From Tribonema minus (lineage: Eukaryota; Sar; Xanthophyceae; Tribonematales; Tribonemataceae), in contig JAFCMP010000065.1 in the NCBI GenBank assembly GCA_017506865.1, positions 248,001 to 312,000 on the forward strand: a stretch of DNA of 64,000 bases. The letters are read 5' to 3'. Every line of letters begins with the position of its first letter. Within the stretch, counting starts at the first letter, position 1. Under the pieces are notes generated by a model, which made no database searches, was not told the DNA's origin, and saw nothing but the letters and a program-made list of their open reading frames with translations. Shown piece after piece: positions 1 through 64,000 of this stretch. Both the position numbers and the translations under genes were made by a program.

Positions 1-1147
1 AGGTGGGTTCATGTTGAGCGCTGCCTTCATGGTTTAGTGTTCATGGCGCGCGTGCTCTCAGCTCTGTCGGCAGCGCGCCACATGACGTACTCATTGCGTG
101 TTATGACGCACATGGCGGAGTCTGCAGGGACAGATGAAGAGGGCTTGGATATAGGGGGGATGCCAATTGGCGATGTCATTCAGCCGTGATTGTAAATGCG
201 CATTGAGACACTACTGTAGGTGACAAGGTACATGTAGATTCAGCAAGCTGGACCACCATCTTTGTCGCGCCCTAAGTGAGAATGGATAAAAAGCACTGTA
301 CATGCAATGTGCTTCACGTCTCAGTGAGAGTCAACGAGAAGTATGAAGTCAAAATGGAGATGCGAGCGGTACCGTGGGTGGACGATGCAAGAGATGTTAG
401 CCCGATTTACCATGAAATTGTTTTTGCATCAACCTCATTCATGTCCAGCAAGGATGCTCCTTGAGAACCATCGATTTTTCATGAATGACACAATGCTACT
501 TCTACTCACTTTCGACACACTATAGCAGCAGCTTTTGCGGAGCAAGTGGGTGTCATTGCAAGGCACTTCAAGAGATGCGCAAAGCAACAATACAGGTGAT
601 GCGGGAAGGACGCTGTACAGGGCTGACATTTGGCTGGGTCATGCACCTTGTACTACGTCATTTTGTAACAAGACGTCAATCCCGCCAGCAACATGAGGTT
701 GATTTGTTAGAAGCAAACTTTCAAGGAAAGGGCAGCAACGCCATCCTAGTGGCAGGCGGCTGACACTCAAACACAGCAGACTGCAGACGAGCAGCATCAC
801 AACAAGGTGAAAGTTTGATGCATTGATGCGCGCGGCCGGTTCTACCACGGTGCAGCAGTGATCAGCCACAGACTGCCACTGCATCTCCGTCTGTCCCCCG
901 CTCTCTGCCACCATATTCTATTTCATTTGCTGCCGCTGGTGCGAACAGGTCAGCACACCGCGGCGCCAGCTGCCGCACGCCATAGGCCACAATGACAGCT
1001 TCGCCGCTCCGACAACTTCAAGCAAAAGTTCAAAGCTCCGTCCATGTGTGTGTTTCTCATCGTCAATCAAAGAAATTACGTCGCTAGCTGCCCCCTGTAC
1101 ACGACAGCCCCCCCCGCCCCCCCGTCCCCCCTACAGCAGCGCTCAGA

Positions 1148-4100
1148 TCACACCGACAGCGCCGACTCGGCGTACCGCGTCTGCTTGGCGGCGTCCACAA
1201 ACGCCGCCACCGCGGCCTCCGGCGTCTGCTGCATGACGCCGTGGCCGAGGTTGAGGATGTGGCCGCGCGGGCCGGCGCGCGCGACGCAGTCTTGAACGGC
1301 GGCCCTGATGGCGTCCTCCGACTCGAGCAGGACGTCGGGGTCGACGTTGCCGCTCACGGGGACGTCAGCGCCGAGGCGGCGGCGCGCGTCGTCTGGGGCG
1401 CAGCGGCGCGGGGGTACATGCGTCAGTGAGCGCGCATAATAATGAGACACATGATGAAAACACGTGCACATATGTGATATAAGGCGAAGCTGCGTTGAGC
1501 GCTGTCTGAGATTGAGCGTTCGGGGCGTGGGGGGTGACGTTGCCGCTCACGGGGACGTCCGCACCGAGGCGGCGGCGCGCGTCGTCTGGGGGGGCGGGCG
1601 TGCGCAGCAGCAGCGCAGGAGCACACACGTCAGCGAGCTCGCATGGTGGAATGCATGTACACATATGTAACGTATGATATTTTCACAAGGCGAAGCTGCG
1701 TTGAGCGTTGTCTGAGCGGTCAGGGCGCGGGGGGTGACGTTGCAACTCACGGGGACGCCCGCGCCGAGGCGCCGGCGCGCGTAGTCTGCGGCGCAGGGCA
1801 CACACGTCAGCGAGCTCGCATGATGGAATGCATGTACGCATTGATCGAATTCATGAGGCGGAGCTGCAGTGAGCCCTTCCTGAGCGGCCGGGGCTAGGGG
1901 GGTGACAGCGCTGCTCACGGGGACGTCTTTTTTTGCAGAGGCGGCGGCGCGCGTCGTCTGTGGCGCAGCAGCGTGCAGGGGCACACGCGTCAGCGAGCTC
2001 GCATAATAACGAGAACACGTGTACATGTGTATATAGAAGGCGACTGCGCTGAGCGGGTGATGGTGCCGCTCACGGGGACGTCTGCGCCGAGGCGCAGGTG
2101 CGCGTCGTCTGCGGCGGTGTCGGGCGCAGCAGCGCAAAGCACGCGTGTCACCAGCAAGATTGCACAACATCACAGGCACAGTGAGTGGGCTTGGAGTGTT
2201 GTGCGCTGAGCGCTGGCTGCGTGCGACTGAGGCGTGGCGAGAGATGTCAGGGACGTCCGTGGTGGGGCGCGTGCACGCGTCGTGTGCGGCGCGCGTTACA
2301 GGAGGTGCAAGGATCACACAAGGAGCAAGCATTACATAGGGGGGGAGTGTCAGCGAGAGGGTGTGGAGCCTTGCTGCGCAGAGCACCATCTGATAATAAA
2401 TGCTGCCCACGGGGACACTGGCGCCGAGGCGGCATGCGCACCGGCAAGCGGAAGGGTCACGAGCATGCACAAGGGAGGGGGGCGTCTGCAAGTGGGCACG
2501 GAGCGTTGCTGCGCCAAGCGCCGACTGCATGCGATCAACGCGTGGCAAGAGATGTCAGGGGCGTCCGCGCTGAGGCATCTTCGCGCGTCGTGTGCGACAT
2601 TAGATCATCGTGTCAACGAGAGGGTGTGGAGCGTTGCTGCGCCGAGCGCTGTCTAAAAAAAGTGTTGCTGCACGCGCGGGCTCCAGCGCAGAGGTGGCTG
2701 CATGTGCCGTCTGCGGCGGGCGCGTGCGAAAAAGTGAGAAAAAGTGTTCTGCGCATGTGGAGGAAACGCAAGAGTCACATGAGGGGGAAGCATTGGGAAT
2801 ATGTGTCAGCGAGCGGGTGTGGAGCGTTGCTGCGTCGAGCGCAGTCTAAAACGTTGCCGCGCGCGCGGATTTCGGCGCGGAGGCGGCTGCGAGTGCCATC
2901 TGCAGCGGGCGCGCGCGGAACAGCAAGCGTATGTAAGGTGCACGCACAGGGGGGTCATGTATACACATGTGAATTTAGGTCGAAGCGCGCTGTCTGCGGC
3001 GGGCAACGCGTGAGAGGACAAGTGGCACGCGCATCAGGGGTGGGGGTGAGTACACGGGCATGATAGGTGCTTGAGCACCAGGGGGGGGGCACATGAGTAT
3101 TGGGGGGGGGGGGATGGGGGGGGGGGGGGGGTAAGTAAATGGGTCGGGTCATCGCACCGCGTCAACGTGCATTTGGCAGGAGAAAGTAGGCGCACAACAA
3201 CTATTCAAACGGAGTCGCGGTGACCATCAGCGCGGAAGGGATGCGTTAACGAATGGGTGTTGAGCGGTGCTGCGCCGACCGCTCGCTGTCTGCAAGCAAG
3301 CAGTAGGCGTGTGGGGGGGTGGCATCAGCGCGGTCATCACTCGGGGGCGCGAAAGGCGCAGGGCGCCGGTGGATTACAAATACGTACACCTATGTATGCT
3401 GTAGACACGTTTCGCAGTGGACATGGTATAGTTCGGCAGCATAATGGCGTGTGCTTCACCAGCTCCAAGACGCTTGTTGTTGTTGCACTAGCGAGCAGGT
3501 GCCCGAGAGCTGCGGATTGGCGCGCGCGCATTGCCCCCGTAGAAACATTTCACAATGTGTATATGTTGTGTTTTTATGGCATCGCAGTGCGTGCTCAATC
3601 AGCTCCAGACCGCTTGCTGCCATCCCACGCCAAACAAAGTGCCGTCTCCGTACGATACTCTAAGATGTTATAAATGTAGACTGTAATAGACACATGCGCT
3701 CACGCAAATACCTGCACAAGTAAGGCTGCACTTAACCCGTGATATGCGCAGAGACTGTGTTGAGCGTTGATTACATTAAATTGTTGTATGCTGCCACAAG
3801 GTGTACACTGGTGACCTTTCGCTCTGCGCCAGATGCAAGGCCTGCGATGGCGCATGTGCAATGCCTGACGCCGTATGTGTCAGGTAGGTGTGGTGCGGCT
3901 TGTATGCTGCTCACTAAAAAATGACCCCGGGACTGCATTTCGCACCCAGACACTGTCTCAGGAAAGCAGCAAAGGCAAAAACCTACTTGCCATCACAAAC
4001 TCGCACGCTGTCGCTGTGCAACGCAAAAACTGGCGTCTTCAGTGCGATCCATATTGAGTGCCTGCCACCTATGGTAGTGCTCAACGTATCAAAGCATATG

Positions 4101-7100
4101 AGCTGTCCGCTGTGCAGCAGGGTAAAGTAAATACTTCAAACGTATGTAGCACTGCTACTTTCTGCAGCAGCGCTCGCGACACGCAGAGGCGCGACTGACT
4201 GATCAGCACATGCTGGTCCAGGTCGATCTATTGACAGAAAGACAAACTTCAATTTTTTGTTCAAGTGTGTCTGGAGCCATGCTCGCCCCCCCCCTCACGT
4301 GACTCACAGGTGAACACGTGCTGATGGAGGCCAATTATATCGCACGCTTCAACAATTACTTCAAGTAATTCTCCTCGTTGTAGCAGTATGCATCCTGGCA
4401 CGACTCGCCAACGAGTTCATGCTGGTCAAGACCGAGCATCTCCCACCACAACACATACTTCCATTTGGTATTGAAGTGCTAAACTTCAGGCCGTGACTCA
4501 CCAATCAGCCCGAGCTGGTCGAGGCCGATCATGTCGCACTGCATGCCGCGCATTGACTCCAGATACGCGAAGCCGCCGTTGGCAATTGAGGTGTAAATGA
4601 AACTGCTTTTATTTAGGGTGCGGCCACTGCTAAATTTCAACTGTGACTCACCGATCAGCACGTGCTGGTCGAGGCCAATCATGTTGCACTTCATGCCGCG
4701 CATCGACTCCAGATACGCCGAGCCGCCGTTGGCAAAGTAGATGACGGGCACGCCCGGGTGGCGCTCGCGCACCATGTTCATGGACATCTCCGCGTACGGG
4801 CGCCCCCACTTCTCAAAGTCCGCCACCGTCATGCGGTGCGCCCAGCTCTCAAAGAACTGGATGACCTGCGCGTTCGCGGCACCAAGGAAGCGGCGAGGAC
4901 GCGGTGAGGAGTGCACAGTTGCAGGGAGGAGGTGATGGGGGAACAGGGCTTCTTCAACTATTTCAATGTATCTTTGCGTGCACTTCATCAACGTATCGCA
5001 AGGGGGGGGGGCGCAGCGGATGAAGACTAAAAACTTCCAAGTTTGATTCTGCCTGCTGGCACCAACGAGTAGTTGCAAATGGTGCGTGTGTGATTTGCAG
5101 GGCAATGGGCTGCTGCACGTGTCAATTTCATTCTGAATTAAAGCGCTGACATAGTGCACCTCAGCTTTGCGGCCTGGCTTGATGTTATCAACTGTTGCGC
5201 TGTGGGTTTTCCCCGCACTCTATGCACACATTTTCAGCTGCATTTGAAGGGCACGCACGCTTTGTGCGGTACGCCATGCCATCGCACTATGTTACATAGG
5301 CACATACACCTCTCAGCACTGACCGGCAAATACGCAATACATGTCCATCACAGCTGCAACTAGAACGATACACTGCTCAAGTAGCAGTATTCAGCAGTTC
5401 TGGCTACAAGTGTTCAAAGCCAAAGCACAGTGCTTCCTTGATTCAAATCGTCAAGAGCATCATACCCGGCCAAAAATCCTGCCACCCAGCAAGCAACTTC
5501 AACATCAATGCCCGAGCACTTGAAGAATCTTATTCTCTTTGCGAATACAAAGCTCATCCTCGTCAGCAGAATCAGGACAGCATGCCTGTCAGTTTTCCAA
5601 TGCTCCACCGATACAGGTGAACCCCCTTCTTGAAGATGCACCTCAAGCGCACTACACACCGTGAAGCCCCAAAACCAAGCCATATGGACAAATTGGCCCT
5701 GTAGTTGTGATTCAATACACCTTAATACAGATGGCGTTTTACTAGCTCCCTCACTTTCTTCTTTTTTTGCAATCGTTCTTCAACTATACATTTGCTGCAC
5801 ACGTTCTGTTAGACCGGAAAAGTCGGCGTCATTAGAGAGACGGTTTGGCATACTAAAATGACGAATACTCTTTCTGTCAGTATCACCAATGCGTAAACCC
5901 AAGTCATTGTCGTCCAATTAACGCCATATTTTTCTTCATACCCTTCATTAGTCAGTGTTTCCAAACAGCAAATGTGTACAGTACTGTATGAATATACGCA
6001 ATTTAAAAGCAACAGCTTCCCACACCAGATCACGCGCCGCGCAAGACGCACCCCCCCCCCCCCCCCCCGCCGCCTTCCCCCCCCCCCGCAGGCAGCAGCG
6101 CTCAATACCAACCGCGCTCACTCGCACCTGCGCGCCCTGCTCCGCCTGGCAGCACGCGTAATCCCCCACCCTGACCGCAAGATATATGTATCCACTAAAC
6201 AGGCGCAGATCACCCCCACCCCCCCAACACAACACAACAGCAGCGCTCGGCTCGCACCTGCGCGCCCTGCTCCGCCTGGTAGCACGCATACTCCCCCACG
6301 CTGACGGCGAGCTTGGTCATGTACTCGCCAAAGAGGCGCGGGTCCGCGTCCATCATGGCGCGCATGTGCGGCGCGCGCCCCGCCTCCGCCGGAGCGCTGC
6401 CCTCCATGGCGTACGCGCCCAGCGTCCACGGCGCCCCCACAAAGCCCAGCAGCGTCGCCCCGCCCTCCGTCTCCTTGCGCAGCGCGCGCAGCGTCTGGCC
6501 CACGAACGGCAGCGCGGCGTCGATGTCCACCTGCTCGCCCAGGATCTGCGGGGGGGGGGGGAGTCGTGAGTGTGAGCTGGCGTGAATGAGTGCTGCGTAC
6601 ACTAGGTGCGTTCGGTGGCTGGACCAAATGATCAAGGGGGGAATGGGCTGAAATGAATGTGAGCTGGTGCGAACAAGTGCTGCGTACATCAGGTAGGTGC
6701 GTTCTGTGGCTGGAGAAGATGATCGAATGGGTACTGACTTGAAGGGGGTGCCGGCGGCTACAAGGCGCTGTCGTGAACTTGAAGTACATCACTCCGAGCC
6801 AAGATAACGGGCAGGAGAAGTTCCGCAGAAACATCTTGCAAACGGCTGCAATAATCATGCTCCACGACACATTGGCTGATCAGCAAGACCATCAGGATTG
6901 TTGACAATGAAAACTGCCATCGATGCACCTTGTCAGGGCCTGAGCGCTGCCGCCATGTGGTGAGGGGAGCACTGAAGAGCTCAATGCAGTGACAAAAGAG
7001 GTGAATGCAATATGTGATTTGTGATGGAAACACAGCTGATGTAGCGGCACAACTGTCACTGACCGAAGCGCATGACATGGCAGTGACTTGGGCTGCAAAC

Positions 7101-8763
7101 CAAGCCCTGAGCTACATAACCATGCAATGCATGATTTGTGATGGAAACAATGCCAATCACGCCCAAAGCGCACGACAGGGCCCTTGCGAATAATATGGCA
7201 GTATTACTTTGGCTGCGAGCTAAGCCATGAACTGCATTTACCGCATCAAGAACCGCATGCTCAACTTGCCAGCAGTGGAATGCTGCACTGACCAATGCTT
7301 CGATTGGTGTGCTGTATGCCAGTGCTTCAGCAGCGCACATAGCAACGGTTTCAACATTTGTGCAACGAGTATTACACAAAAGCTTGTGTGTGGCACATGG
7401 CTGTGGTCCAACACTCACTTTCATCGCTGCGATGTCCGCGGCAGTGCGCACAGGGCTCGCAAAGGCGGGCCCCTTCCCCTTGACAATGTCAAACTCCACG
7501 CCCATTGCAGGAAAGGGAGTCAGAATATCGCTAAACATGATAACGCCATCTACGCCGAAGGCCCGCCATGGTTGCAACGAGAGCTCAATGGCGATCTCGG
7601 GCGTTTCGCTGCGATGCCGGAATGCGTACTTGTCCGAGTATGCCCTGAGTGCAGCGAGGCAGAGCAGACACAGGTGAGAGCAGTGGTGAGGAGATTATCT
7701 GACAGCATTTTTTATATCACGGATATCAATCAAAAGCAAGTTTGCAGTCACACTGATTCACCACTTCAACATGTTGGGAGTGTACTTTCTTCATTCTCCT
7801 TTTAGAAACAATTGACTCAGGCGGGCATGCACATAATTTACTATTGCTGTCTCGTCATGCAATGAATCAGGTGAAAGTGCTCGACCACACTGGGTGTTTA
7901 CTCGCACATAATGGGGGCTCCATCGACCCACAATGTTGTGAAAAAAGAGTTGACATCAGATGCATTGAAGTGGTGCCGTTGCAATTCCTCACACGGAAGT
8001 TCTTGACAAGGTGAAGGCACAACACAAAGGTCATTGACAAGGTGAAGGAAGTAGGCATTTTGGGTTGACAGGATTTACGTAATTTGTAGCCGCCTGTGCA
8101 CCTGACAATAACGAATTGTGTTTAAATGATTGTATGCGTGTCCGGGCGTTGCACCAGATAGGCACAATCGCGTTTAAATCAACAGATGCAAATATGCCAT
8201 CAAGCTGATGCATGACAAAAGTCAGTAGCTGATGATGCGGCGCTGCATAATTTCATTGCTGTCCCGAAGCAACTGCGCTCCTGTTCGTACAAGGGAAACA
8301 CTGCGCAAACGGAGTCTGGCGGCGCAGTCGAAGAGTGTTGTTGGCAGGCATTTAGTTTGGTTTGAAGCTGAGTTAGTGCGTATCAGCGTTTCGACGAAAC
8401 AAATCTACATGCTGGCAGCACTTGATGGCAGCTTGACATGCAGAAGAACCAGAGAAGCGACCTTTGTATGCGTGTGTCTTGGTTCAAGCATACAACTTCA
8501 GCCAGCACTGACCTAAAGTCCTTCATGTACCGCCCTGCCTGCCTCATGAGCCACACTGGTGGTCTGTGAGCCTGTTCACCCCTCGCCACTCTCAACAAGA
8601 TGTCGTGATCGGCGTTGGCAGCCATGGTCATGCCCCTCGCAGCAGCATGCCTGTGAGTGGCACCTACTGCAGGGGTGAAGCTCGACTGCGGTGCGAACGC
8701 CGCTGCTGGCGCCGACAAGCTCGCCACCGCCACGCATGCCGGCACCACTGCGAGCTTCACCAT
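1148..8763 (-). CDS. UROD: Uroporphyrinogen decarboxylase, plastid-targeted (5 exons)
   Basis: Exons (-): 8763-8513, 7644-7419, 6545-6258, 4865-4652, 1392-1148; joined they give 407 codons with every phase agreeing, ending at TGA 1150-1148. The enzyme removes four acetate carboxyls from uroporphyrinogen III to give coproporphyrinogen III in heme and chlorophyll synthesis, here in the plastid. Seen: a hydrophobic signal peptide (residues 1-22) followed by AAAFAP; the RQAGR motif at 74-78; FSDIL with the substrate-binding Asp at 121-125; [13 protein letters not shown] in exon 3; the conserved His in NLGHG at about 377. Length fits plastid UROD with its leader. The start is the ATG just before the signal peptide. 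The last intron is 3.26 kb, swollen by decayed copies of the exon 4 and exon 5 edges. It shares a 345-bp upstream region with the HAD gene. Identification is firm; the exact organelle route is inferred from the leader. Confidence 0.93.
1539..2915 (-). repeat. Echo array of UROD exon 5 acceptor edge (about 9 units)
   Basis: Successive 150-200-bp units repeat the first 50-odd bases of UROD exon 5 with its acceptor and adjoining intron. The core beginning CCGAGGCGGCGGCGCGCGTC on the + strand lies at about 1371 in the real exon and recurs at about 1564, 1764, 1934 and 2087, then weakly near 2261, 2423, 2570, 2685 and 2876. Each unit also carries related intron text (for example GTTGAGCGCTGTCTGAG). 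Similarity falls with distance from the exon. Long open frames cross the array in several frames because it is GC-rich; they are not genes. Confidence 0.88.
3102..3131. repeat. Poly-G tracts in UROD intron 4
   Basis: Runs of 12 and 16 G separated by AT, at the far end of the exon 5 echo array. One of several long G or C homopolymers in the window. Confidence 0.9.
4200..4577 (-). repeat. Echoes of UROD exon 4 donor edge
   Basis: The stretch 4497-4577 is a close copy of the end of exon 4 ([20 protein letters not shown] in translation) including the donor GTGAGTC. Weaker copies of the last 30-40 bases and donor lie near 4313-4350 and 4200-4235, with a possible further one near 4385-4440. All are inside intron 4, downstream of the real exon end at 4652. 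The nearest copy is the best preserved. Confidence 0.85.
6105..6185 (-). repeat. Echo of UROD exon 3 donor edge
   Basis: About 65 bases matching the end of exon 3 (translation [10 protein letters not shown]) and its donor GTGCGAG, placed about 135 bases into intron 3. The intron text after the donor (CGAGC..CGCTGCTG) is copied too, so the duplicated unit spans the splice site. Confidence 0.85.
7003..7235. repeat. Tandem repeat (about 118 bp x2) in UROD intron 2
   Basis: Two diverged copies beginning near 7006 and 7121 share TGATTTGTGATGGAAACA and, later, GGCTGC.A.C.AAGCC. It lies about 190 bases from the exon 2 donor and does not clearly contain exon sequence. Confidence 0.7.
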
Positions 8764-9108
8764 CCTGTCCTGCCCCTCTGGGACACAACACAAGCAGGTG
8801 TTGAACTTCCTACACTTTTGATCTTCAACTCCCTGCCGCTCAACCCCCGAACAGCAGATCTGTGTGTCACATTTTGTGACATTGCCATCTGAGACGTAGT
8901 CTGGCCTGTGCACTTCAAGCCTTCTGCTTGAGCTGCCGTGCAGCAACACACTTGTTCCGACAGCTACGAGGTCCACCTGCTCGTCGACCCGAGCACAACA
9001 GCGGCTACAACTTGCTGCAGAACACCAGCTCACAAAGAAAGCACCAAGTACATCAGTTTGACAGGAGCCCGCACCGAGTTACAGGCGCTGGCGGCATCAC
9101 ACCACCGC
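8764..9108. promoter_or_regulatory. Divergent promoter region between UROD and HAD-like gene
   Basis: These 345 bases separate two start codons that point away from each other, so both promoters and 5' leaders must fit here or overlap. No TATA box or other motif can be named with confidence. Both products carry plastid leaders, so shared regulation is plausible but only inferred. Confidence 0.5.
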
Positions 9109-12100
9109 ATGGCTCATGTTGCGGTCACGAGTAAGCGAGCGAGGGATGGCAGGCACACCTGCAGGGCTCCGATAGCGAAGGCTTTGGCCGTGTTGTCTTG
9201 TATGGGCACATTTGTCCATGGTTTCGTCGCTGGGGGCGGAGCGCACATGCTGGCGAGACGGCCCTGCCTCCATGTGCCACAGGTACGCTGGTCGGCATTG
9301 CTGCCTGCAAATTCAAGAGGCCATTTGTCCGATGCGCCGCAGGTGATCGTGGCTAAAAGTGAGAACTCACCGCCTGCAATCTGTTGAAGCTGGCATTGCT
9401 GCGGCGCTCGAGGAAAAATCGGTGTGCTATCTGATCCTCATATTCCCGTTGATCATTTGTCCTTCAAGCTTGAGCACGTGATGTGTGAAGCTCTACCATG
9501 CTCAGTCACCCCTGCAAGTCATCTTTTGCTCAATTCGCGCCTGCTTCACAACAACATTTTTCCTTGCTTTCCAGCGACACTACCATTCCTGTTTTGCCAA
9601 TGCAGTTTGAGACTCGCCACAGCATCTTGTGGCACTTTATTTGGATTTTAGTACTGGCACTCATCCTGCACTGTTGGCGGCATCGACACAGGTGACTTGC
9701 CTATCTTGATGGCGGCCAATGCCAGTGACGTTAGAAGGACATATGCAGCAGCAATGTCAGAGCTACAAGCTCCTGGCATATCGGATCGCCAGATCAGGGA
9801 TCAGGCCAATCAGAATGCGGGCGATTACTATTTGAACCACAATTCCCTGTCTTCACTCACACCCTCATCAGCAGCCCCTCTTCCTCCTCAACTTGTCCGC
9901 ACACCAGCGCTCGTCGGCAGTGACGATGGCAGTCACCATGGCGCCGCCGCCGCTGCAGCCGGGCTCGCGCCGCGCCTCCGCGACGGGCCCGCTGTCGTGG
10001 CACCCTGGCGGCGACGACTCTGAGTTTGTGGACGAGGCGACGTACAGCCAGAAGTGGCGCAAGCGGCGGCTGGAGGAGCTGCTGGCGCACCCCGATCTGC
10101 ACCCGGGCCTCGTGAACGAGCTGCTGGAGCCGGACTACCTGGAGCGGCAGCGGCACGTGCTCAAGCCGGACGAGGTGCGTCTCTGAGGTTCGACAAGTTG
10201 AAGTTGAAGTTCTGGTGTACGCGTGCTGTTGCACCGAGGTCATTCGGGCGCCGTCATCGCGTCGGCAGTGAGCTGTTTTGGAGTTTCCATGTTGGGCCCT
10301 GTACCAAGCTCTGGGTCTGAGAGGCAGCAGCACGTGCTGAGGGCGCTCTGGCCGCTGTGAACTGGTGAAGTATGTACACTGATGTGATGTGAACTTACAG
10401 TGCGTGTGGTCCACCGTTGAAGCTTGTGAAGCGCGCGCACAGTACAGTGGCTGCACCTGGTCGTGTAGAAGGCCTGCGCTCAAGCTGTCCAAAACACACC
10501 GCCCGGCGCTGCAGTGGCTTGTGGAGCCACTGTGCAGACGACGAATTTGTGCACGGCAATGCTGCAAAATGCTGATTGCTGGCGTTGCATAGAGTCTACT
10601 GTAGAGGCCATGTGCAGTGAACTCATGCAGGCACATGCACCAGCACTGTGTCACTTCAACAGAAGGGCATGTGTGTGCCCATCAGCCGCAATAGGAACTG
10701 GATAGTGTCCATCTTATCACTGCGACGTCATGCTTCATGTGCGTCCAATACTGTGTGCGTTATGCACGTGCTGCCTGGCGTCTTTGGTACCTGGTGCACT
10801 GCGTTCCTCTGGGCTTGACGTGCGCCTGATTTGTTTATTCCAGTGGTGTTTGTACATACACGCACTTGGTTTTCCTTTCAAGGCTCAGAGCATCAGTGCT
10901 GGTATTTCAGCGCAAGAACACACTTCCCTAGAGTAACATAGTCAACCTGCGCTTCTGCCTAGCTTTGACGTGCGTGCGCGTCGGCAAAGGCGCAGCTGTG
11001 ACTTGCACAATGCGTCACGCCTGATCGCTGTGCCCATCTGCTATTCACATTCTATTTCTGATGCATTGTCATTGCGCATCAGGCATTTGGCGCCATCTTC
11101 CAGCTGGATGTTCTGACGGATGTGGCGGAGGGACTGCTGCAGCCGGCGTGGGCGGAGGTTGCTAAGGAGTACAAGAAGTCCACGCCGACGGTTGCGGAGT
11201 GCCAGCGCGCGCTTGGCATGCTGCCGGAGACCGCCATCATGCGCGAGTTCAGATGGACGCAGGTGCGGCGAAAGTCCTCTTCTCAGAACTTCAACTGGCC
11301 TGCTTTGACTCGAATTATGTTGAGCTTTGTTCTCTGTATCTTTCGCTGGCATGCTGAGGTGAGGGCGCACCGTTGATGCTGTAGGTCGCGCCTTGTCACG
11401 CCTCAGCGGCGGTGGCTCTCCAGACGTCACCGCGACAGGCGCACATGCCACTGGCATAACTTCAAACGTTGGCTTGGAGTGACGTGCCTGCTGGCTTTTT
11501 CGCCACACTTCACTCGTTTATCATTGGTGTATGGCAATGGGCAGGCTCTGCGATAGCGCCTTCTGCCAGCTCTGCTCGGTGCGCATCAGTCATCGGCGTC
11601 AGCGCACAGACACACTGCCACAAGCCGGGCATCTTCTCACCATCATTATGTGACGGTGCTTAGAAGCATGCCACTCCTCTTTGCGCACCACAGGACTTTG
11701 CTGAGGCTCGGAAGATGAGCATAGCGTTTGCGATGACGCTGCAGGAGGTGGCGGCCAAGGGCGAGTACAGCGCAAAGCCGCTGGTTGGCGTGCTGGCGTG
11801 GCTGGAGAGGCTGCAGGTGCGTACCTACATACCGTGTGCAATGCATGCGCATCAATGTACATGCATGGCACTTCATGGATACCATGCAGTAGGTGGTAGT
11901 CAAGGGTGACTGCAGCTCAAAGCCGCTGGTTGGCGTACTGGCGTGGCTTGAGAGGCTGCAGGTGCGTACCTACATATAGAAACAGGTACCAGTGTTCAAT
12001 TCACGGGTATCAGTGCACCTACGTATCAGTGCCTATACGCTGTTCATATACATGATTGCCAGGTCTTGCCGTGTATTTGGTGTTGTCGCAGTTGAAAGAG

Positions 12101-14688
12101 CCTGCGACTTTCTATGTTACGCTGTACGTCAGGCTTTTGCCGCGGTAGTTGCCCACGTGGCCTTGCATTTGTGGCTGTATAATTTGTAGAAGCACGAGTG
12201 GATGTGCCGCCATGCGCTACTACTACTACCAGTCAGACAGTCACTGCACCCTGCGTGCATGACCGTAGTCAGAAAACATGCTGAGAGAGGTCATACTGGA
12301 TCCTGCAACATGCGTACAGCATCACATGATATAACTTCTCTGTACGTGTAATGTTTTAGGAGATTCTGTGGTCACTGCAAGCCTAGGCAGACCCCCCTGA
12401 TGCAACTTCAACACGCAAACCCGGTGTTGTAGAAGTCTTTTCGCTGTATCATCCAAGCTTTTGATAATTGTGTTTGTGATTCATCAAGGTGGTCTCATAC
12501 GCTGATCTTGTGGAGCGCTCGTTGTGATGCGCACGCTTGTGTTGTCTTGGTGACAGCGTGCTGCTTCCAACCCTGCCGTACATCTCAAGTGGACGCTTCA
12601 TGTGTATGTTTGTGTGATTTCTTGTTTGACGCACACTCACAGGTGGCTGGCGTGCCATGCGCGGCAGTATCTCGGTTTCCCAGCGTGGTGGTGGACAGGG
12701 CGCTGCAGGAGTCAGGCCTGACACCATACGTCAGCGCTCAGGTATACAAAATGGCACACATGCGAATGTAACTTGATGTAGCAGTTGAAGTACCATCAAT
12801 TCCAGTGTTGAGGTTGGAGCTCACAGGTGGCAGGCTGGGCGTGTGTGGGTACTCAATGTTAGCATTGCTCACTGAACTTCCGCTGAGGCTCATGTTTGCT
12901 GAGCATTACAGTAGGATCTGAGTTGTCGCTCATGTGCATGCTCGGCCGCACGGTCGCCTGTGGCGTATTCCAGTATACCCCATCACTTTGCCCCGTTCAC
13001 AGCAATTAGTCGGCGTGTTGAAGACCGTTGCACCAGGGCATGCATGGTACGCTCTAACGCATGTGCATTGAGTATGACCGAGCGCTGCCACAGCATGCAA
13101 GAGGAACACTGCTGCGGCCAGCGTGACATGTGACGCCTCTGCGCCATCACATGGAAATGTGCTTCTAGAGGCTTCGGCCCGTGCGCTGGAAGTTGATGTT
13201 TGTCCTACATATGTGTATTGACTGGGGATCTGGTCGGCGCACATTCATGACTGACTTTTTATGTGTCGTCGTCATCGAGATCTGTGCCAGGTCCATGGTG
13301 ACATGTTGGTGAGACAAGGCATATTTTTTTCTCTTGCACGTCACTGGAAAGCATATGCTAAACTTGCAAGTGTGTGGACGCATGGTATGTATGTATGGTG
13401 TGCCGCAGGTGAGCGCTGAGGACGACTTTGAGCGCGACCTGCAAGGCTTCCTCAAGGCCACCCTCAAGATCAACAGGCCGCCGTCCAAGTGCGCCGTGTT
13501 TGACTGCCGCCCTGCCGGCATGATACAGGCCCACGAGGCCGACTTCAAGGGCGTAGCGACGGTGAGAGATGCATACGCAGAGTGGTGTTACCATACCGCA
13601 AGTCTTCATGTTGTGATTGTACTGGGAGTTGCCGGATCACAGTAGCCTCCCTGCTTCAGAGCATGCGCACTGCACTGCGGTGATGTTTTGGGAAGGCTGA
13701 AGCTCTGCTCGCGAACGTCTGCGCTCTGTAGTTTGCTTGGTATGTCCTGCACCAGACACATGGCCGGCGCTACAGCACGACTTTCACACACATGCCTGCA
13801 TTGCACCTCAAACGTCAACTAACGCGTGATGCTGCGTGACTCCCCACACCCACAGGTGGGACTTCACCCCGTGTACGAGCTGGGAGTCGCAGATCTGCTG
13901 ACGCCGTCGCTAGCCGACCTGCACGTGCAGAACGTGCGGCGCCTGTTCTCAGACCGTTCCTACGAGTCTGAGTTGCAGCTGCAGCCCGAGCTGGAGCCGG
14001 AGCGGAAGCGGCGGCCGCTGGCTACGCGCTATGAGGACCCCCCCACACAGGTATGCATGCATTGCACACTTTGAACACCTCACAGGGAGACGGTGTGCAT
14101 CCACCGATGTGCACCATGCGTTCATGCATGTTATCTGCATGTTATCTGCCAGTACCTACAGTCATGTGCGCTGTGCAGGTGTGTGGTGTGAAAACCTTTC
14201 TCACCGACATGGGGCAAACTCGTTAGAAGAGAGCATGTAGGTGTGCAATGCAGATGGCTTGTTGTGTTGTGTGTAACATTTGGCAACGTGCAACAACGTT
14301 GGCCAGCTTACTGAAATATGCGACGGCACTTGGCTGAAGCCACATGCTGCTGAAGGCATGGAGAGCCTGATTGCGCTGCCATCCTGGTGTGCGCAGCGAG
14401 TTGCGTGATGTGTGCTGCAGCAGAAGCCCCTGAGGCAGTGTCACAACATGAACCCGCCAATCCATGTTCCAGCACCATGTGGCATCTGTCGGCCTTTGAT
14501 TTTGGGCTTGTCTTGCTGTGTGGGCTTGTCGTGGCTTCTGGCATCGCTTTTGAGTGTAATGCACACAACTGTTGTTTTATGCACCTTGATGCTGATTGCG
14601 CCTTTCGTGGTGCTGGGACGCGCAGACGGAGACAGAGTCATCGTCCGAGAACTGGAGCAGCCGGTCGCGTCGCGCGCGCCGCCGCTAG
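9109..14688 (+). CDS. HAD-like hydrolase family protein, plant plastid type (8 exons)
   Basis: Exons: 9109-9282, 9908-10174, 11083-11262, 11694-11816, 12643-12741, 13409-13561, 13856-14050, 14626-14688; all junctions are phase 0, giving 417 aa and TAG 14686-14688. It resembles the plant plastid HAD proteins typified by Arabidopsis At3g10970/At4g11570 (recalled, not searched): AFGAIFQLDVLTD near 148, VPCAAVSRFPSVVVDRAL near 250, and HPVYELGVADLL near 336 followed by an acidic tail. Exon 1 encodes a hydrophobic leader ending VHGFVAGG, a plastid bipartite signal. Oddity: motif I reads FQLD where active HAD enzymes have D-x-D, so the usual nucleophile is Gln, and the GKPDPE-like lysine motif is missing (FERDLQGF). 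It may be a non-catalytic relative; the substrate is unknown. Exons 1 and 2 are the least certain, as they rest on the leader and on phase agreement. Confidence 0.8.
11905..11975 (+). repeat. Echo of HAD exon 4 donor edge
   Basis: About 55 bases ending CTGGAGAGGCTGCAG-like and followed by GTGCGTACCTACATA repeat the end of exon 4 (real donor at 11817) about 145 bases downstream, donor at 11962. Differences are few, so the copy looks young. Both donors look usable; splicing from the second would add intron sequence to the message. Confidence 0.9.
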
Positions 14689-15375
14689 AGCCCATGTACA
14701 TAAATGCCGGCGCAGCGGTTACCACACTACTCTGTGGAGATCACCGGCCGCAAGTTTTGCTGCCGGCCAGATGTGGCAGGGGAGGGAGAACACAGCGGGT
14801 TTATTTCAGCACAGCGTGCGGCGGGGGCAGCGGGTGGCAGCAGCAGTAATTGTGGTGTGCGTGTACATAGGGTTGTCGCATACTGCACGACGGGAAGTTC
14901 AGCCATGCTGCACCAGTAATATTGAATGCGGACGGTGTACTCTTTGCAAGGCTTTCTCTTTTGATTCTTGTGTGCAATTTTCTGGCAATCTGCTGGGCAT
15001 CCTGTGCTGTTGAAGCAACAGCGCGATTTCAAATGGGTTGGACATTCACAAGCAGCTTGCGCCAACACCAGTGCTGCCCACATTGCTCAGTCATGGGTTG
15101 CGCGCCCTCAACCTCTTCAGGAAGGGTGTGTGCACATGTGTTGCTGGTGCACATTCATCTGTCGTGGGCGCAAGTTTTGCAGCCCTTTAGCATGTCTGTC
15201 CTGTCCTGCCTGTCCAACAGAGCGCTTTTTTGAAATGTGTTGTTAATAGAAAATGGAGCGTCACCGTCTTGCACTTATAGTTGATCTTCACGCCCAGTTT
15301 GCATGAATCAGACGCGCCGCCTGCTTCGCAAAAGTCTACGATTGGTGTCCCCGCGTGGCGGCAGCACCAGAGGGT
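14689..15375. other. Intergenic gap between HAD and SET genes
   Basis: It must hold the HAD 3' end and the promoter and leader of the SET gene. No further gene, repeat or clear signal was seen. Confidence 0.5.
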
Positions 15376-18300
15376 ATGGGCCATCAACGTTCTGCAGCGC
15401 TGCTGGCAGCCTGCATGTGTGTGCTGGCGCAGTACAGCACTACAGCATTCTTGTTGGGACCTGGACGTCAACATCGATTAGCCAGCACCACCACCGCAAG
15501 CAGAACGGTGCTGCAGCCCTTGCAAGCAGAAAGCAATGACCCGTGGATACAGGCTCTACAGGAAGCGCAAGGCAAGAGCACGGGGGGGCTGCTAGGCCTG
15601 GAGGGGCTGGAGAAAGCAGGGAGCAAATTGCGGGGACTCAAAGGGCCAGCCGGCGAAGCGGACAAGCGCTTAGAACAGAACTCAGCGCTGCTCAATTGGC
15701 TCGCTGACAATGGGGTGTGGGTCTACGACAAGAGCGACTGGGGGCAGGCTCCTCACAGTCTGGCTGTCGCAGTAGACACGGTGGACGAGGCTGAGAACGA
15801 GCGAGCAGGGCGTGGCATGGTTGCCAACAGGGAGATAAAGGAGGGGGATGAGCTGTTTCACATTCCGCTGGATCTGCTGCTCACCAAGGAGAGGGCGCGG
15901 ACGGAGTTTGGCCACGACGTCATTACGGATGACATGAGCGAGTACATTGCCATCGCCCTGCTGCTGATGGGGGAGCGGGCCAAGGGGAAGGACTCATTCT
16001 GGGCGCCGTACATTAATGTGCTGCCCACACTAGACGAGGTGAGGTCTTTTTGAAACTTATCACTGGAATGGGCCCTATGCGCATTCTTTTTGCGTTGGTA
16101 CTATGTTTACAAAATAAAGGCGACGTTTTTATTAATCAACGTGGCACACCGCGTTTCAGCACCGCGTACGCCATGTATCACTATTGCGGTCGCTGCTGTG
16201 TCGTCTCAGCGCTGCTGTGTCGTCTCAGGTGCTAGCTCACCAGTCAGTTGCTGAACATTTGCCGCATCGCTGAGGTGCGCATGGCTTACCTGTTTTTTGC
16301 GCAGCAGCAGCAGCTGCTGCTGCCATGGGAGTATGCTTATAATGTGGTCCTACTGCTCAACAGGCCGAGCTAAGGACCATGTGTCTGCTCCACTGGTGCG
16401 ACAGTTTTGCACAGAGCCCCAGTCACGTGCTTCACACCCTCTCAATCATAGACAACACAGCAAAATACGAGTACATGATGCAGGTTGTAGAGGTCTGCTG
16501 TAAGTGCGGGCGCAGCAGCAGCAGCAGCAACACTCCATAAAACTATTCATAATTGATGACTTTCAACATGCGTATTACTGAATGTAGCCTGGGCTTGCAT
16601 GATATACGCCACAGAATGGTAGATACTGTGTCGCGTATGCTGCCGTTTGCTGCTGTTGCTGAAGTGAAGTTAGTGTGCGTTGACGCTGACTAGTGTACCA
16701 GCGAAGTTGGTATACGCTGACGAGTGTGTAGTAGCCACTCAGCACCAGTAGCCGCGTGAGGCTTGCACCGTGTGACATATCTGCAGCAGCAGCTGCTTCT
16801 GCTGATGGCATCAGCGGGATGGTGACTGACACACACAGGCAGATTGACAGTTAGAGCTCGGCAGAGCGAGTGCTTGCTGATGTTACACGCACGAGGGTTA
16901 CAGACGAATAAGAGTGGAAAACAGGGCAATTTTTTCTCAAGTGCTGTCATTAGCGCACGTTTGTGAGACCTTGATCTATAAAAGCTTGTCATGAAACACT
17001 TTATAGACATCAGCAATACCTGCAAGGGCACTGGTGAGGCTCACGGCACCTGAGGAAGCGCTTGAAGCTAGAGACGTACTCTGCACTTTTATTTAGCAGT
17101 CATTTGCCTCGTCATTCTTCGCCAACAGCAGCGGCCTGCACTTCACTGAAGCCTGCTAGCCTGATGGCATGCACTCTGAATTCGCGGCAGGTTCGCTTCT
17201 CAATCACAGTATGTATGGGGTACAACAGAAGTAGTCAACGGCGTACAGTGTGGATGCTGGCAACTTTCTGCATGCTCCTCAACGGTCACTTGCAATATAA
17301 TCAATTATTAATCATCCTTTTTTAGATCACAACCTGCTGAAACCTGACTTGTATTCCTAGGGTCAGTAGCAGTTTTTTTTTGTGCTACAGGTGCAGGAAT
17401 AAGCAGCAAACACACCTTTGCTTAGGTCACGTTTGTCGGTCACCATTCTTTTCAAATCCTGCCGTCTCACGAGCTACGCATTACAAAACCCACTTGACCT
17501 CAGTACCTACTTTACTAGGACACGGTGTGTTAAAGTAGTAGATTGCCCTCAGATACTGCCAAAGCTCTGCGTCCAGCATACAGCAGCAACCTGAGAGCTG
17601 GTGCCTGCCACTGCTACGCAAGTCTCTCTACAAGCTGCCCCGTCGTGCACTGCTTCTTGCTTAGGGGACCGCCGCTATCAGTGCACACTGTTACAGTCAA
17701 GTATAAAGCGTGCTGTAAATCCTGATCGAAGCGGCGACAGAGAGACGGCAGCGCGACCGTGCGCAACCCACAGCGCAACACTGCTGAGGCCAAGAGTCAC
17801 ACGCGCGGCGCGCCTCTTGCCGAGCGCTGCCTTGCGCCTCGCTGACGCTGCTATCTACCTACCCATCCACCTCACTCGATACTTACATACATACCCACGC
17901 ATCTACCTACCTACCCGCCCGCAGGTGGCGCCGACGTGGTCGTGGCCCGAGGAGGAGCTCTCGCTGCTGGAGGGCAGCCCCGTGATCCGCTCCACGGAGA
18001 GCATGGCGCGCAAGCTCGAGGCCGAGTACGCCGCGCTGCAGCAGGGCATCCTGACCAAGCACGCGGCGCTCTTCGCGGCGGACGCGTACACGTTCGACGC
18101 GTTCCGCTGGGCGTTCGCCATGCTCTTCAGCCGCGCGATCCGGCTCGCATCGCTGTCGGACGGCGAGGCGATCGCGCTCGTGCCGTACGCGGACCTGCTG
18201 AACCACAACCCGTTCGCGAATGCGTACGTGGATGCGCGGCAGACGGGCTGGCTCAAGAAGGTGGACGAGGTCGCCGTGTACAGCGACCGCGCGTACAAGC

Positions 18301-21300
18301 GCATGGAGCAGGTGAGGCAGGACGAGTTGATGTACGGGCAGGGTCGGGGATAGGGTCCAGGCTGTCGTCTGAAACTAGTCAAACACCAAAATCACGTTGG
18401 GTTAGGGGTGTGTGTTTAGGGTCAGGGTTAGGGTGTGCTTCTGTTGCAGTATGAGTGCCTACCAGATGGCACATTTAGAATTTTCAAGCATAAATGGCAA
18501 CATCACATCTATAAATTATCACTACAACAAAATACCAGGTCCAAAATCATGCTATTGATGACTTCTGAGGGGGAACCGCTCATAGCAGCAAAACGCATTG
18601 GCGCAAGGTGAGTGTGTCGCCCTGGTCACGGCTAGGGTTAGGGGTTGGCCGTACCCCAACCCGGGTTTGAGTAGTATATGTTGGTTGAATGGGGATGGCA
18701 GGCTTCAATGGTGTATCTTGATCACAGTACATGCTCGCTGGCATTTTTTGATAGGGGCATGCCAGTCGTGCGGTGCTGCTGCACTGATGTGAACGCAATC
18801 AGCGGTGCATCAGCGATGGCGGGTCAAGCGGCCAGTACGTTCGGAAGCATGCCGCTGGCGCTCTCCTGCACTGCACGATGGCGAGCAGTGTCAAGGGGGG
18901 CTTGGCGAGACATCTATGCAGCATTACTGCTGGGTGCACAGTGCCACAACACGTGGTTGCAAGGTGTGCCTTGTCAGCGTGGGCCGTCTGTGTGTCCGTA
19001 GGGTTAGTGTCGCGTCAAGACAATGTACAGTTCGACGAGGGCCCGTAGTTCACAATGAACCCATGTGACGACAGCGCAGTGATGTGCATGTTGGAGCAAC
19101 GCTACGCTGCTGTCGGTTGCGCTCCTCGTCGACTGTCGGCGAACGGCCTGCCACAACAACGGCACACTGCTGCTACGACGCTGCTACTTAAGCACTGTCA
19201 CCCTTGACGTAATCACAGAAGTAACACTTATCCTTCGAGCCTTCAAAGAAATTTTTCTGAGAAAAAGTCAGTATTTTTAAATTATGCCTTTACAAACAAT
19301 TCTCAGTAAAATGAAGGGTTCAACCAATGATTTTATAAGACAACAATCAATTGTATAGGCTTCTCAGGCCGTCTTTTATGGCAATCAAATCGCGCAATTG
19401 AAATCGGGGCCCAAACGCCCCTTTCAAATCCACGCCAGCTTCGAATAAAAGTGACCTGGACTTTTGCGTGAAAATGAGGCAATCAGAACGGCCACGCAAA
19501 TCAGGCACGGACTCTTCGAGACGAACAGGCGCAGAACTGCTGACGTTTGCAGGGCGCAGGCTCAATGCGGCGACGCCCAATCCGGTTTGAATGGGACTTC
19601 TGTGCCCCATAAATGACGGCCTCAAGAAGTAGATCTCTCAGCCACTTTTTTTTTCAATGTCAGACAAACATAAGCGTTCAGGATTTAAAAGAATATACGA
19701 CTTGAAGAGTAACATCAGCCAAATATCATATATGCAATGGTGTCACAAATATAACAGTTTAATGAAATCATAGCGCAGTGCAGAATTCGGGCTCAGATTT
19801 ATTGTTTTTTGAATGAAGATGCAATCAAAAGTAAACAATCGCCACAAGTAAGAAGTAACAAAAATGATCACTGAGCGCTTTGAATGTGGTCGAACATTTG
19901 TCTTGAGTTTTTTTGCGTTCTTGAACATTTTATCAGAACTTCATAATTGGGACAGCTTGTGACATGACGTACAATAACGTTTGCATGCGAATGTTCGATA
20001 CTTTGCTCCTTCAAATTCAGTTTTTTTCCCCGTGATGTAAGCAGGATTTGCAGTGCAAGTCCAGTTGTCATATACCTGGCCGCAACACAATACGTGTTCA
20101 CGTACTGTAAGGTTTGTCGTTCAAATGCTGCAAAGCCTTTCATCTCACAAAGGCGCACACGTTCACCCCTGCCCGCTGCCCGCCAGATCTACATCAGCTA
20201 CGGGCCCAAATCCAACGCGGACCTGCTCCTGCTGTACGGCTTTGCACTGGACCGCAATCCCTTCAACTCTGTGGACATCACGGTGGCGCTGGATGGGAAT
20301 GACCCCTTGTTCCCGCAGAAGAAGGCCTTCCTCGATGGCGTGGGGCAGCCCACCACCATGAACTTCCCCATGTACAACGACCGGTGCGTCGACTGATGTG
20401 GGAACTGTGAATTGTGTTCAACATATTTCTTTCAACTGATGTTGAAACTGTGAATTGTGTTCAACATATTTCTTTCAACTGATGTTGAAACTGTGAATTG
20501 TATTTTCGTTGTATGCGGCACGCAGTGCTTCAACATTAGTGTTTGCATCAAAGCAATCAAGCACACGCTTCGCTAATGTTTTAGAGGTATCACGAGCATA
20601 GAGGCATAACAAACTCAGTGTTGGTGCAGCACGTTTGAGAGTTGATATAAAGGTAAGGACCAAGGTACTGTGGCGCGACAGGGTGTGCCTCCTAACTCTA
20701 CGAGGATGCGTGCACTATGACATGCTCAAACTAGTTGGGCATGGCGCCTTCTGGTGTCACATGAGGTGCTGCTCATTCACAGCTCTCATATTTGGCCTTT
20801 TTCTCTCGTCCCTTTGAATTTGTGCTACCACCACCACATTGACATTTGTGACAGCACTCATCTGCAAAGTTGCGGTCATTGCGCTGTGCCGCATGCCGAT
20901 GCCCATCAGCTCCTGTGCAGCCTTCACTTTGGAATGGCAGAGTTCACCCCGTGTGGAACCGCAGCGCTCAACAGCTCTGCAAGCACTCTTTCAATGCACA
21001 TTATTCTGTTTTTTTGTGTGTGCGATGCGTTGCACTCCACAATTGTTACACTTCGTCAGTCAGGCACTTGCACCTGGCGCAACATCACACTCTGTGGAAT
21101 TTTGATGCTTACGCCGTCACCCCCCCTCTCCCCCCCCTTTTGCATTTGTACTGACGCAGGTACCCTGACGAGGCTCTGCAGTACCTGCGCCTCATCTGCT
21201 TGGCACCTGAAGACAACAAGGCGGGGGTAGAACTGGATCGGCTAGAATTCGCAAACAAGGCAAGCTTTGAAGTGCAGGACCAAACAAGCATCGCACCAAA

Positions 21301-23389
21301 GAAGCACACGACAGACCAAACTTGCATGAATGCGCACAAGTGTAGTCAGCTAGTACAATTGGCAGCAACTTGGCATGAGTTGACGGTGTTGTCTTCAACA
21401 CTTTTCAGGTTTTGTTTTTTCCTGATCTTGTTGAACCTCGTTCTGCAGCAGCACCCTTGAAACGTTTCACCGCAGCTCGCCATTTTGTGCAGCAGGATTG
21501 TTTCAATGCACTCTTACTCAGCTATGAAGGCGGGCTCACAACGCCGCAGCGCTGTCGCCCTGCCAACCCCTTCGTCTACCACTCCCCTCGTTACAAAAAT
21601 ACATACCTACCCCTCCACTGCAATTGCTTCTTCTACCAGCCCCCTCATCACGAACGTACCTGCCTACATACCCCTCCACTGCAATTGCAGATCTCCGACG
21701 CCAACGAGCTGCGCGTGCTGAGCCTCATCCAGGCAGCCTGCGAGGCCGCGCTGGAGGGCTACCCCACCACGGAGGAGCAGGACACGGCCGTCATGAGCGA
21801 CCGCGGCATGTTCGGCGCGCTCACCAAGAACCAGCGCATGGCCGTCAAGGTGCGTGCGCCGCAGTGTGGCAGAGCTCACGACGCAGTCGGACCGGCTTGA
21901 TTCCGCTCTGCTGACAAAGTAGTTGGACTTGCTGATAACAAAAGTGTGTAGCGTGTTCGGCGCGCTCACCAAGAACCAGCGCATGGCCGTCAAGGTGCGT
22001 GCATCGCAGTGTGGCAGTGCTCACAACGCAGTCGGACCGGCTTGATTCCGCTCTGCTCACAATGTAGTTGGACTTGCTGATAACAAAAATGTGTAGCGTG
22101 TTCGGCGTGCTCACCAAACACCAGCGCATGGCCGTCAAGGTGCGTGCGCCGCAGTGTGGCAGCGCGCCGGGTGCTGCTCACAATGCAATCGTGCCGCCGG
22201 TTCGGAGCTGCGCAGCTCACAACGCAGTCGGATCAGCTGAGCATGAAAGTGTGTAGCGAATTTGGCGCGCTCACCAAGAACCAGAGCATTGCCGTCAAGG
22301 TGCGTTCGCGGCCATACGACAGTGCTCAAGCGCTGCTTACTACGCGGCCGGACCGGCCGATAGCCGCGCCGCTCACAACGCAGTGTTGCTAGACGAGACA
22401 GCGTTGTATGGCCATGAATGCTGTGAGTGGCAGCGTGGCAGTATTGGGCGAGGACCGCGCTGCTCACGATGTAGTCGAATTTAGCTCAATGCCCGAACGT
22501 TATGCCCATTCAAGAACCAGCGCAAGGCACGCGCGTGTCGTTGTGGCAGCGCTCAGCTAGTGTAACGCTGCCAGTTACAGTGGTGTGCACCTGAGCGCTG
22601 TTGATGCACGTGTAAAACACTGCCCATGTGTGGAACCATCTGAAGCGAGCTAAGAGCCAGGTCACTTGCGAGCGCGGTATGAAGGGAGAAAGGCCGCGTG
22701 GGGTTGCTATGATCCAAAGAGCGAGAGCTGCGCTTTTCAAAGAAGGATTTTTTCACGGCAGTGTCACTTACTCGGGACACTTCTGGTACTTTTGGACCTG
22801 TTGCGGATTGCACGTGTGGTTTTGGAGCTCATGCGGATATTTGCTTGCCAGTGATAAAACTGTATACCTTGAAATAGTTTGTGTGACTGGTGTCAGAATG
22901 CATTGGTCCAGCGCTCCGGCTTCTGGTGGCTGCCACCAACAAATTCTGCCTTGGCGGTACTACTACTAGTGTTCATAGTAAAAAAGCCACAACCTTGGTT
23001 GCTTGTTCATTTCACACAAGAAAGATGTGTGGGGCTTTAACCATCTCAGCGTGTCGCACGAGTGCACCTTGATCCTTGACCATTTACCCTGATTGGCCCA
23101 CTGCTTCAGTGTGAGGTGTGCAAATGATTAGCCACAGTACTGATGGACATTTGGTGGTCCGCTCAACAAATTTTGACTTGCAAATTTTGGCGAAGCATTG
23201 TTTGTTGTACCTCGGAGTATGTAAAGTTGTAGCTTCACCGTCAGACGCACTGCCACACGCTGACGCGCTCCGCATTGTTCTTTGGGCTCTGCTTCACAGC
23301 ACCGGAGACAGGAGAAGCGCATTTTGAAGAGGACCATCGCCGCAGTCACCAAGGAGAGGCAGCGGCTGTCAATGCCGCTGGGCATATAG
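15376..23389 (+). CDS. SET-domain methyltransferase, Rubisco LSMT-like, plastid-targeted (6 exons)
   Basis: Exons: 15376-16038, 17925-18311, 20187-20383, 21160-21259, 21691-21849, 23300-23389; 531 aa, stop TAG 23387-23389, all phases agree. Family role: transfer of methyl groups from S-adenosylmethionine to lysines of stromal proteins such as Rubisco or aldolase; which protein is used here is unknown. Seen: leader with TTAFLLGP (about residues 25-32); ERAGRGMVANREIKEGDELF opening the SET domain (about 143-162); DLLNH in exon 2; YGPKSNADLLLLYGF with the conserved C-terminal SET tyrosine in exon 3; the Rubis-substrate-binding region (CEAALEGYPTTEEQD) in exon 5; a basic C-terminal helix in exon 6. 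The ATG at 15376 directly precedes the leader. Intron 4 appears to start with GC (AAG/GCAAGC). Intron 5 holds an echo array of exon 5 and intron 2 an AT-rich island. Confidence 0.9.
18395..18670 (+). repeat. Degenerate telomere-like TTAGGG stretch
   Basis: Inside SET intron 2 there are clustered GTTAGGG, TTAGGGTCAGGGTTAGGG and CTAGGGTTAGGGG motifs. Similar short clusters occur near 33940, 36585, 40915 and 58265. They are too short and degenerate to be a chromosome end. Confidence 0.75.
19215..20040. other. AT-rich island in SET intron 2
   Basis: This block is clearly richer in A and T than its surroundings, with A and T runs rare elsewhere in the window. It holds a 92-codon open frame (19625-19347, -) encoding MGHRSPIQTGLGV near its start and LLFEAGVDLKGAFG later; no family was recognised. 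No convincing terminal repeats or target duplication were seen. It looks like inserted foreign DNA, but that is inference from composition only. Confidence 0.45.
20394..20505 (+). repeat. 43-bp tandem repeat beside SET exon 3 donor
   Basis: A unit containing GAACTGTGAATTGTGTTCAA and ATATTTCTTTC occurs about 2.6 times, nearly identical, starting 11 bases after the donor of exon 3. It is a young tandem duplication next to a splice site, although it contains no exon sequence. Confidence 0.92.
21951..22540 (+). repeat. Echo array of SET exon 5 donor edge (4 units)
   Basis: The last 45 bases of exon 5 (FGALTKNQRMAVK) with donor GTGCGTGC recur in intron 5. The TTCGGCG core lies at 21811 in the exon and at 21956, 22101 and 22261 in the first three echoes; a weak fourth (AAGAACCAGCGC) is near 22513. 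The first two spacings are 145 bases. The nearest echo is almost perfect and the last barely recognisable. Each of the first three echoes keeps a good GT donor; the fourth is too decayed to tell. Reading on past the true donor meets TGA at once, so use of an echo donor would truncate the protein. Confidence 0.93.
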
Positions 23390-24500
23390 CATCAGAAGAG
23401 CACCAATGTGCACACCCTCTATCACATGCAGTCACTGCTCTGCGCTTGGACTTAAGCCAGGCTTACATCACATCAAATGCATTTGTGTACACATGGCTCT
23501 ATGTACACCGTCATCACAATGTGACTGCTGTATTCTTCTCCCGTACCGCCTGTTGTCAGCGGTCACCTTGTATTTTTTATCCATGGTCGCGCAGGGCGCG
23601 AAGAGCCCAGCTGATTGATATCAAAGCTTTTAGTACAGAATCTACGTACGTGTCATGTGACATTTGAAAGTGTCTCAATGACACTCACTTGTAAACGACG
23701 TCGCCAAAAGGCGTCTCCAAAGTATGCACTTTGCGTCACATTCATTCAACGATGGGCTCGCCACCAACAGATTGTGCTCCCCTGTGAGTGCAACTGCTAA
23801 CTCGAGCCAAGCGCTGTTGCCTGCGTGAGCACGGGTGTGTGTTTGGGATCAGAAGTTGCAGCAGCCTCGTCCCGCAAGTCAGCATTGCGCATGACGCAGT
23901 ACTCCTCGCAGCACATGTCAAGCGGCAAGTCGTCAAGACATACATACATACCTGCGACATAGGTGTAATGCCTTATTTGGTGGAGAGGGGATGGGAAAGA
24001 CCTGTTCCTACCCTCTTGATGGGGATTGGAGTCTATTTGTAGAGGACGCGGGCCCAGGCTAAAGCTGAGGCAGGACTGCGATGCTCAGGCAAATCAGGTT
24101 AGACAGTCTCAGACCGCACCTGCTCTCAAGTGAACAGTACCTATGGTATCCAAGAAGACGGTGTTCAAAGTTGTGGGTCACAAACGCATAAAAGTATGCG
24201 TACAACCACGGCACACACGCTCACATAGGTGCGCCATGAGGGGTGGACTCCGGCAATAATGTGCTACGGAATCAGGTGCATCACATCTCAGCCTGTGGTG
24301 GCCGTCTTTTTGCTGTCTGCGCAGCACCATTGTCCGACAGCACATAACGTTCGTGCAACTTAAACTGACATCGCATACTGTGGAGTGAAAGGTCTACTCC
24401 TTGAGCAGAGGTCGCATCTGCCATGCGCCAGTGGAGTGGAGTGCTGGCCTCACCGCCAATCACATCAAAGGAACCATGCCGCTGTGACAAGTGTATAGGC
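23390..24500. other. Gap downstream of SET gene
   Basis: It includes the SET 3' end. No gene was recognised; short open frames here have no familiar motif. Confidence 0.4.
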
Positions 24501-24599
24501 ATTTACGTCAGGGTGACGAAGTGATTTGGCGCTGCAGTGGATGCGCATTGACGCGATCTCGTCCAGATACCCTGATAAGAGTGACACAAGTCTACATGA

Positions 24600-25675
24600 G
24601 TTCATGATGAGTGCTAAAGCAAGGAAACGAGAAGTTCGTCGTGCTAGAGTAGCTGCCGTCCATACGAGTTCGTACGAGTTCATGCAAGTTCTAAGCTGGC
24701 ACCTTGGTGTGACGGGGCGCAAATGATGAATATGCACGGCGTCGCCAGCGAAAGATGTTTCCGTTTCGGTGGCGCTGACTGACTGACTGCCGCAATCAGG
24801 TCAAGTGGTTTCCAAATTGTGGCTCGTCGGTCGCCCGCAAAAGCTGTGCAACTCACGTAGTATGGCGTGGCATAAGCGTACAACGCAACGGAGCACTCTC
24901 CCAGGCGTGCTCCAGCAAAAACCTCTGCCAGCAACACTCTCTACGTGCGAGTGTCCTGCGAGCAGTATTAGTGCTTGGCTTACAGATCAAATGCATCGAC
25001 AAACGAGGTGAACAGCCTTTGTAAAAACCTGGCCGGACAGATATCGGATCTAAAGCAGGAGGAAGATCACGGTTCGTTCAGAAGAAAAACCTTTTTTCAG
25101 CCTGTGTGACCCCAAGATGTGCGCGGTTCATCCACTTCAACAGTGAGTTGAACTGCGAGAATCACCCATCGAGCGCACGGATGGCCTACAGTGGAATAGC
25201 CAGGAGGCCTTGGAGGACGTTGGGCTACCTTCTTCTTCTTCTCCAAGGTCCAACTCGCCCGCTTGCTGCGCGCGGGCGAGGCCTGGTGCGTGTGCAGGGC
25301 GCTGCAACAGCCTGCCATACCCATGGCGCACCGCACCCGAGGTGATGCTGGCGGCAACCACGAGCAGCATGGTTGCAGTGGCGGTACCCTTCCGCCTTTC
25401 TCGGAAGCACGCGTGATCACGTGCTGCCGTTTTCAGATCACCCCTGGCGTTCTAGGCATGGCGTGCGCTCGGAGGCGTCAGCTGGGTGCCCTGTCCCAGC
25501 GTCGGCGGAGTGATAGCTTGGAGGTACCATCGCGTCTGCCACAGCGGGCGCCCTGGCCTGGGCTCTGCAGGTAATCAAATGCAAGGCATTTCCAGAGGCA
25601 TCTGCTTTCAGCTATCATTGATTCTAGGCGCGATGCAGGCAGAGTATTTTGTCCGATTCACCCGTCTGCGGCGCT
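24600..25675 (-). repeat. Dispersed repeat R1, copy 1 (inverted)
   Basis: In reverse complement this matches 45170-46450. Part A (25100-25675) and part B (24790-25010) keep the same order in both copies. Landmarks: CTCCGCCGACGCTGGGACAG and CCATCCGTGCG in part A, TTTGCTGGCGGCCGACGAGC-like text in part B. Frames do not stay conserved between copies, so it is probably a non-coding mobile repeat or an old gene fragment. No terminal repeats were found. Confidence 0.75.
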
Positions 25676-25731
25676 AGGTGTGCGGATCTCGCCAGCAAGC
25701 CTGTACTCCCTGACTGCGCGGCATTGTTCAG

Positions 25732-28700
25732 ACTGCGCGGGCTATGGCGGCGTGAAGCTGATGGTGGCAGCGTGCCGCGCGGTGAATGGGGGAGACGGCA
25801 TTTTGACTTGGCTGTCGGAGCGTGTCGGGTGCAGCCTGCGGGAGCGGAAGGGCTGGGACAGGTCAGGATGCTAGACTGATGCATGTATGCAATAATTATA
25901 CACTTTGTGTTGATGATGTTGGCTTCGAATCTAAAGGCATTGGCACAGCCTGATGGTCAGTAGACGCCGACTTGTTACTTGCGCTAGTGATGTGTATTAA
26001 GCGCATTCATTTAAAACTGATGTATGTGCTTGCATGGATTGTGGCAAGTGTGGCAGGGCCGGTTGATGCAAAAGACACATGCTGAGAGGGAGGGAGCTGA
26101 TTCAAAACATACTTTCAATCATGCAAACACGGGGGCGCCGTTTTGGTACACCTCAATTTCATGCATATGTGGCCACATGTACTGCATTTTATTGCAATCC
26201 ACGTGCTTCAGTATACTTGTGAACACTTGATGCTGGTGAGACATTTGTGTGCAGTCTGCAACAGTCTATAACAGATGGGACCGAAGTAAGAACTGCGGCC
26301 TTTGCCTTGTCATTATGGTGTTTTATGAGCTCTCAACTCTAAAAGGAAATCATAGGCATACAATTTTTTTGCATGTGACGATTAGTAGCTTTTTTTCAGT
26401 TGTAAAATACTTCAAAAGAATTTTAAAAGGTTTGCAACATTCTGAAAAGTCATATTTTGTAAAATCAATCGGGTCCTCAAACTGTAAGATAGTCACTAGT
26501 AATCACTTTAGCGTGTTCAGTTTCTTTGTTATGTTACGGTATCAGATTTGAAAAAACATCATTGTCTGTTGGAAAATAAAGGAACATGAATTACCCCCAA
26601 AAAACTTGTTTGTGATATTTCGGCATGTTTTTAGAGGCTGAACGTCTCCGCTGGCTCGCATTGCAGTTTCATTTGTTGATCGCAGCACGTCACATCAGTC
26701 AAATTTGCACCACCGCTTTGGACAGGCGCTGCACAAACAACGTGCATCTGCGCGCGAGACTGTTTGCTGCCAGAAACAATCCAGTTGAAGTGTGTCAAAA
26801 GTGTTGCGGTCATCAGATTCATGACTGTGGCAGCAGTTATTCACATCGAGTTTTTGGTACACTTTTAAACTTTCTAAACTGTATCATTCTTGACTGCAAG
26901 CACTGATTTCTGAACATGTGATGCTGGCCGCTGGTTACTGAGGAGGAAGGGGAACGTGTTGCCCTTGAATATCTAAAGTTTGGGGACAGCAGAGCAAAAG
27001 CAACTGATTGAAGAACGAGTTGATAGCAGCAGTCTGCGCGGAAGGCAGACATTGGAGCCCTTTTTCAGTCATGTTTGTTGGCACTTCAGTCATGTTTGTG
27101 ACCACCAGTACTGCGGATGTGAGAAAGGCACATGTACACAAACGCCACACGCAGCGTGCCGCTCACACGCCACAATCACACACTCTCCACATGCGCCAGA
27201 TACGACGCCACCACCGCGGCGGCCGCTCGCGGGCAACTTCCAGGCGCTCGACTGGGTCCTAAACGAGGTGCAGTTCAACGAGCAGGCTGACGAGGAGGAG
27301 CCCAACAGCAGCGATAGCAGTTACACATCCTCGAACCCGTCTCAGCGAACCACAGCAGACTGGTGCCTGCGCTGGGCCGCCGCTGGAGGCCACGCGTACA
27401 TGCTGCGCCTTCTGCTCGGGCACCGCGGCTGCAAGTGGCCGGCGCGGCCGCGCCCCCCCCTTGCCCCGGAAACGCTCATGCTGGCGGCGGCGGCGGCGGC
27501 GCCAGCGATGAAAACATGAAGTGGAAGGCAGAACTGTATGCTTTCCTGCGGGCGGTGGCTTTTGGGGGGAGTGTGGAGATGCTGCAGATGGCCAAGAAGA
27601 GGACAAGCCGTAAACGGTGCGTGAGCAACAGCATCTGCTGCGTTCAATCGCATTGTCGATGCTTCCTGGCCTTTTACAGGAGTGCATCGGAACACTTTCT
27701 CGAGTCGTATATTGGCGCGCAATCACCATTGTGCAGGGTGTACCTGATCTCTCCTTGAGAGGCACAGTATGGTATTGATTGTGGACACAGCTTGGAGCTG
27801 CAGATATCCACGCACAGGATGAGCCATTGAGGGTATGCTTTCTGCGCATGCTTGAACTTTGAAGCAACTGCGTGATCATGTATCTTGAAGTACATCCAAG
27901 CAGGAGTTGTGTGGCTATATATACTGCATACTGCTACGTTGAACGCCTGAGTGGTGGTAGCAAAGTGTGGGCTGTGTAGGTGGAGGTGCTGCAAGCGGCC
28001 AATCAGAGTATGCGCCCTAAATCATACTTCGAAGTATGTGCGTCTTAGTAGTATGCGCCCTTAATCATTAATGCATCTGAACAAATGGCTTAAACCCTCA
28101 CAAGCAGCCTTTGAGTTGAGCATATGCTGCAGGAGAGCTTGCTGCACACATGGTGCCAGCTGTTGTTGTGTCGTTTCATCAAGATCTGCTAACTCTACAA
28201 ATTACTGCAAAGTATCATCTTTGTTTGATAGTTGTGCCTCTGCATACTGCACAGCAGCCTCACTATCACCATCAAACTGCATCAGTTTTCCCCCTAATTG
28301 AAGTCAAATTTTGTCTGCTGATCCTGATAGTATGCTGTCTCACATGCAGGTGGGAGCGCAAGCTCACAGACATGCTGCACTGGGCAGGAGCCGTGGGCAA
28401 TCTACGTGCGGCACAGTGGCTACGTACGGAGGGCGCGAAGTGGCCCAACAGCCCTAAACCGCGCAAGCGCAAGCCCGAAAAGCAGCTTTGGGTTCGCCGT
28501 CACCAATACGAACCACGGGAGTGGGCTGACATCACACTGCGGTGGGCGCGCGCGCAAGGCTGTACGAATGCGCTATACGTGCTGGAGGACCTTGGGGTGA
28601 GCAGTGTCAGGCTTGTTAATTCAAGTGTGACCTTCAAGTGTATATATATGTGATGTACTGTAGTGGAGTGCATCCTCTTGGCCCATGACATAATTAACAT

Positions 28701-28960
28701 GTATGTGCATCTGAAATTGTGCATTCAACTGACACGATCTTGTGGGGTCGCTGCGTACATTTTAGCAATGTGAAGGCTGACAAAGTGTACGGACCTCAAA
28801 CGTCAGTTCTGACCAACACATTTATTGCACCAGCCGCACTCCGCTGTGACTTCATACATATGTAGACCTGTGTCCATAGCACAGGAGCCTACTACCCTCA
28901 GGACTGGCCGACCATCACTGTAGGCTATGCTCGCTGCAAGCACCCGGCAAATCTACAGCA
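25732..28960 (+). pseudogene. Ankyrin-like repeat protein gene, frame-disrupted
   Basis: Probable exons: 25732-25861, 27200-27616, 28350-28596, and perhaps 28884-28960. Translated pieces look like the ankyrin-type repeats common in algae: AAAGGHAYMLRLLLGHRGC, LHWAGAVGNLRAAQWLRTEG, and a pair of related units YEPREWADITLRWAR and YYPQDWPTITVGYAR. The role of such proteins is protein binding. The long exon needs two changes of frame: near 27231-27237 (between TTAAARG and NFQALDWVLNE) and in the C run near 27450-27475 (between CKWPARPRPP and the frame that ends KKRTSRKR). The last unit does not fit the phase of the exon before it. Homopolymer assembly errors could explain part of this. No start exon was found. 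Confidence 0.5.
26245..26620. other. AT-rich patch in ankyrin-like gene intron
   Basis: About 370 bases with strong A/T bias and an open frame of 100 codons (26249-26551, +) without recognisable motifs. It may be a small insertion like the one in the SET gene. No boundaries could be defined. Confidence 0.35.
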
Positions 28961-31900
28961 AGGCTGCTCTTCACAAGCAGACGTGATCTGTTCACATGTA
29001 GTTACCGTAGAAAGTGGCTTGTTATATCGGTCCACAACCAATGCAGACCATGTAAAGTTGAGTCACAATTTCTAATCATTAAGCACGCGCTTTTCATTTT
29101 GACACAGTAACTCAAATGTGCTGAAGCATGCAAGCATTAATGTTGGGTTACTCGTCGTCAAGTGGTACACTCATGTTCATGTTCCGTGCTTGCGATCGTG
29201 TCGCAAGCGCTGCAATCTCGAAAAGCATGCTTAATCAAAGTGGTCCATTCCATGTTCTGGTGTGGGCATTGGCTGAAGATGCGCAGTTTGCACCTGAGAC
29301 GCGAACCGCAATGCATATAAAGCATTATGCAGCACCCTAAAAGGTTTTGTAATCTAAAGCATTCATATGTGCCTGCACATCATAATTGTGGTACTCTGAA
29401 GCATTTACTTTGGTTGCGTTTGCTGTGCGCTGAGCACAGCCGGGAAAAACTGGTCTAGAAGCACCTTTGGCCATCTGAGCACAGCAATTGATGGCGGCTC
29501 TTGTGTGTTCGTTCCTGTTTGTAGAGCAACCATACTTCTGTGCTCTCTGCTTTTTTGCGCTGTGAATCCCAGCTCCTTGAAAACCAGCAAGAATACTAAC
29601 CTGGCATCTGGACATAAGCCTCTACAGCAGTCTCATCAAAGATACAATATGCATTCTAGTATCCCCCTCCCCCCGCTCTACCCTCTCCAAATAGATTCAC
29701 TGCAGATATCAAAACCAATATCACACTCCCCTCCGCCCCACCCACGCACATACTCCACCATGCAGTACCGGCCTGCTGTGTTCAAGTTGCATGCGGTCTA
29801 TGACGTGCACAGCAAGCGCCATCTGCCGAGTGGCGGACAACGCAGTCCTGCACACCACATGACCCCCCGTCTTGAGCGCACAGCGGCCCCTTGTGTTGAA
29901 CCAGCACGAAAGGGCGCTTGATTGCAGTCTGACCGGGGGCTTGTGCGACATTCTCAAGAGGTGACGGTTGTTGACACTGTCAACCTAGAAAGTAGACGCA
30001 CATAATTGGTGCTGTGCGACGTCATGACAACCTTCGTACACTGAGACTCGTCTTGACACAAGGTCGTCATATGGCATGACAGCCATGTGTTGCAGCAGTG
30101 GAGGCCTCCGTGCATCTTGCACTAGTACGTTGTTTGAATTGCAACTTTGAAAGCTTGCAGTAAGTTAAACCATGGGCACAATTGCTGTAGTACGTATAGT
30201 TTTTGCTCATGGCGATACCATTTTGCATTTTCCTGACTTGGACTTACATGTGAAATATGTCACTTTGGCCAGCAAAGTAGCTTCAGGCATCACGGTGACT
30301 GTGCAATAAAGACAGAACACTGAACCGCCATCATGGTGACCAGCACCAGCCTACGTCCCAAGTTGTGAGCGCATACTTGTACATAAGCTGAGCATTGTAG
30401 GAAACCTTCAGCACCAGAGCGTTTTCCTGATGTGTGGGGGGTTCATCCACGTGCTGTATCTGTAACATTCAATCTCTTCAACAGCTCTCGAGGACAACTG
30501 TTATGCACATACATGAGCATTAAGTCACATCTGGAATAATCAGTAAGAAGGAAGAACACGCCGCTGACTCATGTACCCCTTTCTCCACCCTTGCAGGCTC
30601 CGTATGAAAACCCATGAGCCGAAAGACCCCATGGAATCGTCCACTGGCAAGGCGTGCAGCAAGAACACGGCCTTCAAACTGGAGTCACCGTTGGTTTCCT
30701 GGGCTCAGTTTGCTCACCGATATCAAACAACATGAGCTCCAGATGACAAGCCCAGGCAAAGCCGCTTGCCGCTCACTTCAAGTTGGCTTCTTGTCACCAT
30801 GTCAAAGCGCAGTGGTCCAGATCTTCAAACAATTGCTGCCTTGTCATTACCACGCATCCCAGGGTTGTTGCATGTGCTCAGCCAGAGCGGCACTTCCAGC
30901 AGCCTGAGGGGCTCCCTACTGAGCACTGCTGAGCAGCAACAGCACTTGCAGCGATCGCTTGCAATTGCATGATGGAGATGATGAATATCATGCCTGTAGA
31001 GCCCTACACCCTGGTATTAAAGTGAGAAGGAGGGCGGGGAAGTCACCGGTCTGAGACGTCGTGGGCAGCACTGACAGATTGCATAGCAACACCATTGAGG
31101 ATGAACTGGGCGCTACACAAAATTTCATCGGAAACTTGATTTAAGGCCCGCTCAATGCCGTTGGTCGGATTGGGGGCCTTGGGGAGGGAGGGTGAGGGGA
31201 GGGGTCTTGGCGTAGTGCGATGTGACTCAACACCAGTGGTCTAGTATGCTGCATCAGGTCTGCTTTGGTTCAGCAGACATACATAAGCACATGCAGTGCT
31301 CTCGTCATCGTGCTGCTATGAGCATGTCATTCTCAAATATGGCACATTGCACACCTGCAGCGCAGACTGTATATCACGAGGTACAATGCAACAAGCGCAA
31401 AGCAAAATCAGCACTTCTTCTGCATACTGAATCATTGATTACGCCAAGGTGCAACAATGTAGCATCTTTCATGCTCTGCAATGCCATCGCAGCATCACAA
31501 TAGTGCATGTTTGACTGCAGCAGAATGTATGCATATGCCATGGCAGTTGACAATGTTTAAAAGCTTTGACAGTCAAAAGAAATTCCATGATGTCAAATGA
31601 ACACACAGCATTGTCCGCACTGTTTGCCACAAAGTGGCAGCCTGAGGCTTGTTGCGTCGTCCTGCACTTAGGATTTCCTCGTTCTTGCATGCAATACGCA
31701 ATCGAAGAGTGCTGCAGACACTCTTGGAGCACGAAGCTCAGCATCCTCTGGGACTATAGTATACTGTCGTCCTAGGCCGGCGACATCGCTCTGTGAGTGC
31801 TGGGCGCACGCGTCCGCCTTCAGCGCAGCGCCGTAATGGCAGTTGCATCGACTCATGTCTCATACTCGCATCTGGCACAATTGGCAATCCGCCGTGGCGG

Positions 31901-33300
31901 TGTAAGGCGCGAGAGGCCACATGGTGGCCTATGTGGCCGGCCATGAACTGGGGGATAGGAAAAGCTGCATTAGAAGTGATCCGAGTCACAGCTCGGAATG
32001 CCTGGCAGGTAATACTGTAGTCTCTAGATGGGGCTCAAATGTGGCAACAACAAAGTCATTGGTGCATGCATACTCTCATGCTTGGTGAGCATCAACACCC
32101 AGTGCGCGAGATCATTGCACGTGCATATATATGCCCGTCAAGCATTGCTGCAGCGGTGACATTGTGGCCAACGATAATTAATTTTACTGACAGCGTGCTG
32201 CGTAAATCATGCAGCAACAAGTGTACCATTGTGCAGCATTGCTGGCACTCAGGATGAGTCTATGATGTGGACTATCCGCAAGAATTTAAATGCTTCAATT
32301 CTCAGCAACATGCATGTGCGCAAAATACATGACAACAAGCTTTAACAACTGTGGCATAAAGTACATGTAAAAGATCAGGCAGAAGTGTCATTGCATGCTT
32401 CCATATTCATAGTTGGAAGGCACACAGCAAAGGGAATTCAAGCTTCATGATTGTGAATGCTGGTTGTTGCGTGCATTTGGACGGAAGGCACACTGCAGAG
32501 CACTGTCGCGCACACAAGCGCTGGCTTGCACACGGCACCTGCGGTCACAGAGCTCCTGTTGCGTTTCAGCGCTATTGCGCTGACCGTTTAAAGACAACAA
32601 CAGCTAGCACATGCATGCAGGCACTGCAGTGCTGCCTTTCGCGGCGTATGGGTCAGCTTAGGACTCTCAAATAATGACCAAACAAGACATCCAATGACGC
32701 TGTTGAGCAGCACTCAATCAGCGCGGCGCAGGATGGCGCGTCCAGCCAGCTTCATGATCATGATGATGATGATCACAAAGGGCAGAACAGATATCTCGAA
32801 CAGCGGGATCCCCCCCCCCCCCCCAATATACGCTCAGAGACGCACGCGTAAACGCAGGGAAACTCCTGGTGGTGGACAGGTGGTGGACAAAGCTTTTGCG
32901 GACAGCATCACCGTGTGCCCGCCCCCCTCCCCCTTCCGCTCTCTGTAGACCAGCTGTTCAATGCATACACACACGCTAGGTCTGCGGAGCAGGGGGGCAC
33001 TGCTTCGCCAGAGCGATGCACTGTGTAAACCTCTTGCAGTTCAGCACTCCTCTTCTCGTTCTACGGTATGGTAATTCATGCACCGCAGCATCAAGCCGGC
33101 ACTGGACAGCATCACCTTCCCCCCCCTCCCCCTCTTCCCCCCCCCAACCTCCATTGCTACGGCGATGCAGCAGCGCCAAACTGTGGAGCACTGAGCTAAT
33201 AGTATGCGAATGTTGCTGCTTGCAGTAGCCGTCTCGAGAACGCTGCAGTGTGACAGCATGCTGCAGCAGCGACTGACAGCCATCATCAGCCTGCTGAGCG
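28961..33300. other. Long region without a recognised gene
   Basis: Several short open frames exist (for example 30614-30907 and 31793-32020) but none shows a family motif or a consistent exon chain. A good acceptor near 30598 followed by APYENP and a stop could be a terminal exon of the ankyrin-like gene, but nothing links it. Poly-C runs occur at 32811-32824 and 33120-33145. Confidence 0.4.
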
Positions 33301-36300
33301 TGAACACGTGTGAGCCGTGCTGCAGCAGATACCCACGGCTGAGCTGTGCCTACGTGTTGATGATCGATGCACTCAGCCATGTGTGCGCGCCTACACTTCC
33401 ATGGGCCCTTCCGGCGCCTCCGACGCAGCGCTGCCGCTCCAATGCCGCTCCGCCGGCGGCAGCTGCAGCTGCACGTGCGCGCCGCCGCCACCGCCGCCGC
33501 CGCCGCCGCTGCCGCCGCTGCTGCTGCGCTGCCGCTCAGAGAACGGCAGGACCGCCGTCGACTCCTCGTCGCCGCCCTCCGCCACGTCAATGATGCAGTG
33601 CTCAGCACCACCCGAGTGCTGCCGCTGCTGCTGCTGCGGCGGCGCATGCTGCTGCTGCTGCTGCGGCGGCGGCGGCGCATGCTGCTGCCGGTGCGCCGCC
33701 GCCGCTGCCGCCGCTGCAATGCCCCCTGCGCCAGCTGCGGCGCCGTTTGCAGCAGCGACGCCGGCGGCGGCGACGGCGGCAGCAGCTTCAGCGGCGCCGC
33801 CTGCGGGCATGCTGGTGCGAGCCCCCGTGCTTGAGCGCGTGGAGGGGGGGTCAGGTACCAGTGCCTCTAGGGTGTCGTCGCCGCGCTTCTCCTTGGCAAC
33901 CCACATGGCCTCGCTGACCTGGGACGCGGCGTGTGTGGGTCAGAGTCAGAGTCAGGGTTAGACTTAATTTGGAGGGGCAGGGGTAAGGGGGGGGTTATTG
34001 GGCTGGTGGGCATTGCTGTTTGTGACGCATACGCCCGTACTTCATGACATGATAATACTATTTCTGTACTGCGCTGCCCTTGAACTGCGCGCCACCATGT
34101 AGGACGGTGGGTCAGCAGAGCTCGCTCGACCGCACTCAGTCTGTGACCACGGCAGAACTCCGCATTCAGTCTGTTGTGCATGTGCTGCTGCTACATGTGC
34201 GCTGCTCATTTCATTAAAATATTGTGTGGCATCTGCGCGTATTTACATACCTCCAGGTTAGTGAGGCACGTCTGGGCCTTCGGCGTGTTGAGGAAGCTGA
34301 CCCAGCTCTTGAAGAGCGGCTTAACCAGGAAGTTGATGAAGCCCTTCCGAGAGTCCGCAATGGCCGTCGTGTCCCTGTCCATCAGTGGGCTTATCTGCGC
34401 ACGGCGGTGCGACAGCGCGCGTCAGCATAGAGACAGGGATGACATGAGTCACATCAAGGGACATTGGGCACATCTGCGGCGGTAGGCAACTTCAAGGGTT
34501 GATTCAGGCATGCCAAATCAATGTTGCACACTATGAATGCTAGCACGCATTGGCAGCCTGCTATCGCAGGTGCAACCAAAGCTCCTGTGCACTGGTAGAG
34601 CTCAATACATTGTACAATAGCAGTCTATGCAAAGTGTACCTGCGATGTGTTACCTTCTGACTGAGAGATCAATTGCAGGTGTTGCAATAAGTTTCGACAA
34701 GTAATACTCTTCGAAGAACATACTTCAAGCGAAACACTGCAATACAGTACTTTTGGAATTTATTTTCATGTGTGATCCATTTTCTCACCTCCAATCCCCT
34801 GCGCTTCTCTTCGTCCCCTTGCAGGAAAAATTATTCGATTACGGCCTGAAGCAAGACAGCAAATAGACAAGTGTTGTAATCACGGCAATGAAGGACACCA
34901 GTCACAATCATTGGCGACGGCATTGCACCCTGGGTGCGCAGATGATGCTCAGCATCAATGGGATGGTGATGCTCAACACAAATGCAAGCGATGATGCTCA
35001 TCACGCAAGCGAGAGTGGGATGCTCACCATGCAACCAAAAGTGGCAACGCTGATCATGCAGGTACGAGGTGGTGATGCTCAGCATGCAAGTGCCCCTTGC
35101 AGTACAGACTTGAACAAGCAGATCATGTTGCATGAAGGTACTGTAAAGGACAGGAAGTGCGGCACATTGTTTTTACAGTACATGGTGCAGCGTACTTGAA
35201 GTTGTCCTATGAGGTATTTCACAGCACACGTCTCTCCGATGCATTTTTTGTCAGAATACACATGTCATGCAAGGCCTGGCATAGCACAGCTGCTGCCATG
35301 ACTGTGATGTCTAAGCATACACAATGACTGGCAAGCACTGTCTTGTAGGCATTCCTCAGCCTGTCACCAACTGCACAACTGCAGATGCAGCAACACACCG
35401 TGCACAGGATAGCTTACAGCAAAGCATGAGATCACAGTCTCGAATTTGACAGCAAAACATGGTGCATGGGGGAGGGGGGGGCTGGTGTGTGTAGCACAGC
35501 CAGTGACCAAGTGCGCTTCTCGCAATGGCGCATCTGAAGCCGCTGCATGCAATGTGGGGCTTGTTCATGTACAAGTAACGTGGCCGAGTGCTCTGCAGGC
35601 ATTGATAGATGCAGGACAAGTTCTTGATTGCATCGCAATGCACACTGCCTGCAGCCAGACACTTTGTGTGCTTTGTGTATACTGGCCGTAGAGCTCAAAT
35701 CCATGGCCATGGTGCAGACCAATACCTGCACACCGCTGACCCACCTTGGTCCACTGCAGGTGAAGGAACATGGGTCTTGTGGGGTGGCTGATGTTCGCAC
35801 TCTTCATGCAGATCTTCATGGCAGACATTTACGTGCGTGTCTTGCTGTGAACGCGCATGTGCACGTAGGGATAAACAAAAGCTGGGGTGAGGCATCAGCT
35901 GGTTGGCTGTCTTGTGACCATGAACAGGTTTTTGGCACTGCAGAGGCTTGCTGCAGTCGCGTAAACACAACCAAGCAGACCAAATGCAAGGGTGGGCACC
36001 AGCAATGACTAGGATGGTGACCCATCGGCGGGGGCTATGTCCTGGCCGTAGTACGCCTTCGACAGTGCAGAGGACACAGCAGTCGGCATTGCTGTTTAAA
36101 CGCTGTGGCTGGCAAGAGCGCAAGGGAGTGAGTGGTGCATCACCCGCTCGCTTTGAAGTTGCAGCAGGCTTGGCGCGTCTCAGTACTGCCACCGGCAGAT
36201 CGAGTTCTGCCCATGCTCATGTAGCGGTAGTACACGCATTGCGCCGCAGTACACACAACGCACTGACGTCACAGGCACGCCACTAAAGACAGCTGTGGCA

Positions 36301-36599
36301 ACGGTCTGGCGGCAATCGCAGCAGGGGTAGGATCAAAGTCACACTCTAGAGGAGCACCAATTTAAAGTAAGAGATGAACTGACCTCTCCTCTCCAATCTC
36401 CGTGCGCATGTCGGTGAGATGTGAGTTGAACTCCCCCAGGAGGTCAAAGTGGAACTTCAAGTCTGTTGCGCACCAGCGGTATCATGGTGTCCCTGATGTT
36501 GCGCACGATTGCGGAGTCCACGTTGCGCATGAAGTTGCAGCGGTCTTGTCGCAGGACGCGGAAGGCCTGCATGTAGTAGTAGGGTTAGGGTCAGAGTTA

Positions 36600-36860
36600 G
36601 AATCGTGCAGATGATTGGGCTAGAGGTGGGGCGCATATTGCGCATGATGATGCATGAAGTCTTGCCGCAGAACACTCAGGCCTGCGCATACATTGAGGGT
36701 TCGGATAAGGGTGCATATCCAAACGGATGATCGAGTAAGGCGTAAGGTCAGAGTAATGAGCACAGATAAATTTAAAGGGGTGGGTCAGGAGTAGAGTCCT
36801 CATTGCGCATGAAGTTGCAGTAGGAGCACCAACGCGCAAGTGAGCAGCACAACTGAGCAT
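36600..36860 (-). repeat. Echoes of PDE exon 12 acceptor edge (left arm)
   Basis: Two degraded copies of the exon start (GCCT..TGTTCTGCGGCAAGA..CTTCATG and CTACTGCAACTTCATGCGCAA), the nearer at about 36640-36700 and the further at about 36800-36835. Both have counterparts in the right arm, so they predate the duplication. TTAGGG-like text lies at 36583-36600. Confidence 0.75.
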
Positions 36861-37794
36861 CACCAACGGGTCTCAGTTGCAGGAGAGTACCTGATTCTTG
36901 TAACTGTGCGCATTATATCAATCACACGGTCGCAAGGTGGTACGGTTATGATCACGGTAAGATGGCAGGATCAGGCCTGAGGGTGAAGCAGTAGACTCTG
37001 TCGCCATGCACAGAGACAGGATAGGCCACAGCCCTTGCACAACGGTGTGAGTACATCATGATGTACAGCATTCGACAGGGCACAGTTAGCAGCCATGACA
37101 GTTGTGGCTGCTGATGCGCATGTCAGCAGTCCATGACACACATTGTAACACAAGATTTGCGGTTCATATTACGCTTCTCAAGTACACAAAAGCAGGAACT
37201 GCTCCAGCGCGCTGTAGGGAGCATGCACCCTTAACTTTCTTATTGAGGACTGCAAATGATTGCACTGCCTGGTCAGTGTAAAAATCACATTTTACTCGGT
37301 ACGAAGTATACGTCTGGTAGAGTGCATGAAGTGCGAACTCTGAGATTTCCCTTCAGATATCGTTGTTTTCTGTTGCTATATTTTGGAGTACTCCATTCGT
37401 TGCTCCATTTGCGCAGATGCTCTCCGCACGCTGCCATCACACCAGAAAACGACAACTTGAAGGAAGGCGCACGTGCTTGTGCAATGACGTTCGTTGGCGT
37501 TCAACATCAACTACTGTACCTCGCTGTATACTTCGAGTTTCCAGTTGCATTGTTCCATTTGTGTGGACGCTCTCAGCATGCTGACGTCACACCAGTCAGC
37601 ACAAGGTGCATGCGCTTCTCTGACGACATTGGTGTTCAACTTCAACTCCTGTACCTCGCTGATGTGGAAGTTCTCCAGCACGCTGACGTCGTTGTAGACG
37701 AGCGACAGCTCGGAGAACGTCTTGATCAGGAACGCGTTGCTGCGCGGTACACGAGTGATGAACAATTAGCGAACGTCAGTATGATGGAGCAGTC

Positions 37795-37985
37795 GAGGGT
37801 CAAGCAGGAGCGTCACAACAGAAGCAGGAGCGTTAGTTACATCAAGAGCAGGAGCGTCACATCGGGAGCAGGAACGTCACATCGAATACAGGAGCGTCAC
37901 ACAAAGAGTAGGAGCGTCACATCAAACGCATGAGCGTAACAACAAGCGCAGGAGCGTCACATCAAATGCAGGAGCGCCACGCGCA
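37795..37985 (-). repeat. Minisatellite, about 20-bp unit (left arm)
   Basis: About nine units around the core GCAGGAGCGTCACATCAA. It is the inverted counterpart of 57233-57432 and lies just upstream of exon 11 in each copy. Confidence 0.9.
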
Positions 37986-39364
37986 AAACAAACAGTACAG
38001 GCATCAGCACTGAGTTTTGAGCAACTTACGCTGATGATGCTGCCCACAACATGCACTGTGGAGCTGCACGCTCACTGAAGTCCTACTAATTTCATTTTCA
38101 GCAATTGTCACAGCCAAATGGCTCAAGGCTCTGCAGGTGCTGAGGTGCAAGTGCTGAAGAGCGCTGCCGCGTCAGTACATGGCCCCAACTCACACAAGTC
38201 GCCCCTGCACCATAGCCGTACGGAGGCTGTTGTATCAGAAAATGATGCGTCTAAACCATTACTTCAAATTTATTTTTCCTCGCAGGCCAGCAGCGGGCGT
38301 GGGACCTCGATTTGTGTCCATGTGCCAGCTCTGGTATTCATCATCGCTCCTTTCAAAGTCATTTGCCAATCCCATGTGCAATCGGTACCCGGTCAACAAA
38401 TTGCTTCTGATGCAGCTTGTTCACTGCAGTGGTGACAATCGGAGCCAGCGCTCAGGCCGCCGGTATTCTCAGGTGCGACACAAACTTGCATTTCTGGTGC
38501 ATACTTCAGCACACTCAGTGCTCTGCCGCGCAGCTACATCTGTGGTGTGGTTGTTGGTGTTGACAGGACGTGAAAGTATGGATTGGGCTCGCCGCTATGA
38601 TATAGTTCTAGAAGTATATAGACTGTAACAACAATGCCGCACTGCTCAGAATGCACCTGCGCCCAGGGTGCTTGAATGTAACTTGGTGCTGTCAGCTGCA
38701 GCAGGCGCACTTTTGACTGGCATTGTGACAGACGCTGTCAAATGCCAAGGAATGGCATGAGTGAGTCTTTGAGACGCTTTCACACCAAACTCGGCGCAGC
38801 GCAAGAAAGGATTGAAGCAGTACTCAGCATGCACCTGCGGCCGGGGTGCTTGAAGTCATGGACTATGGCGCCCAGCAGAAGGCCGCTCATCTCAATGTCC
38901 GTTAGTGATGCGCCCAGGTGGCAGACCTGCAGGCACAGGGTGCACGTACAGTAAATTTCTGTATCGGCTAGTGACTTGGGCTTTGCTGACTCCTGTGCTC
39001 CAGGGTATATTCCCAAGTGGTGGCTTGACAACGCTGTAGCGATGAGCAGACCAAGAAACTTGAGCTATCGATCGAAAGGTTGCACCTCCCCAGTGTCTGC
39101 CATTGGAGTGCTCAGATTGCACATGCAGTGCATACTCATGTGGAGCATACTCACGCAGAGCACTGTCGCGGCAGTAAGTTGCACCATCAGCGAGCCATAC
39201 AGCACGACCTCGACGCCAAAAACAGATGTATGCTCTGAAGTAGCTGTCACGCAGTACGCTCACGACAGACTGACGCTTCACACATGCCTCTTGAAACTGT
39301 GCACTGTTACGGCAGTTGCACCGTGAGCAATACAACATAGACTGCTCGTGCACGATGCGCGTGC

Positions 39365-39450
39365 GCGCACTGCTCCCCTGGTCACTCGCATGCAGCAGTG
39401 CAATGCCTGTGTGCTGTTCTCCACAAACCGGCGATTGTGGTATGTACAAA
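39365..39450 (-). repeat. Echo of PDE exon 9 donor edge (left arm)
   Basis: In reverse complement it reads TACCACAATCGCCGGTTTGT and then ACACAGGCATTGCACTGC, a decayed copy of the end of exon 9 (YHNRRHxADVTQAVHYFM). The right arm has the same echo at 55868-55945. Confidence 0.8.
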
Positions 39451-40398
39451 TACACCTGCTCTCTCTATATACTTCCATAGATATACACAACCTTTCATAT
39501 GGTACAGTCCCCCGTACCTGCATGAAGTAGTGCACCGCCTGCGTGACGTCCGCCATATGCCTGCGGTTGTGGTAGACGCTCACGGAGCCCTTCCCAAGGC
39601 CGCTGCCGTAGCCCGCCTCAATCTGTTGCGGCAGCGCTCAGCAGCTTTAGCAGGGTATGTAGGTATGATACAACAGGGAACTTGTGAACAGGGGACCTGT
39701 CAACTTGCAATATGCATGCGTCTGCCATTAGCAAGGCTGCGATGCAGGCACGTAGGTAGGTAGCAGCGCTCAAAAGCTTGAAATGCTTGGATGTCATGCG
39801 AGTACTGTACAGCATCACCCTGACCTTCATTCAAGCCATCATCCCGGACCATATCAACTGCTCAGGTCCAGATCGCAGTAAGCACAGCTTCTGCTCAACG
39901 CACGCTGTTCACTGGGCAGATGGCGCACTTGCCATGGGCAGCAACGTGGCACACGCCTTTGGGCCTGCAGTGATATTAATGTACCTATGCTAGGGGGCAG
40001 TGCAAACATATTATGTGAAATGCAGCAGAGGGAGGATATCATTACTTGGTTCGCACTCTGGATTTCTATGCCATTGCTTGCACTGCTGCGGTGCCAGGTG
40101 CATTATTCTTTGACCCATCTGCACTCATACTCGCAAGTCTGAGTCATGTGCGCACATGGGGGCATGTACAACGCGCCTCACCTGCACAATGTAGTTGGTG
40201 AAGTGCCGCTTGCTGAAGCCAAAGTGCGCAAATAGGTTGTACTTGTGCTCATCAAACAGGTAGCTGCACAGGCTGACCAGGGGGTGACCACGGCTCAGCT
40301 CATCCAGTAGGAACGCGTCAAAGTCCCACTCGTCAACCTGCGCATCAAGATGTGTTTTCATATAAGCATATAGGTATGTATGTATTGTGTATTACAGG

Positions 40399-40795
40399 GT
40401 GGCCACGGCTCAGCTCGTCCAGCAGGAACGCGTCAAAGTCCCACTCGTCAACCTGCAGGACGCCACAACGCTCAGCGTGAGCATGTAGGTATGTATGTAT
40501 AGGTATGTATGGCATCACTGGGGTGACTGCGGCTCAGCTCATCCAGCAGAAATGCATCACAGTCCCACTTGTCAACCTGCACGCCATGATAACGCTCAGC
40601 GTGAGCCTGAGGGTAGGTATCTGTATATATAGGTATGTACGTATCACTGGGGTGACCGCGGCTCAGCGCGCTCAAGTTCCACAGGTCCAACTGCATGCCA
40701 TCACAACGCTCAGCTTGAGCCTGTGGGGCATATTAGATGTACTGGGCCGCTGCTCAGCGTGTCCAGTAGGGAGGCGTCCCACTCAACCAGTTGTG
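40399..40795 (-). repeat. Echo array of PDE exon 8 acceptor edge (4 units, left arm only)
   Basis: Units near 40399-40455, 40520-40581, 40648-40696 and 40741-40795 repeat the start of exon 8 (VDEWDFDAFLLDELSRGH) with its acceptor side. The first is nearly perfect and the last poor. The right arm has no such array, so these copies arose after the inverted duplication. Confidence 0.9.
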
Positions 40796-41574
40796 CTCAT
40801 GATGAGGGCATGTGTGTATATCGCATGATACACGCTACTCCCATCAAACAGCACTGTTGGAGAGCGCATCGATGTGCCGTCAGTCACTGGTGTCCAAAAC
40901 AGGCTAGTGGCTCCACACCCTAGCCTAACCCTACCACCGATCCTAACCTTAACCCTTGCCCCACCCTTGACCCTGATGCAACTCATGGAAGTGCTGAGCA
41001 GCAGCCCATGCTTTCACCATCAGCAGCATGCCTGGCACATGAGCATCATATGGCACCCGTCCACTCATTTGGAACACTCGCGCACTAATTCAGCGGTGTA
41101 TCCCAATGCTCGTTGCCACTCGCAGAAGGTGCACTCCATCCATTGGTTCATTCATTCATTAATGCATCCATCCAGTAGTTCATTCAGCTATCACGTCCAT
41201 CTGCAGGGCACACGCGCGCGCACCAGCGCTCACCTTGCACAGCAGCTGGAACAGCGCGTCCCCATCATCCCCCGCGACAGGCTCGGCACGGCCGTCACCG
41301 CGGGACTGCCACCAGCAGCAGCGCTCAAAAACGCTGCCGCCGGCATGCCCTCCACGTGACACAGCTCAGCGGTGCCGCCGCAGCGTGCAGTGTCGCCGCC
41401 AGTCTGGGAGGCGCTACGCGGACTGGATGGTGCGTCGGCGTTGCCGCTGCCGGGCTGGCGCAGCAACGAGATGGCGGCGCGCTGCGCGGTGTCTGCGGAG
41501 GAGTTGCCGTTGTGCGCCGCGCTGCTGTGCCGGCGCACCTGCAGTGCACAGGTGGCGAGTGCGTGAGTTGAATG

Positions 41575-41775
41575 ACTGGGTGAGTTGAGGGGGTGAGTGA
41601 ATTTTTTGGGATGTGTGAGGGACTTGCCATCGCGCGCCGCGCTGATGTGAGGCCGCCGCACCTGCGCGGAGCGGTTGATGAGTGAGTTGAGTGAATGGGT
41701 GAGTGAGTGAGTCATGGAGTGAGTGAAGAAGTTGCCATCGTGCGCCGCGCTGCTGTGCCGCCGCACCTGCGAGTA
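41575..41775 (-). repeat. Echoes of PDE exon 7 acceptor edge (left arm)
   Basis: Two copies of GTGCGGCGGCACAGCAGCGC-like sequence with the CAG acceptor, at about 41628-41675 and 41735-41770, separated by GAGT-rich repeats. The right arm has one comparable echo near 53969. Confidence 0.85.
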
Positions 41776-41990
41776 AGAAAGCGGGCGATGATTCTTAGCG
41801 CGCGCGTGAGGACCGGGGACTCATCTCCGACTCTCTGCTGCGTCACAAAACCAGTGTGCCGTAACGGCATGCTCCCGGGCAGCGTGCAGCACCGCCAGCC
41901 CCCGCTCTCCCCCCCCCCCGCTGCCGCCTGTGCATCGCCGTCACGGCCGCAGCGGTGCCGCCTGCTTGTTCGCAGAGCAGCGGTAGCCGC
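41775..41990 (+). repeat. Direct repeat R2, copy 1
   Basis: It shares AGAAAGCGGGCGATGA, GTGCCGTA.C..C.TGC and CTGTGCATCGCCG with 42935-43145, in the same orientation about 1.15 kb apart. It abuts the end of the left inverted arm. Confidence 0.75.
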
Positions 41991-42691
41991 AGCATGCAGC
42001 TTTCAAGTACTGCGAAATAGAGCGAGGTTTGTAATTGGAGGTGTGTTTTGGTGAAGCATTGGCACACTGGCATATGGTTGGAAAATGGTTCTCCAACCAT
42101 GCGAGCGGGGCGACCTTGCTCAGCAAGTCCTACACCCAGGCAACAAGCAGTGACACAACAGGGCGGTTTGATTTTTTTTTGTGAACTTCAACAGCAGACG
42201 AAGAGCCTCGCCTTCTGCTGAGCGTGACCGCAAACTGCTTCTCAGTCAGCAAAAAGAAAACAAAAACAAAAATAGCATAGAGCGGTCAACAGAAAATCAA
42301 GCCATACTGGGCAATTGTGGGACAGCGGAGGCGCGCTTCTTGATGATGGTGATCAGCCCGCACTCGATAGCGGCACACCGGCAGTCACACAGGCGTATTC
42401 TGCATTGTGCAGAAGAAATTCATCAATTGAACAAAACTGAACTTCATCAACTGAACAACACTGCGCGCAAACACACATGCGGTGAACAATTCCTCTCAAT
42501 CGACCAGAAGCAGATGCAGAATAGGCAATGCAACTGTGGCGGCAGCGGCAATAGTGCAGATGAGACAGTTAAAGCCACCATATCTGGGCTGAAAGTTTAA
42601 TGTCAACATGTTCATTGATGTAGATGCTGGTCGGCAGTTGACTGATGGGCGCACAAAACTATAATGACTGTTGTAAAGAAGCTGGGGGAGC

Positions 42692-42714
42692 GGGGGGGGG
42701 GGGGGGGGGGGGGG
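42692..42714. repeat. Poly-G tract (23 G)
   Basis: An uninterrupted G run. Others: C21 at 43074-43094, G16 at 43814-43829, G14 at 52270-52283 and two G18 runs at 53373-53410. Lengths in such runs are prone to assembly error. Confidence 0.9.
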
Positions 42715-42934
42715 CATCGCCCAATGCACAAGGTACGCTAGACGGACTGCCGCATGTCAAACCGATTCGTCCTTGGGCGCATACGTAGCTGCTAAAAGTA
42801 CGGAGTAAATATGCTGAGTCACCATATAGCCAGCTTGAGAAAATAATTGAATGCACCCAATACATGCACCTTCTGTGGCGCCCCCCCCCCCCCCGTCAAA
42901 TACGGGGGGTGGAAGGGGGAAGAAAGGTAGAAAG

Positions 42935-43145
42935 AAAGCGGGCGATGAGACCCCCCATGCGCGTGAGACGGAAGGCTCCTCTTGACTGTCTGCTGCTTTA
43001 TGAAACAAGGGTGCCGTAGCAGCTTGCCCAAAGGCAGCGTGCCGCACAGCTCCAACCCCTGGCAGCCCCCCCGCCCCCCCCCCCCCCCCCCCCCGCCCCA
43101 GCTGTCGCCGCCTGTGCATCGCCGCCGCGGCCGCAGCGGCACCGC
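42935..43145 (+). repeat. Direct repeat R2, copy 2
   Basis: Partner of 41775-41990, with a longer C run in the middle. Confidence 0.75.
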
Positions 43146-44201
43146 CTCTCACCCGCTGAGGATGGTGGCCGCCGAATGCAGTAGCCCGGTCAATAGCTTG
43201 GTCAGTAGCTGTGGGCAATGAACAGCTTGTGGGGAAAAGTGCAAGTGGGTGATCGGGCAGCTCACATGTTGGAACTGCAGGGGCGGACACGCAAGTCAGT
43301 ACGTAGAAGTCACCGGAGACTTGTTATGCGCAGAGACAATGAACGCTGGGTTTCCGGACAAAAGAGTATGCAAATGATAAGGCAAGCCGTACTCAGTATT
43401 GGTGCGAGTGGGTAAGCAAGTCAGAAGGTTCCAGGAGACTTCTATACTTCAAAGTATGTGGGTTCTACATCGATACGCATGATATTTGTGCCTGCACAGG
43501 CGCAGTTGATGTAGGTCAGAGTGCAAGTAAGTGAACAGGCGGACAATACAGTGAGCAGCAGGAGCGTGCAAGTAGCCAGTAGGTTGCCGGAGACATGAAG
43601 CGGGGCATGTCGTGGGTTACAATAGGACAGTAAGTGAGGAATCAGGCAGGTGGCACTCTCAAGCTGGATGTGTAGGAAGAGAATAGGAAAGCAAGTGAGT
43701 ACATGGTCCACAAAAGATTGTGAAATGTGGGCATGATCCGCACCTGCACAGAAGCAGCATGAATCAGCAAAGAAATTCAGGAGGTGCGCCAACAGCACCG
43801 CACTGCCTCAGAAGGGGGGGGGGGGGGGGAGGGGGCGCACCTTATGCCTGCACATGTAGTGATGCCATATGTCGTTGCGCTGAGACGACCTGCGTTAATT
43901 TCTCGTTGCGCTGTTGCAACACGCACGGCCCATCGTTAAGGTCTGTCTTAGTCGGCACCAATCTCTGTGTCGAGGCCCCCACACCACGCCAAGGTGCAGA
44001 CCAATCGCAGGGGAACTACACGAAAGCTACCTAAACCGTTCGTCACGAATACAGCCGTCTCAGACATAGGGTTGAGCTAAGCTTGAATCTGAAGCAGCTG
44101 AGTCCTGGTGTGCATTCTGTTAACTGTAGTGTAGTCAGTGATTGAAGTAAGTGATTTGTACACAGTAGTGTGAGCATCGACTTTATTTATACCCTGCTAT
44201 C

Positions 44202-44546
44202 TTGTTGCTGTTCAGGAAGTGTAGAGCGAAGACTTTGTATTTTATAGTTATTTGCAAGGGTGGCAGATTCATCAAGGCACTTGGACGTGAGGGACGGCCC
44301 TGGGGGGCAGGGGGCAGCGGCTCCTCCCAGCCCCCAGAAGAGGACACGCGCGCATCGTGCCCTCCCACGATCCAGGTCTGCTTTCTGGTCGCGAGCCACC
44401 GACAGTACCCCGAGGTCGTCTATAGACAGATCACGGCCCCAGACATGTACAGGCTGCGCTGCGCAGCATGGTGCCGTGCGTTCACTGACCTAGGGAAGCC
44501 TCCCGCACGACCGCCGATGCCGCAAATACCAAGGGCCAAGCAATAA
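44202..44546 (+). other. Unassigned open frame, 115 codons
   Basis: It includes GGRFIKALGREGRPWGAGG and VASHRQYPEVVYRQITAPDM. The text is protein-like in the 44270-44540 part, with a change to higher GC there. No family was recognised, and the start and any splice partners are unknown. It could be a gene or retroelement fragment. Confidence 0.25.
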
Positions 44547-45169
44547 GGATTGCCTGGCCTTCACATCCAAATGCCTCGCGCGTGACAGAGCATTACCATG
44601 AGCACTGCGTCGCATTGCATGATTCTTCGGCACGATAAGGGCTGCAATTTGGCCAACACTCGCGTCCACTGCACAAGTTAGCGAGTGTCAATCAGCAAGC
44701 TTCTCCTTTCTGCGCAACATGGCCTTGAGACTGGTGTCATGGCACCTGGGCGGTTGTATGATGCTTTGAGCACAAGCCGCGGTAGTGTCACAAGTGGCCG
44801 TGTCAGTTGTACTGCAAACAGGTCATGTTTGCAGTACTACCAAAGACATGACCACTGATTACACCAGCCAAGGCGTGCTGTGTGAGCACTATGGTTCATG
44901 TTGTTATGACCATGGTCAACCTTTGCTGCCCTATGCAGGGCGACTTGCCCCCTTGGTCGCATATGCTAGACTGCTGACATGAAGTTTGGCAGTCAAATCG
45001 GTTTGCGTTTGCGGTTTTGTGGCACAAGTGGGGATGCTCTTAGTACGCTGCTGCAGTGTGTCACAGTTGCCGCGTATATGCCTAGCAAGTGGCTGGTACA
45101 GCAGGCTGCGTGCTGCCACATTTGAACCTGCCGTCCAGTCCCAGCAGCCAAGACTACACAGTAAGGAAG

Positions 45170-46450
45170 AAGCTTGCTGAACGAGATCCGCAAACCAAGC
45201 GCCGCAGGGGCATGGACAATAACTGCCTGCATCGCGTCTGGAATCATGACAAGTCGTGGCAGGTGCCGATGGAAGTGTCCTGAATTTAATTACATGAGAA
45301 GCTCAGGCCAGGGCGCCCGCTGTGGCAGACGCAATGGTACCTCCAAGCGTACACTCCGCCGACGCTGGGACAGGGAACCCAGCTGACACCACCGAGCGCA
45401 CGCCACGCCTAGAACGCCAGGGGTGATCTGGAACCGGCAGCACGTGAACACGCGTGCTTCCGAGGGCGGCGTATTGGTACCGCCAGTGCAACCATGCTGC
45501 TTGTGGTTGCCGCCAACATCACCTCCGGTGCGTGCGCCATGCAGGCTTGTTTTGCAGCGCCGAGCACACGCACCAAGCCTCGCCGCGCGCAGCTAGCGAG
45601 CGAGATGGACCTTGGAGAGGAAAGGAAGGCGACCCATCATCCTCCAAGGCCTCCTGACTATTCCACTGTAGGCCATCCGTGCGCCGGAGGTGATTCTCGC
45701 AGTTCAACTCACTGTTGAAGTGGATGAACACTTGAAGTGCACATTTTGAGCACAGCTGCGGCTCGCAGGCCACTCGCACAACGATTGTTTGGCTGGCAGA
45801 GGTTTCTGCTGGAGAGTGCTTCGATGCGTTGCAAGCTTACAGCACGCCATATCACGTGAGCTGCGCAGTCTTTGCTGGCAAACAGAGTTCCTGCGATGCC
45901 TAGTGCATCGTACTCATGAATGCGAGATATCCTCAATATCTATCCGGCCACGGTTTGCACAAAGGCTTTCAGCTCAAGTGACGATGCATTTGATCTGCAG
46001 ACTGAGTGCCGCTCGCAGGATAACTCTCGCACACAGAGTGTTTTGGCTGGCAGAGGTGTCTACTGCAGCACGCCTGGGAGAGTGCTCCGTCGCGTCTGAA
46101 GCTTACACCACGCCATGATATGTGAGTTGCACAGCCTTTGCTGGCGGCCGACGAGCCACATTTATCAATCACTGGGCTTGACTGCAGTGGCAGTCAGCGC
46201 CATCACATTAAAATATTTTGCGCTGGCAATACCCTGCCAAGCCATCGATTGCGTCCATCGCCATTGTTCATATACTGGCGTGTGGGACCGTACTTTACAG
46301 CGGATTAGATTACTTTACAGCGGATTAGATTGCCGCAGATGATGAAAAGCTTGATGATGAAAAAATGGCTTCTGCTGCAAATTTGAAGTCACAGGCAAGA
46401 GTGCCTGAAGTTACTGCGAACTCACACGAACTGTCGATGAACTGGAATGA
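45170..46450 (+). repeat. Dispersed repeat R1, copy 2 (B part tandemly doubled)
   Basis: It matches 24600-25675 in reverse complement. Part A is at 45300-45720; part B occurs twice in tandem (about 45725-45930 and 45960-46200), recognisable by GGCTGGCAGAGGT.TCT.CTG and TTTGCTGGC. A 21-bp tandem duplication (TACTTTACAGCGGATTAGAT) follows at 46293-46330. Just upstream, a short frame (45089-45283) ends in SWQVPMEVS; its origin is unknown. Confidence 0.75.
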
Positions 46451-46796
46451 ACTCGTATATACCAGGTCATAATGGTTTGAAAAGCGATCATGTGAGGCGT
46501 GGCGTGCAAGTATGCATATATGTTATGACACAAGTATCTGGCATGTAAGACGACTTGTCACGAGCAGCACTCAAAGTCAAGACCGACGTGGTGCCAGGGG
46601 GGGGCACATGGACGAGGACGTAGGGGGGCATCTCGAGATGCCATTTGGTGGCGTCGTTTGAGTGGTTGTCATCGAGACACTTTCAGACTGGCACTCGACA
46701 TATAGATTCCGTACCGCAAGCTTAGATACCATTCATCTGTGCTTTTTCGCACCCTGAGAAAGAATCAATAAAAAGTACGTATGGACTTATATTTAT

Positions 46797-47413
46797 AAAG
46801 GCCCAAGGGAGGCCGGGTTGCCTATGCAATCGAAAAGCTTGGGTCAACGCAGCAGCCTAGGCTGCGCTGTGCCCTAGGAGCTTGGATACCGGCGCTGCAA
46901 CACAGCCCAGCATTCGCGCTCCGCATATGTACGCCATGACGCGCTCCCCCAACTCCCGCGCCAGCGATGCTCAGCTCAATGAGGATCTGACGCTTAGCTA
47001 ACCCGGCCTTGCGTAACACATCTGCCTTCCCTACCCCTGAGCACAGTGCTGAGTGCATTGCCAACTCCTTGACAAAAAGTCTCGTCTGCTTGCCCAGCCG
47101 TCCGTACGGCTCCTGCACGAATGGCACAAAAGCCCAAGATGACGTCAAGGTGCTGGTGTGGTGCTTGACCTTTGCGTCCTCCCCCACCCCAGCAGCATAG
47201 CCGTCCGTGTTCGAGGCATTTGTTTTGCCTGTCAGGTACGAGCTCGCTGTGGGCGCGCGCACACTTGTGTCTAGCACTGTTCCCTTGTTACGGTATGCAC
47301 TGCTAAAGTGCAGACACCCTGGGTCAATGACTGTGTCCGCCCGATACCCTGGTACCTCAAAGACGCTAGCGTCCTCATAAAAAGTACTATAGTCACTATT
47401 GTATTCGCGTGCA

Positions 47414-47417
<4 letters not shown>
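46797..47417 (-). mobile_element. LINE-type retrotransposon fragment, 3' end of ORF2
   Basis: On the - strand the frame runs from the poly-A tract to TAG at 46824-46822, followed by a 25-base tail. Motif order resembles the C-terminal part of algal and plant non-LTR ORF2 proteins: VLDTSVRAPTASSYL (their DVTVxSP region), GEDAKVKHH, FVPFVQEPYGRLG, ILIELSIA and MRSANAGL. Reverse transcriptase is absent, so this is a 5'-truncated copy. It lies inside a 1.03-kb insert flanked by 20-bp near-identical direct repeats. Confidence 0.7.

Positions 47418-47454
<37 letters not shown>
47418..47454 (-). repeat. Poly-A tract (37 A on - strand)
   Basis: T37 on the + strand, the longest A/T homopolymer in the window, at the junction between the LINE fragment and the unknown transcript-like segment. 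Confidence 0.95.
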
Positions 47455-47456
<2 letters not shown>

Positions 47457-48325
47457 GCATATACATTCGCGTCAAGGGCATCATACTGATGCGAGGCGGA
47501 CACAACCTATATGTAAGCATGAGGAGTTCCGGGACGGCTTCAACAAAATTGTTTCTGTACAGGCACTTGAGGGAACCTGCAAATGGACACACTGATGTCA
47601 TCATTGATAGACCAGATTTCTCAAGTGCTGTGCAACCAGGAGACAACATTTGTGACACAGAAAGAGAGAGGATGACATGCGAGGGTGCGATTGCACCTCT
47701 CTTGCAACCGTTGAAAGATAATACAAAATATTCATTGCGTCCGCTGCAAAACATCTTTGCCAACATGCTCGACAACATCTACCTGAATCCACGAACGAAA
47801 CCCGACCTCATCGACTCGTTCAGCACGTATGGACTTGTATTTATCCTCGTTCAGCACTCGCGAGTATTTTCAATGAAACTGTTTTCACAATTCATTTCAA
47901 GCATTTCTGCGATGATCAGGGACGTGCGCATGATGGAGGACCTGCAGCATGGTAATTTTACCACCCTACGGCGTTAATCTGGGTGATGGCACGTTGACAC
48001 ATAGACCGGGCGTTGTTGGCGACCACTAGCTTGGCCATTCAACAGAAGTTGGGAGGTTGGTCGGCCCAGGAACCGCACAAGGTAGCGACTGCAGCGTTAG
48101 GCTGCTGCTACCGCTGCCCCCGCTATCATACCGCCGTCGTTTGCCAAGCGACCCACTCTCGATGTAAGAGAAAAAGATACCTTGAAGCTAGAAACGGCAC
48201 CTGGCTGTGTCGGGCCCTCGGAGACAGCGATAAGAGGCAGGCAGGCGAAGGGCGAGAGGGGGCGCAAGCAGGCGCAGCAGGGAGCTCAGTTGGCGCGTGT
48301 GTACGCGCGCACGCAGTCGGATTCC

Positions 48326-51300
48326 ATGGGGGGGCGCACGGCGCCTACGATGGCCACTCACAGGTAAGTGATTGGAGTCACGGTCTGTCGCCTTGGGCGT
48401 GTGAGCCTGGCACCAGGGGTAATAATGCCTGGTTGGCTTCACGTACGACTCAAGAGAGTGATAGTCATTGCAAATCTTTGAGGCAGGCAGCATGCACAAC
48501 GGCCACCGCTTGCCATTCACGAGCAGGTAAAGAAAATGTTGCTTACACGCTCAAGCAACACCACCACCAACTTCTTGCCAAGCTGGTGAACACAACCATT
48601 CCTCTACAGACGTGCAGTCGCCTGCTGGAGCATCCTATGCAGACAGCACCGGCAGCATCACGCCGCTTGGAGTTGAACCTGAACCGCTGATGGTGAAGTT
48701 GCTGGACATTGCTGGACACTGTTACAAAAACGACACTGTGAGCACTGATGATGCATGCTGATCTACGGCAAGGCACCGTCACGTGCAAACACGGAACCTG
48801 CATTCCGAAGCGGTGCACACACTCCACGTCAGAAGCGCGCTGGTGAAAAGTCAAAGCTGCAGTTGCCAACAACAGCGTATACGTAAGTCTGTCAGCTTCC
48901 GTGATTTGGGCTGATCACTTGTGGGGCTAACAACGCCCTGAACGCGAGTTCGATTTCTACGGGAAGCACAATGTGAACAGTACAAATTAACTAGCTTCAG
49001 CAACCTATAAAAAGATCGCTTTATACCACAACGCCCCCCCCGGCCGCAGGCTGAGCCTGAAGGACATTGCGCCCATGGTCGCCGCCGCGGTCAAGACGCG
49101 CAGCAACAACCACAGCGGCTCCGGCCCCCCTACGCACCCCGGCGCGCGTGCGGACCTGCACAACTGGAGCAGCGGCGACGCCAACTTCAACAACTCCAGC
49201 ATGGGGCACGAGAGGGGGGCGAGCCGGTCCATGGGGGGGGGTGCGCAGCCGCCTAGCGGGGGGCGCAGGGGGAGCTTCCAGGGGAGGAACGCCATGCCGC
49301 GCACGCGGTCCGCGGCGCGGCGCTTTGAGACGATACCCATCGAGAAGCCGGACAATGAGACGTGAGTAGTGGCTGCATGTGTGTGCATTGTGCGTACGTG
49401 GCTGCTCGTCATCGAGTCAAACATATGGTTTGCGGTATATGTAGGGAGAGTCGCTGTATGCAGGGATGGCTACCGGTACCGGTGATGCCCCATTGGTGTT
49501 GCGTGTCATATGCCATGCTGTTGGCCGTGTCGCTTTGAAGCGATGCATGGCCGCCTGTCGAGTGGCCGAACAACGAGGCGGGAGCGGAGCACTGACTGAT
49601 GGTGTTAACCCTAAGCCTATCCTGATGCTGCGACCGCGTTGATGTTAGCAACTGCTTGGAGCTGCTGTCTGATTTGGCTTTCATTGGCGTTATTCACGTG
49701 TTTGGCAGGCACAAACGTGCCACGCAATAGGTGTGCTGGCAGCATGACTCTTTGGCTTGGATGAATGGTCACAAAACACAGCAGCCCGCAGAAGAGAAAA
49801 CACACACATAGTGCTCTTGCAGTGATGGTCGGTCGCAACAACGGACCCCCCCTTGCGCACACTCGCGATTCCCCCCCATCACCTGCAACCCGTTTGCCGC
49901 ATCCGACGCCCCTCTACGCTGATTCACATCACAATCTCATAATCGCAGATTCATGACAAAAGTTGGTTGTAACAAGCCATCACCTGACGCCCTGAGCACT
50001 GCTGCACCATGTCAGTGCTCGGCGCCACGGGCGGATCCCCCTCTCAGCCCCTGTCATTCATGCTCACGCCCCCCGCACCTCCACTTGTTGACTCGTTGAC
50101 TCGAACTCGACTCAGACTCATGGAAGACTCGCGGGTGGCGCTGGAGTCCTGGTGGCTGAACGCTGTCGTCCTGCTAGCGGCGGGTGCGGCGGTGGCGCTG
50201 GCGGTGCTGCTGTATGTGAGGGGGGAGGGGGGTCCAAACACCAATCTGGGGGACCCGCTGCGGGCGGCACAGGTGGGCAAATAGTGTACTTCAAGTGCAT
50301 ACTTCAAGCTCGCAGTTGCTTTGAAAGCATCGAATACATCCTCTAAGCGGAGGTATACTTTGAAACAATGAGTGGTACATCCGAAAAATGGCGTTGTTGT
50401 GACCTACGTACGCAGTTGATGTTCACACATGGCAGCTTTGTATGCTACAGAAGGTATACTTCTTAAAAGGCATACTGAAGGCTTTGTTCGTTTAGCAGTC
50501 AAGTTGTGCTGACTTCTGCGCATGTGAAGGCCAGTGACAGGTGCACCAATATTGACCGACCGTCTGTTACATGCGCCAATGGGAAAGGCGGTGCGCTGCA
50601 TGCAGCTTATGAATTAAGCAGCAAAAGTTGGCATTTGACACTAGTTCCAGGTTTCACATAGCAAGGCAGGCCTGGCGTAATCACATATCCAGCCACGATG
50701 ACATCAGTGGCGATGGACTCAGTACACCACTTCCGCGCGTACATGGGTGTACCGCATGTGAAAATCTCACTACTTGCACGACATTGATGTCATTCAAGAC
50801 TTCAAAAGTCAGAAGTGATGGTCAATGGTACAGGGACACATTGTCAAAAGGTTCATGTAGATTCTGCTACTGAGCTTGACATCAGCCAGCCCTGTGTTTT
50901 TTGGGCGCCCTGAGTGAGAACAACATGCAAGTATGTATCTGGATTCAATTTTTTTCTGGGCAACACGCTTCCCGTAACAAAACGTCAAACGCTGCAGCTA
51001 TGGTAAACTCTTACGGTGGAGCAATCACAGAGTTTGCGGCCCACGCATGCGCTGCTATCGCAACATGGATATATCGCGTCAGCAGAGATGCTTGTAGCGT
51101 AACATATGGTGTGACTGTGGCGAGGGAAGGTGAGCGTCAAGAATCCGGTGACCCTAATTCTGACCTTAGGGCAAGAGGCTGGGCACAGCGCTCGGCTTTG
51201 CATACGTGACACAGCGCCCACAACACCTGGCATCCGCACCAGCGCAGGTGCTGCACACTGTGGAATGCCCGTGGATCGCCTCTGCGCGCACTTCAAGTGC

Positions 51301-54300
51301 GTTGTGTTGACGTCCAGCTCAACAGGTTGAGCGCCGCTGCCGTGCGTGTGTGTCCACGCACTCGCAGGTGGCCATCGCGTCGTGCTTCCTGGCAGAGCTG
51401 GTGGTGCGACTGCGCGCGTTCGGCCTGAGCTACTTCAGCGAGTGGTTCAAGGTGCGCATTGTTGAAGTTATCATGATCGAACCTGTCATCCTGAAGTTGA
51501 CTTTCCTGCTGTTGGTTGTGCTGAACTTGCTGCTTGAGCCCATATCAGTGGCTTTCAAATTGCCTGAAAGTCCTCATATGGAGCTTGACAGCGGCTGCAT
51601 CCGTGATATGCTGCAGCAACCTTAGTGTTGCGCGTTGTTGCAGGCGTGGTGACGTGTCACAGCCAGTGCGTCAAAGAGGTTCTGAGCGCTGTGTTGGTGG
51701 CGTTGAGGCGTGCTGTGTTGGCGTGAACCTGGCACTAACTGTGTGAAGCGTTGTGCACTCTCAGCTGACCTGTTTCAGCTTCCGTCCTTGTCCCTTTCTC
51801 AACGCAATGCATCCAATGCCTGTGTCCGTCTCCTGCTGCCTCTCTCTGTCTACCGTACCTTCTCTCTGTTTGCCCTTCCAAATCTAGGTCCTGGACTCTT
51901 TTGTTATTGTTTCCGCCTTTTCGCTGGTCTTCCTCACACCGGCGGCGGGCTTGGTGTGCTTCGGCCGGATTGCAAGGGTACTTGGGCCGCTGATGACGTG
52001 GATCCACCCCCCCGAAGTGCTAGAAACGGTACGCAATCTGAAGTGTCTGGTTGACTTCTTTGCGAGTGTGACATTGCGCGTCAGAGTTGCTGAGCACTGC
52101 TGCACACTCGTGTGCACGCGGCACGTCGGATTGCAATCTGAACATGTACATACATACTCCGAAGTATACCGTTGGATTGCGGTCTGAAGTTGTGCATGTG
52201 ACATACTTCGGAGTATAGCATTCACTGAGATGGCCGGCACACGGCTCAAGTCATCTCTCGACATACAGAGGGGGGGGGGGGGGCTGCTGCCCCCCTGCCA
52301 AGAAGTGTGTGGGCCTTGGAAACCGGTACTTGAAAGAATGTGTGGCGTTTTTTGAACTTCAAGTTCAAGTGCAAAGACGCGCCTGGCAGCACATGTGCGC
52401 CCCTAGTAATCATGTGACACTTTTATCGCGTCATCGCTGCACAGTAGCAAGCGCACAAGGCCCCCGCAGTGGTGTTGTACCGCCGCGCACGAATCAGTAC
52501 TTTAACTTCAACTCCAATGCAACAAACGCACCCGGCAGCACAGCGCACTTTTGATAATCTGTGCTGCCTCAAACTCACCATTACCACGCAGGAGCAAGCA
52601 TGCGAGGCCCCCGCGGTGGCGCTGTACTGCTGGAGCGCACAATTCAGTACTTCAGCTTCAAGTTTAATGCGGGCAGCCACTGCACCCGTGATAATCTGCG
52701 CTGCCTCGAACTCGCCATTACCACGCAGGAGAAAGCATACAAGGCCCCCGCTGCGGCGCTGTACCGCCTGCTGGCGCGCACGGTCCTGTACTGCAACTTT
52801 TATTTGAAGTATGGCATATTGTGCGCCTGGTGGCGCAGTGCAACCCTGATAGTGTGTGCTGCCTCGCACCCAATGCCATTGCTGCGCAGGAGCAAGCGTA
52901 CGAGGCCCCTGCGGTGGCGCAATGTAAAGACGCGCCTGGCACAATGCGCCCCTAACACGCTGCCTCGCACCCGCCATTGTTGCTGTGCAGGAGCAAGCAT
53001 ATGAGGCCCCCGCAGTGGCGCTGTACCGCCTGCTGGCACGCACGATCAAGAGCAGCTGCAGCGTCTTCACCGTCACCGAAAAGAACGCGCTGCGTGACCT
53101 CATGTTCCTCCTGGCGCACCACCAGATCTACGTCGACATGGACATGCAGCGCGCCAACGCCGCGTACTGGAAGGAGTACGGGTCACGCCAGGTGACGTTT
53201 GTCAACCCTTGACCCTACAGCTTCAACGTAGATGACTTTTGTGTGCTTGGTTTGTGATCAGCTTCGTGCTGTCATGTAGGGAAGTTCGCGTGTGGCCTTG
53301 TGGAGGGATATGCTTTTGCTCAGGTGCAGGCTTTGCTCACCAGCTGGTACTATACCGTGATAACAGTGAACAGGGGGGGGGGGGGGGGGGAAGGGGGGGG
53401 GGGGGGGGGGCTAGTCAATCTAGTCTCCCATGCACCCCTCTATCCATTGGCAGAAGCGCAGAAACATCATTTTCAGGGATTGTCACAACTCCACGCTCGG
53501 AGTCGTTGCTGACTTTGCTCCGACTCCGCTGTGACCGGAGCAGAGTCGTAATTGTTTGAGCCGTCTGATTGCTCCTTGAAGTCAGATTTGGAGTCGGTCA
53601 ACGATTGATGCCCGCTCCCCGAATCGGAGGCAGAGCCGTTCAGCGCACGAGTCACAGTTCCGCAGAGCAGAGTCAGAGACGTTCAGGTGTTGTGGAGTCA
53701 CAATAATCCCTGATTATTTTTGGTAAGTGGCGTGGCAACTGGTATGGCCGGTCAATTATCAACTGTCAATATGGGCCGCGCACCCGTGCTGACGCTCCAT
53801 TTGCAGCACAACTTCAATATGTAACTTCAAGAGACAGGAGGGCACAAATAGACTGCGCGCCTTCAAGGGGCGGATCAGCAGGGCCAGCAAGGCGGACCCG
53901 CCCCACTCATTCACTCACTCGCTTACTCACCCGGTCACTCAAATTACTCCCTTTGAGCTGATGCGCAGGTGCGGCGGCACAGCAGCGCGGCGCATGACGG
54001 CAACTCCTCCGCAGACGCCAATGACTCACTCACTGACTCACTCACTCACTCAACCACTCACCTACTCAACTCACTCACTCACTCACCACTCACACACAGG
54101 TGCGGCGGCACAGCAGCGCGGCGCACGACGGCAATTCCTCGGCGGACGCCGCACAGCGCGCCGCCATCTCGCTGCTGCGCCAGCCCGGCAGCCGCACCGC
54201 CGACGCACCATGCAGCCCTCGCAGTGCCTCTGGCGGCGACACTGCACGCGGTGGCGGCACCGCTGAGCTGTGCCACGTAGAGGGGATGCCGGCGGCAGCG

Positions 54301-57300
54301 TTTGTGAGCGCTGCTGCGGGGGGCAGTCCGCATGCGGTGACGGCCGTGCCGAGCCCTGTCGCGGGGGATGACGGGGACGCGCTGTTCCAGCTGCTCTGCA
54401 AGGTGAGCGCTGGCGCGCGTGCGCCCTGTAGATGGACGGATGAGTGAATGATTTAGCGGATGCGTTGATGGATCACTTCCTGTGCATGGACGAATGATCG
54501 GCCGAGGTGCACAGAGGCGCGAATGACTGTACAACGTGCGACTTTTATCAATGAACGAATGAATGAACGGTCGTCCGTAATACTTTTGTGCCCAGCCTGC
54601 TGTGAATCGGTGACGCAAGGAATTAAAGGTATGTTAGAGGTGACAACTGGTACATGCATACACGTGATGTGTACTCCTAGTACATACCCACACGCCGATA
54701 TCGAGCGCGTTCATGCGCCCAAGCCCATCAGAGAGTTTCTGAGAGGGATCTCCTTCAAGAGGGATAACCTTTCAAGCGGGATCCCCTGCTACTGGGCGAG
54801 CTGCGCCGCAGCGTCTCGCCTGTGAATCTTATACCACTGTGCATACCTGCCCAAAGGCTCACGCTGAGCGTTGTGATGGCGTGCAGGTCGACGAGTGGGA
54901 CTTTGACGCGTTCCTGCTGGATGAGCTGAGCCGTGGGCACCCCCTGGTCAGCCTGTGCAGCTACCTGTTTGACGAGCACAAGTACAACCTATTTGCGCAC
55001 TTCGGCTTCAGCAAGCGGCACTTCACCAACTACATTGTGCAGGTGAGGCACGCCGTACCCTCTGTGTACATTGTCTATGTGCACATATGACTCAGAATTA
55101 CAAGTACAAGTGCGTATGGGTCACAGGCACTGCATCTGGCACTGCAGCACTGCAAGTTATGCGAGCGAGGTTCAGAGTGCGAACCAAGTAGTGATATCTT
55201 CCCTCTGCTGCATATCATGAGTCTGCACAAACTCCCAGCCCAGATACTTTGAGGTCACTGCAGGCCCCAATGCATGCGTGTGCCACGTTGCTGCCCATGG
55301 CAAGTGTGCCATCTGTCCAGTGCCTAGCGTGCATTGAGCACAAGCTGCGTTCACCGCGAATTGGCCTTGAGCAGTTACTAAGGTCAGGGACAACGGGTAG
55401 AAAGACGGCCAGGGTGATGGATACAGTACTTGCATTGTCATGCGAGTAATTTCAGCATGTTGAGCACTGCTACCTACTTGCCTGCGTGGCAGCCTTGCTG
55501 ATCGCAGAGGCGTGCGTCTTGCAAGCTGCCATGCGCCCTGTTGTATCATGCCTACATACCCTGCTAACGCTGCTGAGCTCTGCTGCAACAGATCGAGGCG
55601 GGCTACGGCAGTGGCCTCAGCAAGGGCTCCGTGAACATACCCTCTGTATGTATCATACCTACATACCCTGCTGACTCTGCTGAGCGCTGCTGCAACAGAT
55701 CGAGGCGGGCTACGGCAGCGGCCTCGGCAAGGGCTCCGTGAACGTGTACCACAACCGCAGGCACGCGGCGGACGTCACGCAGGCGGTGCACTACTTCATG
55801 CAGGTACGGGGGCTGTATAATGTAGAAGTGCGTGTACTTTGGAAGTATATAGAAGTATAGAGAGCATGTGTGTACATACCACAATCGCCGGTCTGTGAAG
55901 GATCGCACACAGGCGGTGCACTGCTCGATGCGAGTGACCGGGCGAGCACTGCGCGCACGCGCATCGTGCACGTGGAGTCTGCTGTGTTGCTCATGGTGTA
56001 CCTGCCGTAACAGTTCACTTGGTTGACAGGCATGTGTGAAGCGTCAGTCTGTCAAGAGCGCACAAAGTGACAGTTACTTCAGAGCATATACATCTGTTTT
56101 TGGTGTGGAGGTCGTGCTGAATGGTTGCTCATGGTGCACCTAACTGCCGTGACCGTGCTCTGCGTGAGTATGCTCCACATGAGTATGCACTGCATGTGCC
56201 ATCTGAGCAGCTCATTTGCAGACACTGAGGTGATGCAGCCTTCCATTCAAAATCTCTCGAGTTCTTCGGCCTGCTCATCTGCTAGAGCAGCATCAGACTA
56301 CTACGTCGGAAGATACTCCCGGAGCACAGTGCTCAGCAAAGCTTAAATTGCTTGCTGATACAGGAGCTGACGTGCACCCCTCTGCCTGCAGGTCTGCCAC
56401 CTGGGCGCATCACTGACGGACATTGAGATGATCAGCCTTCTGCTGGGTGCCATTGTCCACGACTTCAAGCACCCCGGCCGCAGGTGAGTGCTGAGCACTG
56501 CTTCCATTTTTGCGCAGCCGATTTTTTTTGTGAAAGCGTCTATAACACTCAGTCATTTCATTCCTTAGCACATCGGCGGCGTCTGTGACAACGCTGGTCA
56601 CAAAGTGCGACTGCTGCAGCTGACAGCACCAAATTCCAATCAAGCACCCTGAGCACAACTGCATGCTGAGCAGTGCGGCATTGTTATTATATACGTCTAT
56701 AAAGTATAGCGGCGAGCTCAATGCATACGTTCACGTCCTGTCAATACCAACAACCACCACACGTGTAGCTGTGCGCCAGAGCACTGAGTTTGCCGAAGTA
56801 TGCACCAGAATGCAACTTGAAGCTCGTGTCGCACCTCAGAATTCTGGCGCCCCGATCGCTGGCCACAATCGTCACCACTGCAGTGAACAAGCTGTATCCG
56901 AAGCGATTTGTTGGCCGCTCACCAATTGCACACAGGATTGACGAAGACTTTGAAAGCAGCGATGATCCATACCACAACTGGGCACAAGTCAAGGTTCATG
57001 CACCGCTGCAAGTCTGCGTGGAATATGTTTTTTGAAGTAATTATAATTTATCACCAGCCTCCGTGCGGCTATGGTGCAGGGGCGACTTGAGTGTGTTGGG
57101 GCCATGTACTGACGCGGCAGCGCTCTTTAACGCCCACATCTCAGCAACTTCAAAGCTTTTAGCCACTTGGCTGTCGCAGAAAATGGGATTCGTAGCACGT
57201 TGGTTGTGCAATGCATGTTGTGGGCAGCATCATCAGCATGTGACACTCCTGCTTTTGGTGTGACGCTCCTGCTTTTGGTGTGACGCTCCTGCTTTTGATG

Positions 57301-60300
57301 TGGCACTCCTGCTCTTAGTGTGACACTCCTGCTCTTGATGTGACGCTCCTGCTGTTGGTGTGACGCTCCTGCTTTTGATGTGAAGCTCCTGCTTTTGATG
57401 TGACACTCCTGCTCTTGATGTGACGCTCCTACATTGAAATCCTTGACTGCTCAAATATACTGACACCCGCTGTGTTTCGTCACGCATGTACCGCGCAGCA
57501 ACGCGTTCTTGATCAAGACATTCTCTGAGCTGTCGCTCGTCTACAACGACGTCAGCGTGTTGGAGAACTTCCACATCAGCGAGGTACCGTATTTGAAGAC
57601 GTCAATAACCTATGTCGTTGCAAGAGTACTTTGTATGGTGTAATATCAGGAAGCTGAAGACGTCCACACACATGTATGGTGTAATATCAGGAAGCTGAAG
57701 ACGTCCACACACAAATGTATACACACAAAAGGAGCCATGTAAATGAAATTGATGTGTCTCCAAAGGGAAACCTTGAGGTCCATACTTCATTGATGTACTC
57801 CACCAGACGTGCACAAAAAGGAGGAATATTTAGACTGACCAGGCAGTGCGATCATTTGCAGTTCTTTTTAAGGTGAAATTGCATGCTCCCTTCAGCATGC
57901 TGGAGTAGTTCCTGCTGTTTGTACTCGGAAAGCGTAGTATGGACTGCACATGTTGCAATACAGTGTGGTGGCATGGATGCACACATGCATCAGCAGCCAC
58001 AGCTGTGATCATAGCTAACGGCTGCTCGTATGCTGTATGCACACCCTGTGACAGGGCTGGTGCCTATCCTGTCACTGTGCATTGCGACGGATCTCACCCC
58101 CCCTACGCCTGCCATCTTATTGTGGTCACAACCGTACCATTTTGCCACGGTGTGATTGATCACATTTGCCAGAAGTAGGATGGTGATGCTCAGTCATGCT
58201 GCTCCCTTGCGCAGTTGGTGCTCCTACTGTAATCTCATGCGCAATGAGCACGCTACTCCTAACCCATGCCCCTAAATTTCTCTGTGCCCATACCCCTAAC
58301 CCTACGCCTTACTCAATAACCCATTTGCGTATTTACCCCAATGCGAACTCTCAATGTGTGCGCACGCCTTCCTTGTCCGGCAACACTTCATGTAGCATCA
58401 TGCACAATGTGCGCCCCGCACCTTGCCCACTCATCTGCACGATTCTAACCCTCACTTTAACGCTACTTCTGCATGCAGGCCTTCCGTGTTCTGCGGCAAG
58501 ATCGCTGCAACTTCATGCGCAATGTGGACCCCGCTACCGTACGCAGCATCAGGGACACCATGATACCGCTGGTGCTGGCGACAGACTTGAAGTTCCACTT
58601 TGACCTCCTGGGGGAGTTCAACTCGCACCTCACCGACATGCGCACGGAGATTGGAGAGGAGAGGTCAGTTCAAATATTACTTGAATTATCACAGTTCCAG
58701 GGTGGCAGCAGCTGGGTGACCATGGTTCAACCACTGCTGCCATTGCCGCCATTCTCTTTGCTTGCGCGTTTGTCTGACTGTTGTTGCGCCGTGTGCACTG
58801 TAGCGCCATGCGTGTACTAGGTATGCATGGACACGAAAGGGCTCAGAGTGCTGTGGAACTGCTCAGACGAAGTGCCGACCTCTCAGTGCAGCTGTAACCT
58901 CAAGCGGTGACGCACCCCTACCTTGTGTTTGTCTGTGTATGTAACGCATATTGAACTGCATTTATGTGACGCGTATTAAACTGCATTTCAAGAGTCGCAG
59001 ATATTGCGGCTCACCCTTGCAGTCTTGCAAACCTCAACAGGCTAGCAAGGCACACGATCACCATTTGCCGCATTGTTTGCATCACAGACAAACACTGGCC
59101 TATAGCTGGAAGCAGCACCAGCCGATTGCTCTCCATTGTGTTGCCTTGCTTGCTGCATGCGCCGTGCCACCCGCCATGCTCCACGGCATCCTTGCTGTTG
59201 CATTGCAAATTCTATTCTATGGCCGCGATGCAACAACAGCTGATGCGTGGCTTGCACTTGCCCACCTACGATCTGGCCTGCTCGATGCACGCACCATGCC
59301 GCCGCATTGCGCACCTGTGCCAAGCCTCCACAATTTGTCCACGCTGTGAATTCAATTCTGCGGGAATGTGACAACGCCAGCTCATGGCTCACTCAAGCCT
59401 CTGTTTTGCTGCTCTGTGCATGCGCGCTTTTGCAGCAAGACGCGCACGTACATGTCTGCCATGAAGATCTGCATGAAGAGCGCAGACATCAGTCACCCCA
59501 CGCGACCCATGTTCCTGCACCTTCAGTGGACAAAGGTGGGTCAGCGATGCACGAGTTCTGGTCGTCATCACGGGTGTGCGATTGAGCTCTACGACCAGCA
59601 TACTCTATGCCCAATGAGGGTCTGGCTGTAATCTGCACTGCCTCAGTCACGGACAGCTCAAACATCGGCTGTGTTTTGCACATACCCCCCCCCCCTTCCC
59701 ATGTGTATGTTACACTGCACTGTTGAACTCGAGAGCAATCGTTGAGGCTTTGCTTATTCAAAGTGTAAGCTACCCTGTGCACGCAATGTTGCTGTCACCT
59801 GATGCTTGACGTTGGCAACAGGCAGGGACTAAGCGTGCCAGCCGTTAGGCGCAGAAGATGGCCTGCTCACAGCCCACAACCATGCAACAGCTGTGCTGCG
59901 CCAATATTTGCATGACACGTAGGGATTGCACGAAAGCATGATTGGCCACACCAATACGGCGTATTTTGGGGCGTATTTGGCAACCAGGAATATGTCTTGA
60001 GCAAACATAAACATGATCAGATGCTGCGCGAAAGGCGTATTTGTGGGGCATGCGGTGAGTCTGCTCGATTCCAAGCATACAGTCAACTACAAAAGGGGCA
60101 CTTGAACTCAGTATTGCTTCACAATTCGCTTTTGTGCAACCCCAATGACATGTCTATTCTGGCATACACTGCACCGGAATGGCGTTTGCTGCGACATCAC
60201 TCCAAGGTGACCACTTCAAGTATGCTGCGCGGCTACTGCAAAGATAAATGCATTGTACATCTGTCCTTGTTTACAAGGTACGCTAATGCGATGCGTCTGC

Positions 60301-62015
60301 GCTACAAGGGGCACTTGAGTGATGAGCATCACCACCTTTCTCACCTGCATGATGAGCGCCATCACTTGCATTTGTGTTGAGCATCGCCACCCCTCTCACC
60401 TGCGCGCCCAGGGTGCAATGCCGCCGCCAATGATTGTAACTGGTGTCCTTCGTAGCCTGTATGCATCACACTTGTCTATTTGCTGCCTTGCCGCAGGCCG
60501 TAATTGAAGAGTTTTTCCTGCAAGGGGACGAGGAGAAGCGCAGGGGGTTGGAGGTGAGAGGGTGGATCGCACATGAGAAACAATTCCCGTACTGTGTGAA
60601 GTGTTTTCCTTGAAGTATGTTTACTTGTCACAATTACCTTCAAACCTGCAAGTGATCTTTTTCAGTCAGCAGATCATCACATCACAGATGCGCTCAGCAT
60701 ACATTGCCCTTGTACTACATATGCTTTGAGCTCAAGCCGTGCGCAGGAGCTTTGGGTACACCCACGATAGCAGGTTGCCAGAGCGTGGGTAGCATTCATC
60801 GAGTGCAACATCAACTTCGCACGCCTGGTTGAACCCTTAAAGCTGGCCTTCGACACAGAAGTGTCCAATGTCGCGTCATGTGACCCATGTCGCCCCTGTA
60901 TATGCTGACACACACTGTCGTACCGCCATGTGCAGATAAGCCCACTGATGGACAGGGACACAACGGCCATTGCGGACTCTCAGAAGGGCTTCATCAACTT
61001 CCTGGTCAAGCCGCTCTTCAAGAGCTGGGTCAGCTTCCTCAACACGCCTGAGGCCCAGACGTGCCTCACCAACCTGGAGGTATGTAGATTACGCACATAC
61101 GTCGTACAATATCTCAATGAACTGAACAGCACATGTAGAAGCAGCACATGTAAAACATATTGTACGTGGAGCCCTCCAGCCAGCTCCGCTCAACCATCAT
61201 ACTGGTGGCCAATTTACTTAAGGCACAGCAGAGTATAGTGTTACCATGTCCCATGTGCGTATGCGTCACCAATAGCAATGGCAATTCACTCTGGCAGATC
61301 GTCCATGATACCATCATGACCATCAGCCCATGGCCCTCAATTGACACGCCCCGGTGCATCGGCCAGCTGCGACGCACTCCCTTCATCCGTGCGCCCTATG
61401 GCACTTCTGCTTCGATATGGCAAGTGCCCACGCAAGATGATGTAGCAACAGACAGCATACTCCCCCTCTTCCCCGCTCCTGCCTCCGCAACTTGACTTCT
61501 GGTCTAAACCTATCTCGCGCGCCGTGTCCCAGGTCAACGAGGCCATGTGGGTGGCCAAGGAGAAGCGCGGCGACGACACCCTAGAGGCACTGGTACCCGA
61601 CCCCCCTTCCACGCGCTCAAGCACGGGGGCACGCACCAGCATGCCCGCAGGCGGCGCCGCTGAAGCTGCTGCCGCCATCGCTGCCGCCGGTGCCGCCGCT
61701 GCAAATGGCACAGCTGGTGCCGCGGGGGGCACTGCAGCGGCGGCGGCGGCGGCGGCAACGCACCCGCAGCAGCATGCGCCGCCGCAGCAGCAGCAGCGGC
61801 AGCGCTCGGGTGGCGCTGAGCACTGCATCATTGACGTGGCGGGTGGCGGGGAAGAGGAGTCGTCGGCGGTCCTGCCGTTCTCTGAGCGGCAGCGCAGCAG
61901 CAGCGGCGGCAGCGGCGGCGGCGCCGCGCACGTGCAGCTGCAGCTGCCGCCGGCGGAGCGGCATTGGAGTGGCAGCGGCGCGACGGAGGCGCCGGAAGGG
62001 CCCATGGAAGTGTAG
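48326..62015 (+). CDS. Voltage-sensor-like domain fused to class I cyclic-nucleotide phosphodiesterase (16 exons)
   Basis: Exons: 48326-48363, 49050-49361, 50116-50272, 51368-51451, 51888-52028, 52991-53191, 54100-54402, 54887-55042, 55699-55803, 56392-56483, 57499-57583, 58479-58663, 59436-59535, 60497-60553, 60936-61079, 61533-62015; 880 aa with all phases agreeing. It should hydrolyse cAMP and/or cGMP at a membrane. Residues 1-120: polar, disordered. S1 about 131-151 (NAVVLLAAGAAVALAVLLYV); S2 170-188 with acidic FLAEL, then LSYFSEWFKVLDSF (typical S2-S3 link with the S3 Asp); S4 with only two spaced Arg (GRIARVLGPL, about 225). No pore helices. PDE domain about 413-720: YHNRRHAADVTQ (481-492), HDFKHPG (522-528), ATDLKFH (592-598), ADISHP (636-641), invariant Gln688. 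Tail rich in Ala, Gln and Gly. The start ATG is uncertain: the frame is open from 48101. Confidence 0.85.
52446..52990 (+). repeat. Echo array of VSD-PDE exon 6 acceptor edge (4 units)
   Basis: The start of exon 6 (GAGCAAGCATATGAGGCCCC, real start 52991) is preceded by four copies at about 52446, 52593, 52730 and 52889, about 100-160 bases apart. The three nearer ones keep a CAG acceptor just before GAGCAAGC or GAGAAAGC, and most continue through LYRLLART before turning into intron. Several could be used as alternative acceptors. Confidence 0.92.
53373..53410. repeat. Double poly-G tract in VSD-PDE intron 6
   Basis: Two runs of 18 G split by AA. A strand this G-rich could form quadruplexes in DNA or pre-mRNA. 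Confidence 0.9.
53967..54012 (+). repeat. Echo of VSD-PDE exon 7 acceptor edge (right arm)
   Basis: GCAG followed by GTGCGGCGGCACAGCAGCGC repeats the start of exon 7 about 130 bases upstream of the real acceptor at 54099, with an intact CAG. It encodes RRHSSAAHDGNSSAD like the exon. Confidence 0.9.
55588..55632 (+). repeat. Echo of VSD-PDE exon 9 acceptor edge (right arm only)
   Basis: CTGCAACAGATCGAGGCGGG and the following bases copy the first 45 bases of exon 9 about 110 bases upstream of the real start at 55699; the TACATACCCTGCT intron text before it is copied as well. The left arm has only one such segment, so this echo arose after the duplication. Confidence 0.92.
55868..55945 (+). repeat. 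Echo of VSD-PDE exon 9 donor edge (shared with left arm)
   Basis: TACCACAATCGCCGGTCTGT and ACACAGGCGGTGCACTGC decayed from the end of exon 9. The match at 39365-39450 in the other arm shows that it predates the inverted duplication. Confidence 0.82.
56150..56245 (+). repeat. Echo of VSD-PDE exon 10 acceptor edge (shared with left arm)
   Basis: GTGCCATCTGAGCAGCTCAT followed by GACACTGAGGTGATGCAGCC is a decayed version of the start of exon 10. The left arm has a counterpart near 39070-39160. Confidence 0.65.
57233..57432 (+). repeat. Minisatellite, about 20-bp unit (right arm)
   Basis: Ten units of TGTGACGCTCCTGCTTTTGA with small variation, directly tandem and without spacers, about 65 bases upstream of exon 11. 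It is shared with the left arm. It is not a CRISPR array. Confidence 0.93.
57638..57720 (+). repeat. 40-bp tandem duplication after exon 11
   Basis: TGTATGGTGTAATATCAGGA followed by AGCTGAAGACGTCCACACAC occurs twice without change, about 55 bases after the exon 11 donor. Confidence 0.92.
58190..58478 (+). repeat. Echoes of VSD-PDE exon 12 acceptor edge with telomere-like text
   Basis: Decayed copies of the start of exon 12 lie near 58225-58250 (TAATCTCATGCGCAATGAGC) and 58365-58420 (GCCTTCCTTGTCCGGCAACA). CCCTAAC-like motifs fill the intervals (58265-58310 and 58440-58452). The left arm has the same order at 36600-36860. Confidence 0.75.
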
Positions 62016-64000
62016 GCGCGCACACATGGCTGAGTGCGTCGATCATCAACACGTAGGCACAGCTCAGCCGTGGGTATGTACGGTGGTGCAAGCCAGGGAC
62101 TTGGAGGCTCAGCTCTACGCATGGAATTCTTCACCTAGAAGCAACCCTTACTTTTGCATCATCTGTCCGGGGGGTGCGTTACATGTGCTGGTTATGTCAC
62201 CGTGCTGGCGGCACGCATGTCTGCAAGATGCGCTGCCAGCAAAGCAGCGCGGCCCTCGTTCTGCCGTCCGTTGCGCGCTCTCTACGGAGGAGGCGTCTCT
62301 GTCCTTTTTCAATGCACTGCGTGTTTGGCTGTCGTCAATGTGCACATCTGTAATGTTGTGCCCCCATGCCTGCTGTGCCTGCTGTGTCACCACTGAGTGG
62401 ATGCCAATTGGCACAACATGGAAGCAGACGCATGCATAGCTTACATTCGTTGCATGCCATTGCGTTGTGAGTATCGCGGGCAAGAGCAACTGCAGCACGT
62501 ATTTCAGCGGGGCACACACTCACCGTCGTATTGAGAATCTATTCAACCAGCCACAACGACATTGACAGTACACAATATTAATCAGCCAGGGCCGTCCCTC
62601 GTGCGAACTCTGCCCTCCAGATGGCTTGAGGTGGATGGAATAGTGCCTGCAATCCAAAATGCAATGTGTGTGCTCTGAGCACGGGTACAGACGACGTCAC
62701 ACCCCAGAGCACCGCAGTGTGGAGCAATGCTGCTTGACTCCTTGCAGATGTTGCCGAGCTGAGCATCCAATACACCATCATCAGGGAGCCAAGCCTCTTG
62801 CAGTATGATGGCAACATGATTAATGCATGATGGCGTCGGTGCACAGCCCCCTTTTAAATCAACTTTCTGAAATCTGACTTGTTTTGGAGCATGCCAAGTA
62901 CTGCAGCGGTGCATGCAATAGCAGTTGACCCTGCGCGCGTGGCACAGCTCAAGCCTGCAATGTGTCTGTGAGCTCCGCCTGCAGACTCGGTCGGACATGC
63001 AACCTTCGCGAGGTATCGAGGGTCTGGCAATCTAATTTCGAATGAATCACGACTATGGCACCATCACGTTGGTCTGCAGTGACTGCATGTTTTCTTGCAA
63101 TCAGGCGCTTGAACGACAATGCCAGTATACCGCATCACAAAGCTGCAGACGATCTGCCTTGTTCACATTCGTCAACATGCAAGTCATCGATCACATGGGC
63201 TTGAAGCGCAATGTGGATCTTGCCAAGCTGAGGACAAGACTTGACAATGTGGCGTGTTGCTCAGTCTTGAAAGCTTTAGTGGGACTCTGGCACATGCCAT
63301 TCTTGAACTCGCTCTGGCAATAAGATGCCGCAGAAATAAGTGTCTACTGCGCTGTCTGTAGTCTGCACAAGGTCTCTGTGAACACCATGTGCCTGGTGTG
63401 CCACACATTTGTAGACCAGCAACAACTCCAGATGCAAAACTTTCATCTGCATGCAATGTTGAATCTCATCGTGATGTGAACATCTGAAGCAGTACGCGAC
63501 GCGCGCCTTGTGCTGTAAGCTGCAAAACCATCAGCAGGTGCGTGAAGCGCTACAAAAGCAATGATGGCTATACCGCGCATACAACAACCCGACGCACTAC
63601 AGGGCAAACAGGGAGACTCAGGAGACAGGTTGCCCAATCATATGCAATCATCATATGCATTGCCAAACTCAGAACCGCCTTTGACCCAAACTATGTCCCA
63701 AACCATACACACTCAGTTCACACACACTATTGCCAGACGAAAGGCGCCGAAACAATTCGAGACTGGCAGATAGGTCCCAGCAAATGTGGCCATCCTCACC
63801 ACCCCCAGCAACATATTGCCCTTGCCGCCACTGCACATTATGAGATGACGAGCGCACTGCCTTCATTTGCATGCACATGATACGCTTGCGGTGTACGTAG
63901 CGTTGTGCGCGCACAGCCTGCGGTAATGAATGCTGCATTGCAGCTACATTTGCAGTGGTCGCTGGTTACCGGAGGCCCGCGTTATCCTCTTTGAACTGTA
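62016..64000. other. Downstream end of window
   Basis: The first 75 bases still match the left arm (3' end of the PDE gene). Beyond that no gene, repeat or RNA was recognised. Confidence 0.45.

Follow-up and report, generated by a model that had tools for sequence, protein, structure and literature searches.

Serial tandem duplications spanning exon-intron junctions in a 64-kb window of the Tribonema minus genome

This work describes a series of tandem duplications of differing age that span exon-intron junctions in 64,000 nucleotides of intron-rich eukaryotic DNA from Tribonema minus (the whole stretch analyzed, referred to here as the window). At 14 of 56 independent junctions (75 junctions if both paralogs of the PDE gene are counted), a copy of the exon edge, its splice site, and the adjoining intron lies head-to-tail inside the intron; these copies are referred to here as echoes. 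Junctions are over-represented among the tandem duplications of this window, and the filters that we modeled do not fully account for that concentration. The explanation toward which we lean, with modest confidence, is that serial tandem duplications of 107 to 196 bp spanning exon-intron junctions arise at a raised rate at or near the junctions and that duplications internal to exons are purged. Neither the copying step, which is known, nor the confinement to introns is unusual; the concentration at junctions is the new part.

Gene models and survey of duplications

Gene models were built by hand, with splice sites displayed by script (Table 1). UROD was identified by a search of the PDB. Pfam returned PDEase_I and Ion_trans on PDE-B, HAD_2 on HAD, and Rubis-subs-bind on SET, where the SET domain itself scored slightly below the curated cutoff. 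PDE-A and PDE-B form an inverted pair (33.3 to 41.8 kb and 53.9 to 62.1 kb) whose well-aligned introns are 75 to 82% identical. The two paralogs have splice positions in common, with or without echoes; UROD, HAD, and SET are without an outgroup here.

Comparison of the window with itself gave 48 direct pairs at an E value of 1e-3, 43 of which lie within 2 kb. When 37 introns, each extended by at most 90 bp into the adjacent exons, were scanned with greater sensitivity, 432 matches were obtained (at most 5 per probe), of which 6 were discarded as low complexity; comparison of each probe with one nonhomologous intron instead gave 2. The 31 grouped components yielded 18 junction-linked rows and then 14 loci, after two rows for PDE-A exon 9 were merged and the second-paralog echoes at the exon-7 donor, exon-8 donor, and exon-10 acceptor were not recounted. 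The scanned introns did not include the PDE-A exon-5 array, which entered the count via PDE-B. Under a strict rule demanding 8 bp on each side of the junction, 11 of the 14 loci passed, the PDE exon-7 donor, exon-8 acceptor, and exon-9 donor being borderline.

Intron-only duplications with a period of at least 80 bp numbered four (UROD 3403, 7005, and 6543; PDE-B 55972). Two minisatellites (PDE-A 37803 and PDE-B 57238) were set aside, as were seven loci with periods below 80 bp (SET 16191, 20389, and 21570; PDE-B 52124, 57632, and 60319; PDE-A 34996). Counting all periods gives 13 nonjunction loci instead of 4, though short units are seldom able to span a junction. Across nine scan settings, a script counted 11 to 15 junctions versus 2 to 7 intron-only loci, some of the latter being fragments of junction loci. 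Two calls differ between the script and the hand count: UROD 6543, which abuts the exon-3 acceptor, is intron-only by hand and an edge by script, and PDE-A 39388, where the exon copy begins 2 bp inside, is an exon-7 donor edge by hand and intron-only by script. The 23 kb outside the gene models, which may contain unmodeled exons, held no locus at 80 to 200 bp; the two loci there have periods of 266 and 407 bp.

Table 1. Gene models and echoes in the window
Feature	Location	Strand	Remarks
UROD		-	5 exons; single intact ORF
HAD		+	7 exons
SET		+	6 exons; model uncertain at both ends
PDE-B	50120-62015	+	14-exon model; one intact ORF
PDE-A	33391-41538	-	Inverted paralog of PDE-B exons 5-14; outgroup role
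UROD exon 5 (last exon)	1148-1392	-	Conserved anchor of longest array; splice site and intact 5-exon ORF
UROD exon 5 acceptor side, ~9 echoes	1523-2924	-	~115-200 bp apart; exon-part identity 0.90 to 0.70
UROD exon 4 (4652-4865) donor side, 3 echoes	4193-4585	-	
UROD exon 3 (6258-6545) donor-side echo	6076-6211	-	Period 129
HAD exon 3 (11694-11816) donor-side echo	11885-11976	+	Period 145; stop in exon frame
SET exon 5 (21691-21849) donor side, 4 echoes	21951-22555	+	Period 145 for first two, then longer
PDE-B exon 4 (52991-53191) acceptor side, 4 echoes	52436-52926	+	
PDE-B exon 5 (54100-54402) acceptor-side echo	53966-54019	+	
PDE-B exon 7 (55699-55803) acceptor-side echo	55530-55636	+	Period ~107; 91-bp insertion; not found in PDE-A
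PDE-B exon 7 donor-side echo	55877-55942	+	Present in PDE-A too; borderline by strict 8-bp spanning rule
PDE-B exon 8 (56392-56483) acceptor-side echo	56190-56243	+	Borderline by strict rule; not found in PDE-A
PDE-B exon 8 donor-side echo	56640-56676	+	Present in PDE-A too
PDE-B exon 10 (58479-58663) acceptor-side echo	58362-58429	+	Present in PDE-A too
PDE-A exon 5 (41234-41538) acceptor side, 2 echoes	41620-41774	-	
PDE-A exon 6 (40182-40337) acceptor side, 4 echoes	40397-40804	-	Not found in PDE-B
PDE-A exon 7 (39518-39622) donor-side echo	39388-39442	-	
PDE-A exon 8 (38835-38926) donor-side echo	38639-38676	-	
PDE-A exon 9 (37655-37739) donor-side echo region	37375-37526	-	109-bp insertion; not found in PDE-B
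PDE-A exon 10 (36384-36566) acceptor-side echoes	36610-36820	-	

Composition of the echo loci

The 14 loci comprise UROD exon 3 donor, exon 4 donor, and exon 5 acceptor; HAD exon 3 donor; SET exon 5 donor; and, in the PDE genes, the acceptors of exons 4, 5, 6, 7, 8, and 10 and the donors of exons 7, 8, and 9. An earlier reading of the sequence alone (the sequence-only reading) had named several of these. The scan recovered its echoes at UROD exons 3, 4, and 5 and SET exon 5; its HAD exon 4 appears here as HAD exon 3, which we assume to be the same echo under a different exon number. Its PDE exons 6 to 10 and 12 would correspond to our exons 4 to 8 and 10 if it counted two extra 5′ exons, which is a guess, and exon 9 is added here; the echoes it placed in one PDE gene are present but are spread over two. 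In all 14 loci the echoes sit inside the intron, on the acceptor or the donor side, as it had described, and the two sides are equally affected (7 of 38 acceptors and 7 of 37 donors). Best-pair periods of 107 to 196 bp likewise agree with the spacing of about 100 to 200 bases that it had given.

Since the copies run head-to-tail with a period that includes the intron part, they are simple tandem duplications; the SET exon 5 units, for instance, repeat at 145 bp with 94% matches and those of PDE-B exon 7 at ∼107 bp with 93%. The intron part is heavily eroded in older loci. The PDE-B exon 8 acceptor echo scored 22 against a shuffled maximum of 15, and the PDE-A exon 9 donor echo is borderline, its direct alignment at the edge covering only 7 exon bases. 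Together, the echo loci occupy ∼6.4 kb of the ∼33 kb of intron (about a fifth), bearing out the suggestion that echoes lengthen introns.

Two familiar classes of repeat do not describe these loci. Whole-exon duplication, including mutually exclusive exons, is rejected, as each of the 14 loci holds one edge with 36 to 88 bp of exon. Micro- and minisatellites have units of 1 to 60 bp, which the periods above exceed.

Exon edges were also compared with other segments, a check that the sequence-only reading had proposed. A score of at least 40 was reached by 13 of 75 exon edges versus 2 of 42 mid-exon windows, one of these two being a simple-sequence coding stretch and the other lying within the HAD echo unit. 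Mid-intron windows reached that score in 56 of 449 cases, of which 47 are themselves echo copies and 9 lie outside echo loci.

Gradients and relative ages

In 6 of 6 arrays with at least two echoes, one of which has just two, identity of the exon part declines with distance from the exon (permutation P = 1.5e-4; P = 0.0018 leaving out UROD exon 5). The claim that similarity drops steadily away from the exon thus holds for the exon part; measured as local identity over the whole probe, the trend vanishes in PDE-B exon 4 and runs the other way in PDE-A exon 5 (0.80 near, 0.90 far). Growth by a strict ladder, in which copies form only at the junction, is contradicted by the UROD exon 5 array, where echoes 5 and 7 match each other at 79% and the exon at 58% and 66%. 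Since these two echoes are closer to each other than to the exon, copying has also taken place far from it. The graded look of the arrays may come from selection holding the exon copy in place as the echoes drift.

For the PDE genes, the exon-part divergence of each echo was scaled to the split of the paralogs. The exon-7 acceptor echo (PDE-B only) dates to 0.28 of the split and the exon-6 echo (PDE-A only) to 0.34, and the exon-7 donor, exon-8 donor, and exon-10 acceptor echoes, all present in both paralogs, date to 1.7 to 2.0. This clock fits five of seven PDE loci, in that young echoes occur in one paralog and old echoes in both. Two loci do not fit: the PDE-B exon-8 acceptor echo dates to 1.87 and was not found in PDE-A (score of 11, equal to the shuffled 95th percentile), and the exon-5 echo dates to 0.51 in PDE-B versus 1.19 in PDE-A, with echoes in both. 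The exon-9 echo, found in PDE-A only, was left out of the dating.

Excess at junctions relative to chance and detection bias

Enumeration of random placements gave a mean probability of landing on a junction of 0.214 under the 8-bp rule and 0.24 for any overlap. Against the looser null, 14 of 18 duplications at junctions corresponds to P = 2.1e-6, and the strict count of 11 of 18 to P = 2.8e-4, both before detection bias; because the window was selected for showing the pattern, these and the following P values are no independent test.

The strongest competitor to a raised rate, which we nevertheless regard as unlikely, is that duplications are spread evenly, selection removes those internal to exons, and junction copies only look commoner through being easier to see. 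Constraint on the exon copy should keep junction echoes visible for longer. We simulated this effect with rates taken from the PDE paralogs (difference of 0.18 to 0.25 for well-aligned intron and 0.07 for exon, with ∼0.1 gap per substitution). Junction and intron-only duplications were detected equally well up to t = 0.1 and almost equally at t = 0.15 (58/58 versus 113/120), after which detection diverged to 57/60 versus 89/120 at t = 0.2, 45/66 versus 25/120 at t = 0.25, and 20/63 versus 6/120 at t = 0.3. High age therefore favors junction copies, and several of the observed loci are that old. Integrated over age, the detection ratio was 1.30. For the strict count, P is 0.0015, 0.021, 0.12, and 0.47 as the bias odds rise through 1.27, 2, 3, and 5, and for the looser count it is 2e-5, 8e-4, 0.011, and 0.11; significance is lost at odds of 3 for the former and 5 for the latter.

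The young duplications, for which detection is near equal, argue against visibility as the whole cause. In this subset, eight duplications (all strict) lie at junctions versus one that is intron-only (P = 2.4e-5; P = 0.0011 at two-fold bias), with cutoffs that were chosen after the data had been inspected (exon-part identity of at least 0.85; intron-only identity of at least 0.78). PDE-A exon 9 (7 exon bases) and SET 21570 (77%, period 57) were excluded from it.

Position of the junction within the unit

A second, rather improbable alternative is that exon bodies, being GC- and CpG-rich and transcribed, are the mutational target and that only events overhanging into the intron survive selection. 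Consistent with this, exon CpG is higher at the 14 echo junctions than at 57 others (0.113 versus 0.075, P = 0.014), exon GC tends upward (P = 0.06), and acceptors and donors are affected alike. Introns are also longer at echo junctions (P = 0.004), perhaps as a consequence of the echoes. These P values come from six tests and are uncorrected. A GC step across the junction was rejected as the cause, echo and other junctions being alike (P = 0.25).

Targeting of exon bodies predicts units that are mostly exon; however, the exon share averages 0.45 and reaches at most 0.72, which is not decisive at n = 14. With a standard deviation of 0.148, the share is distributed more narrowly than a uniform range of 0.06 to 0.88 (P = 0.005), a soft result, since the breakpoints of old copies are uncertain. 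The midunit position of the junction mildly favors a junction-centered process over exon-body targeting.

The window also holds intron-only tandem duplications with units of 41 to 87 bp that start or stop no more than about 50 bp from an exon edge (20392-20501, 21570-21688, 6543-6743, and 57632-57713). They hint that the neighborhood of a junction may favor duplication even where no exon sequence is included.

Fate of the echo splice sites

The sequence-only reading had further proposed that echoes create alternative splice sites. Among 38 echo windows, the splice dinucleotide could be aligned in 37 (paralogous copies included) and was kept in 28 versus 26.1 expected from exon divergence (P = 0.30). 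Splice dinucleotides of echoes are thus lost at about the neutral rate, and function as alternative splice sites, for which retention beyond neutral was sought, is not supported. Maintenance of echoes as decoy or alternative splice cassettes is accordingly very improbable: AG or GT is still present in most young echoes, but at a neutral level, and the exon frame of the HAD echo is interrupted by a stop.

That echoes are mobile elements, introner-like or otherwise, that bring exon edges with them is hardly credible: a TACCTACATACC-type motif does recur near acceptors in several introns, but the echo units lie head-to-tail next to their own exon, distant direct matches within the window at an E value of 1e-4 are low-complexity or PDE-tail repeats, and inverted matches are low complexity, the PDE pair, or one other pair. 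Near-identical sequence across introns of unrelated genes, as expected of introner elements, was not found in this window, and window-wide matches do not support the shared motif as a mobile element.

Proposed mechanism and relation to known systems

We return to the reading that we favor, serial duplication at a raised rate around junctions. Duplications may arise where closely spaced breaks or nicks are repaired by fill-in and end joining. From the second copy onward, unequal exchange or renewed tandem duplication could extend the array. Exon-internal duplications would alter the protein and be purged; a duplication across a junction would do no harm, since the copy next to the exon body still offers a functional splice site and splicing removes the other. 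Confinement to introns would then follow from selection against duplications that change coding sequence. On top of this selective filter, the event rate would be higher at and around exon-intron junctions. A broader version, which we hold only tentatively and think doubtful as it stands, is that in this algal lineage junctions are long-lasting, recurrent hot spots for splice-site-centered tandem duplications of 100 to 200 bp, with a junction-linked cause, and that these are a main engine of intron growth. Candidate causes of such hot spots might include chromatin phasing, polymerase pausing, and RNA-DNA hybrids at splice sites.

To our knowledge, the lengthening of introns without mobile elements is poorly understood. 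If junction hot spots are real, a mutational bias acting locally would account for intron growth and for a stock of spare splice sites, and dated events with which to test that bias are available in the inverted PDE pair. The junction concentration, so far tested only in a window flagged for the pattern, merits a genome-wide test.

The following comparisons draw on titles, abstracts, or excerpts of the papers cited. The sequence-only reading knew of no named process; head-to-tail units of this kind are known as tandem genomic duplication, which these excerpts treat as an established way of gaining introns (PMC4974935, PMC3443670). The potato RdRp gene, like the loci here, underwent a short in-gene tandem duplication of an intron-exon segment, and it carries another 83-bp duplication within an intron (PMC4974935). 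There, however, a new intron was made and exon sequence inserted, whereas echoes enlarge an existing intron with no new intron inferred; in addition, many junctions are affected here in one window, one of them duplicated about nine times. Novel intron positions arising via tandem duplication in Drosophila are the subject, by its title, of PMC2891723. As excerpted, PMC8355091 reports that fill-in of breaks with complementary overhangs gives small tandem duplications in mouse and human cells; head-to-tail duplications from nearby opposite-strand nicks would be a plausible maker of echo units, although those described follow induced breaks, mostly have small units, and appear in text that mentions no preference for splice junctions. 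In Lipomyces stwintrons, according to the excerpt, the donor is thought to have been duplicated, with the copy in the intron and break repair proposed, but those duplications are 4 to 7 nt long and help make a nested intron, in contrast to echoes of 107 to 196 bp that include exon (PMC7138796). The Tetrahymena LRR genes show serial exon-plus-intron units in younger and older cohorts, as echoes do; there, the excerpt indicates, whole 90-bp exons are multiplied, whereas here only exon edges are (PMC6564038). Amoebophrya introners, per the available text, have 3- to 5-nt direct repeats at exon-intron boundaries (PMC7789003).

A junction preference for duplications of 100 to 200 bp is not described in the excerpts of PMC4974935, PMC3443670, PMC8355091, PMC7138796, PMC6564038, and PMC7789003. 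Among the matches listed in a search of titles and opening parts of abstracts, which covered few subscription journals, none concerned tandem duplication concentrated at existing exon-intron junctions.

Additional features of the window

Searches of viral contigs with the PDE and UROD proteins and of prokaryote genomes with the PDE protein gave no confirmed relative, and nothing in Rfam reached gathering scores. The UROD presequence contains AAAFAP, which we take to suggest a secondary red plastid. In PDE-B (50120-62015), an Ion_trans-like membrane segment is fused to the PDEase_I domain. PDE-A is without exons 1 to 4; its exons 5 and 10 are shifted in length, and exons 11, 12, and 14 each contain one stop. 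Its differences from PDE-B over 568 codons are mostly synonymous (75 versus 35 nonsynonymous), so PDE-A looks recently broken or missequenced. SET intron 4 apparently uses a GC donor at 21259-21260.

Several repeats occur besides the echoes. A 20-bp minisatellite occupies the same intron of both PDE paralogs (37802-37980 and 57238-57430), and a second inverted pair (23570-25700 and 45172-46778, 73 to 84% identical) is distinct from the PDE fold-back. Motifs of the TACCTACATACC type lie near exon edges, for example, at 17888-17915, 39654-39667, and 55654-55667. The motif GGTATGTA/TACATACC occurs 19 times versus 0.8 expected, some occurrences being donor sites or echo copies; 17 of the 19 are intronic, with a median distance to an edge of 39.5 bp versus 226.5 bp for intron positions.
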